From assembly GCF_932294415.1 (NCBI RefSeq), contig NC_065535.1, forward strand, positions 95,062,862 to 95,126,861: 64,000 nt of DNA, given 5' to 3'. Under the pieces are notes generated by a model that searched no databases, was not told the origin of the DNA, and was given only the letters and a program-made list of their open reading frames with translations. The translations under genes were made by a program, and so were the position numbers. Positions within the stretch are counted from its first letter, which is position 1, and every line of letters begins with the position of its first letter. Below are positions 1 through 64,000 of this stretch, one piece after another. The stretch comes from Quercus robur. Lineage: Eukaryota; Streptophyta; Magnoliopsida; Fagales; Fagaceae.

Positions 1-1375
1 TAAATTGACACTTAGATCCCCACATCATTAAAGATTAAACAAATACAAAATAAAAATCTCTCTCTGTTCCCATTCTTAATCAATCCCCATCTCCTCACCT
101 TGCCAAAGAATGGAACCCCTCAATCTACCGTCACCATTAGCAAAATACTTCAAACAAAAACAAAGATATTTGAAAATCTATCAAACAACAACCCAGGAAT
201 TACTCTGACTTTCTCTCTGTTAGCCTATTTTTTGCAATGGCATCCTAAAACCCACAATCACTGTCCCAAAATTTATTGTCCATCATTTGGTGGGGACTAC
301 CTAATATAAGAGGCGTGCAATGAAGTCATTTTGTTTATGGTTGTGAGTTGAATAGCCCAATTTCTCTGTTGGGTTTTGTTGTAAAGTTGTGGCGTGAGTA
401 CATAGAGGTGAGACTACTTGTTGGGTCTGTCACAGTGAGGACTAAACTAGAGGCTTAGGCTATTTGATGGTCTCCCCTTTCTCCTTTCTTAGTGAATATT
501 CTCTCTACCTCTGTCACCCTTGCGTTTTCACCTTCCATATCTGCCTTTTCAAGTTTTTTAGGTACTGATTCTGCTGTGTTTGGTTCCGACGAAAATACTG
601 GAAAAGAAACCCCTTTTTTTGTTAAGAAAAAAAACTCCAATATTGTTCTTCATCTATGTCTCCATTGATTTGGGTATTACTTCTTCTTCTTCTTCTTCTT
701 CTTCTCAGAAACTCTGATGGAAAGATTGGAATTTGTTTAACAATTACCCATTTGATTTAAAAACATTTATGGAAGATTGTTATTACGCATTTATGCTCAA
801 GTTGGAATTTTTGTGGTAGATTTTGTTTTTCTATTAATGTTCTTTGAATTTGTCATCAAGTTTTACTGAGGCGGAATCAAAGATATTTGTTTGAGATTTA
901 GGGATTTTGTTTGATCTACATTTTTTTTTTTTTAATTTATGCTGATAAGGCATTACACATGATAGTCTATGTGACATAGAAAATTATACTTTATTTTGGC
1001 TGTTAGCTACGGTAGTATTTTCCATCCATTATTTAATGACAGTGACTATTTTGATACAATATCAAAAAGTTAGGGACCGAATTGACACATTTGAAAGATT
1101 AATAACCAAATTGACATATGCTGTAAAAGTCGAGGACCAAATATGTAGTTTGCCAAAAAAAAATCCCCCATGTTTTGACTTCTACTCTAACTAAAACTCT
1201 ATTATCAATATTTTAAGAACAACTAATTAATAAATTAATTTTTTTATTATTTTTTATGATATAATTCCTCAAATTAAGGGATAATATTTAGCAATTGTTT
1301 AATTTAGATAAAAATTATTATATTAAACTTTAACAAATTTAAATTCTATTCAAACTAAAAGTCTATTATCAACTA
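1..1375. other. Intergenic, no supported gene; half-MITE
   Basis: No convincing gene is visible. A short open frame at 100-309 has no recognisable motif. A (CTT)n run lies near 680-705. From about 1055 to 1160 there is half of a MITE-like repeat reading 'gaccgaattgacac...accaaatatgtagtttgcc'. It is related to the fuller elements at 4829-5199 and 13107-13478. A further defensin-like exon 2 might be expected near here from the spacing of the downstream units, but I do not see one. Confidence 0.5.
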
Positions 1376-2424
1376 TGAAGCCAATCCCATTCTTTATATT
1401 GTTTTGCCTTTAGAAGGGTTTAAGTGCTTTAAGGGTAATTAAAGCTTTTTTTAGACTTTTAGCTGAAATTGAAATTACTAAAAGTTTGGCAATTTCATTA
1501 AAGAACTTTAAGGGGGTCTTTATAGCAAAAAACAGTGTTAACATTAAAATTGAAATTTATGGCATCTACTTCATCATGACTATTCTTTATCATCAAGTTT
1601 TACCAATCGTTCTTTCTCAAAAAAAAAGTTTTACCAATCGTTTGTCTTTTTAGGACAAATCTTTATATTATAATTTACTTTTCATGATGTATAAATTCAC
1701 AACTTTGTGATGCGCCAAACCCTCAAAACACTAAATAACGTTTTAGTTAAAATTCAACTTCCTACAACAATTGCAATTGAGCACAAACACTCAAATATAT
1801 TGTAGTTATAATATTTTACAATAGCTCTAGTTCTAAAGCTTGACAATTAAATTTCTACTTCCTATATTTTTTAAAGCATTTTTTCAAATTAAAACTCATA
1901 GTTTCAAAAGTTTCAAATTAAGTACTGGAATTTATGAAGGTAACAAATTAAACCCTAAATTTTGAAAATTCAAAACTATAAGAACCCAATATATCCAAAA
2001 CTTTGTTTCACTATTAAGTATTAACTACCATTCCCCTAACACTCAAAAACACCAAATATATTGTAGTTATAAACTTATAATTCTATTTTACAAAAGCTCT
2101 AGTTCTAAAGCTCGACAATTAAATTTCTACTTCCTATAGGCTATAGGCCTATAGCAACACCAAATGAGCATGAAGAAGATGAATGGATAATCTTTGGGGT
2201 AGGGGGAAAAAAAAGAACTATAATATGTTTAGACTTCAAATATTTCCTTTCTTATTCGTTTAAATGCTAGGTCTGTTCTCTAAAATATTAACACCCACAC
2301 TTCAAAAATAGAAGGAACTTGACTTACCAGAATGAGAAACAAATTAATTACCACTTGAAAAAACTACGGAAAAACACCATAAGTATAGGGAAAGCACTTC
2401 ATCTTGAAAAAAAAAAATACAAGA
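1376..2424 (-). pseudogene. Remnant of a defensin-like gene unit (intron plus decayed exon 1)
   Basis: The stretch from about 1376 ('gaagccaatcccat...') resembles the intron side of the intact gene near 11033. At 2335-2424 the minus strand has a version of the signal-peptide exon (MKCF...) that is frameshifted after the fourth codon and then hits a stop. Residual 'LMVFF' coding is visible in another frame, followed by a GTAAGT donor. No matching exon 2 is found to the left. This is a dead member of the tandem family, supported by alignment to the copies at 11.6 kb and 59.0 kb. Confidence 0.55.
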
Positions 2425-2589
2425 AAATTATTTGATAAAATAGAATTTGATGAGATTCATTCACCGTGAGAGAAAGGGAATATTATTTTTGATGGGTTTT
2501 ACACATTAATTCCATCAATAATTATTAACACATAACTCAACATATAATCAGAAAACAAGTCCCTAGGCCTAGCTTAGGGATTTCCCTCT

Positions 2590-3011
2590 CTATATTTCGC
2601 AAAAGCAAGTTGTTCGGTCGAGGCAGCCGTTTGCCTTTAGATTTTCACAGGCTGTGACACATACTGCATCTGAACAGGAAGCAACAGGCTGGAGCACAAA
2701 AGGACATTGGCAGGGTATTGGACCTGCCTCTCCTAATGTAGGACCTGTTTTCAAACCAAATTAAAAATAGAAACCATTAGATATGTACACCTTCTCAAAT
2801 TGAAAAAAAATGAAAAAAAAGTAAATGAAATATTATGTAGTCTTTGTACTAGACCGTCAATTAGTTTACTAAGAGAAAGTCTACAGACATACAAAAAATG
2901 ATTAAAAAAAAGTCCCGCAACGTACTTTACTTTTCACCCAAAAAAATGTGAAAAAGACTTTAAGACCTATTTGATTTTGCTTTGGAAGGGTTAAAAAGTG
3001 TTTTGATTTTT

Positions 3012-3042
<31 letters not shown>

Positions 3043-3150
3043 GGTGTGGTTAAAGCTTTTTTACTACCAATTGTTTGGCAATTTTGCTAAAGAGCTTTAA
3101 GGGGTCCTTAAAAATTGAAAAGAATTTTAGTACTAAGAACTCAATCACAC

Positions 3151-3181
<31 letters not shown>

Positions 3182-3472
3182 CAGTGATAATTTTATTTTT
3201 CGATAGCTCTGGTACTAAAGCTCGACAATTAAGATTTTACTATCACATGTTTGCAATTCAAACATTTTTTTTCTTCTTTTTCTAAAAAAAGGCATGTTTT
3301 CTAAAATTTGAATTATCAATAGTCATGTTTGGATTATAAAATATTACCACCCCAAACTTCAAAATTAGAAGGAACTCTTTTTACCATAAAGAAAGAAAGT
3401 GAGAACTGAATTACCACTTGAAGAAACCAATAAAAACACCATAAGCAATGCGAAAGGTGAAAAACACTTTAT
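2590..3472 (-). pseudogene. Defensin-like cysteine-rich peptide gene, start codon lost
   Basis: Two minus-strand exons. Exon 1 (3472-3385) encodes the hydrophobic signal peptide seen in the sister copies, but the initiator reads ATA instead of ATG. The next in-frame ATG is at 3442-3440 and would give a signal peptide ten residues shorter. The donor is GTAAAA at 3384. Exon 2 (2744-2590) follows a clear acceptor (gaaaacag) and is frame-compatible. It encodes a short acidic stretch, then a cysteine-rich domain with eight Cys, including CQC near the start and a terminal CFCEI. It is strongly diverged from the paralogues at 10.7 and 18.0 kb. Family knowledge: such secreted peptides act in defence or cell signalling. 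It may still be translated from the internal ATG, so 'pseudogene' is tentative. Confidence 0.55.
3022..3044 (+). repeat. Poly(dG) run
   Basis: A run of about 23 G directly after a T tract, followed by TGTGG. A similar run of about 22 G, also followed by TGTGG, occurs at 21249-21270. Both have G-quadruplex potential and are prone to assembly or length error. Confidence 0.8.
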
Positions 3473-4828
3473 CTTGAAATAGAAAAATGCAACCTAGTTT
3501 TTTTTTTTTTTTTTGTTTGTTTTTTAGAAGAAAAATGCACCCTAGTGTTATTCAGGCTTTCAACCTCATCAATCTCGTTATTTATAAGCAAGTGCTAATT
3601 TATGCCATATAATATAAGAACATATCAATTTTTCCAAATAAGGCAAATAAAAACTAATCGGATTAGACGAATCTAAATGCAAATCCTCTATCCCACTTTT
3701 TGCTTCACCAACCAAAATTTGTCATGTATTCGTTTTACTTTTCCTATAAAATACTCAAATTTAATATGGAAAAAAAAAAAATGAATACATGACATGCCAT
3801 GAATGGTGAAGTATAAAGTCAAATACAAAAAGTGAGATAAAGGATTTGTATTCTATAAATCTAATCTAATATGACATATATAAAGTAGATAATTCTAATT
3901 TGATTAGGCAACTCAAATCTAAAATGATTAGAAAATTCTAATCTAAGGCAAAATCAATAAATGAGATTTTAATTATTATGAAGGGTTTGGTAACAATGCT
4001 CTTGGGATATTTGTGAATGGACTTAGAAAAATTTTAATACTACTTTCATGGGAAATAAAAAAAGGCCGTAAAAAAATTTCAGTTGCTTTTTTTTTTTCCC
4101 CAAAAAAAGTTTCTAATTTTTTTTTTTGAAAGCAAAAATATTTTCTAAACCAATGCTCTCTTAATATTACCTATTATGAAATATAATTTATAAGTCCCAT
4201 TAAATAACTCCAAGATATATGAGATTTAATCACATATAAACATTAATACATATTTTGAAAATATAACCATTAAATTACATGTTCTTTACACTCTTAATAC
4301 ACATGTCAAATTTTGTGTCAATTAGATGTTATTTACTATAAGATTTAGAAACTTATATTTTATGCATAATTTTAAATTACAAAAACTTGCAATTTAAAAA
4401 ATTTATTGAGAACATAGCTATTGATCTTTATTTTCTAGAAATTTTACAAGCATGAAGGATATAAGAAGGAGATTTAATCCAATGGTGGATTTGTCAAAAT
4501 TCACCTCCAATAAAAAAATATTGAAAAATGTTATAGTGTTAAACTACAACTAATTTTGTAGTTAAATTTTGTCTTTTTGTTATTTATAAGCCAATGCTAA
4601 TACATGTGCCTTTTCAACGAAACTAATGCAAGCCCACTTAACAAGCAAGGAAATTTTAGAATACCCTATGCTGTCAATACTCAATGTTCACATGGACATC
4701 TTCTCATTTATCTAAGAATTCAAGGGTGGTTTAAAGGTCTCCTTCAACCTCCCAACTCTTATGTAATAGTGATTTTTTTTTGGTAAGTTACATTTTAAAT
4801 CCTATGTTTATTTATTTAAATTTTAAAA
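3473..4828. other. Intergenic spacer of the tandem unit
   Basis: No gene is visible. The stretch aligns with 11.76-12.70 kb (shared blocks 'aaattacatgttctttacactcttaatacacat' and 'gcataattttaaattacaaaaacttgcaa', about 85-90% similar by eye). It is therefore part of the duplicated defensin-like unit. The small open frame at 4604-4786 also recurs at 12802-13011 and looks like non-coding repeat sequence. Confidence 0.6.
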
Positions 4829-5199
4829 AAGGTAAACTACATATTTGGTCTTAATTTTATATACCATATTTCAATTTGGTCTTTAACCTTTCAATTGTGT
4901 CAATTTAGTTTCTAATATTTCAGTACCATATCAATTTACTCCTTATTATTATTTTTTTGATGAAAATTGATGACGCATTTAATAGTCAAAGTAAAAAATT
5001 AGCTTTCGTTGATGTGACAATACACTATAATGTTATTTTGGCCGTTTGACATGTCATCAATTTTCATCCAGGATATAATAACATGGACTAAATTGACACG
5101 ATACTAAAAAGTTAGAAACCAAATTGATATAATTGAAAAGTTAAAGACCAAATTGAAATATGTTTTAAAGAATAGAGACTAAATATGTAGTTTACCCTT
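4829..5199. mobile_element. MITE with terminal inverted repeats
   Basis: The left end (GGTAAACTACATATTTGGTC) is inverted at the right end (ACTAAATATGTAGTTTACC), and the interiors also pair ('tttcaatttggtctttaac' against 'gttaaagaccaaattgaaa'). The element is about 370 bp with no coding capacity. Related copies lie at 13107-13478, with partial copies at 1055-1160 and 13605-13780. Confidence 0.75.
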
Positions 5200-5844
5200 T
5201 TAAAAAAGGTTTCTTTCAAATTAAAACTTAATAGTTTAAAAAATAGCAAATTGAGTACTGGAATTTATGATAGTAACAAATTAAACCTTAAATTTTGAAA
5301 ATTCAAAACTATAAGATTTACTTTAAAATTAATAAACAACTCTTACTTGTGTCTTTGGTTTCAGAGAAAAATCGTGCAACGTGGGAGATGGTCTTCTATT
5401 CAAGGATGTAGCTTTGTCCAGTCTCGCTCCATGTAATTAACTCTCTACCCCCATCATTTTTCAGTTGTGCCTTTAAAAAATAAAGAAATAAATAAAATAG
5501 GTACTATTATTTCATATACTTGATATATTACACCTTTTTCTAACATAAATTTGGGTCTTATGTAAGAAATCCACATAATAAAACACCTTTATGTAAAAAG
5601 AAAAAAAATAGTACATGGAGTGCATTGGATAATTTTAATACCAAGTAGTATTTAGTTTGATTAGGATGTCCACCGTTTAGTGGGGTTTTGTCTTTGTCTT
5701 TTTTTTTTTTTTTTTTTTTTTTAAAATGAAAAACTTAATGTAAAGCAGTAAAGGTAGTTTTCCGTGTTTTTTAATGTTTGGTAATACTAGGAAAATTGGT
5801 CAAAGGAAAACTATTTTTAGTCAATGGAAAACTTTATTAAAAAT

Positions 5845-7134
5845 TGTGAGAGTGCCTTTTTCTTTAGCACTCAGGCTCAAGGATTCTGGGCCAAATAGTT
5901 GTAGTTTGGTGGACTGGGTTTTGGTTTATCGTAGCTAAGGGGTTTAAGAACCAAGTGGTGCACATGGCATGTTTCCTACAATACACATAAACTAGCAAAC
6001 AAAAATATTTGTATTGAATAACAATGAAAACAGCAAAAGAGATGCAAAGTAATCAGGAAATACACAAAACAATTGTTAAGGATCCTCAAATTAATAAGAA
6101 ATACTTCATTATTTTTTCTTAATTATGATTACAATGTGCTGACTAAGACGTGATACAAGGTTCAAATAAGCTCAAAAGTTACAGACTTAGATGGCTATCC
6201 GAGCCTCTAAGACTTGCAAAGTTTGAATCCCTTTGAATCCAAGTATGTGCTATAGTGGCTGTTTTTAGGATACTGGGAGATATTTCACTACTTTCTTTGA
6301 GTTTTTTGATAGAGCTTTCTCAACGATTCTGTTGTGATTTTCTATTGCTTTCTCACAAAAAATTCCTCCCTTTTGCCGACTGCTTTCCCCCTTTTTTATG
6401 GTGTTATTCAAGGGTCTTGGGGAACTATTGATTCCCCTGTTTTGCTCCCTGGGTACCAGAGCCCGTTTTGTGCCTATCACCCAGAAGGTTGAGTCTTTCC
6501 CTGTTTCTCATATTTTCCTCCTCTTGGTGCTGTTTCTTTGAAAGCCCATGGTTGACTTTCCATTCCGGAGTGCGCTTGTTCCTAATTTCACGTTCCTTAT
6601 GGTCCAGCTTTTGGCCGTCCTTCTTCTTTGTCATTTTTCCCAAGTGAACGGAATCCAACTCTGTTGGTTCGAAAGTTTTTTACTGCTACTTCCTTTTTTA
6701 TAGCTCCTCATTTTGGTTCCCTGAGGTACTGTTCCTTTGCATTGTGAATGGTTACTCTAGGTTTTCTCCTTTTTCTTGTTGGATCTCTGGTACTTGAGAA
6801 GGACATATCTGCCCTTCATTTTTTATTTTTGTTTTTGGTGTTTCCTTTGAGCTGTCTTAATCCTGTCTTAGCTGTGCTACACGCCTCGGGGATCCCGAGC
6901 CTTTGGCAGCCCCTGGGGATCCCGACTCAGCTCTTTACGCTGGTCTTTCTCCAATCTTTTGATCTGAGCCTTTTTTCTTTTTCTTCCTTCTTTTCTCATA
7001 GGCTTTAAGGCTTGTCTCTTTATGGCTTTTGGGCTTCAAGTTTTTTGGGCTTACCACCTCTTTTTAATTTCATTTTCTATGGCCCCTATGTTATTTCTTT
7101 GGGCCTGGGTGCTGTGATTTTTTAGACCTCAACA
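5845..7134. mobile_element. Solo LTR (1290 bp) with target-site duplication AAAAT
   Basis: The insert begins TGTGAGAGTGCC and ends ACCTCAACA, so it has TG...CA ends. It is flanked by AAAAT at 5840-5844 and again at 7135-7139. The sister unit at 14.46 kb ('actaaaaatatagc') has the uninterrupted site, which proves an insertion after the duplication. No internal region or second LTR is present, so this is a solo LTR. The small open frames inside (6265-7008, both strands) are not credible genes. Confidence 0.85.
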
Positions 7135-7139
7135 AAAAT

Positions 7140-7715
7140 ATAGCTTATTTTTTTAGAGGTTGTTTTCCATTTTTATTTATTTTTGGTTGAAAAAAAACTC
7201 TTATCTCATGTTGCCAGAAACACATGAATAAATAATCTCTTCTTTCTGCATAAAACATAAACATATTTCATGCTCATCTCTTGCTCTTGCTCTTGTTCTG
7301 TCATTCTCTCTCATCTCTTCTCTTCCCTTCCCTTTACTTTATCTTTCTTCTTTTGCACTCATTACTCTCTCCCTCTCTCTCTCTCTCTCTCTCTGAGAGC
7401 AGCATGCCCACTACACTATTGAAATAAATATTTTATGCTAGATGTTTATCCTTTATTATTAATAAAACTAGCATGTAACCAATGCAAACGCATGGATGTA
7501 TTTAAAATTAAACACAAATTTTATTATAAAAATATAAATAATTTATCAAATTATTAAAAAAAATAGCATGTAACATATACATACATATGGATATATTTAA
7601 AATTAAATACAATTTTTATCATAAAAATATACATAATAAGTCAAATTATTTTTTTGAAAAAGTAAATGTAATTAGTCACATATTAAAATTATGACCTAAA
7701 TTTAATACCACTCAT

Positions 7716-7755
<40 letters not shown>

Positions 7756-7815
7756 CTAATTTTTAATAAGATAGAACATGTGGTAATCTTTGTTGTTTGG
7801 TGATTTTTATTTAGC

Positions 7816-7861
<46 letters not shown>

Positions 7862-8336
7862 AAAGTTCATTAATATTAGATTTTTAGTATTTTGCATTCA
7901 TTTACTCACTTGGCGCAAAGATTGAAAAACTTAAGTGGATAATTATGGTGTGGTCTCCATATAAATTAGACATATGGCGCAAAATTGGGTTTAAGTTACA
8001 CCTGGTGTAACTCTAAGCAATATTACACAATTCAATAACTTAATATTAAAATCATATTTTGAAAATTTAATTGTTGAATTACATGTTCTATATGTTCTTA
8101 ATATACATGCTAATTTTCAAGACGATCAAATGTAATTTGTCATTTGATCCATAAACTCAAATTTTATGCATTATTTACATGGCTATTGATCTTTGATTAC
8201 CTTGAAATTTTGCAAGTAGGGAAAATATATAAAGATAATGTAATCTAACAGTGGATTTATCAAAATTTGCATCCAATTAAAAAATATTAAGTAGTGTAAT
8301 ATTGCTTAAAGTTATATCAGGTGTAACTTGAACCCA

Positions 8337-8367
<31 letters not shown>

Positions 8368-8885
8368 CTATTTTGAAAGATCTAAATTAATATTTTCTTT
8401 TGAACCATATGAAGATGTTATCTAAATATTCAAGCCCACAGTTTACATTAGATTTTGTACTAGCAAAAGAGAAATCTTATGATTTAGCCTTGGAGAGCGT
8501 AATTATGGTGTCTAATAGAACTTTTGATATGTAAAACAAGTTTTTAATATGAGACATTTGAGACAAACCCAACAAAATTTTAATCCTAACTAAATTCATG
8601 CTTTTTTTTCGATTTAAATTGATTACATTATTGGTTTACATAATAAACATGTTTTGAATTAAACAAGAAATGTTATTACTTTTCGTGCTTGCCAAACATC
8701 ATAAAATGTTTTCCAACTCATTTTCAATATCGCTATCAAACACAAGAAAATATGATAGTTTTCCAGAAAACATTTTTCAGAAAATGACTCATTTTCTAGA
8801 AAATATTAATGTCAAAACAAACATAGCCTTGTCACACTAAAGACAAAAAAAAAAAAAAAATGCTCATTCCTTTTACATAATAATG
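7140..8885. other. Duplicated intergenic segment rich in AT and CT microsatellites
   Basis: No gene is seen. The segment aligns with 14.48-15.96 kb. It contains a (CT)n run near 7367-7395, a poly-T run near 7720-7755, and (AT)n runs near 7815-7850 and 8338-8367. The blocks 'actagcatgtaaccaatgcaaacgcatg' and 'gttatctaaatattcaagcc' recur in the second copy. Confidence 0.6.
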
Positions 8886-8890
8886 GGTCT

Positions 8891-9620
8891 TGTGGGGGTA
8901 AAATTCGCTAGTCAACGTTGGGCCATGGTACTCGTACGAAGCCCAACCATAATAGGAAGTGAAGACACGGGCAGAGGACCCCCCAGCCCAATCATGTTGG
9001 GCCGGGCTTGCTTAAGGGGTGTCCGAGGAGGAGTACCTCCTCAGACGCACCAAATGGGAGTCCGATTCACACCCTTTACATGGTGAAAGGTCATCCAAGA
9101 TCAAGGGAAAATGCAGGACGTTCAGGGGGCAATCACAACTGCCGCATTAAATGCAAGGAAGTTACTTTTCCAGCCGCATTAATGTGGAAAGGACAGGAGA
9201 ACAGAATTATCTTGGCCAGTGCAACTCACAGAAAAGAAGGAGGATGTCCTATGGGACATGCACTCAAGTAGAGGCCCAGATGATTAACAAGTGTAGGGTC
9301 ATTATCGTTCGAAGGATGCTATATAGGAGAAGAAAATCCCCATGACCAGGGGATCGGAGGGGGGAGAGAAAAAAGGAAGAAAAAGAGAAAAAGAGAAGGG
9401 AGTTCTGTAAACAAAGCATAAGATACAACCCCACAAACTGTTATCCCAGGAAGCTTAATGGAATATCCCCATGTTCAAATGGTTACATGGCTTGCTTATA
9501 ACTACGTTTACTCTGTCAAGACCTAGTTCTGTGACCCACTCTCTATAAATTCATTGTTGAGGGTTTTTTGGGCCAGAATCGCTTGCCTGCTGGGCCAAGG
9601 CCCCAAAAACAGCCCTTACA
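8891..9620. mobile_element. Solo LTR (730 bp) with target-site duplication GGTCT
   Basis: The insert begins TGTGGGGGTAAAATTC and ends CAGCCCTTACA. GGTCT lies at 8886-8890 and 9621-9625. The sister unit near 15.95 kb reads 'aataatgggtctcattaatc' without interruption, giving the empty site. GC content is higher than in the flanks. A TATA-like 'ctatataggag' followed by a purine-rich transcript-start region (about 9320-9400) fits an LTR promoter. The open frames 8883-9345 fall inside the LTR and are not genes. Its CCTTACA terminus is like the sequence just before the primer-binding-site-like motif at 62077. Confidence 0.88.
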
Positions 9621-9832
9621 GGTCTCATTAATCAAATTTATTGAGAGATCCATTATTACTTATGTGAGAGGAACAAACATTGTTCAATGAGATTAGTTTT
9701 CCATTTTTTAGTGTGGCTACACTATCTAAAATATCAACTGACAATTCTGCCCGAAAACAAAATATATTTCTTTTATGTACTTGAACTTATTTTATTCCTT
9801 GGTGTACATTTCAAAGATGAGTTCGAATTTGG

Positions 9833-10245
9833 TAAGGACGAGATGTAAAACTAATGTTTTACACTATCCAATAATAGAATGTCATATTAACATTTTACTT
9901 AAAATTTAATACATCCTACCACACCAAATACCATCTCAATAAATTCCCAGATTAGTTGGATTTGTATATGGGTATTGTGAGTTTCAGTTAGCTCAACTGG
10001 TAATGTTTCTGATAGTTGAATAAAAGATCTGAGGTTCAATTTTAGCTTACACCAAAAATTGATTGGTGTCTTGATCTGATGATAAAGAGCTATTACTAGG
10101 AGCAGATGCCATAGGTTAAAACTCACTCTAAAAAAAAAGGAATTATAATTGATTGGGTGTAATTGTACTTATTTTTAAAGATGTGATAAGATGATGTAAC
10201 ATGTTGAGATTCGAGGAGTAAAACATGGGTTTTACACCATATCTT
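9833..10245. mobile_element. MITE with GTAAGGATG...GTAAAAC ends, carrying a nested SINE
   Basis: The left end 'gtaaggacgagatgtaaaactaatgttttac' pairs inversely with the right end 'gtaaaacatgggttttacacc'. Related copies lie at 17299-17550 (without the SINE) and in inverse orientation at 59982-60395. There is no coding capacity. Confidence 0.65.
9975..10140 (+). mobile_element. tRNA-derived SINE
   Basis: An A-box-like 'gttagctcaactgg' and a B-box-like 'gaggttcaattt' lie about 40 bp apart. They are followed by a non-tRNA body ('gtcttgatctgatgataaagagc') and an A-rich tail near 10130. The sister copy near 17.44 kb ('gatattataattgattg') lacks it, confirming insertion. Degenerate relatives sharing 'tctgatgataaagagcaa' lie at about 10385-10520 and 17690-17815. 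Confidence 0.75.
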
Positions 10246-10384
10246 TATAGAATTTAATCTCTTCAAAGTCAATAAACGATGTAAGAATAGGATTTTTTCT
10301 CTATTTAGTTACAACAACTTTTTTAAAAAATTTTATTTTAGTGGGGATTACTCCACCAATAATTATCAACTGACAACTTGAACA

Positions 10385-10520
10385 CATGAACATAATATAC
10401 TTCTAGTGGTTCTAGTAAGTTCAATTAATAAATTTTCTTATACCAATTGGTATTTAGTCTGATGATAAAGAACAATTATCAGGAGTGGACACTATAGATT
10501 GAAATTTTTTAAAATAAAAA
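10385..10520 (+). mobile_element. Degenerate SINE remnant
   Basis: It shares 'gtctgatgataaagaacaattatcaggagtggac' with the SINE at 9975-10140 but keeps only a damaged tRNA-like head ('tagtaagttcaattaataaa'). The orthologous remnant in the next unit is at 17690-17815, so it predates the tandem duplication. Confidence 0.6.
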
Positions 10521-10709
10521 TATACTATACTTCTTTTATTCATTTGAAATTATCATTTTATTATTATGATAATTCAATAGTTACAACAAGGGAGAGATAT
10601 TTTTTTTGTTCTTTGAAACAGATACTTTCAGTAAAACTGAATATGAGGAGAATCAAAATGCAAAGCATCCACAGCAGGGGAGGGAGATTTGAACTTGTCA
10701 CATTCCTTG

Positions 10710-11285
10710 TTATTCTGTGCAACAACATGTATTTTTACGGACGCAATTACCACTATCACCTCCACAGCGTGAATAACATTTATCCGTATCACAGTTCTCA
10801 ACATCATAGCAACCTTCACCTGGTGTCTCATTTGCTTTCAAAACCAAATCAAAAAAGGAAACCCATTAGATATGTAATAGAACACGTAAAAATTGTAGCA
10901 AATGAAGATTTTGGTAGGCTTTGTACAAGACCATTTGTTAGTTTAACAATAAATAGCACATATTCGGAGAAAAACTAATACAGTAACTGCATTATAGATC
11001 TTACCTGACTTGAGAGAATAATTTAAAACTTTGAAGCCAATCCCATATTTTATTTGGCTTGACCCAAAAAAGTGTTAAACAAAGACTCTAGGGACTGTTT
11101 GGTTTTGCTTTTAGAAGAGTTTTTAAGCTCCGTATGTTTCAATGTAAAATATTTTACACTGAAAATATTTTTAGTGACAACATTTGCTTTTATGGTGTTT
11201 GGGAGCTTCCTAAAAATGTTCCTTAGGCTTTTTAGATGGGGTATATAAAGCTAAAAACAAATTCAACATTAAAACTAAAATTTAG

Positions 11286-11327
<42 letters not shown>

Positions 11328-11427
11328 GCTTTTATGGTGTTTGGGAGCTTCCTAAAAATGTTCCTTAGGCTTTTTAGATGGGGTATATAAAGCTAAAAAC
11401 AAATTCAACATTAAAACTAAAATTTAG

Positions 11428-11467
<40 letters not shown>

Positions 11468-11684
11468 AGCTAAGTCCTACCAAGAGCCTTGTAACTCACT
11501 TGGTATTAACAGAGACATTTAAAGTTCAAATTTGTTTATCTCTCAACAATTGATGTATGTAAAAATTTTATTTTTAAAGAAAAAGGTTGAAGGAATTCCA
11601 CTTACTTAAGATAACATCAGAATTAGCACTAGAAAAAACCAAGAAAAACACCATGAGTAGAGCGAAACAAGAAAAGCACTTCAT
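10710..11684 (-). CDS. Defensin-like cysteine-rich secreted peptide (two exons)
   Basis: Not visible as one open frame. Exon 1 (11684-11606) starts ATG with MKCFSCFALLMVFFLVF, a typical signal peptide likely cleaved after SSANS. It ends at a GTAAGT donor. The intron is 771 bp. Exon 2 (10834-10710) follows the acceptor 'gaaag', is in phase, and ends TGTTGTTGCACAGAATAA. The predicted product is about 67 aa. The mature part has eight Cys in the pattern C-x5-C-x4-C-x3-C-x6-C-x5-CCC. The CxxxC and terminal CxC spacing is that of cysteine-stabilised alpha-beta (defensin-like, SCR/LCR-like) peptides. Family knowledge: these are secreted and act in antimicrobial defence or cell signalling. Tandem paralogues lie at 2.6-3.5 kb and at 18.0/59.0 kb. 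This is the only undamaged copy. The precise subfamily is unknown, and expression cannot be judged. Confidence 0.72.
11186..11464. repeat. Direct tandem duplication of about 140 bp inside the intron
   Basis: The block 'tttgcttttatggtgtttgggagcttcc...aaatttagagtttatatatat' occurs twice in succession (about 11186-11321 and 11326-11464), each copy ending in an (AT)n run. The sister unit (18470-18550) has one copy only. The duplication is therefore recent and specific to this intron. Confidence 0.8.
11478..11580 (+). mobile_element. SINE-like tRNA-derived fragment
   Basis: 'cttgtaactcacttggtattaacagag' is an A-box-like head and 'aaagttcaaatttg' is a B-box-like element, as in plant SINEs. The same sequence lies at 58838-58940 in the intron of the split paralogue, so the insertion predates the duplication. 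Confidence 0.5.
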
Positions 11685-11799
11685 CTTGAAAAAGAAAAAT
11701 ACACCTCCTTTGCGTTTCCTTTCCCTTTTTTTTTTTTTTTTTTTTTGAGAAAAATGCTGGATGCTTTCAACCTCAAGAATCTCGTTTTTATAAGCCAAT

Positions 11800-13106
11800 C
11801 CTAATTTATGCCATACAAGTAATATGGAATATTAATTTTGCCAGATTAGGCAAATAAATAAATGAGATTTAATTAATATTTATCATGTCGATATGTATGC
11901 CATTATATTCGGATCTAGACCTAATTTTAAAATTTGAATGAATCAAATGCCTTTCTTTAGTATGGTATGTATGTTTATATTTTAATTCTTCTTTATGACC
12001 ATTCATTTTTAATAATTTGTCATTTGCTTATTAATTTTTCTAGAGTAATGCTACAGTTACAAATTATTTTATAAACTGTTGATGTGGCCAACTTCTTATT
12101 GATTTTTATTTAGGAATAATGCTAGAGATACAAACTATTTTACAAATTTTTTTACAAATTGCTGATGTAGTGAGTGATTATTGTTCACTATTAACATCAC
12201 TTTTTTCTTTACCAAAAACCACATGCCACATTAGCAGTTTGTAAAAAGAAAAATACAGCTCAATGTTTTTTTTTTTAGTCAAATCTAATCTATGTTGATT
12301 TATGTAAAGTTGACTATTTCGTTATGGACAAAGTTGAGCTACAAAATTAGTTGTAGCCTAAAGTTACAACTTTACTCAATAAAATAAACATTACTACAGA
12401 TTTTGAAAATCTAACCATTGAATTGCATGTTCTTTACGCTCTTAATACACATTTCAAATTTTGTATCAATCAGATTCTATTTTCTATATGATTTAGAAGT
12501 TAATATTTTATGCATAATTTTAAATTACAAAAACTTGCAATTTAAAAAATTTATTGACAACATAGCTAGCTAATGGTGGATTTGTCAAAATTCATCTCTA
12601 ATAAAAAGATATTGAATAAGATTATAGTTTTAAACTACAATCAATTTTGTATCTAAACTTTGTCATTTCAATATTTATAAGCCAATGCTAATTTAATAGT
12701 ACATATAATATTAGGCAAAAAATGACAAAAGAATTCATAAAGCCTAGTCCAAAACAAGGCCCAAGGTTGTAAGTGGGCAAGTCAACGTCGTCAACTAATA
12801 CATGGGCCTTTTCAACGAAACTAATGCAAGCCCACTTAACAAGCAAGGAAATTTCAGAATGCTCTATGCTGTCCTGTCAATACTCAATGTTCACATGAAC
12901 CTCTTCCCAAAAAAGAAAAAAAAAAAAGAAAAAGGTCCACATGAACCTCTTCTCATTTGTCTAAGGATTCAAGGGTGGTTTAAAGGTCTCCTTCAGCCTC
13001 CCAACTGTTAGGTAATGTAATAGTGATTTTGTTTTTGGTAAGTTACATTTTAAATCCTATGTGTTTTATTTTTTTTTTAATTTTTTTTTAATTTAAATTT
13101 TAAAAA
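11800..13106. other. Intergenic spacer of the second tandem unit
   Basis: Aligned with 3.56-4.83 kb. No gene is present. The short frame at 12802-13011 matches its counterpart at 4604-4786 and carries an A-rich insertion, arguing against coding. A second homologous spacer follows the split copy at 59.09-59.56 kb. Confidence 0.55.
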
Positions 13107-13900
13107 GGGTAAACCATGTATTTGATCTATATTTTATATGCCATATTTCAATTTGATCCCTAACTTTTCAATTATATAAATTTGGTATTTAATCTTTCAG
13201 TACGGTATCAATTTAGTCCTTACTATTATTTGTTGGATGAAAATTAATTACGCATTTCATGGTCAAAATAAAAAATTAGCTTTCGTTGATGTGACAATAC
13301 ACTATACTTTTATTTTGGCCATTTGACATTTCATCAATCTTCATCCAAGATATAACAATAAAGACTAAATTGACAAGACACTAAAAGGTTAAAGACTAAA
13401 TTGACATAATTGAAAAGTTAAAGACCAAATTGAAAAATGTTGTAAAGAATAGGGACTAAATATATAGTTTACTATTTAAAAAAAGGTTTCTTTCAAATTA
13501 AAACTTATAGTTTCAAAATTTTCAAATTGAGTACTGGAATTTATGATGGTAACAAATTAAACCTTAAATTTTGAAAATTCAAAACTATAAGATTTACTTT
13601 AAAACCTCCCTCGTTGATGTGACAATACATTATACTTTTATTTTGGCCATTTGACATGTCATCAATTTTTATCTAAGATATAACAACAGGGACTAAATTG
13701 ACACAATTGAAAAGTTAAAGACCAAATTGAAAAATGTTGTAAAGAATAGAGACTAAATATGTAGTTTACTATTTTAAAAAAGGTTTCTTTCAAATGAAAA
13801 CTTATAGTTTCAAAATTTTCAAATTGAGTACTGGAATTTATGATGGTAACAAATTAAACCTTAAATTTTGAAAATTCAAAACTCTAAGATTTACTTTAAA
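13107..13900. mobile_element. MITE copy with internal partial duplication
   Basis: 13107-13478 is the counterpart of the MITE at 4829-5199. The sequence after it ('aggtttctttcaaat...gatttactttaaaa') is repeated at about 13493-13604 and 13790-13900, with a partial MITE end (13605-13780) between. The first unit has this segment once. A roughly 300-bp direct duplication in this unit explains it. Confidence 0.65.
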
Positions 13901-13941
13901 AACCGCCCTTAAAATTAATAAACAACTCTTGTGTCATTTCT

Positions 13942-13972
<31 letters not shown>

Positions 13973-14706
13973 AAACTCTTACTTGTGTCTTTGGTTGCAG
14001 AGAAAAATCATGCAATGTGGGAGATGGTCTTCTATTCTCTGATGTGGCTTTGTCCAGTCTCGCTCCATGTAATTAACTCTCTACCCCCATCATTTTTGAG
14101 TTGTGCCTTTAAAAAATAAAGAAATAAATAAAAAAATAGGTACTATTATTTCATATACTTGATATATTACATCTTTCTCTAAAATAAATTTGGGTCTTAT
14201 GTAAGAAGCCCATATACAAAACACCTTTATGTAAAAAGAAAAAATAATATATGGAGTGCATTGAATAATTTCACTAGAATTTCAATACTAAGAAGTAGTA
14301 TTTAATTTAGTTTGATTAGGATGTCCACCGTTTAGTGGGGCTTTGTTTTTGTTTGTTTTGGCGGAAAACATTATGTAAAGATAGTTTTCTGTGTATTTTT
14401 GTGCTTGGTAATACTAGGAAAATAGGTCAAAGGAAAACTATTTTTAGTTAACGGAAAACTTTACTAAAAATATAGCTTATTTTTAATTTTTTTAGAGGTC
14501 GCTTTCCAATTTTTTTTTTTTTTGAAAAACAACTCTTATCTCATGTTGCTAGAAACACATAAATAAATAATCTCTTCTTTCTACATAAAACATAAACAGA
14601 TCCCACGCTCATTTCTTGCTCTTGCTCTATCATTCTCTCTCATCTCTTCTCTTCCCTTTACTTTATCTTTCTTCTTTTGCTCTTCTTCTTCTTCTCTCAC
14701 GGAGAC

Positions 14707-14826
14707 AGAGTGGCATGCCCACTATCACAAGTTTGGCGTTAATGTTATGCCATATAGATATTTCACAAGTTTGGCATAACATAGATATTTCACAAGTTTG
14801 GCGTTAATGTTATGCCATATAGATAG
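14707..14826. repeat. Short tandem repeat around 'ttcacaagtttggc'
   Basis: The block 'tcacaagtttggcgttaatgttatgccatatagatatt' occurs nearly three times in about 115 bp, with the middle copy shortened. The first unit (near 7405) lacks it altogether. Confidence 0.7.
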
Positions 14827-15417
14827 AAATATCTCTCTCCCATACTTAGGCTATTGAAATAAATATTTTATGCTAGATGTTTATTCTTCGTAATTAATAA
14901 AACTAGCATGTAATCCATGCAAACGTATGAATGCATTTAAAATTAAATACAATTTTTATTATAAAAATGTAAATAATTTATCAAATTATTAAAAAAGATA
15001 GCATGTAGTACATATATACATATGGATACATTTAGAATTAAACACAATTTTTATCATAAAAATATAAATAATTATTCAAATTATTTTTTTGAAAAAGTAA
15101 ACGTAATTAGTCACATATTAAAGTTCTTACCAAAATTTAATATTACTTATGATCATTTATTTTTCTAATTTTTAATAAGATAAAATGTGTGGTAATTTTT
15201 GTTGTGTACTAATTTTTATTGAGTATATATGATTAGTTTTTTTTTTTTTTTTTTAGTTCATTAATATTAAATTCTTAGTATTTTGCACTTATTAATTTAC
15301 TTGGCACAAAGATTAAAAAACTTAAGTGGATAATTATGGTATGATCCCCACCTAAATTTAGACACATGGCGCAAAATTGAATTCTAATTTCAAATTCTAA
15401 TTGAAGTTTCTTTGAAT

Positions 15418-15461
<44 letters not shown>

Positions 15462-16140
15462 ACCAATCCAATTGTTTGTTTCTGTTTTGAAAAATATAAA
15501 TTAATATTTTCTTTTGAACCATATGACGATGTTATCTAAATATTCAAGCCAACAATTTACATTAGATTTTGTACTAGCAAAAGAAAATTCTTATGATTTA
15601 GCCTTAGAGAGCGTAATTATGGTGTCTAATAGAAATTTTGATATGTAAAAAAATTTTTTAATATGAGAAATTTGAGACAAACCCAACAAAATTTTATTCC
15701 TAACTGAATTCATGCTTGTTTTTCAATTCAAATTTTTTACATTAGTTGGTTTACATAATAAACATATTTTGAATTAAACAAGAAATGTTATTACTTTTTT
15801 GTGCATATCAAACATAGGAAAATATGATAGTTTTTCAAAAAACATTTTTAAGAAAATGACACAGCCTTGTCACACTAAAGACGAAAAAAAAAACTTTTTT
15901 TGTGAGTGATTATTTAGTAGTAAAAAATGCTCCTTTTACATAATAATGGGTCTCATTAATCAAATTCATTGAGAGATCCATTATTATTTATGTGAGAGGA
16001 ATAAACAATGTTCCATGAGATTAGTTTTCCATTTTTTAGTGTGGCTACACTGTCAATAATTATCTACTAACAATTATGTGCGAGAACAAAATATATTTCT
16101 TTTACTTACTTGAACTTATTTTATTCCTTGATATAGATTT
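14827..16140. other. Intergenic, aligned with 7.43-9.80 kb
   Basis: No gene is seen. The segment contains a (CT)n(AT)n run at 15418-15461 and the empty site for the 730-bp solo LTR near 15949-15955. The small frames here are shadows of microsatellites. Confidence 0.55.
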
Positions 16141-16149
16141 CAATGTAGA

Positions 16150-17285
16150 TTCCGAATGTGATGTGGCTTTACACAACCAGGGGAATATATTATGTGAAAT
16201 CAGGTTATTATGTGGCAACACAAATACTTAGGGCGGCAGATTGGGCAGAAAGTTCAAGAGGGCACAGTGGTACTAAAGTTTGGGTAGAGTTATGGAAGCT
16301 CAAGGTGCCTAATAAAATCAAAGTCTTTGGTTGGAGGGAGTGTCAAAACATCCTTCCTACCCGAGAAAATTTAGTCCATCCACGAATTATGGTGGATGAT
16401 ACATATGAACTTTGCAAGAGTGCTTCGGAAACAGGGGTTCATGCTTTATGGGAGTGTGGAGTGGCAAGGGATGTATGGGCAAGCAGCTCAGTGAGGTTAC
16501 AAAAACATGTTGGGGGGTCAACGGGATTTAATGCAATTGTTTGAGGAGTTGCAGGACTGGTTGTCAAGGGAAGAATTTGAGCTATTCTTAGTCCAAGCCT
16601 GGCTCATATGGACCCAACGGAACATGATTATCCATGGGGGAAAGCTTCAGGCACCAACCCAAGTGAACAAACGAGCATCTGATCTCCTAGAAGAATTTCA
16701 GCAAGCTCAAGAGCAGCTAACTATAGTCAGCAGAACCAGCATAGAGAGTAGATGGTGCCCACCACCAAATTCAAAGTTCAAACTTAACTTTGATGCAGCC
16801 ACTTTCTCTGACCTTAAGTGCTCTGGTATAGGAGCTATCATTCGTAATGAAAAGGGTGAAGTAATGGGAGCAATGTCTGCCAAGGGTCCTCAGGTACAAG
16901 ATAGCATGGAAGCTAAAGTCCTTGCATGCCGCAGAGCTCTAGAATTTGCCATTGATATTGGATTTTCTGAATTGGTGATTGAAGGAGACAGTGCACAAGT
17001 GCTAAATTCCTTTATGTCCAGTGATACAAACTTGTCTCGGCTTGGTCATATCTTTGCTGATATACAATGTTTGATTGCTGGTTTACATTGGGCAGAAGTG
17101 AAATTGGTGAAAAGGGATGCAAATTGTGTAGCTCATTCTCTAGCGCGTTACGCAAAAACTAAAGTTGATGAAGTATTCTGGTTGGAGGACTCTCCACCAC
17201 CAGCCTTGGAGGCATTGTACGTTGACTCTCTTCAGTTTCAATGAATGAAGTATTGCTATGTTTTCATTAAAAAAAAGAAGAAGTA
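16150..17285 (+). pseudogene. 5'-truncated L1-type LINE (zinc-binding RT region and RNase H), frameshifted
   Basis: The first frame (16158-16544) encodes the zf-RVT-like region: VWVELWKLKVPNKIKVFGWR, then LPTRENL and HALWECGVARDVW. The second frame (16507-17244) encodes an RNase H-like (RVT_3) domain: LNFDAATFSD, then MEAKVLACRRALEFA, IEGDSAQVL and CVAHSLARYA. The acidic residues expected for RNase H are present. The two frames differ by +1 near the G6 run at about 16511-16516, consistent with a homopolymer indel. The segment ends in an A-rich tail (about 17268-17285). The sister unit near 9.81 kb lacks it, so it inserted after duplication. Non-autonomous remnant. Confidence 0.85.
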
Positions 17286-17298
17286 AAGTCTAAATTTA

Positions 17299-17550
17299 GT
17301 AAGGATGGGGTGTAAAACCAATGTTTTACACTGTCTAATAATAGATTGCCATATTAGCATTTTACTTAAATTCAAGGCATCCTACCACACATAATAACAT
17401 TTTAATAAATTTCCAATTTAATTGGATTTATATATGGATATTATAATTGATTGAGTGCGGTTATACTTATTCTTAAATATGTGATAAGATGATGAGACGT
17501 ATTGAGATTGGCGGGGTAAAACATGAGTTTTACACATCTTTACAGAATTT
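17299..17550. mobile_element. MITE with GTAAGGATG/GTAAAAC ends
   Basis: Counterpart of the element at 9833-10245 without the nested SINE. The ends 'gtaaggatggggtgtaaaaccaatgttttac' and 'gtaaaacatgagttttacac' are inverted relative to each other. Confidence 0.65.
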
Positions 17551-18689
17551 AATCTCTTCAAAATAACTAAATGATGTAAGAATTTCTTCTCTATTTAATT
17601 ACAACAACTTTTTATTATTATTTTGTTTTAGTGTGGGTTACTCCACGAATAATTATCAACTGACAACTTGAACACACAAACATAATATACTTCTAACGGT
17701 TCCAGTTAGCTCAATTAATAAAGTCTCTTTTGTCAATTGGTGTTTGGTCTGATGATAAAGAGCAATAATCAGGAGTGTATGCTATAGGTTGAAATTCTTT
17801 AAAATAAAAACATATTGTACTTCTTTTATTCATTTGAAATTATCCTTTTATTATTATTATTATTTTGATAATTCAATAGTTAGATTTTTTTTATTCTTTG
17901 AAACTTAAACTTTTAGTAAAACTGAATATGAGAAGAATCAAAATGCAGAGCTTCCACAGCAAGGGAGGGAGATTTGAACTTGTCACATTCCTTGCTATTC
18001 TGTGCAACAACATATATTTTTATGGATGCAATTACCACTATCACCTCCATGGCGTGCATAACATTTATCCATGTCACAGTTCTCAACATCATAGCAACCT
18101 TCACCTAGTGTCTCATCTGCTTTCAAAACCAAATCAAAAAAGGAAACCCATTAGATATGTAATAGAACACGTAAAAATTGTAGCAAATGAAGATTTTGGT
18201 AGGCTTTGTACAAGACCATTTGTTAGTTTAACAATAAATAGCACATATTCGAAGAAAAACTAATACAGTAACTGCATTATAGATCTTACCTGACTTGAGA
18301 GAATAATTTAAAACTCTGAAGCCAATCCCATATTTTATTTGGCTTGACCCAAAAAAGTGTTAAACAAAGACTCTAGGGACTGTTTGGTTTTGCTTTTAGA
18401 AGAGTTTTTAAGCTCCGTATGTTTCAAAGTAAAATATTTTACACTGAAAATATTTTCAGTGACAGTATTTGCTTTTATGGTGTTTGGGAGCTTCCTAAAA
18501 ATGTTCCTTAGGCTTTTAAAAGGGGTATATAAAGCTAAAAACAAATTCAAGGGTCATTCTACTGTACCCTTATATATATATTTTTTTCCGTGGGTATAGT
18601 ACCCACCTAAATCTAAACCATGAATTACTGTTATTTTAATAGTGACCGTTGATTTAAGTTTAGTTTGAAACCTGTTACAGGTAAGCTAG

Positions 18690-20960
18690 GTCAGCAATTA
18701 GCCTAAACAATGTTATTTATAAACTTATTGCTAAGGTTTTGGCTAACCGTCTCAAGTTGATCCTCCCCCAAATAATATCAGAAAATCAGAGTGCTTTTAT
18801 TGCCGAGAGGCTTATAACGGATAATGTTCTTATTGCATTTGAAATGATGCATTATTTAGAGCATAAAAAGGAGGGTAAGGATAGTTGTATGGCAATTAAA
18901 TTGGATATGAGTAAGGCTTAAGATAGGGTGGAATGGGGCTTCATTGAGCATGTTATGAGAAAATTAGGTTTTCATGAAAGGTGGATTGGCTTGATAATGA
19001 GATATATAACAACTGTCTCCTACTCTGTACTTATAAATGGGGTAGCTCATGGTAATATTATGCCTTCAAGGGGACTTCGTCAAGGAGATCCTCTTTCATC
19101 TTATCTGTTTCTTTTATGTGCAGATGGTTTCTCTTCTCTCATTAACAAGCCTATTAGAAGGCAAGCTATGAGTGGGCTTTCAATTTGCAGAGGCTGCCCT
19201 ATGATATCACATCTCTTTTTTGCGGATGACAGTTTGCTTTTCTGCAAGGTCAACAGCCAAGAATGCCAGCATCTAATTGATATTCTCCGATTGTATGAGG
19301 CTGCTTCGGGTCAGAAAATCAATATAGACAAATCATTGGTTTTATTTAGTGCCAATACTCCTGAGGAGATGAAAGTTGAGACCTTGGATATTCTTGGGCC
19401 GATGCAGGATTCTCGGCATAGTAAGTATCTTGGTCTTCCCTCCATCATTGGCAAATCAAAGATGGATGTATTTGCAGAGATCAAAGAAAGAGTTGCAAGG
19501 AAATTGTTTGGATGGAAGGAAAAAATTCTTTCCATAGGTGGTAGGGAGATCTTGATCAAAGCGGTGGCCGAAGTTATTCCTACGTACACTATGAGTTGTT
19601 TTCAGCTTCCTAAAGGGTTGTGTGATGAGATTGAAAGCATGATGAGAAGGTTTTGGTGGGGTCAACGGGGTCAGGAGTCCAAGATTTCTTGGGTGAGCTG
19701 GAGGAAGTTATGCAATTCCAAGCTTAAAGGTGGGATGGGTTTCAGAAATCTCCAAGCGTTCAATCTTGCCATGCTAGCAAAGCAAGGTTGGAGGCTCCTT
19801 GAGAACCCAAACTCATTAGTAGCTCGAATTTATAGAGCTAAGTACTATCCCCATGGTGATGTTCTTAAAGCTGGTTTGGGGTCTAGTCCTTCCTTTTCTT
19901 GGAGAAGCATAATGCAGGGGCTAGAAGTTGTGAGGAAAGGAACGCGATGGACACTTGGTAACGGAAGATTGATCCATATTTGGGATGACAAGTGGCTGTC
20001 CACTCCCACAACGTATAAGGTTGTTTCTCCTCCTCCTCAAAATTTTGATAATTTTCCTATGGTCTCAACTCTTATTGATTATGATTCCAGAAGATGGAAA
20101 GTAGATCTTGTAAAGTCTCTTTTTTTACCTTTTGAAGCAAGGACTATCCTTAATACCCCTATTAGGTATAATCTTCCGGAAGATAAAATTATTTGGGTCG
20201 GCAACAATAAGGGTGTTTTCATAGTCAAAAGTGCATACTATATTGCACTTAATTTGGTGGAATCATCCGAGGAGGGAGAATGTTATTATAATGACCCAAG
20301 GGAGCTGTTATGGAGGAAGTTATGGCATTTACATATCCCTTCAAAGATTAAAATCTTTGCTTGGAGGGCATGTATAGATGCCCTTCCAACAATGGTGAAT
20401 TTATACAAAAGAGGCATTGGGACTTGTGATTTGTGTCCTTGTTGTGGTGTTTAGTCAGAGACTCTTTTTCATTCAATTATTGATTGTGAAGTGGCTAGAA
20501 GAGTTTGGGACAAGTTGGAAGCAAGTACTATGGAAAGCTAGCAGGGGCTTGGGGACATCTCTGATGTAGCTTTGGATATTTTGAGGAATGGCACTAATTG
20601 TGACTTGGAGATTTTCTTTGGGGTTGCTTGGTCTGTTTGGTATAATAGGAATCAAGTAGCCTTTGAATCAAAGTGCCAAATGCCGGATCAGATCTGGAGG
20701 TTTGCTAGGAGTTTTCTACATGATTATAAAGGTGCTTTGGTGTCTTTAAACATGAATCCAGCAGAGAAGAAGAAAGGGTGGACTCCTCCATCGCCTGGAG
20801 TTTTGAAGATAAATGTTGATGGGGCAACATCTAAGGATGGACGAAACTCTAGTGTTGGTGCTGTTATTCGGGATTCGTGTGGTGCAGTTATTGCAGCTTG
20901 TGGTAAATTCCTGCAAGGTCAGTTTTCGGTTTCAGAGGTGGAAGCTGACCGTTGAGGGTT
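18690..20960 (+). pseudogene. LINE reverse-transcriptase fragment, truncated at both ends
   Basis: The reading starts inside the RT domain at about ISLNNVIYKLIAKVLANRLK, then reads ENQSAFIAERLITDNVL. A TAA at 18919 (in place of the Tyr codon of the usual AYDRVEW) interrupts it. The next frame (18928-20454) has GLRQGDPLSSYLFLLCADG, the catalytic FADDSLLF, GWKEKILSIGGREILIKAV and a zf-RVT region, and stops at 20454. 20572-20955 begins an RNase H-like domain (LKINVDGATSKDG) and breaks off after VSEVEAD. There is no poly(A) tail and no 3' end. It lies just inside the left end of the 40-kb insertion and is non-functional. Confidence 0.85.
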
Positions 20961-23900
20961 CTTAAAGGATCATTTTTTTTTTTTGATTTTGTTTAAGGTA
21001 AGTATCAAGCAAATCCCTAATTTCTCTGTCATTGTTTTGTTCCCCTTTTTCTTTTTAAATTGTTGAAAGTATTTTGGAATTTCGCTCTTAAATTTCATTT
21101 CACTGTAACGTTGGCACACTTCTACGCTGGTGAGGTACCAATTTTGTTCCTTCTTATAAGTGGCACAGAAAGTATTTATTGAAATGCTTCTTAGGGATTT
21201 AGTTTTTCCAAAACTTCTTGTCGTGGCTTTGTGTGTGTTCTGCTCATTGGGGGGGGGGGGGGGGGGGGGGTGTGGGTTCTTGTTAGTGTGGTGTTCAAAT
21301 TTTATTTTTATTTTTTATTTTTTATTTTATTGGTTAGTAGAGGAAAAAGGCAACACTAGTGTATTCAAGGTGGAAGGGTTTTTATAAAGAAATAGACGGT
21401 TATAGAGTTGCTATTTCTTTGTTTCTATTTCTTTTCTTTTCTATGTGATGTACATCTAAGCTGTAATTCTGTAGCTGTTACAACATCTTGGAATCAAATT
21501 TTGAGTGTTTTCTAGTTTTAAAGTTTGAGAGATTTTGTGTTGCATTTTGGCTAGTATAGAATTTGGTTTTTTGTACTTTTGCTCGCTATTTGTCTTGTTT
21601 TGAGAATAGCATCTCAGGTTGTTTCTGGTGTCTGTGCTAATAAAATTTTCTGATTTATCAAATTTTTTTTAAAGAGATTGTAGATGAAAATAACGAAATT
21701 TTTTTAAACATCCTGTAATTTTATATTGACATATTGAATCAGTCAATAGCATTTTCGGATGGCTAACTAGGGTAAAATGGACTGCTACTTTTGATGTTAG
21801 TGCTTACTTAATGGCAAGGTTTTCTTTATGACTTTCTCGCTAGGTAAATTGAGTTGTATCATATTCATATCTTCATATCAACAGATGCTTATTTTATTTC
21901 TTGAAAATTTGTTCATATGAAATAAAGAGAGCAGGATCCCTCGGCAAATGTTGTTGAGAACATTTCTAATGCCATTAGTTATGTTTTGTCCTTAGTCCAG
22001 CAAGTTGATACACAAATAAATTATAGAACTTGAAAGATACATACTAAATTTTCATTTCTTTTCATTTAGTACTCTAAGGTCAAAGCACCAGATGGATGAT
22101 TTGTATTTTAATTTTAATTTTAATTAGACAAGATAACCAAGAATGAAAAAGAAAATTTACAGGAAAATTAGGAGCAATTCTTAACTTGTAAGTTTTTCTT
22201 ACAATTTTTTTTTCTTAACTAGTAAGGGATTCTCTTTTGTTTTTTTACAAAATTATCATTTGGCTTTGTTTTATGCCCAGAAGTTGCTTGATTATTTCAT
22301 TAAGTCATTCATGTAATTATACTATTAATTATTTTTTAACCTGCTAGTGGACATGTTGATTATTATCCCTGCACATTCCTTTTATTTAAATTTGTATTGT
22401 TGAGTTTTCAAAAAAATTATTTGTAAAAGCAAAGTAACATTGTTTTGTAGAATTTTGTGCACTTGTTGCGAAGATCTCAATTCCTGATTTTAGTTTAACT
22501 TTGGTGTGCGTATAATCTTAGCATTGATCTATATACATTAGATACATAAATATATTTTATTTTAATACTAATTTTGGGAATGCATAGGAGATATTTGTGA
22601 AATTGTCTATTACAAACTTTGAAGTGACGTTAAGCTATTTTTTATGCATGTTGTGCAGTCTTGAGGGTAATTTGTTAGATTGAGAAATGCACCAGGATGC
22701 TCTCTAAATTGGCTAATTCCCTTCCCTACCCACTCATAGAAAATAAGGATCCAATTCAGGGGATGGATGTATTAGTTTTTGAATTTCTTTTATGTGAGGG
22801 ATGTATTATAATGTTTTTGCTTGCCTTTTTCAGTAGCATGTCCTATGGCGTTCAAAAACACACTCTTTTTGACATATGGAACCTCTCCGTGTGCTTATTT
22901 GACAGTAAGCTTTGCGTAGCTTACTGCATTAAAGTTTATGGCTATAAACAGTCTATGTTGAACATTGCACTCCATCCTATTTAACAGAATTTTATGAAGT
23001 GTATTGTAAGAGTAACCTTGGCTAATTTAGTTCCTACTCTTTTTAGCTAAGCACCTATGACTAAAGGTATGTATTAGATAGCTCATATTACTATTTAAAC
23101 AATACAGGTTGGACCTCTCAGGTCCTCTGTATTAGATAGCTCATATTGCTATATTTAAATAATAAAGGTCCTCTTTATTTGTTATGAGAATTACAATGCT
23201 AAAGGGTTGCTCTCTTTAGGTGGATACATCATATTGTTGTCAATTGGTGATTCATAACATGTAGCTTGACCTCTCTTTCACAAAAGTCTGAAGTGCCAAA
23301 AATTAGTTAGTCTGACTCTCTGTAATTGAAATTTTATTTTTTTTTTTTTTTTTTTTTTTTTTACTATTGTCTGAAAAATTGAATTGTTTTTAGGTATTGG
23401 GAACCTTATTACTTTGCATCAGTAGGATTTGGGAACGATGAAATTGGAGGATGAGATGAGATTGAAAGAGAAATTGGAGGTGAGAGCTTGAAAAAATACC
23501 GTGTTGATTATGTTCTGTACCAAAGGGAAGCTTTTTTAGTATTTCATTGATTTTAGGTTTACACTTCCATTATAACATTTTTTTTTGTCATTTTATTACT
23601 AGTAAAAAGAGCAGTGTGCATGAAATTGTCGGAAGCAATTTGGCACAAGTTAAGCTTGGAGAAAGTACTTAGTTTCCATTACATGCTCATTTCCTTATAA
23701 TTTATGGGTGTCATCCTTTGTTCTCTTAGGTAGTTATGAAGAATCTGATTTATAGTTCTAAATTTTGATAAGAGAGTTTTAACAATGATATCATGTATAT
23801 TTTATGCCAAGTCTCCAACCCCAATGAAGATGGAATATTATAGATTTATGGGCTTGTATCAATTATCTTTGTAATTAATAGAGAGATGATGAACTCCACT

Positions 23901-24563
23901 AGGGGTTTTTTTATTTTTATTTTTAGTAAGCATTAGTTGGTGCAGCTTTGAAGTAATTTTATTTTTTATTTTTTTTATTTATAAAGAAATAGAGCATATA
24001 TTGATAAGATTTGGATATAAATTTTAAAAATTATCTGAAGGGGTTTGAAACTAATACATTAAACAAATATCAGTTTTTCCTTTGGCATCAAAGTTCAAAC
24101 TTCAAAGAGTGGCAAGAGAGAAGTTTCCGTTAAGATGGTTTCCTTCCCTTTATAGTGCTGAAATACCTATCCTTTCTCTTATTTGGTCTGCAGGTTGTAA
24201 TGCTAAACTTCTCTCATCTTACTTGTCTACGAGAATCCCCATCTGTGATCTTGATGCTAGAACTTTCCTTTTAGTAATTATAATTGAACTATTTTATAAT
24301 GATTCATAATGTTGTTATCACCTCCTTGATATTTTCCCCCTTCAGTTCTGATTTGATAATACCATTCTATGAAATAGAGCAAGGACAATCCATTGGGAGT
24401 TAATTCATTGAAGTGGTGCTAAAGGACTCGGCTTTGTCATATTGCTGACAAGAAGATAAGCAGTGCTTATGGTCATATTGGGTCTGGAGAAAGGAGTTGC
24501 AAATGATGAAAGACCTATAATTGAAAACCAAACAAACATATGATGTATGCAATCTTAGCTATA
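20961..24563. other. Unrecognised interior of the outer insertion
   Basis: No gene could be supported. The sequence is T-rich and transcript- or intron-like. It has a G22 run at 21249-21270, a poly-T run near 23336-23362 and several small frames (21160-21387, 22697-22984, 24082-24309) without recognisable motifs. Some splice-like junctions are present ('cagttcttgtg', 'gtgagagc'), which may reflect a captured gene segment, but I cannot identify it. Confidence 0.4.
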
Positions 24564-24573
24564 TGTTAATGAG
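24564..24573. repeat. Target-site duplication of the giant MULE, left copy
   Basis: TGTTAATGAG is repeated immediately outside the right terminus at 56135-56144. The following G is also shared, so 10 or 11 bp are possible. A length of 9-11 bp is typical for Mutator-superfamily insertions. Confidence 0.88.
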
Positions 24574-24670
24574 GGCCAAAATGGGCAAATGCCCTTTTTT
24601 CGGAAATTAAACATCTTTGTGCCCTCATTCTGAAACTAAATAGGGAAATGCCCCTCTTTTGTAACTCGAT
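24574..24670 (+). repeat. Left terminal inverted repeat of the giant MULE
   Basis: About 97 bp, ending inside the first dyad (TAACTCGAT). By eye roughly 85% identical to the reverse complement of 56038-56134. The differences are mostly single bases plus small shifts in the T-run. Confidence 0.88.
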
Positions 24671-24918
24671 GATACTAAAATCGAGTTATATGAAATACTC
24701 GATACTTCAATAATCGAGTTATACACAGGTTTTTCCCGCACTGCTGGCATTTTTTGTTTTGAATCTCTACATAACTCGATTATTTAAAAATCGAGTTAGT
24801 TATACTGTTATAAACCCTGATTTCGTACTGTCTTTGTGTCAGGTGGAGTGTTTCAATGTAACTCGATTCCTGGAATATCGAGTTATAAAGTATACTTGAT
24901 ATCCGTAAAGTCGAGTTA
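24662..24918. promoter_or_regulatory. Dyad cluster C1: five TAACTCGAT-N9-ATCGAGTTA sites
   Basis: Five sites start at about 24662, 24695, 24772, 24859 and 24892. Each is exactly 9 bp arm, 9 bp spacer, 9 bp inverted arm. The spacers differ (gatactaaa, acttcaata, tatttaaaa, tcctggaat, atccgtaaa). The last site shows CTCGAT to CTTGAT and ATCGAG to GTCGAG changes. The cluster joins the left terminal repeat and lies about 520 bp upstream of the plus-strand gene at 25438. A role as binding sites for an element-encoded protein is inferred. Confidence 0.85.
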
Positions 24919-25437
24919 TTCTCTTATAATTTCTGCACACCTTCTCCCACTCAGTGTGCCTTGCTCTCTGCTGAACTGAGGACTTTCTGCTGAACTGAGT
25001 TGGAACTCCTCCACGGATCAACAGCAGCTTTCTTCAAACTCAATTGAAATTTGTATCACCTCAGGTAAAAAATTCACATCACAATTTTAGGGCAATGTTA
25101 TTTTCATTTGATATTGTACTAAATTTTGATTTTTTAGGTTGAATGAATGTGAAGTAAGTACATTGGTGTGATTTTGGTTATTTGTTGTAGTAAACGTTGG
25201 TGAGAAGAGAATGAAATAATTTCTTTACTATAGCAACATTTTGTATTGCACATAATCATCATTGGTCAGACATTTACAACAACATTTAGTGTTGAAGACA
25301 ATGTGTAGACATTACCAACAATGTCTATTGTTTATGAATGTCTTTGTTGTATACCATTCTATGCAGGATTACATTATTTAGCAACAGTTGATACACACTG
25401 TTAACTTGATCATTTGGTGTTATTGTATTCAGTGTCA

Positions 25438-25887
25438 ATGTCTGGTTTTGGCAACCCACAACTCTATAGGCCTCATGATGTGTTCACTGCTATGGGTCGT
25501 TGTTGGGTATTGGAAGATGAGTTCAGCTATCCAATCAATCCGAATTTGCGAAATAGTGCTTACGTTCACAATACCATGAGACAGGAGTGGGCTTGGTTAT
25601 TTCGTGAACAACAAATGTTTTATGATGAGTTGGTTGGTTTTAAGTTGCCAGTGCCTCGGCGACTCGCATCAGAAATGCCCAGAGACAGCATCGACGAACT
25701 TCGTAAAGCATTGAACCGCATAAGAGAAGAAAATAATCGAATGAAGATACGTCTTAATCGATATCGGACCCAAGTTGAGATTCGAGAGTCAGTGCAGGAA
25801 GGGTGGTACGAGCATGCACAGTTCATGCAATCACTTCTTGCTGATCCCATTTATCAGTCAGACGTGGAGATGTCAGATGAAGAGTAA
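25438..25887 (+). CDS. ENNxM-family small coiled-coil protein (copy 1)
   Basis: 149 aa; function not recognised. The start ATG at 25438 follows a plausible acceptor (tgtattcag), with a donor-like CAG|GTAAAA near 25064, so a 5'-UTR intron is likely. The earlier in-frame ATG at 25414 lies before that acceptor. The N-terminus (MSGFGNPQLYRP...) is unlike anything I know. The middle has RQEWAWLFREQQMFYDELVG, then VPRRLASEMPRDSIDEL and the hallmark RIREENNRMKIRLNRYR, a heptad-like, probably coiled-coil stretch. The C-terminus is acidic (SDVEMSDEE). Paralogues in this element are 26180-26560 and 29533-30147. It is the first gene inside the left terminal repeat, downstream of dyad cluster C1. It could be a DNA- or chromatin-binding accessory factor, but that is inference. 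Confidence 0.6.
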   Translation: MSGFGNPQLYRPHDVFTAMGRCWVLEDEFSYPINPNLRNSAYVHNTMRQEWAWLFREQQMFYDELVGFKLPVPRRLASEMPRDSIDELRKALNRIREENNRMKIRLNRYRTQVEIRESVQEGWYEHAQFMQSLLADPIYQSDVEMSDEE

Positions 25888-26179
25888 TCGTGTTGTGTCG
25901 TGGTGTAATTAGATTTTGTTGGAGAACTATTTTGCTTAACTATGTGTTATATGTATGGTTGCATTTGTACTATGTAAACCTTATTATTGATTATGAGAAG
26001 CATGCACGTTATTCGTAATGTAGATTATTCTCACATAAGTCATAAAAGTCAAATATTCTCACACATGATGTTTTTCAATAAGCACGTACGACATAACACA
26101 GAAAACATAAAATAACTTACACTAACATTATTAACTTAACCATAGACATAACACACACACACACACACCACAGTGGCAT

Positions 26180-26560
26180 TCATTCTGATAGGTAGTCCTC
26201 GTAGTTGAGGACATTGTTACGTTCTGCCGGAGTGAGTTGCCTGTTTGTTGCAACGGCTTGCTCCTTCGCCAATTGTAGCATATGATACCTGGACCTACGA
26301 AGTATCATAAGATTGTTCTCTTTTTTTATTTTCGTCACTGCACGCTCATATTGGTGCATGTTTTGTCGTGGCAGTGTGAGCGAGCTACGCTCGACAAGAG
26401 GCGCTCCGATTTGCAGGAGATCATTGTGCAGAGCGTTGGACTCGTTCACGCGAAAGTCCCACTCCTGTTGCAATCCGGCATAGTATTCCCTCTCGTCAGA
26501 ATCTCTTTGCGTTCTATAGTTATTTGGAAAACGAGGTAGCATCCAATTACGCATTGACAT
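26180..26560 (-). CDS. ENNxM-family small coiled-coil protein (copy 2)
   Basis: 126 aa, minus strand, convergent with copy 1 about 290 bp away. It has LQQEWDFRVNESNALHNDLL, then SLTLPRQNMHQYERAV and the family signature KIKKENNLMILRRSRYH. These align with RQEWAWLF..., MPRDSIDEL and RIREENNRMKIRLNRYR of copy 1. The C-terminus is acidic (NVLNYEDYLSE). Pairwise identity by eye is low (about 25-30%), so the duplication is old, yet all three copies retain open frames. That argues for selection within the element. Function unknown. Confidence 0.55.
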   Translation of the reverse strand: MSMRNWMLPRFPNNYRTQRDSDEREYYAGLQQEWDFRVNESNALHNDLLQIGAPLVERSSLTLPRQNMHQYERAVTKIKKENNLMILRRSRYHMLQLAKEQAVATNRQLTPAERNNVLNYEDYLSE

Positions 26561-26879
26561 TGGAAAATGTGACTTTAGATCGGTATGTGTAGAAGTTTTG
26601 CAAGGGTAGATGTATGTAAATGGGACTTCGGTATGTGTAGATGTTTTGCAAGGGTAGATGTAAATGGGACTTTATATAGGGGTTTTGCAAGGGCAAGTAT
26701 TCAGGTGGATGTGAGTATAAGTATTCACGTGAATAAAGATGATATGAGTTGACAGTATATTGTTCAGTGGCGTCTGTTGGTGCATGTGATTCGTTGAGGT
26801 AGCTGTCGAGTTACACTATAGCTTGTGCTACAGTAGCGGGCTGGTGATGTGTACTGCAAAAGAGGTTGCGTATTTATTC

Positions 26880-28790
26880 ACGTGAAGACTATTCAACATT
26901 GATGTGCTTCATCTGACATGATTTGACGAGACAATGTTGAGCTGTGTTAAATGTATCATAAACTTCTCAGGGATGCTATAGGTACATCCTTTAAAAATGC
27001 TGCATTGCAAAAGGATGCATAGCTGTGTATTGACGTGCGTGTAGGTGATATGACTGGATAGGGTTCAATAGTGCAAAGCTATTGAGCAGCACTACGAACA
27101 TCAATGTAGCAATAGGACCAATAACACTCGAAATTGATGCACAAAATTTTCTGCGTTGCTATGTGTATTGACGTGAGTGTGGATGGGTACTTCTGGTCAG
27201 GGTTCAACAATACTGAGCTATCCACCGTAGCTACAGTCATTGCTCCCTATGGTGGAATTTGGCAAGTGTGATTGAAGAAAGCTGATAACAACATTAGGTT
27301 TTGTAATGGTTGGCAGGATTTCGCTGAATACCATTCTATCTGTTATGGTTATTTTTTAGTCTTCAGATATGAAGGAAATTCAAGCTTCCATATTGTTATA
27401 TTTGATAAGACTGCCATTGAGATTCAATATCCACGTAGGAAGAATTGTAAATTGGAAGATCATCAGGTAAAAATATCAAAAACTTAGATGAAGATCATAC
27501 AAACATTTCTTCCTTAATGTACAAACCCATAAAACATGAAGTCAGAGAAAAGTTTGTTCTTAAAAAATTACAGATTATGTCCAGAGGAAGAGAGAGAGAG
27601 AGCAATCCAAGCAGCCAAAAAATTGAAGCCTAAAAATCCTTCTTTCATGGGTATCTCGTGGCCACATAATATGGTGAGCCTTTATACATAATGTGATTAT
27701 GATGTTCTCTTAAATATGGCTTGGAAACATATATGGGAAGCAAGTATATTATTGGGAAGCAATTTGTCACACATCAATGTCTTGTGCTATTACCCTCCAT
27801 CAAAACCTATTAAGCAATGAGATTCGGGGAAGGCTGGGTTGCATTTTCGAAAGACAATAATTTAGAAAAAGGAGATGTCACTGCCAATGAGGTGATCGAA
27901 AGGACTCCTGTTGTGATTAGTGTCTCAATATTTCACTTGGTTGACCATCAGAGTTTGGACAAGGATAACCTATTTAAAATTTAAACTAGTGATGTTTATG
28001 CTTATATTTAATTAGGGACTTTGATCAGTACTATGGTTTATTTCTCTGACCAGTTTGGTATGTCTTGTTCAAAACTATTCAGAATTCCTGTGCTTCATCT
28101 GACATGACTTGTTGAGACAGTACTGAGCTGTGTTCAATGTATCATAAACTTTTCAGCCATGCTCTGCATCCTTGAAAACGGTGCATTGCAAAAGAAGGCA
28201 TATCTGTGTATTGACTGGACAGGGTTGAACAGTGCGAAGCTGTTAAGCAGCACATGTAGCACTACGAACAACATCTGTGTACCAATGTTGGACAGCTCAC
28301 ACCCAAAATTGATGCATAGCCAATTCAGGGATGCTCTGCCTCTTCGAAAATGGTGCATTGCAAAGGGTTGCACATATGTGTATTCACGTGAGTGGGGATG
28401 GGTACGTGTGGTCAGGGTTCAATAGTTTCGAGATGTTGAGTATCACATGCAGAACTACATCAATCAAGTGTAGCAATGATGGACAGCTTACCCCCAAAAA
28501 TTTGCTTACACTTTTGAAGGGTCCTCTGCATCCTTGAAAATAGTGCATTGCAAAATGTTGCATATCTGTTTATTCACGTGAGCATGGATGATATGACTGG
28601 ACAGGGTTCATTACCGTCGAGTTGTTGAGCAGCACATGCAGAACTGCGAACATGACTTCGCCGAACAGTGCCGAGCTGTGTTAGCCTTTTCCAACCTCAC
28701 TTGCCAAATGCTAGTATTACGAGCAGTGAGTGTAGCAACAGTAGAGAGTTTTATCCCCCTGTTTCCCTACAAACTTTTCAGGGAGTCTTT
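26880..28790 (+). repeat. Diverged direct repeats of about 180-200 bp around the B3 remnant
   Basis: The motifs 'tgcattgcaaaag', 'tgtgtattcacgtgagtgtgg', 'gactggacagggttcaa' and 'gagcagcacatgcagaactacgaacat' recur in the same order near 26870-27250, 28080-28290, 28320-28500 and 28510-28740. Another partial copy lies near 30360-30560. The decayed B3 gene (27240-27984) sits between copies. The short frames here are not genes. Confidence 0.7.
27240..27984 (+). pseudogene. Decayed B3 (REM/VRN1-like) gene copy
   Basis: Exon-like pieces occur in order. First, GGIWQV-stop-LKKADNN then FCNGWQDFAEYHSICYGYFL, VFRYEGNSSFHIVIFDKTAI (end of a B3 domain), followed by a GTAAAA donor. Second, ERERAIQAAKKLKPKNPSF and MGISWPHNM, ending at GTGAGC. 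Third, FGEGWVAFSKDNNLEKGDV, from a damaged second B3 domain. A TGA interrupts the first piece, and parts of both domains are missing. It is a relative of, but not a simple duplicate of, the intact B3 gene at 36816-38670, and lies in the opposite orientation. Probably a captured host gene in decay. Confidence 0.75.
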
Positions 28791-28799
28791 GCAGGTAGA

Positions 28800-29532
28800 A
28801 AATGTAGTTACATTTTGTCAACATCAATGTAAAATTACATGAAGAAAACTATGCTTCCAAGTTTTACATCAATGGCTTCCGATCATCACAATTGCAATAT
28901 TAGGGAGCTTTCAAGCAATGCTACAACAAACCAATAACTTGAATGAAATATTTCAAAGGCTGATCAGGCTTTTAGGCCTTTACTCTATTTTTAAGCAAAC
29001 CAAATATCGTTGTGAGAGTGTGTTGGGTGAGCCATATGGATTTTCAGTGAGTGAGTGGTTAGTCTGGTTTGGACGAGTCTTTATGTAATGTATCTATATA
29101 AAGTAGGACACTATTACAACTAAGATACACAGATACGTGCATATTATATCGTGACTCAAAGAACTCATATAAAAGAATTATTCGAATTATTGAATCATAT
29201 GCGCGGTTGGTCTATGTGGTTTGGATCAGTTTGTATGTATTGAATCTATTAAATTTTCCTACAAGTAATGTGCAATAAATATAATTTGGAGGCATTTCAC
29301 TTCCTAAGGTTTTCCCTACATTACAAAGCAAAGGACATTGTTCGTCCATGACCCACATTACTTGAATGTAGCAACAAAGAACACGTATGAAAAAAATGAG
29401 AAAGTGATTTCACATAAACTTAGCCAAAAGTAATAAACAGTTAATCTTTAGAGTTGCAAAAGTTGAACATACATAATCATCATTTGTCACACATTAACAA
29501 TAACATCATGTATTGCACATAATGTGTAGACA
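28800..29532. other. Intergenic within the MULE
   Basis: No gene is supported. A block near 29470-29560 ('tattgcacataatgtgtagacattaacaacaacgtcta') also occurs at 25240-25330, just upstream of ENNxM copy 1. It links the surroundings of two paralogues. Confidence 0.5.
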
Positions 29533-30147
29533 TTAACAACAACGTCTAATGTTCGTAGGTAGAAATTTTTGGAAATCATCATTGCTTGAATCTGAGAAGT
29601 CTGAAATATCTGTTTCATCATCTAACGCTGTAATTTCATTAATAGACTTCATGGCTCGCTCTTGCGCCTTCCCCTTTAGATGCTTCCTAGCTTTTTGGAT
29701 TGCGTGAAAACGGTCTAGTCGCCTTTGCATTTGATTGTTCTCTTGTTCAAGACGAGCAAGTATGTTGGCAGGTTCATCTCTAGGTAACTCGGCAGAGCGT
29801 GCCTTAGGAACTCGTAACCCGTGCCATCGACAATACACCTCTAACTCACACCTCTTCTCGTATAGGGTTGACCATGGTGGTTCTGCTATAGTGAACTCTA
29901 TTGCGGTGGTATCTGTACTTAGTTTTGTAGGTTTGCCGACCATGATGTGTCCGACGCTTCCAAGACTCTCATACGTGTATATTGGCATATTAACGAAATC
30001 TCTCTTCTTTCCAACCCATTTTCCTCCATAGTGGTCTGTGTATGTATGTAGTTGTTGATCTGTTGGAACTTGTGATGATGCATTTGTTGAAGTAGGTCCA
30101 AACTTGTTTCGCATTGTACGATTTGATGTTGAGGCATTGCGACTCAT
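29533..30147 (-). CDS. ENNxM-family protein (copy 3, longest)
   Basis: 204 aa. The N-terminus is Ser/Thr/Asn-rich (MSRNASTSNRTMRNKFGP). It is followed by an unfamiliar middle with FVNMPIYTYESLG and AIEFTIAEPPWSTLYEKR. Then comes the family core: GLRVPKARSAELPRD, ILARLEQENNQMQRRLDRFH, and an acidic Ser/Asp-rich tail (DETDISDFSDSSNDDF). The extended N-terminus is absent from the two shorter paralogues. The core predicts a coiled coil, and the acidic tail is shared with copy 1. The role is unknown; an element-encoded regulator is possible. Confidence 0.58.
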   Translation of the reverse strand: MSRNASTSNRTMRNKFGPTSTNASSQVPTDQQLHTYTDHYGGKWVGKKRDFVNMPIYTYESLGSVGHIMVGKPTKLSTDTTAIEFTIAEPPWSTLYEKRCELEVYCRWHGLRVPKARSAELPRDEPANILARLEQENNQMQRRLDRFHAIQKARKHLKGKAQERAMKSINEITALDDETDISDFSDSSNDDFQKFLPTNIRRCC

Positions 30148-32128
30148 AGCTTAATCAATCTACGAAGTTAGCGGGGTAGAAAGTTAACATTATATCACTG
30201 GTGCATTTATAACCTCATTTCACGGTCCAGGCATTACAATTTCACTTATTAGGGCCTGTCATGTCAAACCCTTCAGGAAAAACACTATATGAACAAGATT
30301 TTAAATGTTCCTAATGTCACATCAAAGGTGGGCAGTAGTTGCAACAGTAGATGTAAATGAGACATTTGTGCATCCAATTTCACAATTTTGTATTCACGTG
30401 AGTGTGGGTGTGAAACAGTGTCGAATTGGGTATCCACATCGTGTAGAGCACCGAACATGACTTGACTAAGCAGCAGCGTCTGTTGGCACATGTGCTGCGA
30501 TTGAAGGAGTTTGATATGACTACAGTTGGTGCTACAGAAGCAGGCTGGTGACGTGTGTTTAGAGTTGGAACTTGGTCACCTTCAAACTTCGCTATATTAA
30601 TTGTGTTTTGTCTTTCACCAGCAAGTTCGCAATATTAATTTATTAATTATGTTTGGTCTTTCACAAAATAAATTATGAAGATCACAGTGTTTTCTGTGAT
30701 TTGGTCATTTTGAATGTCTGTAAACATGATGGTGTGTAAATATGACGGTGTTCATTATCTTTGGTCATTAAACATTTACAGGTTAAAAGCATCACTTTGG
30801 TCTCAGAACCATCACTCTTACAAATTACGTAGCGCCATAGGTCATGTACAAGTGTACTTTCTCTTGTAATCGTAGCCAATTGATGTGAGACTGCATTTGA
30901 GGGAATACCTACTTACTCGACTATTCGATCAAACATCGTGGTCAAAGACTTGTCGGTTTGAAGCGAGGCCCAATTTGGTCTGAATACCACATCTGTTATA
31001 CCGTAGATGTTGGTGGTGGCTTGAGCTCCTGGTTATATCTGTTTAATTGTGAACTTTACCTTTACAAAATCTTAAACATCATTAGTCATTGTCGTTGGTC
31101 ATTTTCAAGGATGGTAGTCAAAACGCTCTTCCCATAATTCGTGACTGTTGGTTAGAAGAGATTGCATATAGGTAAAACCATGTTCAACCCTGAAACTAAG
31201 CTCTCAAACAAACGCGTGCCATAATAATTTACAGGTTGAAAGCACCACTTTGCTCTTAGAACTTTGATGTTAGTGGCTTGAGGTCACTGTTATATCTGTT
31301 TAATCGTGGTTGGTCCTTCACAACATACTTAAACTTCACGATGTTTATTATCTTCAGCTCACTGTTATCTAATATACATGGGAAGAGCAAACCACTTCAG
31401 GTTTGGATTCCTCATATTTGATTAAAAAAAATCCGTTAGACCTAATGCTAGAGTGAATGAGGTCATGCCAAGTGTCGCTTTTATCTTTTTCGACGAGTCT
31501 GCACTGCAAGGTTTCATCAATAAATTTTGTAATGAAAATATGATGCATGAGGAATAGTCCAGGCGAGGATCAAATTCAGAATAATATAATTGCTGATTTA
31601 AGATCGACAAAAATATCCAATTAGTGGAAAATACATGTAAGCTCAGCAAAACCTCCAATAAAAATAGTTGCCTGAAGTCAAGATATAGCTTCAGCCATTG
31701 TTCCAAGGAAAATCTCCTAGGTGGTTCATCGTTAATATCAAAACCTGTAAATGAATTGTGCTTTCACAAAACCTTCCATTTGTATTAATAATTACTATAA
31801 TCTAAAAACACGTGAGCGTCGTACAGAATTATGAAATAAATGTTATTTACACACAGACTTGGATCTACTTGATATTATATAGAATCACATAATAACATAA
31901 AAAATTCTTAGACCATTACATCCATTTCAATAATACTAATGATAGTAACGATGGGCATGAAACTAACCATCATATTAATATATCAAATTACTTTCAACGG
32001 ATACCATGTTCTTCAAATTGCCACTAAAATAAAAAAATATAGAACTGTCATACAATTCTCCAAATATGTTATAGCAACCACGAACTGAAAATCGTCCCCC
32101 CCTTGGGTACAATACCCAATGGGAATCA
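30148..32128. other. Intergenic within the MULE
   Basis: Contains a further copy of the 26.9-28.7 kb repeat (about 30360-30560) and a weak internal repeat ('acaggttaaaagcatcactttggtct' near 30778 against 'acaggttgaaagcaccactttgctct' near 31231). The 94-codon minus frame at 31422-31706 has no recognisable motif and is left as unsupported. Confidence 0.45.
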
Positions 32129-33262
32129 TCAAGAGTCAGATGGTGTAGAAGGTGGAACAGGACGTCTATAGTGAGCTAAGTCCGCTCGCATAGCTCCAAC
32201 CTCGGCAAGAAGACCATGTAGAAGCTGACCATGGGCTGCCTGAGTCGTCATAATGGTCTCCATCATAGCATGAAGAGAGGGAGGAAGAGGGCATGTATGC
32301 GCTGCATCAACAGTGTCAACATCTATCTCATCATCACCATCCTCGGCAACAACAGATGTGGGATCCCCATGCATGTCCTCATCTTGAACATCTCCAGTAG
32401 TAGACCGTACTCGTGGTCTGTTGGATGGACCAACACTGAGGTCGACAACCTTCTTTTGGGCAGTTCGCTGTTTCAGAAATTTGGCTCCTATAGGGGCTTG
32501 GATGTGAACCAACTCGTGGGAAGGAAAGTTCTTTAATCCTAAATATTTGAGGACCCTATGGATGAGAACTGGGAAAAACAAAGCATGCCTCTTATACTTG
32601 CTCCTACGCACCTTGACAATGGTTTCGATGAAAAGGGAAGGAAAACAAATGGAACTATTGGTGACAAGGGCGTAAAGCAAGATACACCTGTCTACAGGGA
32701 TTGTATGGATATGAGAGATAGGGAAAATATTGTGACAAGCTATCCTAAAGAAGATATAATTAAGCTCAGTCAACTCACTTGAGCTAATACTTCGGCCAGA
32801 ATCCCGAATGTTTGATCGTCCACAAAGAACATCCATAACATCATCAATACGAGGAGACATAGAGTTTGGATAAGTAGGTGTACAAATTATAGGTACATCA
32901 AGGGCTTTAGATACGTGCTCCCTAGTTATTGTAAACGGTACACCACGTATGGACGATGCCACCTTGTGACCACCAAGATCCTCATGCACCGATAGATTCG
33001 AATAGAATTCTCTAATCAAGTTAGCTGGAGGGGGTTGTATGTTTGTACATAGGGACAGCCAATGCCTAGACTGTAGATTCTCACGAACAAAAGGATGCAG
33101 CTCCTGTAAATTGATTTGCCTTTCTCCCCAAATACGCCTACGCTTAATCAAGGTTTCAAAGGTTTGCTCATTTTCTGGCGTGAGGAACCTTAATTGATCA
33201 AACACCACTTCAGGTTCGGATGCAGCTTTGCATTTTCCCCTCTTAGTCCTCTTCGGACCCAT
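32129..33262 (-). CDS. Putative plant transposon protein domain (Transposase_32-like)
   Basis: 377 aa in a single frame. The basic N-terminus (MGPKRTKRGKCK) could be a nuclear localisation signal. Residues about 50-240 resemble the 'putative plant transposon protein' domain: LQSRHWLSLC, then LIREFYSNLS, SSIRGVPFTITREHVSKALD, and the helical block ELTELNYIFFRIACHNIFP with FFPVLIHRVLKYLGL. Residues 285-330 are acidic and low-complexity. The C-terminus (LHAMMETIMTTQAAHGQLLH) predicts a coiled coil. In other plants this domain is found in transposon- or retrotransposon-derived proteins of unknown biochemical role. Dyad cluster C2 (34059-34657) lies about 0.8 kb upstream. The frame is uninterrupted. 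Confidence 0.72.
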   Translation of the reverse strand: MGPKRTKRGKCKAASEPEVVFDQLRFLTPENEQTFETLIKRRRIWGERQINLQELHPFVRENLQSRHWLSLCTNIQPPPANLIREFYSNLSVHEDLGGHKVASSIRGVPFTITREHVSKALDVPIICTPTYPNSMSPRIDDVMDVLCGRSNIRDSGRSISSSELTELNYIFFRIACHNIFPISHIHTIPVDRCILLYALVTNSSICFPSLFIETIVKVRRSKYKRHALFFPVLIHRVLKYLGLKNFPSHELVHIQAPIGAKFLKQRTAQKKVVDLSVGPSNRPRVRSTTGDVQDEDMHGDPTSVVAEDGDDEIDVDTVDAAHTCPLPPSLHAMMETIMTTQAAHGQLLHGLLAEVGAMRADLAHYRRPVPPSTPSDS

Positions 33263-34058
33263 AACTAATCGATGGTCAGTAGTGCAAACACGATCAGCTC
33301 ACACAAAAACAGAACCAAAATGAAGTTTGAAGCAGAGAACAAAAATTGAAGAGTAACCAGCTACCATGTGTAGAAAATCATGCACACAATATACTGTCTA
33401 GAGCAGTTTACAACAACACAATGAAAACCAAATATTCTTATTCACGGGTTGTTTAGTTGGTGCAATAATTGTAATGCATTTTGGTCCGAGTCAATAATTT
33501 GAAGTTAGAGACCTAGAGTATATAACAGAAGTCTTATCATATAGGAAACATACAAGTGGATTTAGGAACTGACATATATCATACCATCGTAGCTACATGT
33601 AGTAAGTTTCACCAGCTTCTACAAAAAACAGAAAATAAATTGCACAATGTACAGTTCAGACATACAACCAGCATATATCTATACCACACACATATGGAGC
33701 CACTGGCAAGTTCATTTTGTGGAAGGAAGACAACCTATGACATAGGCAACCTTACTAACAACAATGCATTTGACTAGGCAAACACCCAATTTCATCACAA
33801 TCTTCATAGACATAGACATAGAAGTGTGAAGCATCAAAATGCAAAATTTGAGAATAATGCACCAACAATGTGTAATTTCAAAGACAGCAACCGTTAAAAG
33901 AGTCTTACTATGTAAAATCCTCGACGAATTTGCGCGGGAAATTGTGGGTTCTAGCCGGATGAAGCGAGAGCAATCGAAGATGTAATTTCGGACAGCTGCA
34001 AGTTCTGTAGAACTGGGGAAGAGTTAATAAAAATGGGTAATAGATTGTAATGTCCATA

Positions 34059-34657
34059 TAACTCGATATTACTATAATCGAGTTACATGCAATCAAATTT
34101 TCAGCACAAGGGCTTGCACATAAACCGACTGTCCGTAAATCGAGTTATGTGTAGCACAAATAACAAGAATCCAGTTAACGGTGGAACGGCTTTCCCATAA
34201 CTCGATGTTGCAGAAAACGAGTTAATTTCAAATAACTCGATTATACAGAACTCGAGTTATTTTTATGGGCCCCCAGGTATTTGGACTGGTCCAGATGCGG
34301 TCCAAGACGAATCGAAGTTTAAAGGTAGGCCTGCGACAATACTCGATTCTACTTGAATCGAGTTCTGTGCAGTGGACACTCACAAGAAATCAAATTCCTC
34401 GAGATTTGGAAAATCGAGTTACATTGTACACATGCACCCACCCAGCCCATATATTTGGACTGGTCCAGATGCAGTCCAAGAGGAATCCAACTGTATATGG
34501 CTACCTCGCACAAAACCGAACAAATAACATAGTACTCTGTTATTTGCAGTAGAATATCTCAAGAATGCAATTTCTGTGTGTAATGGCTTGCATATAAATG
34601 GCGACATCATAAAGCGAGTTATTTGCAGAGTTACTCAATTTTGTAGAACTTGAGTTA
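34059..34657. promoter_or_regulatory. Dyad cluster C2: about eight 9-9-9 sites
   Basis: Sites include TAACTCGAT-attactata-ATCGAGTTA at the left edge, then variants TAACTCGAT-gttgcagaa-AACGAGTTA, TAACTCGAT-tatacagaa-CTCGAGTTA and ATACTCGAT-tctacttga-ATCGAGTTC. The right edge is TTACTCAAT-tttgtagaa-CTTGAGTTA. Arm spacing is always 9 bp even where the arms have decayed. Two copies of a second palindromic repeat (TTGGACTG...CAGTCCAA) are interspersed. Upstream of the minus-strand gene 32129-33262. Confidence 0.8.
34281..34479. repeat. Second palindromic repeat, two copies (more at 39129 and 39283)
   Basis: Copies at 34281-34305, 34455-34479, 39129-39153 and 39283-39307. Each is a 25-bp sequence with inverted arms TTGGACTG and CAGTCCAA around a 9-base centre (gtccagatg or close). 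It is usually preceded by 'cccag..at' and followed by 'gaggaatc'. All four lie within dyad clusters C2 and C3. Copy 1 has one arm mismatch (cggtccaa). Confidence 0.85.
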
Positions 34658-35262
34658 TTTTCACTGGTCTCCCTTAATCTTCCTGTTAGGTGTAATCATT
34701 TGTCAACATTAATTGACAATAACAAGTAGTCTTCTAATACATGTTCCAAAAATCATGCGGAGCCTTTTTATTAAATATTTTTTATTTACTTATTTTTTAG
34801 TGGTATGATTCTCAATAAAATGTAAGTTTCACACTTTTTATGAAAATTTCAGCAAGAAAATGGATTTAGAAATAATCCAGACTCATGATTCCTTATGACA
34901 ATGATAGAATTACTTGCATTTCTACCGTGTGGATGACCCACTTTCATAAGCAGTTAATGGCAGCAGTTATGATAGGAGTTTGACAGATGTTGTTTGCAGG
35001 TTTGTTTAGTTCAAAGATGATGTTTTTCTATAAATTTTGGTGTTTTGAATGCTTCCGTGTATCCTAAATCTCTCTCCTTTTTTATTTTCCCCTTATATTC
35101 ATCCTTGCGTTTGCAACACTACTGTTCTTTTGAAGGACTACTGCAACAAAAAAAAAAAAAAATATCATCCATTTTGTGTAGATTTGATTTCAATATAATT
35201 TAATTATCTTATCCAGAAGCATGAGTATGGTCTCTCGAATTTTAATGTTTTTGTACATGCAG

Positions 35263-35359
35263 GGAGCTTGGCATTGGAATAGTTCCATACAGTCCTCTTG
35301 TTCGTGGTTTTTTAGCTGGCAAAGGAGCCGTGGAAAATTTGGCTGCAAATAGCGTATTG
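35263..35359 (+). pseudogene. Captured exon resembling plant aldo-keto reductase
   Basis: Between a good acceptor (tgtacatgcag) and a GTACAT donor, the plus strand reads [20 protein letters not shown] followed by [12 protein letters not shown]. That is a characteristic stretch of plant aldo-keto reductases (where PYSPLGRGFFAG is common). Neighbouring sequence looks like intron; no other exon of the family was found. This is a single-exon fragment carried by the MULE, typical of Pack-MULE-style gene capture. Not a functional gene. Confidence 0.75.
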
Positions 35360-35458
35360 GTACATATTTCACCAGTATTTTGTGTTATTCATTTGTATAT
35401 TAGCAAAGATTTTTCAGGAAACAATGATATTTTTCTTTGAGCAACGATTCATCAAGTT

Positions 35459-36260
35459 TTTTTTTTTTTTTTTTTTGAGAAAGAAGCTGACTTATTTTAT
35501 TAACTTGAAACAATTACATCCAAATCTAAAATCGAAACAATATGCGATGGGACATCTTCTATCCATACTTGAAAATTTGATATGCGTAATGCATTTTTCG
35601 GCAGACTATGAGCAACCCTATTGTCGTTTCTCTTAACATGAGAATACAACAATCGTTCAAAACTATTAGCAACCCTTTTCACATCATCTACCAGTAGACC
35701 TATTGGAGATAGGCTACACTCTGTTGACTTCAAAGCTTTAATCTGACCGAGAGAATCTCCTTCGAGAGTAGCTCTTTGAAAACCCAACTCACGCGCAAAT
35801 GTCACTGCCTTCAGAGCAGCCAGCGCCTCAACCTCATCAGGCTTGTAAGCTTGATGAATTTTTTCTGAACAAGAAGCCATCACAACTCCATTATTATCCC
35901 GAATTACCACTATTGCCGCCACTTGAAATTGATTTCCCTTGGAATATTTTTTCAAGGCATTAATTGGATTAACTCCAATTGTACATGCTAGCTGGCTGGT
36001 AGACTCCAAATTGGGTGTAACAATTCTTGCCAATAATAACTCTTCATTATTATTTATATTTGCCAAAAACGTATCCTCCTGTAATACCTCCACCGAAATA
36101 GAAGGTGTATTAATTGAGTTGGACTTATTGCTAATTGGCGTGGACTTTGGCAGCACTAAATCCTCAATAATTGCAGACACTGAAGCCCAATCCAGCTGCG
36201 TGGCTGAGGGCAGCATTAATGAGGGCGTTACTCCAGGAGTTGTAACTGAAGTAACGTTCC
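35459..36260 (-). mobile_element. Internally deleted LINE with RNase H domain, inserted in the MULE
   Basis: The minus strand ends in a poly(A) tail (T-run at 35459-35476 on plus). The frame 36216-35500 (238 aa) ends in an RNase H-like RVT_3 domain: AAIVVIRDNNGVVMASCSEK, then DEVEALAALKAVTFARELG, LEGDSLGQI and NRVAHSLPKNA. The first 85 residues look like unrelated LINE ORF sequence joined by internal deletion. The possible target duplication 'ttcatc' is short and uncertain. Insertion post-dates assembly of the giant element. Confidence 0.75.
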
Positions 36261-36815
36261 TCCAACTTCATCTATAACATTTGAAAAATTGCTACCAAGT
36301 GAAATTTTGAAAATTTAGCTATCAAGCTTTTCAAGTTGCCACATTATATTGATTGACACAATTGATGGATTAACTTCTCACTTATTTTATAAACATCTAA
36401 ATTTGCAAACATCTATAATAATGACTACAAATTATTGCACATGGTGTTATTGTATTAAAGTGTTACAATATATACAAAACATACAACAATGTCATCTGAA
36501 AAGAACAAAATCCTATAGCAATAACAATGTTGACCCCCCTAAAATAAAATCCAAGAGTCGCCATGCAAAAAAGGCCAAAATCCAAACAAAACCGTAGAAA
36601 AAAATACAGCATCACATTCATTTTAAAATACATATGAAAGTTCATCATAGTAATTAAAAATTTCCCAAGAGTGAAACTCTAAACATCACAAAAGTACCCA
36701 ATCAATAAAGTTGCAAACTGGGATGAACAAAATAGGGATGAATAGTAAAGTTGCAAAGTAAACACACTCTAAACATCACATAATATTATCATCACTTTGC
36801 ATCCACCCTAACCAC

Positions 36816-38670
36816 TTAGTCTTGGCACTTGAAAATGTGGACGTTTAACACAACACCGTCCCTCATAATCAGCTCAAATACGCAAACATCTCCTACTTGC
36901 AAACTATTTTCCCTCACAAACGCAGACCAACCAGCTGATACGACACATGATAAACCCCCACTTCGTTCATAAATGTATAGCTTCACAGGCCATAATCGGT
37001 CCACAATCTGGAGCTTGACAGGGAGTATACTTGCTTTGGTGTAGTCCTTGGTAAACCCGTCTCTTGGTAAGTAGTTGATAATGTGTTGGGGTAAACTCTG
37101 TACAAGGAACAATAATAGATATTTAACAAATATATTCCAGCAACAAGTATCTAATTGATCTACATCTTTTCACCTAAAAACACAAATAAGAAAAAATCAT
37201 TACCAACAAAATGTCCAGCCACAAGTATCTAGTGTGACAATCTTTCTAATTGATCTATGAAAAATGACAGTTAATGGGAGTTGCATTTCTAAATTACAAA
37301 AATATTCCATTTTATTGAAGCTAAAAGCTTACCGCACGATCCTTGCCATTAATGTAGGATGGACGCATGGTAACAGTGAAAAGGGGATTTTCTGATTTAA
37401 AAGCATTGGCTATAACAAGATTTTTAGCTACACCACCGTCTTTCTTAGGATGGGCTGATCCTGAAAGAAGTTGAAAATACGAAGTCATGCACATAAAATT
37501 AATAGAGCAGAAGCTAAACAAATCAAGCAGTTGCTTACAAAAGTGTAACATTCAAACCTGAACCCTCTCCCCTATAAAAGTGTTTGATGATTTCAACAGA
37601 GCTGTCATCACTCTCATCATCTTCGATCCTATGATGTACATGTTGTTCGTCGTCTAAAGTATAGTCTATTTCTGTTGCAGTGGCATCAAATATGAGTACA
37701 TGAAACTGTGAATTTCCTTCATATTTGAAAACCAGCAAGTGCCCCACGGCTACACCATGAGAGCTTGCAAATTCGGACCAACCATTTTGAAACCAAACCC
37801 CCCCAACATGTTGTGCCAACTTGACTTTCCATTTTCTACCATTTGGAATAGTGAGAAAGGCCATATCTGACAGGTCCACTCCAAATTTCTGCACGAACTT
37901 ATCTGGAATCCGCTGTAAAAAGAATCTCCATAACATAAATGCAGGCTAGGGAAATAAACACATGCAATCAATCCTTATACACAATGCTAGAAAATAAAAG
38001 TTTGAATGACCCTCTTATACTTCTTAGTTACAGCCCCCCACCCCCACACAAAAAAGAAAAGAAAATCAAACAAAATAAAATGTAATCCTGCAACATTGAC
38101 GTTATATTTAATAGCTATAACAGTAACAACTCTTATGAATTTTGAAACCAATTTATACAACCTAATCTTATAACCAAAATAACCATCAACCTCTACACTT
38201 TTACATTTCTCTGTTGTTGTTGAAATGTAAAAAATTTTGGGGAAATGTTGTACATTTGACAGGTCCACTGCAAAAGAATATATATTAAACTGTGAATTTC
38301 CTTCATATTTTTCCTCAATCTCTACCATGCGCTTATATCCCTGTTCCATTTTTTGTTCATATCTACTTGTACGATGCAAAAGTACTCTGTTATGTGACTG
38401 TGTTCTTCTTAAAGTGTAACCTACGTATTGCAAAATGAAAGTTTTTCTGACTACATGTAACAAATGTACATATTTCAACAATCACAAATAAAGAAGATGA
38501 AGTGTTCGAAGTGTATTAGCATATGATTTTCAGACAATGATAGAATTTATAAATTTGAGCATACTTACAAGCTTTCCTTCCTGAACAGCATTCTGCAGAA
38601 TAATCTTGAAAAAGTGTGGGGACCGATCAGCAGGACCATCGTCGTTGTCTCTCCGCCATTGAGAAGCCAT
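36816..38670 (-). CDS. Two-domain B3 (REM/VRN1-like) DNA-binding protein, four exons, apparently intact
   Basis: Exons 38670-38569, 37912-37558, 37460-37333 and 37097-36816 join in frame to 867 nt (288 aa) with canonical GT/AG at every junction. Domain 1 runs from exon 1 (RSPHFFKIILQNAVQEGKL) into exon 2 (RIPDKFVQKFGVDLSDMAFL, WKVKLAQHVGGVWFQNGWSE, GHLLVFKYEGNSQFHVLIFD). An acidic linker follows (HRIEDDESDDSSVEII). Domain 2 comprises SENPLFTVTMRPSYI, then SLPQHIINYLPRDGF, ASILPVKLQIVDRLWPVKLY, and GDVCVFELIMRDGVVLNVHI up to the stop. REM-family B3 proteins bind DNA and act in vernalisation, flower and gamete development. The ATG lies only about 90 bp from dyad cluster C3. It is probably a captured host gene retained by the element. 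No breaks are seen. Confidence 0.8.
38230..38340 (-). repeat. Partial duplicate of B3 exon 2 inside intron 1
   Basis: Plus-strand blocks 'ttgacaggtccactgc' and 'aaactgtgaatttccttcatattt' (about 38256-38310) repeat pieces of exon 2 (near 37870 and 37705). They are brought closer together by deletion of the part between. On the minus strand this gives KYEGNSQFN then VDLSNV. A degenerate exon copy, not part of the gene model. Confidence 0.7.
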
Positions 38671-38760
38671 TGTTCTGGTTCTCCAAACTTTCGCTGAGAA
38701 GAAGTTGAACAGTTGCTGCTTCGTACGTTTGAGCACTAAATAGTGGGTTGGTCATACACA

Positions 38761-39473
38761 TAACCCGACTATTCAGAAATCGAGTTATGTGTACTGGGAC
38801 TAAAAGGAGTCCATGCTGTGCGCAGTGTATCTCAGAGGAATCCATGTTGTGTGTGGTGGTTTGGAAGTCCATTTGAAGTAACTCGATATCCTGAACATCA
38901 GGTTAAAGTAGAATTACTCGATACCCAAGAAATCGAGTTATATGGGACTAACTCGCTTATAAAGAAATCGAGTTAAGTTACATGGCAAATTGGGAATAAC
39001 TCGGCAACAATTGTAGACAATGGTCTTCAACGTATCTCGATTCTATATATATCGAGTTACTCTCAACATAACTCGGTAACGACGAAATCGAGTTAAGTTG
39101 ACTGGGCTTCCTGCACCAGCCCAGATATTTGGACTGGTCCAGAGGCAGTCCAAGAGGAATCTAAGTGCAGACAACGGTCTTCAACTTATCTCGATTCTAT
39201 ATATATCGAGTTACTCTCAACAGAACTCGGTGATAAGCAAATCGGGTTTCCGTGACTGGGCTCAATCACCCAGTCCAGCTATTTGGACTGGTCCAGATAC
39301 AGTCCAAGAGGAATCTCCAACGTAACTCGGTACCCTATAAATCGAGGTATGTTGAAGGTAACTCGGATATCTAGAAATCGAGTAACTCAAATACTTGACA
39401 ATTGAGAGTGGATACAGTCGTAGGGGGTTGAAAATGGACTGCAACGTAACTCGTTATCTAGAAAATCGAGTTT
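38761..39473. promoter_or_regulatory. Dyad cluster C3: about thirteen 9-9-9 sites
   Basis: The densest cluster. Examples: TAACCCGAC-tattcagaa-ATCGAGTTA, TTACTCGAT-acccaagaa-ATCGAGTTA, TAACTCGGT-aacgacgaa-ATCGAGTTA and TAACTCGGA-tatctagaa-ATCGAGTAA. TATCTCGAT-tctatatat-ATCGAGTTA occurs twice, near 39032 and 39187. The right arm is better conserved than the left, and spacers tend to end in GAA or AA, so the sites have a polarity. Immediately upstream of the B3 gene and downstream of the transposase. Confidence 0.83.
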
Positions 39474-40222
39474 CATTTAGTATAACCTTTCTACTTGTAG
39501 TTTTGCTTGCTACTTGCACTGTTCACACGCATTCAGTATCGTGCTTATTCATGGTTAAAGTGGACCTGCTGACAACCATGCTGTGAACAACAAGTCATCC
39601 ATACAAATCATAACCAACCACATCCATCAGTAACATTCCCCCATTTGCATTACGCGAATGAAAAAATCATCCATATATACAAGCTTATTTGTAAGTAAAG
39701 AGCCTCTAAAGCTTTAATCAGTTGATGTACAAAAATAAAAAGTTCCATTTCTGCATTTTAAACAGTCATAGCAATTGTAAGTTGAAACTTGGACAGCATC
39801 CGCCAACAATGGTTTTAGGCAAACATGGAGTCATAGCATTTGAGTGACACCTTCTTTTTGTTCTTTTCAGAAGTTGCCTCCTTTCTGAGGAGTAGCCAAC
39901 ACACAAATTAGTATACAACCCATGGTAATCAATAAATTGAATTGACAAATATAGAAGAGCATTCAAGCTTGCCTGCTTAAATGAGGAGCATCTACAGTTA
40001 CACCTTGCGGATTGAATACAAATCTGCAGCAAAACATATACAGTTAGGGAAATAGAGACCTCATGAATACTAGAATATGTACACCACAAACAATAAGATT
40101 GAAAGAATACTACAAATTACTGCCCACATCTTAATTATAACTCATATAATGTAATATCTAAACATGTAAAGAAGAATAACTTATGATACCCCCTTGTTAC
40201 TAAGATTTGTAATTCTTACCTG

Positions 40223-42868
40223 CTACATAGCACCATGGCTTGTTGAAGCCACATTTCGAGTTGGACATGTACGACGGTTATGACCCTCTTGGCGACACAA
40301 CCCACACTTCAACTTTGGTCCATTCTCAATCCACAATGAGGTTGGCAACTCCCTATCCTCGTCATCCATCTCATTGCGGATTCTCGTGGACTTGGGCCGA
40401 CCTTTTTCACGGATCAACCGCTGGTTTGGCATTACGGTTCTCCTTTCTGCTGGCTCCGGCCATTCTAACCTATCTTTTAGTGGTTGGAATATAGGCTCAT
40501 AGCTGTGATAGCGTTCTTCAAGGCGGTAGAAATGATCCATATACTCAGTGGCATCATGGTTGTGTTTGGCACAAACTGCTATCAAGTGGGAACAAGGGAT
40601 CTTGTTTGCTTCCCATTTGCCGCACGTGCATGTCATGTCTATGAGGGAAACCCTATGGGTGTGATCTCCCCCGCCAGTGTTCAACAGTGAAGACTGTGTC
40701 TCCACTGTATATAACCGTTGTTGCGCACTCATCCTTCTAACAATATGGAGCTTCGCCTTCTCTTGATTTTCCTCGAACTTGTCATAGGCATATTTGCACC
40801 ACACTTGCCCCTCTTCCAACTTCTCTAGGGTTTTGTTTCGACGTTCGTCAAAGTATGAGTTCACCTTGTAAAATGTAAACTTCACCATTGCAGTTATGGG
40901 CAAGCTACGTGCGCCCTTAAGTACCCCATTGAAGCACTCTGACAGGTTGGTTGTCATTGCCCCATATCGGTGCCCATGGTCGTGTACAAGTGTCCACTTT
41001 TCTTGATTTACCTCCTTAAGATAGTCGTACGCAGCCGGGTTGACATTCTTGATGCAATCCATGGTGTTCTCGAACTTCCTAACTTGATTTGCAGTTGCTG
41101 CGTTCCATACCAAGTTCTTCAAGGCCACACTATTGAAGTTAGTGTTAACATTGCTTACTAAATGGCGGAGGCAATACCGGTGATGGGTTAAGGGCGGTTG
41201 CAAGTAGCCCCTAGTGGTGTCATCGAAGCATGATTGTATCCCACGATGCCTGTCGGATATTATACACAAATTGGTGCGGTCTGTAACATAGGTCAACAGG
41301 CATGCCAAGAACCATCCCCATGTCTCCGTGCTCTCGCTTTCGACAACGGCAAATGCGAGTGGATAAACCTCGTTGTTACCATCTGTTGCCATTGCTATCA
41401 ACAGCTTTCCTTTGTACTTGCCATAAAGGTGCGTTGCATCTATGCTTATCACCGGCCTGCAATGCCTAAACCCTCTAATACACGGACCGAAAGCCCAAAA
41501 CGCGGAGTTGAATATACAAGTCCCCGGGACATTGGGGTCACACTTTAATGTGGTCACAGTATCCGGATCTGCATCAGACAATGCAGCTAGAAATCGTGGC
41601 AATTCTGCGTACGACTCGTCAAAATCCCCGTAAATACGTGCAACTGCCTTCTGTTTGGCTTCCCAAACCTTGTACATAGTTACATCATGCCCATGCCTTG
41701 CATGCAACATACTACGCAAGTCCCTTACCTTTCGGGTTAGGTCTTCCCGTACATACTTCTCAAGTGCAATGGAGATGAACTTTGAATCCATCATCCGCCC
41801 ATCAGTTGGTAGCTGGAGGGATGAGCAACTATGGGGACCCTTACATGTACTGATAACCCACATCCCGTGCTTCTTGCTGCAATTGGCCCGAATTGACCAC
41901 AGACATGCCTCATTCTTACACCGCACTACCAGCCTATTGGTGTCAGACTTGATGACCTTGTATTGCTTGTTATGCTCCACAGAGTAGAGGGTCAACACAT
42001 ATTGAACAGAGGCTTTATTCTTGAATAGCATCCCCCTTGCTGGGTGGTCATCTTTATGCCAACTTGTAAGATGTCCTGTACCCAATGCAGGTGATGGGTC
42101 ATTAATATTGTCCCATGTGTTTGATGTGAACCATTCTGGGAGAGGAACTGTTGTAAGGCAATCTTCCTCGTTATTTTCAATCAGTGGTACATCTAAGACC
42201 TCCGCGTCGTCCACTGGTCCATCTGTATCAATGAACTCTTCATACACATCTCGGCTGGCATCAATATCAATTCCCCCGTCCATATCAGCTTGGACATGCT
42301 CATATGTGTGAGTAGACCCTCCCACATCATGTGTATTGGTGGCGCCCACCACTTCGGTGTTGTCCAAATGATCTATTGCACATGGTTGATTATTGTAGGG
42401 GAAAGGCGTGGCATAGGCAAAGGGAGGATGCACGTCAACCGACAATGAGTGTGGCTCTTCCACCCCACTGGCATGCTGTGAACTTGCACTACCATGGAAC
42501 CCAACAGCCTCAACAGTTACATACAAGTCAGACGCTATGAACTGGGGGGTCCGCTTAATCACTGCCCACATCATGTCCACGTCAGCATCGCAACCCAACG
42601 GATTTGAGTTGTAGACAACCTGAGTACTCACAAGTATCTGGGGGGCACGGTACACAATGGATATCTTATGTGACTCCTTGTCCAACCGTAGAGCTTCCAT
42701 TATCTTCCGGTGCATTTTTCTCAAGTGTGTTCCCCATTTCAACTCAATGAACTTCTGCTTCACTGACTCGCCTTTATAGGACAGCCCATGCAAGTCATGG
42801 AAATACTGTTCCCCATCATAGTAAACGTAGAAGCAGTGACGACCCATGGCAGACCTGGATAAGGACAA
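40223..42868 (-). CDS. MURA-type Mutator transposase
   Basis: 881 codons without interruption. An acceptor-like 'ccttatccag' lies between the first ATG (42868) and the second (42847, MGRHCFYVYYDGE), so the true start is probably 42847 after a 5'-UTR intron. Domains: N-terminal PB1-like region (about 10-75); MuDR DNA-binding region (about 275-350: GMLFKNKASVQYVLTLYS, then NEACLWSIRANCSKKHGMW); MULE transposase core with D477 (VISIDATHLYGKYKG), D539 (CIISDRHRGI) and E644 (NLSECFNGVLKGAR); SWIM zinc finger C747-x-C749...C759-x-H761; and a C-terminal CCHC knuckle C855-x2-C858-x4-H863-x4-C868. It acts in the nucleus, cutting and joining element ends. All catalytic residues and the zinc ligands are present, so activity is plausible. 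A GTAAGA donor directly follows the stop codon, implying 3'-UTR introns. Confidence 0.93.
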   Translation of the reverse strand: MSLSRSAMGRHCFYVYYDGEQYFHDLHGLSYKGESVKQKFIELKWGTHLRKMHRKIMEALRLDKESHKISIVYRAPQILVSTQVVYNSNPLGCDADVDMMWAVIKRTPQFIASDLYVTVEAVGFHGSASSQHASGVEEPHSLSVDVHPPFAYATPFPYNNQPCAIDHLDNTEVVGATNTHDVGGSTHTYEHVQADMDGGIDIDASRDVYEEFIDTDGPVDDAEVLDVPLIENNEEDCLTTVPLPEWFTSNTWDNINDPSPALGTGHLTSWHKDDHPARGMLFKNKASVQYVLTLYSVEHNKQYKVIKSDTNRLVVRCKNEACLWSIRANCSKKHGMWVISTCKGPHSCSSLQLPTDGRMMDSKFISIALEKYVREDLTRKVRDLRSMLHARHGHDVTMYKVWEAKQKAVARIYGDFDESYAELPRFLAALSDADPDTVTTLKCDPNVPGTCIFNSAFWAFGPCIRGFRHCRPVISIDATHLYGKYKGKLLIAMATDGNNEVYPLAFAVVESESTETWGWFLACLLTYVTDRTNLCIISDRHRGIQSCFDDTTRGYLQPPLTHHRYCLRHLVSNVNTNFNSVALKNLVWNAATANQVRKFENTMDCIKNVNPAAYDYLKEVNQEKWTLVHDHGHRYGAMTTNLSECFNGVLKGARSLPITAMVKFTFYKVNSYFDERRNKTLEKLEEGQVWCKYAYDKFEENQEKAKLHIVRRMSAQQRLYTVETQSSLLNTGGGDHTHRVSLIDMTCTCGKWEANKIPCSHLIAVCAKHNHDATEYMDHFYRLEERYHSYEPIFQPLKDRLEWPEPAERRTVMPNQRLIREKGRPKSTRIRNEMDDEDRELPTSLWIENGPKLKCGLCRQEGHNRRTCPTRNVASTSHGAM

Positions 42869-43575
42869 TTAATTGTGGTTATCATGCAGAAGATAGGGGG
42901 TTATGTTAATGCAACAGTAATTACTCTTTTACAGATGCACTATGATGCTATCCTAATTATAGGTGTACACACTTGATTCGTTTGAACACAAACATTGGCC
43001 TTTTAAGGGAGACGTGCCACAACAAAGAATTAGGGTGTTTGTAAACTCGCTTGGTAAGGATGCAATATGGAGTAGGAAAATGCAAACATGGTCAGCAAAA
43101 CTTGTTCACCTCGCAGGCTTTCTTTTTCAGAACCCACACAGCAAAGACTTTCAGAACTGAAAGAGCCATACAATTTAAACCTCAGTATACATTACACATC
43201 ATTAGTGTGTAGTTACGAATGAATGCATATGTCATCATATGAATTCACCGTACAATGTTTGTTTATATATATGTTTATTTAGAATGATTATATACATATT
43301 TCCCAAAAGAGTTCTCAAAAAAAAGTATTATATACATTACTATATAAAACTCGACATATTTAGGAACAATATGTATACAATGTCACTATCACACACACAT
43401 ACACACATATAAGATTATTCTCACATAAGTCATAAGAGCACACAATAATTAATCGTTTCTTGGACAATTTTTTGCAGGATTTTCAATGCACTAACAGTTT
43501 TTGCAATTCCTAACAAAAATGTTTCAAAAAATTGGTGCCCTAAGCACATACATTATATGTAAACATACCTATACA

Positions 43576-43609
<34 letters not shown>

Positions 43610-43672
43610 CATGTGATCATATATGGGTAGGTAGCTTTGTTTATATTTACATATATTTGCATATACATACAT

Positions 43673-43712
<40 letters not shown>

Positions 43713-44190
43713 CCCCTTATATGTGTATGTGTGTGTGTATGTGTGTGTATATATATATACATATATTTGGGAATGCCACATATACATCTTATTATATGGG
43801 TAAGTACGTTTGTCTATATATACATATATCTATACAATGTTTTCTTTATGTATATATATACACACACATAATGTCAGAATAAGACAGTTGTAGAAAGCAA
43901 TCCAAACCCTTAACAGTTGTAGAAAGCAATCCAAACCCTTAAGTAGTTATGTAAGTCAATCCATTTATAAGTAGTTATGTAAGTGAATATATACCTGTCA
44001 GGGAAGATGTGCCAGAACAAAGAAGAAGGGGACCACAGCAACAGCACGCCTGGTGAGGATGCAATAATGACAAGGAAAATGGCAGAAGAGTTAGCAAACT
44101 TTGTTCACCTCATAGGCTTTCTTTTTCAGAGACCAGACAGTGAAGGTTTTCAACACAGATAGAGCCAGACACGTGCATGGATTCTGAAAT
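42869..44190 (-). promoter_or_regulatory. Upstream region of the transposase with duplicated leader exon
   Basis: Two copies of about 165 bp (43003-43167 and 44003-44167) share 'aagatgtgccagaacaaagaa', 'ggatgcaata' and 'cataggctttctttttcaga'. Read on the minus strand, the distal copy ends in a donor-like 'ccctgacag|gtatat'. Between them are (AT/GT)n microsatellites (43575-43775) and two short direct duplications (43886-43942 and 43945-43985). It probably holds alternative first exons or promoters of the transposase gene. Frames in the microsatellites are not genes. Confidence 0.5.
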
Positions 44191-44208
44191 GTGGGGAGGG
44201 GGACAACA

Positions 44209-44376
44209 TGACTCGATATTAAGTACATCGATTTTATATAAAACTCGATACCACATAAATCGAGTTACTGTTGACAAGACGTATTGAAATGACGGCATTT
44301 CAGAAACTCGGTTAATGAGAAGTCGAGTTACATGTAACTCCGCATGCTATAACTCGATTTCTATGGAATCGAGTTG
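44209..44376. promoter_or_regulatory. Dyad cluster C4: four 9-9-9 sites
   Basis: TGACTCGAT-attaagtac-ATCGATTTT, AAACTCGAT-accacataa-ATCGAGTTA, AAACTCGGT-taatgagaa-GTCGAGTTA and TAACTCGAT-ttctatgga-ATCGAGTTG. The cluster lies between divergent genes: the transposase leader on the minus strand and the viroplasmin-like gene starting at 44478 on the plus strand. It could serve both. Confidence 0.83.
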
Positions 44377-44477
44377 TGGCCCCATTTCCACTACAAAAGC
44401 TCACTTCACACGTTAGAAGGTGCAGCCATGTTATTCTAGTGCAAAGAGTTCCCACCATTGCGTTTTTGTAGAGCAGG

Positions 44478-44915
44478 ATGGGACGAACCTATGTTGTGTT
44501 TAACGGTCGTGTTCCAGGCATATACGACAGTTGGCTAGATGCGAGTAGACAAGTTCATAAATTCCCAAACGCCAATCACAAATCATATAAAGATCGAAGG
44601 GAAGCCGAAGCTGCATACATGGAGTATTTGCATGGTAATGGTATGGGCGTGCATGGTGGTGTGTCTACGTCGTGGGAAACTCCAAACATATCAACCTCAA
44701 CTCCACCTAGCACTTCTCAAAGCGAAGGAACCAACTATGGCAGTGGAGACATTAGGCACACTTTGTTAAGGTATCAATTGGAAGTTGCCATTGAGGAGCG
44801 TGACCACGCAAGGAGGATCGCAACGTTGAGTGCAAACATGTTGAATGAAGTGGTGGCTCACGTTGTGGGGGATGATGAAGTTGATGCACCCACGAGACAA
44901 CGTACGGATGCATGA
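44478..44915 (+). CDS. Viroplasmin / RNase H1 N-terminal-like domain protein
   Basis: 145 aa. Residues about 4-50 (TYVVFNGRVPGIYDSWLDAS, then QVHKFPNANHKSYKDRREAE and AAYMEYL) match the small domain shared by eukaryotic RNase H1 N-termini and caulimovirus viroplasmin. The hallmark G-R-x-P-G-I-Y-x-S-W and F-P-x-A-x-x-K-S-Y-K are present. In RNase H1 this fold binds RNA:DNA hybrids and double-stranded RNA. No RNase H catalytic domain follows. Instead there is a Ser/Thr-rich linker and a helical, charged C-terminus (LLRYQLEVAIEERDHARRIA). The ATG is about 100 bp downstream of dyad cluster C4. Its 3' flank carries direct repeats ('tactttggtcttattcggtcca', twice near 45080-45131). A role in handling element transcripts or countering RNA-based silencing is speculation. 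Confidence 0.72.
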   Translation: MGRTYVVFNGRVPGIYDSWLDASRQVHKFPNANHKSYKDRREAEAAYMEYLHGNGMGVHGGVSTSWETPNISTSTPPSTSQSEGTNYGSGDIRHTLLRYQLEVAIEERDHARRIATLSANMLNEVVAHVVGDDEVDAPTRQRTDA

Positions 44916-45079
44916 ATGCAAAAGTACGACTTCTTGTTGTGGTATTTAGTAAGATATGTATACTTCCAAGTACCATCTGTTGTCATGTGTGCTTTAAGTA
45001 GAAGTGTCATCGTTTTCCAATTGTTTCTCTGGCAGATATGTATATATGGAAAAATAACCTTATTATTTTTGTTTTTGGA

Positions 45080-45131
45080 CTACTTTGGTCTTATTCGGTC
45101 CATTATATCTACTTTGGTCTTATTCGGTCCA
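45080..45131 (+). repeat. Direct repeat in the 3' flank of the viroplasmin-like gene
   Basis: 'ctactttggtcttattcggtcca' occurs twice in succession. Looser versions (ttgatcctattcagtc, ttgattcactgcagtcc) follow to about 45235. It may be 3'-UTR sequence; role unknown. Confidence 0.65.
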
Positions 45132-45765
45132 CTGTGGTTTCTAGGAAAATCGGTGTACTACATTCTATTTACTCTATTTGATCCTATTCAGTCACCTTTG
45201 GTCGTACCCCGTCTATTTGATTCACTGCAGTCCATTATTGTGTACTTACAAAATACTACATCAGCCTATACACAATGAGCCACGATTAACGAATGTACAT
45301 GACGTAAAAAACAACAATGAATTGCATAACCTCTACATGAACGATTTGGAAATCCTCCTCGTTGGAGGATTCACTGCAATCCATACCAATCAAAGAAAAT
45401 TCAAAGTTTAAAAAAGATAGGATTGGAATTATTCATACATGATAAATCGTCCAACATTAGAAAATTATCTAAATTCTTCAAGTCAATTCTGAAAATTTTA
45501 ATAGCCACAATATAGAAAGTCCAGAACAAAATGACCATGAATAAAAATTGACACCAACCAACTAAAAAAACAAATAACACAGCTATATAAAGGTTCTTGA
45601 ATCCCAAACACAGTAAATAAAACCCTAAAATTATGATGTACCTTGTAGTATTATTCTGAATTAGAAAAAAAATGAACACTTAAAATTTAAAAGTTACGTA
45701 ATCTCGTGAACATTACATGGAATACTACAGGTTTCAATAGATACATTACAATGGTCCCTCTAGCT

Positions 45766-45896
45766 AGCTCCACTGGACAAAACAGGTTCATCTCTATGAG
45801 AGTGGTCTTGCCACTGCCAATTCTGCCAACAATACGTATTTTGTGCCCTTCCTCAAATGTGCAACTGATCCCCCTCAGAACAAGTGCATCAGCCTA
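45766..45896 (-). pseudogene. Captured exon piece resembling an ABCC-type transporter nucleotide-binding domain
   Basis: The minus strand reads [20 protein letters not shown], then [16 protein letters not shown]. This is the beta-strand and Walker A (GRIGSGKTT) stretch of plant ABC subfamily C (MRP-like) proteins, where [20 protein letters not shown] is typical. An acceptor-like 'aaatatag' precedes it. Downstream the similarity fades after 'NLFCPVELA'. No transmembrane or Walker B part is nearby. A captured, non-functional fragment within the MULE. Confidence 0.75.
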
Positions 45897-46064
45897 TATT
45901 TGATCTGTTTTATCAATGATATATAAAGCCATATTATAAAGCCAAGTTTGAAGCAAATAACACAACTCTCAATCATGTGAAGATAAATAGAAAACCAGTC
46001 AGATTGGTAATGAATGCCAAAGCATTAGTCCGCTTAGATAAAGTCCGGAAGAACTTCAAATCAA

Positions 46065-46099
46065 GAATGCTTGCACTTCCGTCAAAAGTGCAAGCATTC
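46065..46099. repeat. Perfect 14-bp-arm hairpin
   Basis: GAATGCTTGCACTT and its exact reverse complement AAGTGCAAGCATTC are separated by seven bases (ccgtcaa). It stands alone within non-coding element DNA. No miRNA-length duplex or terminator T-run accompanies it; function unknown. Confidence 0.8.
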
Positions 46100-46406
46100 C
46101 TTTCCCACTAAATACTCCACAAGAGACAAACTCGGTATCATCATGTCTAAATTTTTTAGCAATCAAACCATGTAAAGCACTAAACATATGAGGATTACCC
46201 ATGTCAACAGTTTGGTCAATTAATGCCAACTTATACATCAGAAGTCTTATTAAATGCTTCTTCCACTTCTAACTTATAGGAAGCTCAAAGAAAATATGTT
46301 TGATGATCACCAAACAGACATGTAAGAAGAAAATTTTACAGCATCGTTAGTTTGCAAAATCTACAATTATTTTCATTCCCACATGATTTCAACACATTGC
46401 AGATAA

Positions 46407-46410
<4 letters not shown>

Positions 46411-46449
<39 letters not shown>
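46411..46449. repeat. (AT)n microsatellite
   Basis: About 19 AT units. The 63-codon frame across it on the minus strand is an artefact. Confidence 0.9.
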
Positions 46450-46454
<5 letters not shown>

Positions 46455-46483
46455 CAATGAAGGCAAATAAATGGAAAAAATAC

Positions 46484-46812
46484 CTGTATGCCCAACAAAA
46501 GTATGTGTACATTTGCTTCCTCTCCAAAGTTTTAAAGTTGTATCACTTGAACCTAAAATCGTGGTAGCATAAAAATGAACCCCATAAGTTCATAGTGAAA
46601 GACATTCGTAGTTGATAATGCATTCCAATCTGATGTAACCAATTCCAACTACCAACAAAATCTAAAACAATATCTAGCAGAACAGTCATCTACTGAATCA
46701 TATTATACCTGTAACAAGCTCGCCTGAAGGCAGCTTTATGAGTGCTTGGATTGCTGCCTTATGAGCCTCCCAGGATTCTGAAGGTTGGCCACTTCTCCAA
46801 CGTCTTAATGTG
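46484..46812 (-). pseudogene. Two captured exons resembling a PLAA/DOA1-like WD40 protein
   Basis: Exon A (46812-46709) encodes TLRRWRSGQPSESWEAHKAA then IQALIKLPSGELVT. Exon B (46552-46484) continues in phase with GSSDTTLKLWRGSKCTHTFV and GHT. Both have intact acceptor and donor sites (GTATAA and GTATTT donors). The joined reading is a WD40 repeat pair (GSSDTTLKLW) of the type in plant phospholipase-A2-activating-protein/DOA1 homologues, which act with ubiquitin and CDC48. The rest of the protein is absent, so this is a captured two-exon fragment with its intron, acquired as genomic DNA. Confidence 0.72.
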
Positions 46813-48261
46813 CTGTGGTGAAGGAGACATTAGATACTAACCGAAAATTATTGAGAAAAATGCATATACCTTTGTAAGCATAGATAATAATTCAAACCCA
46901 AAAAACGGCAATACACAAACAATAAAAGTAACATTCAAACAGTATGCAAATTTTTCATTAATGCCTCCATCATTTCATTAAAGCAAATGATGGACAAGAT
47001 TTGATTCATTGGCCAATGACACACACAACATATATATATATATATACTGAAAATCATAAAATAAGAAGGCTAATTGATGAAAAAATCAATAATCAATTAA
47101 ATGTACCCAATCATTGGGTTCCCAATTTGCTACCAAAATGAAAAGGTAATATATACAATGATAAATAACAATTACAAACCCCAAGAAGCAAAAGGAACAA
47201 AACATGCACACATAACTAAGATTTTTGCCGTTTTCAGCTTTGGGTAAGTTATATTGTGAGCTGCTCTAGAACAATGCTAGAAAAAAATATAAATTCTATT
47301 CTCCAAAGTTCCTACTAACGAACTTGTAATCAAATGTACACAGATCTAATCATTCTAGAGAGGAGGGGATTTAAAGAAGATTAAAATTAATAAAATGGGA
47401 AGCAGGATGTACCAATCTAGGAATTGTAGGGAAGGCGAATCAGAAAATTAGGAGAGAGACACATACCTAGCCAAGCATTGTAGAGACTCGGATAAATGAT
47501 TTGCTACAAAGGAGTTGGTTTTGCCATTGATCCGCATAAACTTCGTCATCAAACTCTTTTACAGAAAGTATCAAATTACTTCTTCTTGCTTATCAACAAT
47601 ACCACACATTTGTTTCTCACAAAACTAACAAAAATAAAAAAACAAATTACTCTCTTACAACCCACTTTACTGTAGCTAACAACATACAAAAACACAAGAA
47701 AGTTTGGCTTCAAATGAATACCAATCCAGACATTTGTCAAATTGCAATCAAAACTCCAAGTGCAGAAAAACTTCCTAATACATCAATAAATACAATACGC
47801 CTTATGGGTTTTCTCCAAAATATCAATTTCTTGACAACAAACACATTGACAGCCAGTATTCTCCCCAAGCAATGATCCAGAAATAGATGCACAGCCACCA
47901 AGATTCTCCCCAATTAGTAGAACATTTTGCATGCTTATTCCAGTCACCTATACACATGAAGAATAAGCACACAAGGACAATCCAGCTCAATGGCCTTTTC
48001 GTGTCCACCATTGCAGTTAGGTCTAAAAAAAAAAATACGACTTTAGAAGAAAAGTGAAACGTAACTATGCAGTCACCTATAGGCAGGAAGTATAAGCATA
48101 CACTAAGGCATTTAATGATCTTTTCGTTTCCGCCCATATGCCCTGACAGGTCTAATCTTACCTGTTTCATCAGACACAACAGCATAATTAAATTAACATA
48201 ATCAATCAAATGCACAGTACAAGTAGCTCAAGAAGATGGGAAGTGTAGACGAAGTACATAC
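46813..48261. other. Intergenic or 3' part of the PMD gene; short internal repeat
   Basis: No separate gene is identified. Two related blocks of about 85 bp (near 47940-48030 and 48068-48160) share 'cacctata...aggaagtataagca...gatcttttcg'. They may be duplicated 3'-terminal exons of the plant-mobile-domain gene: a 'ctgtcag' acceptor occurs in the right one and a decayed version in the left one. A possible minus-strand exon at about 47470-47570 (FDDEVYADQWQNQLL) is not recognised. Confidence 0.4.
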
Positions 48262-51200
48262 CATCACCGGTCCCGCAATCGGGAGCATGCGCACGCGGGC
48301 GTCGCGATCTCCGCAAAGCCTCCACCGGCTCAATGTCCTCAGCCGGTATCTGCTCAATCTGTACAGCCTCTCCGTGGGCGGTTTGAGATGGAGCTGACAT
48401 GGTGGGGTCCACTTGCACTAGAGGTGGGGTGGGCATGCCTGGTGTGGGGACAAATATGCATCCACCATCATGGGCAGATCCACTGAAAACTGGGGGCGAC
48501 ATACGAGGAGGGCCCTCAAAGTCCGTGCTAGCACCATGGGATGTAGTGTGGGCTGGAACAGTGCCCTGATGATCGACGCTATGGGATGGCCCAGCACCAT
48601 CGCCAGGCATGCATCGCGGTGTCCTGCCGTCGTCATCAGACAGTACCCAATCAGTGCCAAGCCATGCCTCTTCTACACCCTCCTCATTCCCTTCCTCGTA
48701 GATGGGAGCCGACTCGGTCGTACGGCTGCGACCAGCTTGACCACCTCCACGATGTCCACCCCCACGAGACCCACCACGTTGCCTGCCACGAACTGGGGCC
48801 TGTCTATCAATGTCAACTGCTTCTGCAAGCGCATTCGCCAATTTAAGTCGGCCTAGCTCCTCCACAAGCTCTAGTGTAAATGTAAGGTCAGTGTGCATGT
48901 CAGAACCTTCATCGCACCTCGGTATAGACCTAATCATCGTCCGAACCTACAAAACAAGGGCGTCATAAAAGCAAGAACGCAAGTATGATGCAAAACTTGG
49001 ATAAATCTGTTCCAAAATCAAAAGAAAAAGTAGCAAACATAGCTAATGAAATCCTTATATTACTTATAATTATGAAGCATCTTTAAAAAGACAGTGTATA
49101 AAAATAGGGGTTGGCCCCCCCTGTGCAAGAATTTATAGTTCCAACCCAACACTCAAGAGGTTGTATGTTTCCTGTTATGTTTATCGCTACGCAATCTAAA
49201 CATTGAGATAATACTTCTAAAAAACACGTATAGTTGGTTGTACATAAGTTCAATCTTAGCATAAGTGAAAATATCAGAATTTCACTTCTGTATCTAGGCT
49301 TCACGAGATTTACAACTCCATTAATATCACATTGCAATCAGGACACATATTTTGAAGTTATTATTTCCTAACGTACACGCCCAAATCAAATGAATTGAAA
49401 ATATCAAACGCAAGCTTCAAGTTTCAATTAAGGGAAGTACCAAAAACTTAGAACATATATCATACTTGAATCTAGTATAAATGCACATCTCCTTGCTGCA
49501 TACTTGCAAGATTTTAAATGACCTTTAAGCTGTTGGGAATTGCATTCTACCAACAGTTTAGTAAGGGACTTCCCAATCCTAGAGGTAATATCTATCAAGG
49601 AATATGTAATACATTAATCAGTCCTGGAGGAAAGGCTATCTAAACTATCATGAAATGCGAATTTATCACTACTACACAGAGTTGCACCGTCCATTTTAAA
49701 GTACAAGCCAACCAAAAACAAAAAAAAATAAAATAAAATTAAAATAAAATACAATAAAACCCAACCCAACCTACCCTTTTTAAAAGTTGAATGTAATTAT
49801 ATGAACAAAGGTGTGGTCATCATTAGTCATTGCCCATTAACCATTCCTCATGCAAACAAATTGGATCAAGACAAATTCAGTTTGTTATGAACAACTTAAA
49901 TCATGCAGTATTTTGACTTTAAAACATAATGACATGTCATGCAGTATTTTTTCACTTTAAAACAAAATGACAGAGAAACTTATAGAGATGTAACAACAAT
50001 AACTATTGTGGACTTCAAAATATGCATGATAAATCTGCTGAGGATATTTAATCCAACAATGGTTTCATCCATAAAATAGGAATTGTTGCCTCACCATGAG
50101 TTCCCAATACGCAGACTCTGGTGTTATGTACCGCCTTGTGTGGCGATTGTACCACATCATGTACTCAACGAGATACGTATCATCATCGTCTAGGAGATCG
50201 GACCCGCGAACTACATTCACTCGGTTGGCCCATTGCCGAATAAAGGGATCATGTTCTACCTCCCAGTTCTTCTCCCATTTACCCTGAAGGGATATCTTGT
50301 GAAGGGTAGTCGACGTATCCACGACACTTGGAACTGGTTGCTTCATCCCAAACTGACGGAGGACTCGCTCAGGATGATGCCACTCCACTATCCAAAAGAA
50401 AATCAACGGCACCTCGGCCCTCCAAATATGCTGCCCAGCAGTGCAATACGCAGGTAGGGAGCCTAGCGTATGCGTGTACGGCTCCCATACAATCTGCATA
50501 AGTAGATTATGTTTGTGATAGTGAGACATCATACTAATTTAACATTATGTTTGTGATATGTAATATGCAAAGCATGGAATTTCTAGCTTCTAGTCGTACA
50601 CAAAATCTTCAGGGATTATTGGGCAGAAACTAAAAGAACAACAAAATTGACCTGCAAAAAATATTAAAAGATCTAGGTTGTTCATGTCCACCATTTTCAG
50701 CCCCATGTTCATATGCTGGACAGGGTTCAAAGCTAACTGACACCATCAAATACTAGGGTTTTCAATCTGAACCAAACTTAGAGGAGGGTACTACAGCATC
50801 CTTATGGCTGTAAGATGAATCCAAGTTGATGATTTCGCAAAATCTTTTTATCGTAATAGAAATATTGTGCTACATTAATTGCATTAGTCATTAACAATGT
50901 TTCAATGAATGAGAACAAAATGACTATTATAAGGTCTACTGAAGACATTGCATTTCAAGTACCACTTTATATTGCAAGAAATGGAAGCTATGTAAATTAT
51001 TACATGGTATAATCCTCATCAAATACTGTTATTATATTTCTATGTAAATATATATTTCTTATAAATTTTAGTGTTGGAAATTACGTAAGCCTTTTAGTTA
51101 TCTCAAACTAATCATGTCAATGTCTAAAATTACATTCCTCTTGAAGAATATGGTGATCAGCATATTTTGCACGCTTCTAAAATTATATGAATAAAGTACT

Positions 51201-54200
51201 CGTTAATAATCCATAGCTTTTAATAATTTTAGGACTATTAAGGCAGCTAAAGTGGGGACAACTTAAGGAGTTGCATGCTGCAATTAAATTGTGCTCTCCA
51301 ACTTTGGTGCAAGGAGCACGAACTAACTTTTCATTTAGGTCAACAACAAGAGGTAATGTGTCAAGCGTCTTTATGTTTTCTCATATATCACTGATTAACA
51401 ATTATTTGTTTCTTTAAACTTAGGCCATTGTTTTCCAAGAAGACAATCGAGGCTGTGCATATTCAAAATATACCACTTGAATACGTAAATCGAAGTCAAA
51501 CAGTATTCTACTAGACTGTAAAAATATAACCTTCAATTCAGCAAAGGTAATTTATAACGTACAATGTAACAATGTTTTTTGCATCACAATAACAATTTTT
51601 GTAATCCTGGATACCCCTATGTTAGAAGAAGAAATACTAAATTGTCTACTTATTAGGCAGAGCAATAACTATGGTTTTAAGCTCATAACATTTTATTAAT
51701 TAATTACAAGTGATTTCACAAGCTTAATTACAAACCGTACAAGCTTAAATTACAAACCACCTGCAGCACCAGTGGCACCAATGAATTGTAAAGAGCTTAG
51801 ATTCACATTGACTACCTATGAAAACACCATCAACTAGAACATCCCAAACAGATGTTTAGATAACATAAAAGTTTATATTAACCTTAGATGGTCACTTAAT
51901 ACTAAATATTGCTATGTTCTGTCACAGGGGTAGTGAAATGCATAAACTCCAAACATTAGTAAGTTTTTGAAGGCAAAGCAACAATTGAGACTATCTTCGG
52001 TGCTCACTCTGGCATCCTAAACAACCCCAAATCTCACAAAGGGTTTCACCTATACCCTGGACTCTCGAGTTCCTACTGGGAGGGCACTAATGGCTTTGTA
52101 TTTTGGAAATTTCACAGTGTGGACCCAAGCAATGACAACCATCCAGCATTGGACAAGGACAAGCTATGGCAATGGCTTAGCCTATGGTCACTCTATGACA
52201 TTCAAGTCAGAGTAACTCCATCCTTTAGTTTGCTTAATTTCAAATTTCAATGAAAGCCAGAGAAGTGATCATGTGTTTTACGGGCCAATGATCAATAATG
52301 TCATCATTCCCTCTGTTTCTGTACTTAGGCCAAAAATGCAAACTTGGGTTATATTTTTGCTCTCATGTCATGATTACACAATAATTAGATAAAATTTTCG
52401 TAGTTTAACATTTGCAGCTTTCCCAACGTTCTAAATTTAAAGAATTTTATCATTTTATGAGATTTAACAGCCAACTATATTACAACAGTGAAGAGCAGCT
52501 CTAACTCAGCAAATTTAATTCAACGAAAATCTGGAATATAATTGTGGTAATATCTAAGTCAACCACCAAAACTATAGCGAATCCAGAAGGTGTGAAATAT
52601 TAATAAGCTTCAACAGTTCTAAAAAAAATTTCTATTTTAAAGCTTTAATATTGAAGTATAACAACTATCAAAGATTCAAACTCTCTCTAAAAGAATTATG
52701 AGCACAAGTCTGGGCTAACCTGTTGAGCAAGACTCCAAAACGCATGTAAAGAAGCAGAAAGTGCAAAAACAACGAAGAAGACAGTGAAGCAGAATTCACA
52801 CAAGGATTAGGGAAAGAAAAAAATTTGGACCATTTCTCGATTTATGCGTGTCATCCTTGCGCAGGGGCCATGCGTTTTGAAAATATCATTTGTATTCTAA
52901 TATGCCTTGATTCCCTTGTTCTGAAAAGACCCATATTTGTCAAGTTTATAGTTAGAAATTTGTTGTTTAGAATTTAATTGACCATGGTGGTTCTGCGTTT
53001 ACAATCATTCGCCTTATATAAAGTCTTAAGAAATATTGTTTTGAAAATTTTTAGTTCATTTTCATAGCAGGCTAAAAGTTCTATTTTCTCATGTTAAGTA
53101 GGTTGAAACGGTGTATAATAACATAATTAGAAAATGAACACAAACTTTTGATTCAGTTAGTAGCTGGAAAGAATTTAAAGATGTCATCGTCAGTTTCGAA
53201 GATGCATCATTAAAATCAAATGAATTACTTGAGCACACAAATACAACCAAAGACAAATCTGATCATCTTTGGTATACTATTAGGTAAATTCATTTCTCAT
53301 TGAATTATAACCAATTACATAATCCAATATGTGCGTCTTCTCTTCATTGCATCAGCTTAATGACATTTGTAACAATTGGTGGAGTTTTTGTTTTTTGGTT
53401 GCAACACAAGTTTGAACTCACTGCCTTGCACTAAACGAAGACTTCATGCTCAATGTTTTGCGCATGTTGCACATGCTTCAAACATCTTGGAAAAGGGACA
53501 ATTTATTCTGTGTTTTTTTTTTTTTCCGTGTAAATCACAAACGTTTCCGTACATAATGAAGAATATAGCCAAATTCTACTTTATATATATATGACTAAAT
53601 TTATATATAACCCATTGATTTAACCCAACTTAACCTGAGTCATGTTAGTTGGGTTGCATTGGAAAAAACCCTTCAATCCAACCCAATTTGGAAAAAACCC
53701 TTTGATTTAGCATTCAAGAATTTTTTACTTTTGTTTTACTTTATGTAAGGACGAGCAAGTATTCATGCAGGTGCTACAAATGGAAGTTCTAATGTGAAGT
53801 ACTTCACGATGGACATTCCAATTGAGTTAAATGATGGGATGGAAATCCAAGTACCAAACAAAATGATTGGATGGTATTATGAAATCAACTCATTCCTACA
53901 ACAATCCAAGAATTCAAAATAATATAAAATTGAGGGAAACGAAAATAAAAGCATGTGCGGTGCATTTGAGGAAAACGTGCTGGGCCCGTAGTTATAAGAA
54001 TTGAGGGAAACGTGGTCATAAGAATTCAAACTAAATTAACCGAATACCTGCTCGGCCCGTACTGTAGCCAGTGACGCCCGGTACGCAGCAAGGACGTGTG
54101 TGGCATGCTCTGCGGTGCATTTTGGCCCGCTCCACCTACCAAACATGAGATGTCGACAAATGCTCATTACTGAACCTTACATTTAACAAACTTTGCTTTT

Positions 54201-55262
54201 ATATTTCACATCCATATACTAAGCATTGATAAGTTTCTTTCGTTTGTTAGTTTGGCATATTTTTAATTATATGAAAGAGACAAATAACGAGAACTCAATG
54301 AACGTACCTAATGGCAAGGGGCCCTGAGTGCACTGGCGGTAGAGGCGGCCTCACAACAGGGCATAATTGTGGGAACCTTGAATAGGCCCATAGCTGCACC
54401 AACAAGAGTGCTCCTCCAATCTGCATCGCATCCTTCTTCGATGCACCACAAAGTTGCCTATACAGCCAGGCCAATGCTGCACTACCCCAGCTATACCGTC
54501 TCGCATTGCTGACTGGGTTGAGCAATTGCAGAGGCAGCAGTGAGACCCGGTCCGCAGACCTGTCCATGAACAAGAGGGCCCCCATCCGTACAAGTAGGTG
54601 GTAGCGGGCATATTGCTGCACGACTTCGTCAGCAGCGTCCACAACTAAGGGAGCGGCAAACTGTGCATCAAGCCAGGTGTATCTTATCCTCGCCCCAGCA
54701 AGGGTAGACTTGTTTGAGTTTGGTATCGGGGGTGGAGGTTTATGGCCCAACAACTGTTCGCACAGCTCACTCCATTTGTAGTCTGTCTTCCCAGTGACAG
54801 GCAACCCATCCACCGGAAGCCCCAGCATCACCTCCATATCTTGCAAGGTGATACCCATTTCTCCATGGGGTAAGTGGAATGTGTGCGTCTCCGGACGCCA
54901 CCGCTCAACCAACGCCGTGATCAAGGCGTGGTCGACCTCCATATCAGGAACCTTGAATAAACCAGTCAACCCTGCTGCATCTATGTGTTGCATGATACGT
55001 GGATCTAACCCACCCTGTGGCAATACACATTTACGGCGTCGAACCTTTATCATGCCAGGCGCCTCCTGCACACGGACGAGTATTCTGTTAGGAGATTAAA
55101 CACGAGGTAATTATAAAACAAACATGTATTAATAATACTACTACATACCTCGTCAGCGGCGCACCTCCAAAGTGGACTTGACCGATGATTCGGCTGCTGG
55201 GCCAACTGGGTATCCACATCGGGTCCAGGCCGCACTCTATCTAGTGCCTGCATATCTGACAT
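48262..55262 (-). CDS. Plant mobile domain (MAIN/MAIL-like, 'PP7 long form'-like) protein, five or more exons
   Basis: Exons 55262-55149, 55065-54308, 54135-54048, 50493-50095 and 48946-48262 join in frame with GT/AG junctions (about 681 aa). A last small exon is unresolved (candidate acceptor near 48146). Exon 2 holds the core plant mobile domain: [77 protein letters not shown] and [20 protein letters not shown]. Exons 3-4 continue it ([63 protein letters not shown]). Exon 5 has an RGG-like stretch ([20 protein letters not shown]), then an acidic/Pro-rich tail and [14 protein letters not shown] proteins in plants (MAIN, MAIL1) are nuclear and affect transposon silencing and genome stability. 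Transposon-borne PMD genes are known. Dyad cluster C5 is about 650 bp upstream. Confidence 0.82.
51233..51352 (+). pseudogene. Captured exon resembling plant beta-galactosidase
   Basis: Between acceptor 'taataattttag' and donor GTAATG the plus strand reads [20 protein letters not shown] then [15 protein letters not shown]. It resembles the plant glycosyl hydrolase 35 stretch with KWGHL-x-LH-x-AIKLCEPALV. One exon only, lying antisense in the PMD intron. A captured fragment. Confidence 0.7.
51970..52251 (+). other. Unidentified open stretch, possible captured exon
   Basis: An open frame without ATG of about 93 codons reads [19 protein letters not shown], then [32 protein letters not shown] and [17 protein letters not shown], ending TGA. 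Codon use and the aromatic-rich composition look coding, but I do not recognise the family. Antisense to the PMD gene. Confidence 0.4.
53753..53923 (+). other. Unidentified open stretch, possible captured terminal exon
   Basis: After an acceptor-like 'ttatgtaag' the plus strand reads [18 protein letters not shown] then [20 protein letters not shown] and [15 protein letters not shown], ending in a stop. There is no ATG start and no recognised family. Confidence 0.35.
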
Positions 55263-55907
55263 GGCAGCAAATACATTGTTAGCAATTTTCTAACAAGTAA
55301 ACCACATTTAATATAAAATAAAAGCATAGATTCAGTAAGACATTATATTTTGAGCACAAGATTTTCAACATCACTTCTTAAATAAATAAGAACTTGCCAT
55401 AAAAAAAATTATTTCAGAACTATTTAAATCACTTCTTAAAGCTTCGGATAATTATTAATTAACTATTTATGAAAATATAAGTTATAACACCACTCGATTT
55501 GCCAAAACCCCTCATCAAAACCCCAAGCACATTTAAACTCATTAATGAGAAAATCATCATTGCAGCATATAAAAGACAACAAAATTCTCATCTTCATTAG
55601 TAAATTTACTACTTCCTTAAGTTTCAACAAAATAATCAAAATCCCACACAAAACGCAACCTAACATTAACCAACGTCAGAAAATATTTCAGAGGGAGAGG
55701 ACCGTACCTGTAATCAGCGGCGGCGGGAACCAACGACGACTGATGGAGACTCGAGGAAGAGTGGGGAAGCCTGATCGCAGAGCGAGAGAGACAGAGTGTG
55801 GAGAGAGAGTGATGGCAGAGAGCGAGGGAAAGAGAGTGTACAGAGAGAGTGAGTGACTGAATAGCGTTGTGAGACGTTAGGGTCCTATTGATTCAAACCG
55901 CTGAACA

Positions 55908-56047
55908 TAACTCGATTTCCAGTTTCCCGAGTTATGGCCGTCTACACAAACATTTTTTTATTCGGGAAAATTCGAAAGGTCAGACTAACTCGACTATAAT
56001 AATATCGAGTTATTCATTAAAACTCGATTTCTATATTGTCGAGTTAC
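55908..56047. promoter_or_regulatory. Dyad cluster C5: three 9-9-9 sites
   Basis: TAACTCGAT-ttccagttt-CCCGAGTTA, TAACTCGAC-tataataat-ATCGAGTTA and AAACTCGAT-ttctatatt-GTCGAGTTA. The last overlaps the inner edge of the right terminal repeat. Upstream of the plant-mobile-domain gene on the minus strand. A purine-rich GAGAGA tract (55775-55855) lies between the cluster and the gene and may be leader or promoter sequence. Confidence 0.85.
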
Positions 56048-56134
56048 AAAAGAGGGGCAATTCCCTATTTAGTTTCAGAAAGAGGGCAAACGAATGTTTA
56101 ATTTCGAGAAAAAGGGTATTTGCCCATTTTCTCC
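56038..56134 (-). repeat. Right terminal inverted repeat of the giant MULE
   Basis: The reverse complement begins GGAGAAAATGGGCAAATACCC and matches the left end over about 97 bp. The outer terminus is at 56134, directly followed by the target-site duplication. Confidence 0.88.
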
Positions 56135-56144
56135 TGTTAATGAG
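56135..56144. repeat. Target-site duplication of the giant MULE, right copy
   Basis: TGTTAATGAG, identical to 24564-24573. After it ('gctttttttagtc') the sequence resumes the outer insertion. Confidence 0.88.
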
Positions 56145-56204
56145 GCTTTTTTAGTCATTCTTGATATTTTGAAACTCATAGGAGATCACTATCATGAGTT
56201 TTAC

Positions 56205-56370
56205 TAAAATTGAAGAACAACAACAATTTGAACCACCTATTCCAAAGAGTTACTTGGAGAGGTCACGTAGCATCTTAAGCTACTCATTAATAATTTTTTT
56301 TACCATATTGTTAGTCATGTTAGTCCCATATTGAAGAACAACAACAATTTGAACCACCTATTCTAAGAGT
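56205..56370. repeat. Short direct duplication outside the MULE
   Basis: 'ttgaagaacaacaacaatttgaaccacctattc' occurs at about 56209-56241 and again at 56332-56364, separated by about 90 bp of AT-rich sequence. No gene. Confidence 0.8.
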
Positions 56371-56439
56371 ATTTCAATCATTTTTTAGGTTTCAGAGGTA
56401 TGGTAATTGATGAGGAAAAAAGAAAAAAGAAAAAAGAAA

Positions 56440-58712
56440 AAGAACCATCAAATGTGACAAAAGTATCACTAAATGTGAGAAATCTATGGTCTAATGTGAT
56501 GTTGGTATTGCCTAATGTGACAATGAAACCATCGAATGTAAGAAAAAGAGAAGGGGATCATCAAATGTGACAAAAGTACAGTCACATGTGATGTTGGTAC
56601 TACTTAATGTGACAATAAAACCATCAAATTTGAGAAAAATATAAAGGAATCACTATATGTGACAAAAGAATTGTCAAATTTGATATTGGAACAACACAAT
56701 ATGATAATGAAATCATTAAATTTGAGAAACAAATAAAGGAACTAATAAATGTAACAAAATAACTGTCAAATGTGATGTTAGAACTGCACAATGCGAGGAT
56801 GAAACAGTTAAATGTGAGAAAAAAGTAAGGGAACCATCAAATGTGAGAAAATAACTGTCACACGTGATGTTAGAACTGCTTAATATGACAATGGAACCAT
56901 CAAATATGAGAAAAAATAAATAAAGAAACCACTATATGTGACAAAAGAACTGTTAAATTTGATACTGAAACTACACAATGTGATAATGGAACCATGAAAT
57001 TTGAAAAACAAATAAAGGAACCACTAAATGTAACAAAATAACTGTCAAATGTGATGTTTGAACTACACAATGTGAGGATGAAACTGTCAGATGTGAGAAA
57101 AAAGTAAGGAAACCACAAAATGTGAGAAAATAACTATCACATGTGATGTTGGAACTGCACAATGTGAGAATGAAACCGTCAAATGTGAGAAAAAAGTAAG
57201 AGAACCACCCAATATGACAAAGGAACTGTCACATGTGGCAAAAACAGAGCAGATGCGATGTTGGTACTGCTTAATATGACAATAAAACCATCAAATTTGA
57301 GAAAAAAAAAAGAAGGAACCACTATATGCGACAAAAAAAACTGTCAAATGTGATATTGGAACTGCACAATGTAATAATGAAACCGTCAAATGTGAGAAAA
57401 AAATAAGGGAACCACCAAATGTGAGAAAATAACTGTCAAATGTGATGTTAAAACTGCATAATGTGAGGATGAAACCGTCAAATGTGAGAAAAAAGTAAGG
57501 GAACCACAAAATGTGACAAAAATATAGTCACATGTGATGTTGGTACTATGCAATATGAGATGGTACCATCAAATATGAGAAAAAAATAAGGTAACCATCG
57601 AATGTGACAAAAGTACAGTCACATGTGATGTTGGTACTACGTAATATGAGGATGGTACCATAAAATATGAGGAAAAAAAATAAAGGAACCACTGAATGTG
57701 ACAAAAGTACAGTCACATGTGATGTTGGTACTGCGTAATGTAAGACTGGTACCATAAAATGTGAGAAAAAAAATAAGGGAACCACCGAATGTGACAAAAG
57801 TACAGTCACATGTGATGTTAGTACTGTGCTTTGTGAGACTGGTACCATAAAATGTGAGGAAAAAAATAAGGGAACCACCGAATGTGACAAAAGTACAATC
57901 ACATGTGATATTGGTACTGCGCAATGTGAGGATAGTACCATAAAATGTGAAAAAAAAGGGAACTATCGAATGTGACAAAAGCACAGTCATATGTGATGTT
58001 GGTACTGCGCAATGTGAGGATAGTACCATCAAATGTGAGGAAAAAAATAAAGGAGCCACCAAATGTGAAATGTGGCAAAATACAATCACATGTGAGGTTG
58101 GTACTGCACAATGTGAGGATAGTACCATCAAATGTGAGAAAAAAAATAAAGGAATTACCGAATGTGATAAAAGTACAGTCACATGCGATATTGGTACTAC
58201 GCAATGTGAAGATGATACCATCAAATGTGAGAAAAAAATAAGGGAACCATCAAATGTGACAAAAGTACAATCACTTGTGATGTTAGTACTACACAATGTG
58301 AGGATGGTGACATCAAATGTGAGAAAAAAATAAAAGAACCACCGAATGTGATAAAAGTACAGTTACATGTGATGTTAATACTACACAATGTGAGGATAGT
58401 ATCATCAAATGTGAGAAAAAAAATAAGAGAATCACCGAATGTGACAAAAGTACAATCACATGTGATGTTAGTACTACACAATGTGAGGATGGTACCATCA
58501 AATGTGAGAAAAAAAATAAAGGAACCACCAAATATGACAAAAGTACAGTCACATGTGATGTTAGTATTGCATAATGTGAGGAAAGTACAATCAAATGTGA
58601 GAAAAGTACAATCAAATGTGAGAAAAAATAAGGGAACCACCGAATGTGACAAAAGTACAATCACATATGATGTTAGTACTACACAATATGAGGATGGTAC
58701 CATCAAATGTGA
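56440..58712. repeat. Minisatellite array, about 93-bp unit built from AATGTGA repeats
   Basis: About 2.3 kb. The consensus unit is made of four blocks each containing AATGTGA: 'gaatgtgacaaaagtacagtc', 'acatgtgatgttggtactg', 'cgcaatgtgaggatagtacc' and 'atcaaatgtgagaaaaaaataagg'. The right half (57600-58700) is regular; the left half is more diverged. Units keep long frames open on both strands (for example 57637-58296), but these are by-products of the periodicity. It lies in the outer insertion, just inside its right end. Confidence 0.88.
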
Positions 58713-58796
58713 TGTTTTGGTAACTTGATATAGCAGGTTGCCTACTAGTAGGTACCGTACCCCCCAAAAAAAAGAGGGGGTACTGTAGAATTACCC

Positions 58797-59560
58797 TATA
58801 TATATTTATTTATATAAAAGAGTTAACTCTTACTACGAGTCTTGTAACCCACTTGGTATTAATAGAGATATTTAAGGTTCAAATTTGTTTCTCTCTCAAC
58901 AATTGATGTATGTAAAAATTTTATTTATAAAGAAAAAGGTCGAAGGAATTCCACTTACCTAAGATAACATCAGAATTAGCACTAGAAAAAACCAAGAAAA
59001 ACACCATGAGTAGAGCGAAACAATAAAAGCACTTCATCTTGAAAAAGAAAAATACACCTCCTTTGTGTTTCTTTTTTTTTTTAGAAAAATGCTGGATGCT
59101 TTCAACCTCAAGAATCTCGTTTTTATAAGCCAATCCTAATTTATGCCATATAAGTAATATGGAATATTAATTTTACCAGATTAGGCAAATCAATAAATGA
59201 GATTTAATTAATAATTATCATATCGATATGTATGCCATTATATTGGAATCTAGACCTAATTTTAAAATTTGAATGAATCAAATGCATTTCTTTAGTATGG
59301 TATTTATGTTTATATTTTAATTCTTCTTTATGACCATTAATTTTTAATAATTTGTTATTTGCTTATTATTTTTCTAGAATAATGCTACAATTACAAATTA
59401 TTTTATAACATTTTTACAAACTGTTGATGTGGCCAACTTTTTATTGGTTTTTATCTAGGCCTACCATTAACATCACTTTTTCATTTACCAAAAACAACTC
59501 ACCACATTAACAGTTTGTAAAATTTTTTGTAAAAAAGTTTGTATCTCTACTATTATTCAT
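58797..59560. other. Resumption of the defensin-like unit beyond the insertion
   Basis: Aligned with 11.46-12.26 kb: SINE-like fragment (58838-58940), exon 1 (58959-59037) and upstream spacer with 'cttatttttctagaataatgctacaattacaaatt'. No other gene. Confidence 0.65.
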
Positions 59561-59981
59561 TTTCTATACATCCCCCTTCCAACGTCTATTTAATATTTTT
59601 TGTTGAAAATGCATTAATTGACTAATAATTAAAAAACAAAACTTCCAAAAGAAGATTAAACTAATGATTTCCTTCGATAATGTCATTTGGTAATTATCAT
59701 TAAATGCATAATAACTAATAACTACAAAAACAAAACTACCAAAAATATTCCTGTGACAATTCATAAACTACCACCAAATAAAAAACTTCCAAAGGGAGAG
59801 ATGACATATTAAACCAATAATTTTAAAAAAATCAAATGTATTATATTTTAGTAATATTTATGTGTCATGTCTTTATTTACACCAAGTTCTTATAGAATTT
59901 AATCTCTTGATAATATATAATATATAGGAGATTAAATTTTGTAAGGATGTCTTTCTCAAATTTTTTTTTTTTTTTTTTTGG

Positions 59982-60395
59982 GTAAGGATGTAGTGTAAAA
60001 TTCATGTTTTACCTCATCCAATCTCAACATAACACATCTTCTTATCACTTATTTAAAAATAGGCACAACTACACCCAATTAATTCTAATAGCCAGAAAAA
60101 TTCCAACCAAATTAGGAGTTTATTGAGATGTTATTAGGTGTGGTAGGATGTATTGAATTTTAAGTAAAATACTGATATGATAATCTCTTATTGTATGATG
60201 TAAAACATGGAAAATTATTGAATACTCCGGAAGTACCATAAATGTGTACTCCCCTCTCTTACATGAATTGTGGGTCTCATCATAAATTTAATTAGTGAGA
60301 CCCACAGTTATGTGAGAGGAGGGAGTACGCATTTATGGTACTCTGAGAGTACCCAATAATTACCCGTAAAACATGAGTTTTACATCTCATCCTTG
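59982..60395. mobile_element. MITE with GTAAGGATG/GTAAAAC ends, inverse orientation
   Basis: Reverse-complement relative of the elements at 9833-10245 and 17299-17550 ('gataatctcttattgtatgatgtaaaac' side now at right). It contains a second MITE at about 60213-60363 and therefore is the host of a nested insertion. Confidence 0.65.
60213..60363. mobile_element. Palindromic MITE (about 150 bp)
   Basis: The left arm 'aattattgaatactccggaagtaccataaatgtgtactccc' pairs with the right arm read in reverse ('aattattgggtactctcagagtaccataaatgcgtactccc'). Arms are about 55 bp, so the whole element can fold into a hairpin. No coding capacity. Confidence 0.8.
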
Positions 60396-60419
60396 CTAAA
60401 TTAGGACTCTATATATAAA

Positions 60420-61960
60420 TCAATAACACCTTGATGCTTAAAAAAAAAAAACCTATTTACATTGATAATAAACAGACAATTATTGTGCATAAAAATAATT
60501 ATAAAAAATGAAAATGTTAACAAATGTTCTAAGAACATTTCTTAGTGAATCATTTTAAGAAATTTGTTATGAGAAAAGAAAAAAAAAATGTTTTGACAAC
60601 TTTTTCTATTTCACATAAAAGTAGTGTCAGAACTTACCTAAAATGATTTCTTAACAATTGCTCTAAAGGTACCAATTAACAAGACTTTTATAATAATATC
60701 AATATTAAAATTTAAAAAGAATTTGAAATTAGCTTCATTGGTATTAGAGCATTGAAGCTAATTTGGAATTCTTTTTATGTACACAACTATGCTGTTTTTG
60801 GCTATTGCTTTTGATGCTCATCCAGCCCCATCCACAATTATCCAACTCCATCTGCGTGGTTTTAGTAGTAAATTTGCGCTTGGTAACATATTGAAAGAAA
60901 GAAAGGCAATTAAAAATTCCAAAGAGAAACTTGTAAAGCTTTTGGATGAGCCAGCGGGAATCATTAAAAAAAAAAATGAAAGCAAGGCTCGCTCTCAATA
61001 TGAGAAGGTTAATTATTGTTAGATGTCATAGCTAATTGCAAGTTGTCTTGTAAAATTGTGTTTTGATTTAGTTATAATTGTGAAATGATGTTTTGAAAAC
61101 ATGATTTTAGGTTGCATGTATGTACAAACGGAGCGAAAATCACTTCTTATTGAAGATAATATCATAATATACTTCCTATTTTTTTTCTTTCTTTATTATG
61201 GAAACCTTCCTAATTCATCTTGATTGAATATTGTTACACAACTCATACTAATGTGCACACCAACCCCTCAATTTACACTAGGAGGATTGTTGATATGGTC
61301 CTCCCTGACTAATGAAATGATGTCATTTATGCAAATATATATGTGAGCTTCTTAATCAGCACAAGGAATAAAAAATAAAGATTAGTATATGATGTCACAT
61401 TTGTATATATATCAGTATTTTATTGATTGAGAGGTTAGAGAAGACCACTTCATCAGTCTTTTTAGTGGACCTAATAATTTCTTCTCAACTGTATCCTCTA
61501 GGAGAAAGTATATGTTGTTTCTAGAATACCAAGTCAGACTCTAGTTGGTGTTTCATGGTCCAATTAAAACTTGACACCTGTATAAAATGACAGGTCAGAT
61601 ACTAGCTCACTTAAATTAAAAGTACAGAAATGCCGTTGAAAATTTTCAAACTCCCGCCCCTTTTACATGCTTTACACTTCTGTAAAATCAAAAGATTATC
61701 TTCTCCTTCTCTTTGGCACAACTGCACACACCAGCACCTTGCACCTCCATGTACTCTCTCTCTCAACTCCAAAGCTTAACAGCCACTACTTAGCACCACC
61801 GCTGGATTTAGAGATACATCACTAAACATTACCAGTTCCTACGAGAACGACCTTTGTCTTGTTGGAAAATGCCCAAAACCATCTCTTCTTCTCATTGTTT
61901 CCAAATTCCAACCTCCGACATCGGAAGTTTTCTCGTGCTTCCAACAACTGACGTTGCATC

Positions 61961-62002
<42 letters not shown>

Positions 62003-62076
62003 TCTGTTTATAGAGATGTGTTTTGTTTAAAAAAAAAAATTTGAATTATATACGTTGGATAAAATCGGACCTTACA
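60420..62076. other. Intergenic, no supported gene
   Basis: The plus frame at 60777-61022 (81 aa) has no recognised motif, and a minus frame overlaps it. Neither is supported. A long T-run occupies about 61968-61997. The last bases before 62077 (GGACCTTACA) may be the end of a 5' LTR, but I could not place its start or a matching TG. Confidence 0.45.
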
Positions 62077-64000
62077 ATTGGTGCCGTCTGTGGGGAGAGC
62101 TTATGCGTTGGCGAATATGACAGTTAGTCACGATCAAGCTCCTATCAACAAGAATCCCTCGAAAGGACCATTTTGGCAGTGGTGTGAGTTGCACGAAAGC
62201 CCCCCATCATTTCCAGGAGCACACCACCATTATCATAGCTCAGCCTCCGTTTTGGGTCATGCTTCGCAGTTCAAGGGGCTTCAGACGTCAGATACGCGCT
62301 TCCATGCACTTGTCGAGGGGCTAACTCTTGAGACCCCTAATACTTCGATTCGCTGAACCCCCTACGGACAGGGAAGCCGAGGGCTAAACCGGAATCTTTT
62401 GAAGTGCTAGACAGAACTAAGATCTTGCATGGTCCTCGGACTCAAACCTATGGAGAAACTAGACACTCCAGCGGCTAAGTGCTAGACAGAACCAAGGTCT
62501 TGCTTGGTCCTCGGACTCAAACCTATGGGAAAACTAGACACTCCAGCGGCCAAGTGCTAGACAGAACTAAGGTCTTGCATGGTCCTCAGACTCAAATTTA
62601 TGGGGAAACTAGACACTCTAACAGCCAAGTGCTAGACAGAATTAAGGTCTTGCATGGTCCTCGGACTCAAACCTATGGGGAAACTAGACACTCCAGCGGC
62701 CAAGTGCTAGACAGAACCAAGGTCTTGCGTGGTCCTCAGACTCAAACCTATGGGGAAACTAGACACTCTAACGGCCAAGTGCTAGACAGAACCAAGGTCT
62801 TGCATAGTCCTCGGACTCAAACCTATGGGGAAACTAGACATTCCAAAGGCCTAACTGCTAGACAGAACCAAGGTCTTGCATGGTCCTCGGACTCAAATCT
62901 ATGGGGAAACTAGACACTCTAACAGCCAAGTGCTAGACAGAACCAAGGTCTTGTATGGTCCTCGGACTCAAACCTATGGGGAAACTAGACACTCTAACGG
63001 CCAAGTGCTAGACAGAACCAAGGTCTTGCATGGTCCTCGGACTCAAACCTATGGAGAAACTAGACACTCCAAAGGCCTAAGTGTTAGACAGAACCAATGT
63101 CTTGCATGGTCCTCGGACTCAAACCTATGGGGAAACTAGTCACTTCAAGAAAAAAGTCTAAGTACTAGACAGAACTAAGGTCTTGCATGGTCCTCGGACT
63201 CAAACCTATGGGGAAACTAGTCACTTCAAGAAAAAAGTCTAAGTACTAGACAGAACTAAGGTCTTGCATGGTCCTCAGACTCAAACCTATAGGGAAACTA
63301 GTCACTTCAAGAAGAATCTAAGTACTAGACAGAACCAAGGTCTTGCATGGTCCTCAGACTCAAACCTATAGGGAAACTAGTCACTTCAAGAAATATCTAA
63401 ATACTGGACAGAACCAAGGTCTTACATGGTCTTCGGACTCAAACTTATGGGGAAACTAGTCACTTCAAGAAGAATCTAATTACTAGACAGAACCAAGGTC
63501 TTACATGGTCCTCGGACTCAAACCTATGGGGAAACTAGTTACTTTAAGAAAGATCTAAATACTAGACAGAACCAAGGTCTTGCATGGTTCTCAGACTCAA
63601 ACCTATGGGGAAACTAGTTACTTCAAGAAGAATCTAAGTACTAGACAAAACCAAAGTCTTGCATGGTTTCGGACTCAAACCTATGGGGAAACTAGTTACT
63701 TCAAGAAAGATCTAAGTACTAGACAGAACCAAGGTCTTGCATGGTCCTCGGACTCAAACCTATGGGGAAACTAGTTATTTCAAGAAGAACCTAAGTACTA
63801 GACAGAACCGAAGTCTTGCATGATCCTCAGACTCAAGCCTATGGGGAAACTAACTACTTCCAGCAAGAGCTTAGGTGGCAAGTAGAATCCAAATGTTGGG
63901 CGGATCCTCGGACCACAACCTTTGAAGAAATTAGCAAGATCAAGCATTCATGTAAGTTGCAAATATAGCCTAAGTATACGCTCAGTACCTCGGATCATCT
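62077..64000 (+). mobile_element. LTR-retrotransposon internal region (start), running off the window
   Basis: ATTGGTGCCGTCTGTGGGGA at 62077 resembles the primer-binding site that follows the 5' LTR in many plant Ty3-type elements, and the preceding CCTTACA fits an LTR end. The first frame (62078-62356) is short and not gag-like. The following 1.5 kb is tandem repeat, so any gag-pol lies beyond the window or is absent (a non-autonomous element). Confidence 0.55.
62400..63850 (+). repeat. Tandem array, 75-80 bp unit, about 19 copies
   Basis: The unit reads 'gctagacagaaccaaggtcttgcat', 'ggtcctcggactcaaacctatgg', 'ggaaactagacactccaacggccaagt'. The first nine or ten units are 75 bp and in frame (about 25 aa each, DRTKVLHGPRTQTYGETRHS). 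From about 63130 on, units are 78-82 bp with 'actagtcacttcaagaa..atctaagt' instead of 'cactccaacggccaagt'. The array thus has two subfamilies with a sharp switch. The frames 62479-62913, 62876-63139 and 63580-63774 only reflect the repeat. Confidence 0.88.

Follow-up and report, generated by a model that had tools for sequence, protein, structure and literature searches.

The closest described counterparts of the sites reported here are the motifs of the VANC anti-silencing proteins of Arabidopsis VANDAL elements, given as YAGTATTAY and as AGTTGTCC/AGTTGTAC (PMC5735166, PMC10398659); the main-text account of these motifs in PMC5735166 makes no mention of palindrome, inverted or dimer. For the CACTA element Spm/En, TnpA motifs near the ends are described as required in cis, with a link to demethylation (PMC2613891, PMC10398659). 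How large transposons keep many genes switched on under plant DNA methylation has been little tested beyond a few model elements. In the MULE superfamily, the MURA transposase binds the terminal inverted repeats (TIRs) of MuDR. Here we describe paired sites carried by a giant MULE in a 64-kb stretch of DNA (the window) from a host that protein identity marks as an oak; the sites could reveal how so large a transposon labels its copies and turns them on.

Paired sites of fixed geometry in a giant MULE

The giant element (Table 1) has the TIRs and a target site duplication (TSD) in the 9-11 bp range that characterize the MULE superfamily, with a perfect 9-10 bp TSD around 6/6 copies, and its transposase combines the MULE domain with a SWIM zinc finger (Pfam matches PF10551 at 1.5e-19, PF03108 at 1.3e-10 and PF04434 at 1.4e-07). 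ENNxM has 242 homologues, of which the best 120 are listed. Changes between element copies were too few for dN/dS, except perhaps for the transposase (20 synonymous, 16 nonsynonymous, ~0.22), in a comparison that left out the PMDb and B3 exon 1 rows. The Q. suber gene model P0086 is a fusion in the order transposase, B3, PF20167 C-terminus.

Table 1. Features of the giant MULE and its dyads, in window coordinates
Feature	Position	Strand	Remarks
TSD TGTTAATGAG	24564-24573 + 56135-56144		flanks giant MULE
Giant MULE, 31,561 bp	24574..56134		sister copies align to both ends
Left TIR, 120 bp	24578..24697	+	84% complementary to right TIR; holds outermost dyad
Dyad cluster 1	24662..24918		24662, 24695, 24772, 24859, 24892; left end, upstream of ORF ENNa
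ORFs resembling ENNxM	25441-25884; 26183-26671	+; -	
ENNxM protein, 204 aa	29536..30147	-	without confident domain
PF20167 (putative plant transposon protein) gene	32132..33262	-	
Dyad cluster 2	34059..34657		34059, 34121, 34198, 34233, 34339, 34395, 34631; weaker 34595; upstream of PF20167 gene
Two-B3-domain gene	36825..38671	-	exons ~38570-38671, 37538-37909, 37333-37464, 36825-37097, deduced from homologues
Dyad cluster 3, 11 dyads	38761..39473		starts ~90 bp upstream of B3 gene start codon
154-bp tandem unit, two dyads per unit	39015..39316		inside cluster 3; unit number differs among copies
MULE transposase (DBD_Tnp_Mut, MULE, SWIM)	40226..42847	-	open frame, 874 aa from ATG
Dyad cluster 4, 4 dyads	44209..44376		flanked by the divergent genes for transposase and RH1N
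RH1N, small protein with RNase H1 N-terminal (Cauli_VI) domain	44478..44909	+	
Plant mobile domain (PMD) gene	54298..55095 (first part)	-	second part 50068-50538
Dyad cluster 5	55908..56046		55908, 55986, 56020; right end, upstream of PMD gene
Right TIR, 120 bp	56011..56130	-	outermost dyad inside

The sequence-only reading had counted about 30 dyads in five clusters, and we recovered 30 good TAACTCGAT-N9-ATCGAGTTA dyads in clusters of 5, 7, 11, 4 and 3, every one within the giant MULE; the set is defined by at most 4 mismatches, and a weak isolated site at 26787, dropped here, would make it 31. Scanning the window with WAACTCGNT-N9-ANCGAGTTA at up to 3 mismatches returned 62 matches, counted on both strands of a near-palindromic pattern, whereas 100 shuffles averaged 0.59 and never gave more than 3; the single match outside 24574-56134, with 3 mismatches at 10119, is at chance level. 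On the plus strand, with up to 5 mismatches over the 18 arm letters, 33 sites had a spacer of 9 bp and all lay within the element; the other spacers from 0 to 24 gave 1-17 sites apiece. Adjacent dyads are often similarly spaced, at 31-36 bp start to start. Mean pairwise identity was 0.82 for arms, a value that reflects the choice of dyads by their arms, versus 0.39 for spacers and 0.31-0.34 for 9-bp flanks, so the claim of conserved arms with differing spacers agrees with the data under that selection. The right arm, said to be the better kept, indeed has fewer mismatches over the 30 sites (20 versus 34), except in cluster 5, where it has 3 versus 2. This asymmetry within the dyad is modest (907.0 bits against a null mean of 888.6, sd 7.5, maximum 904.4 of 60). 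CpG is retained in 56/60 dyad arms, which would be compatible with an element protein that binds them and removes DNA methylation.

The 9-bp spacer also holds beyond the window. Exact arms occur across the genome 360 times at spacer 9, 4 times at spacers 0-8 and 7 times at spacers 10-30, while reversed-arm controls gave 0, 1 and 4, so that the frequency is far from background and the assertion that the spacer never varies, correct in the window, is about 97% true genome-wide. In five sister copies at up to 3 mismatches we found 167 sites at spacer 9 and none at spacers 2-8 and 10-12, which speaks against variable spacing among family members; spacers 0, 1, 13, 20, 21 and 24 had 2-7 sites each. 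In other collections, the exact dyad was found 0 times in viral contigs and once in genome contigs, which equals background, and protein-seeded scans of the viral contigs gave no match.

Confinement of the dyads to the element had also been claimed, and this is true of the window and not of the genome, where they are also present in sister families and in small non-autonomous MULEs. The five fetched sister copies hold 9-53 dyads inside the elements, from 9 in the deleted copy E to 53 in copy C. The small elements that were compared carry dyads in their TIRs, and both copy E and small non-autonomous elements retain end dyads. They also lie near genes of sister families: in sister element F33 a cluster resembling cluster 2 adjoins the same 5' block, and in a clade of 68% identity, where blastn aligns only the adjoining RH1N gene, dyads with 1-5 mismatches stand at the transposase promoter, one copy showing the arrangement of cluster 4. 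A second arm class, GAACTCGAG-N9-CTCGAGTTC, has 679 exact sites genome-wide (control 0); both arms are altered symmetrically and the 9-bp spacer is kept, and variants with unequal arms are present as well.

Within the element, none of the 30 dyads falls in the 8,604 bp of coding spans, and the internal clusters contain 22/30. A cluster lies within 1.5 kb upstream of 6/8 genes, ENNb and ENNc being the two without one, versus a random mean of 2.35 (P 0.0025, at a threshold set after the distances were seen). Transposons often exploit host signals, and the position of dyads upstream of genes would suit binding by a host protein, either a transcription factor or a chromatin protein, which the MULE exploits for expression. 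We regard this as improbable: in 13/13 further exact-dyad loci, picked from about 50 listed of the 360 sites for not resembling the window family (with one place that appeared twice, as L005 and L026, counted once), sequence similar to the giant MULE adjoins the dyad, elements reduced to their ends retain dyads, and a second arm class of identical geometry is not what one conserved host factor predicts.

Arm conservation and growth of the tandem array

The cluster at the B3 promoter consists of 154-bp units in tandem and differs in length between copies, which carry 11-33 dyads there. Its 25 distinct units among 31 offer the least biased test of arm conservation, and in them diversity was 0.048 for arms, 0.286 for spacers, 0.122 for the gap between dyads and 0.150 for the rest. 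Comparisons with other families are less telling. Between the window and locus L030, changes affected 4/90 arm positions, 18/45 spacer positions and 39/269 other noncoding positions, and between the window and L031 the counts were 3/90, 15/45 and 32/271. Here arm conservation is inflated because the loci were fetched for holding an exact dyad; restricted to the two non-exact dyads per locus, arms (4/36 and 2/36) were no better kept than noncoding DNA (39/269 and 32/271), and in three cross-family comparisons among loci other than the window arm conservation was significant in 0/3. Spacers change faster than the adjoining DNA.

These results bear on two explanations that need no binding protein. 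That the dyads are passive debris of tandem duplication would suit the expansion of cluster 3 as a tandem array, and, beyond the array, the confounding of arm conservation by locus selection. We consider it very unlikely, since the arms are kept within the array, where spacers and the other sequence vary, the remaining dyads have arms in common and not spacers or flanks, and the 9-bp spacing holds genome-wide. Nucleic-acid hairpins, in RNA or extruded DNA, with a 9-bp stem and a 9-nt loop, are by definition what inverted repeats could form, and 13 one-sided changes are wobble-compatible. The arms hardly covary, however: one-sided breaks numbered 35 and one-sided wobbles 13, with 2 compensated pairs and 1 double break, which leaves hairpins scarcely credible.

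Candidate readers of the dyads

Fixed spacing, arms conserved and spacers variable within the array, little covariation, location at the two ends and ahead of genes, and retention in non-autonomous derivatives all fit recognition sites. On this sequence evidence we give roughly an even chance to the proposal that the dyads are putative sites recognized by a dimeric DNA-binding protein that the element itself encodes, with the transposase as leading candidate, which would mark ends and promoters for transposition, for anti-silencing or for both. Each dyad would dock a symmetric dimer, the 9-bp spacer keeping the two half-sites 18 bp from one another. The sites occupy two kinds of place: just inside both TIRs, where even elements that consist only of ends and dyads retain them, and in the noncoding DNA ahead of most genes of the element. 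The transposase, with its MuDR-type DNA-binding domain, may itself be the dimeric protein or the main user of the dyads. Bound to the ends, it would assemble for transposition; bound to internal promoters, it could leave element genes marked, accessible and unmethylated, so that the 32-kb element would be switched on as one unit. We infer the binding, the dimer, the identity of the protein and its activating or anti-silencing effect from the observed arrangement of the sites.

Which protein reads the dyads is informed by F43, the single transposase-bearing second-class element that was read. Its second-class dyads flank a MULE transposase of 34% identity with a broken frame; its 18 kb gave no B3, PMD, PF20167, ENNxM or RH1N match at 1e-4, and no ORF of at least 120 aa besides the transposase and ORFs overlapping it, in a search that excluded adjoining 45-74 aa ORFs and that an intron-split gene could escape. 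Because F43 has a MULE transposase while ENNxM, B3 and PMD were undetected, this one element tilts the evidence towards the transposase. The sequence-only reading had proposed an element-encoded dimeric binder used much as VANC is; spacing, arms, placement and retention fit that idea, and of its candidates ENNxM, B3 and PMD are the ones undetected in F43. Against the transposase, the 22 internal dyads are more than finding the ends would need, and in VANDAL and CACTA elements a separate protein reads comparable arrays; the variants with unequal arms and the absence of a cluster upstream of ENNb and ENNc also speak against the proposal.

A somewhat less likely possibility is a separate regulator, the two-B3, PF20167 or ENNxM protein, that would read the dyads as activator or anti-silencer, like VANC in VANDALs and TnpA in Spm, while the transposase does not. 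Those published precedents, as described, favor it; so do the DNA-binding nature of the B3 domain, the position of the largest and most expandable cluster at the B3 gene start, as autoregulation would predict, and the joining of transposase, B3 and PF20167 C-terminus in P0086. However, none of the B3, PF20167 and ENNxM genes was detected in F43 despite its variant dyads, the TIRs in which the small elements compared carry dyads are where a transposase must act, and the ENNc/ENNxM structure model is poor, a coiled-coil-like helix with pLDDT 52.4.

If the transposase is the reader, a bolder extension, speculative and in our view unlikely, is that oak MULEs use a diversifying paired-site code, in which a constant 9-9-9 frame and AACTCGA core would be combined with symmetric changes in both arms from clade to clade (TAACTCGAT versus GAACTCGAG). 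Transposases acting also as activator and anti-silencer would read it, and the array would be bound yet poorly targetable by RdDM. In such a code, siRNAs from one dyad could hardly silence others, because hypervariable spacers would prevent shared identity of siRNA length; among window dyads with 12-bp flanks, 1/435 pairs share 24 nt. A point against it is copy C, whose tandem array is made of nearly identical units.

This 32-kb family, amplified recently, provides hundreds of natural sites with two arm types and one fixed geometry, so that the reader protein, the spacing of its dimer and how it affects methylation become directly testable. The dyad is also a simple genome-wide signature by which to find and class these MULEs, ends-only derivatives included, and the system might also yield a compact epigenome tool with sequence specificity.

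Comparison with MuDR, Spm/En and VANDAL elements

MuDR is not known to carry dyad arrays of fixed spacing at its internal promoters. Like the proposed oak system, maize MuDR is described as having a MULE transposase, MURA, that acts on TIRs and lowers their methylation (PMC10398659). Spm/En shares with our proposal an element-encoded DNA-binding protein, in oak a predicted one, and repeated motifs near the ends (PMC2613891, PMC10398659). Its motifs are described as subterminal, whereas oak dyads also stand at internal promoters, and the oak copies have GGCCAAAATGGG ends and a 9-10 bp TSD in place of the CACTA termini and 3-bp TSD of that superfamily.

VANDAL elements, as described, are MULEs with short motifs in noncoding regions, in which motif-bearing tandem repeats grow and shrink and related families have altered motifs; the giant oak element has all of these traits, including tandem repeats of variable number. 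Yet VANC motifs are described as single motifs of 8-9 bases and the oak sites are 27-bp dyads with a fixed 9-bp spacer, whose consensus half-site TAACTCGAT, compared by eye, differs from YAGTATTAY and AGTTGTMC. Scanned with Pfam, 18 ORFs of the window, 15 of which belong to the element, gave no match to the VANC-type DUF1985 or DUF287, nor did a rescan of 6 element ORFs at E up to 10, a search that intron-split genes could escape. The earlier impression of a likeness to VANC motifs with another motif and other candidate proteins agrees with these comparisons. By analogy, we suggest that the dyads may be used as VANC motifs are, through a different motif, geometry and set of proteins.

Dyad sequence, spacing, and placement

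The Mutator-like element (MULE) of the window carries 30 dyads, each made of two 9-bp inverted arms around a 9-bp spacer, in five clusters. The half-site consensus is TAACTCGAT, with an almost invariant CTCG core, and the spacers are rich in AT: 29 of 30 have a pyrimidine at position 3, and AA mostly precedes the right arm. When the 785.7-Mb assembly, the basis of all genome-wide counts here, was scanned against background as the sequence-only reading had proposed, the dyad stood out clearly: exact arms with N9 occurred at 360 sites, versus none for the reversed-pattern control and 0.03 expected from the window's base composition. The claim of a constant spacer held with few exceptions, exact arms being found at 4 sites with spacers of 0 to 8 bp (control, 1) and at 7 with spacers of 10 to 30 bp (control, 4). 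The exact dyad was absent from a viral collection and occurred once in a prokaryote collection. Start-to-start distances were 31 to 36 bp in 42 of 102 neighboring pairs (≤130 bp apart, ≤4 mismatches, either arm class, window element and fetched loci L026 to L046 pooled). Symmetry, a rigid spacing, and unconstrained spacer letters together form the pattern that a dimer would give. Clusters 2 and 3 also contain a second dyad, placed between the main ones, with a far less variable spacer, GTCCAGANN, which is 10 bp long in a few tandem units.

Clusters 1 and 5 occupy the two ends of the element, clusters 2 and 3 lie upstream of the PF20167 and B3 genes, respectively, and cluster 4 lies between the transposase gene and the divergently oriented RNase H1-N gene. 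None of the 30 dyad centers fell in the 8,604 bp of coding sequence checked, and six of eight genes had a cluster within 1.5 kb upstream, a threshold chosen after the fact (random mean, 2.35; P = 0.0025). Arms retained 56 of 60 possible CpGs. CpG observed/expected ran from 0.96 to 2.29 in clusters, compared with 0.62 for the element and 0.36 for flanks, an excess in part built in because the arms themselves contain CG; it would be compatible with selection or low methylation.

Features of the element and its surroundings (window coordinates)
Feature	Position	Remarks
MULE element	24574-56134	31,561 bp; 120-bp TIRs, 84%
Second dyad, TTGGACTG-N9-CAGTCCAA	34281-34305, 34455-34479, 39129-39153, 39283-39307	4 matches; shuffle mean 0.35
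RNase H-like (RVT_3) ORF	35503-36216 (-)	In copies A to C
Second B3 remnant, decayed-looking	27212-27463, 27832-27933 (+)	Opposite strand, near left end
Transposase leader, apparently duplicated	42981-43160, 44001-44170	By eye
ORFs with common E-N-N-x-M stretch (ENNxM)	25441-25884, 26183-26671, 29536-30147	By eye
Minisatellite arrays, large	56489-58712, 62402-63868	Directly right of element; units 92-93 bp and 75-79 bp

Copies and spread of the element

The window spans C2:95062862-95126861 of the assembly, and the element ends also align in five further copies, A to E. Copies A, B, and C match the window element at 98.8 to 99.7% in main blocks; copy D matches at 96.5 to 98.8% (91% in the tandem-array block) and lacks 35458-36261, and copy E matches at 99.2 to 99.4% and has lost an internal segment, about 31101 to 46212. 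Perfect target-site duplications of 9 to 10 bp flank all six copies, the window's included. A transposase query gave at least 53 scored matches, a lower bound, as 52 of 1,719 first-look candidates were scored; among them were 22 full-length (1-881), stop-free transposases at 97 to 100% identity, the window's own counted, and nine of a second clade at 67 to 68%, four of them stop-free. The spread of this family is therefore recent.

The window's transposase shares 95% identity with a protein of Quercus lobata, from a cluster of 158 members, and the closest named proteins to the window's proteins come from oaks. Six Quercus suber records (P0007, P0008, P0070, P0085, P0086, and P0090) match parts of this transposase under the names VRN1-like factor, SRP receptor, ribosomal protein, ABC transporter, or GDSL lipase; probably they are transposon genes that became fused to host genes or were taken for them. 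The RVT_3 ORF, missing from copy D with the surrounding segment, is possibly a later-inserted retrotransposon fragment. The third ENNxM ORF has 242 homologues; among the best 120, one is named (Lithocarpus), most lie on short contigs, and none has a Pfam family.

Divergence of arms and spacers

Cluster 3 holds 11 dyads in the window and 17, 21, 33, and 19 in copies A, B, C, and D, mainly through gain of a 154-bp unit carrying two dyads. Among these units (25 distinct of 31), diversity was lowest in arms (0.048), followed by the gap between dyads (0.122), the rest (0.150), and spacers (0.286); spacers stood above the rest (P = 0.02) and arms below it (P = 9e-5). This least biased of the arm-conservation tests bears out the earlier claim that arms are conserved and spacer sequences differ. 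Between the window and loci L030 and L031, differences were 3 to 4% in arms, 33 to 40% in spacers, and 12 to 15% in other noncoding DNA (10, 33, and 23% for L028), the arm conservation being inflated because exact arms found those loci. Spacers diverged more than other noncoding DNA in L030 (P = 2e-4) and L031 (P = 1e-3), without significance in L028 (P = 0.21). Arms of the two dyads inexact in partner loci changed no less than other noncoding DNA; L028, L030, and L031 compared among themselves (three pairs) showed no significant difference. Across 17 TIRs, likewise obtained through a dyad of their locus, arms averaged 0.894 identity, the TIR 0.750, and spacers 0.588. Arms show hardly any stem-like covariation.

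Related elements and the candidate reader

The sequence-only reading had placed dyads only inside the giant element, a claim that must be widened to its relatives: 13 further exact-dyad loci, picked from about 50 among the 360 sites, all match the element's sequence outside the dyad, and 12 contain additional dyads (L038 has one only, flanked by TIR matches). Some are ends-only elements of roughly 370 to 470 bp, such as L026, with direct repeat CACATACATG, and L034, with ACAATTAAT (both by eye); L027 and L036 look like these two. The sister element F33 carries a PF20167 gene (73% amino acid identity) and a plant mobile domain (PMD) gene (59 to 71%); six dyads (0 to 3 mismatches) adjoin a 5' block that also neighbors dyads in the window, here some 8 kb away from the coding start of PF20167, four weak ones (3 to 4 mismatches) lie past the PMD gene, and neither B3 nor transposase was found within the 22 kb read. 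At C5:26500015, a single copy of the 68% transposase clade, five dyads with 1 to 5 mismatches lie between the gene for the small RNase H1-N protein (RH1N) and the transposase start; blastn against the window element found similarity at this locus in RH1N only.

A second arm class came from L029, where both arms are altered. Its exact form, GAACTCGAG-N9-CTCGAGTTC, occurs at 679 sites genome-wide (control, 0), and in L041 such dyads accompany a TIR-like end, GGCCAAAATGG (by eye). Two classes are an incomplete description, because mixed dyads occur, such as CATCTCGAG paired with CTCGAGTTC. In the 18-kb F43 (L043 plus L044), a MULE transposase with 34% identity to that of the window, its frame broken and its domains present, has variant clusters on either side. 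B3, PMD, PF20167, ENNxM, and RH1N queries found no match in F43 at 1e-4, no TIR could be made out, and no ORF of ≥120 amino acids was seen besides the transposase and ORFs overlapping it. In L045 (C1:16494501-16501000), variant dyads at either end enclose non-transposase sequence, the 6.5 kb giving no transposase match; it is possibly a Pack-MULE.

Since dyads are present in ends-only elements, they would serve in cis as signals for a factor provided in trans, and since they also stand at internal promoters, the same reader may act on gene control. The transposase is the leading candidate for this putative reader because no other gene was found with both arm classes, the second class being represented here by one element, F43. 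In a library that leaves out most subscription journals and bioRxiv preprints, searches on giant MULEs with PMD or B3, on MULEs in oak, and on the arm sequences listed no paper whose title or abstract opening describes such dyads; several plant MULE groups are already known to have PMD genes as companions (PMC6446971). A serious rival to the transposase is a separate reader, putatively the B3 or PF20167 protein, resembling VANC of VANDAL elements (PMC5735166, PMC10398659), which with TnpA of Spm (PMC2613891) provides a precedent for separate motif-binding transposon proteins.
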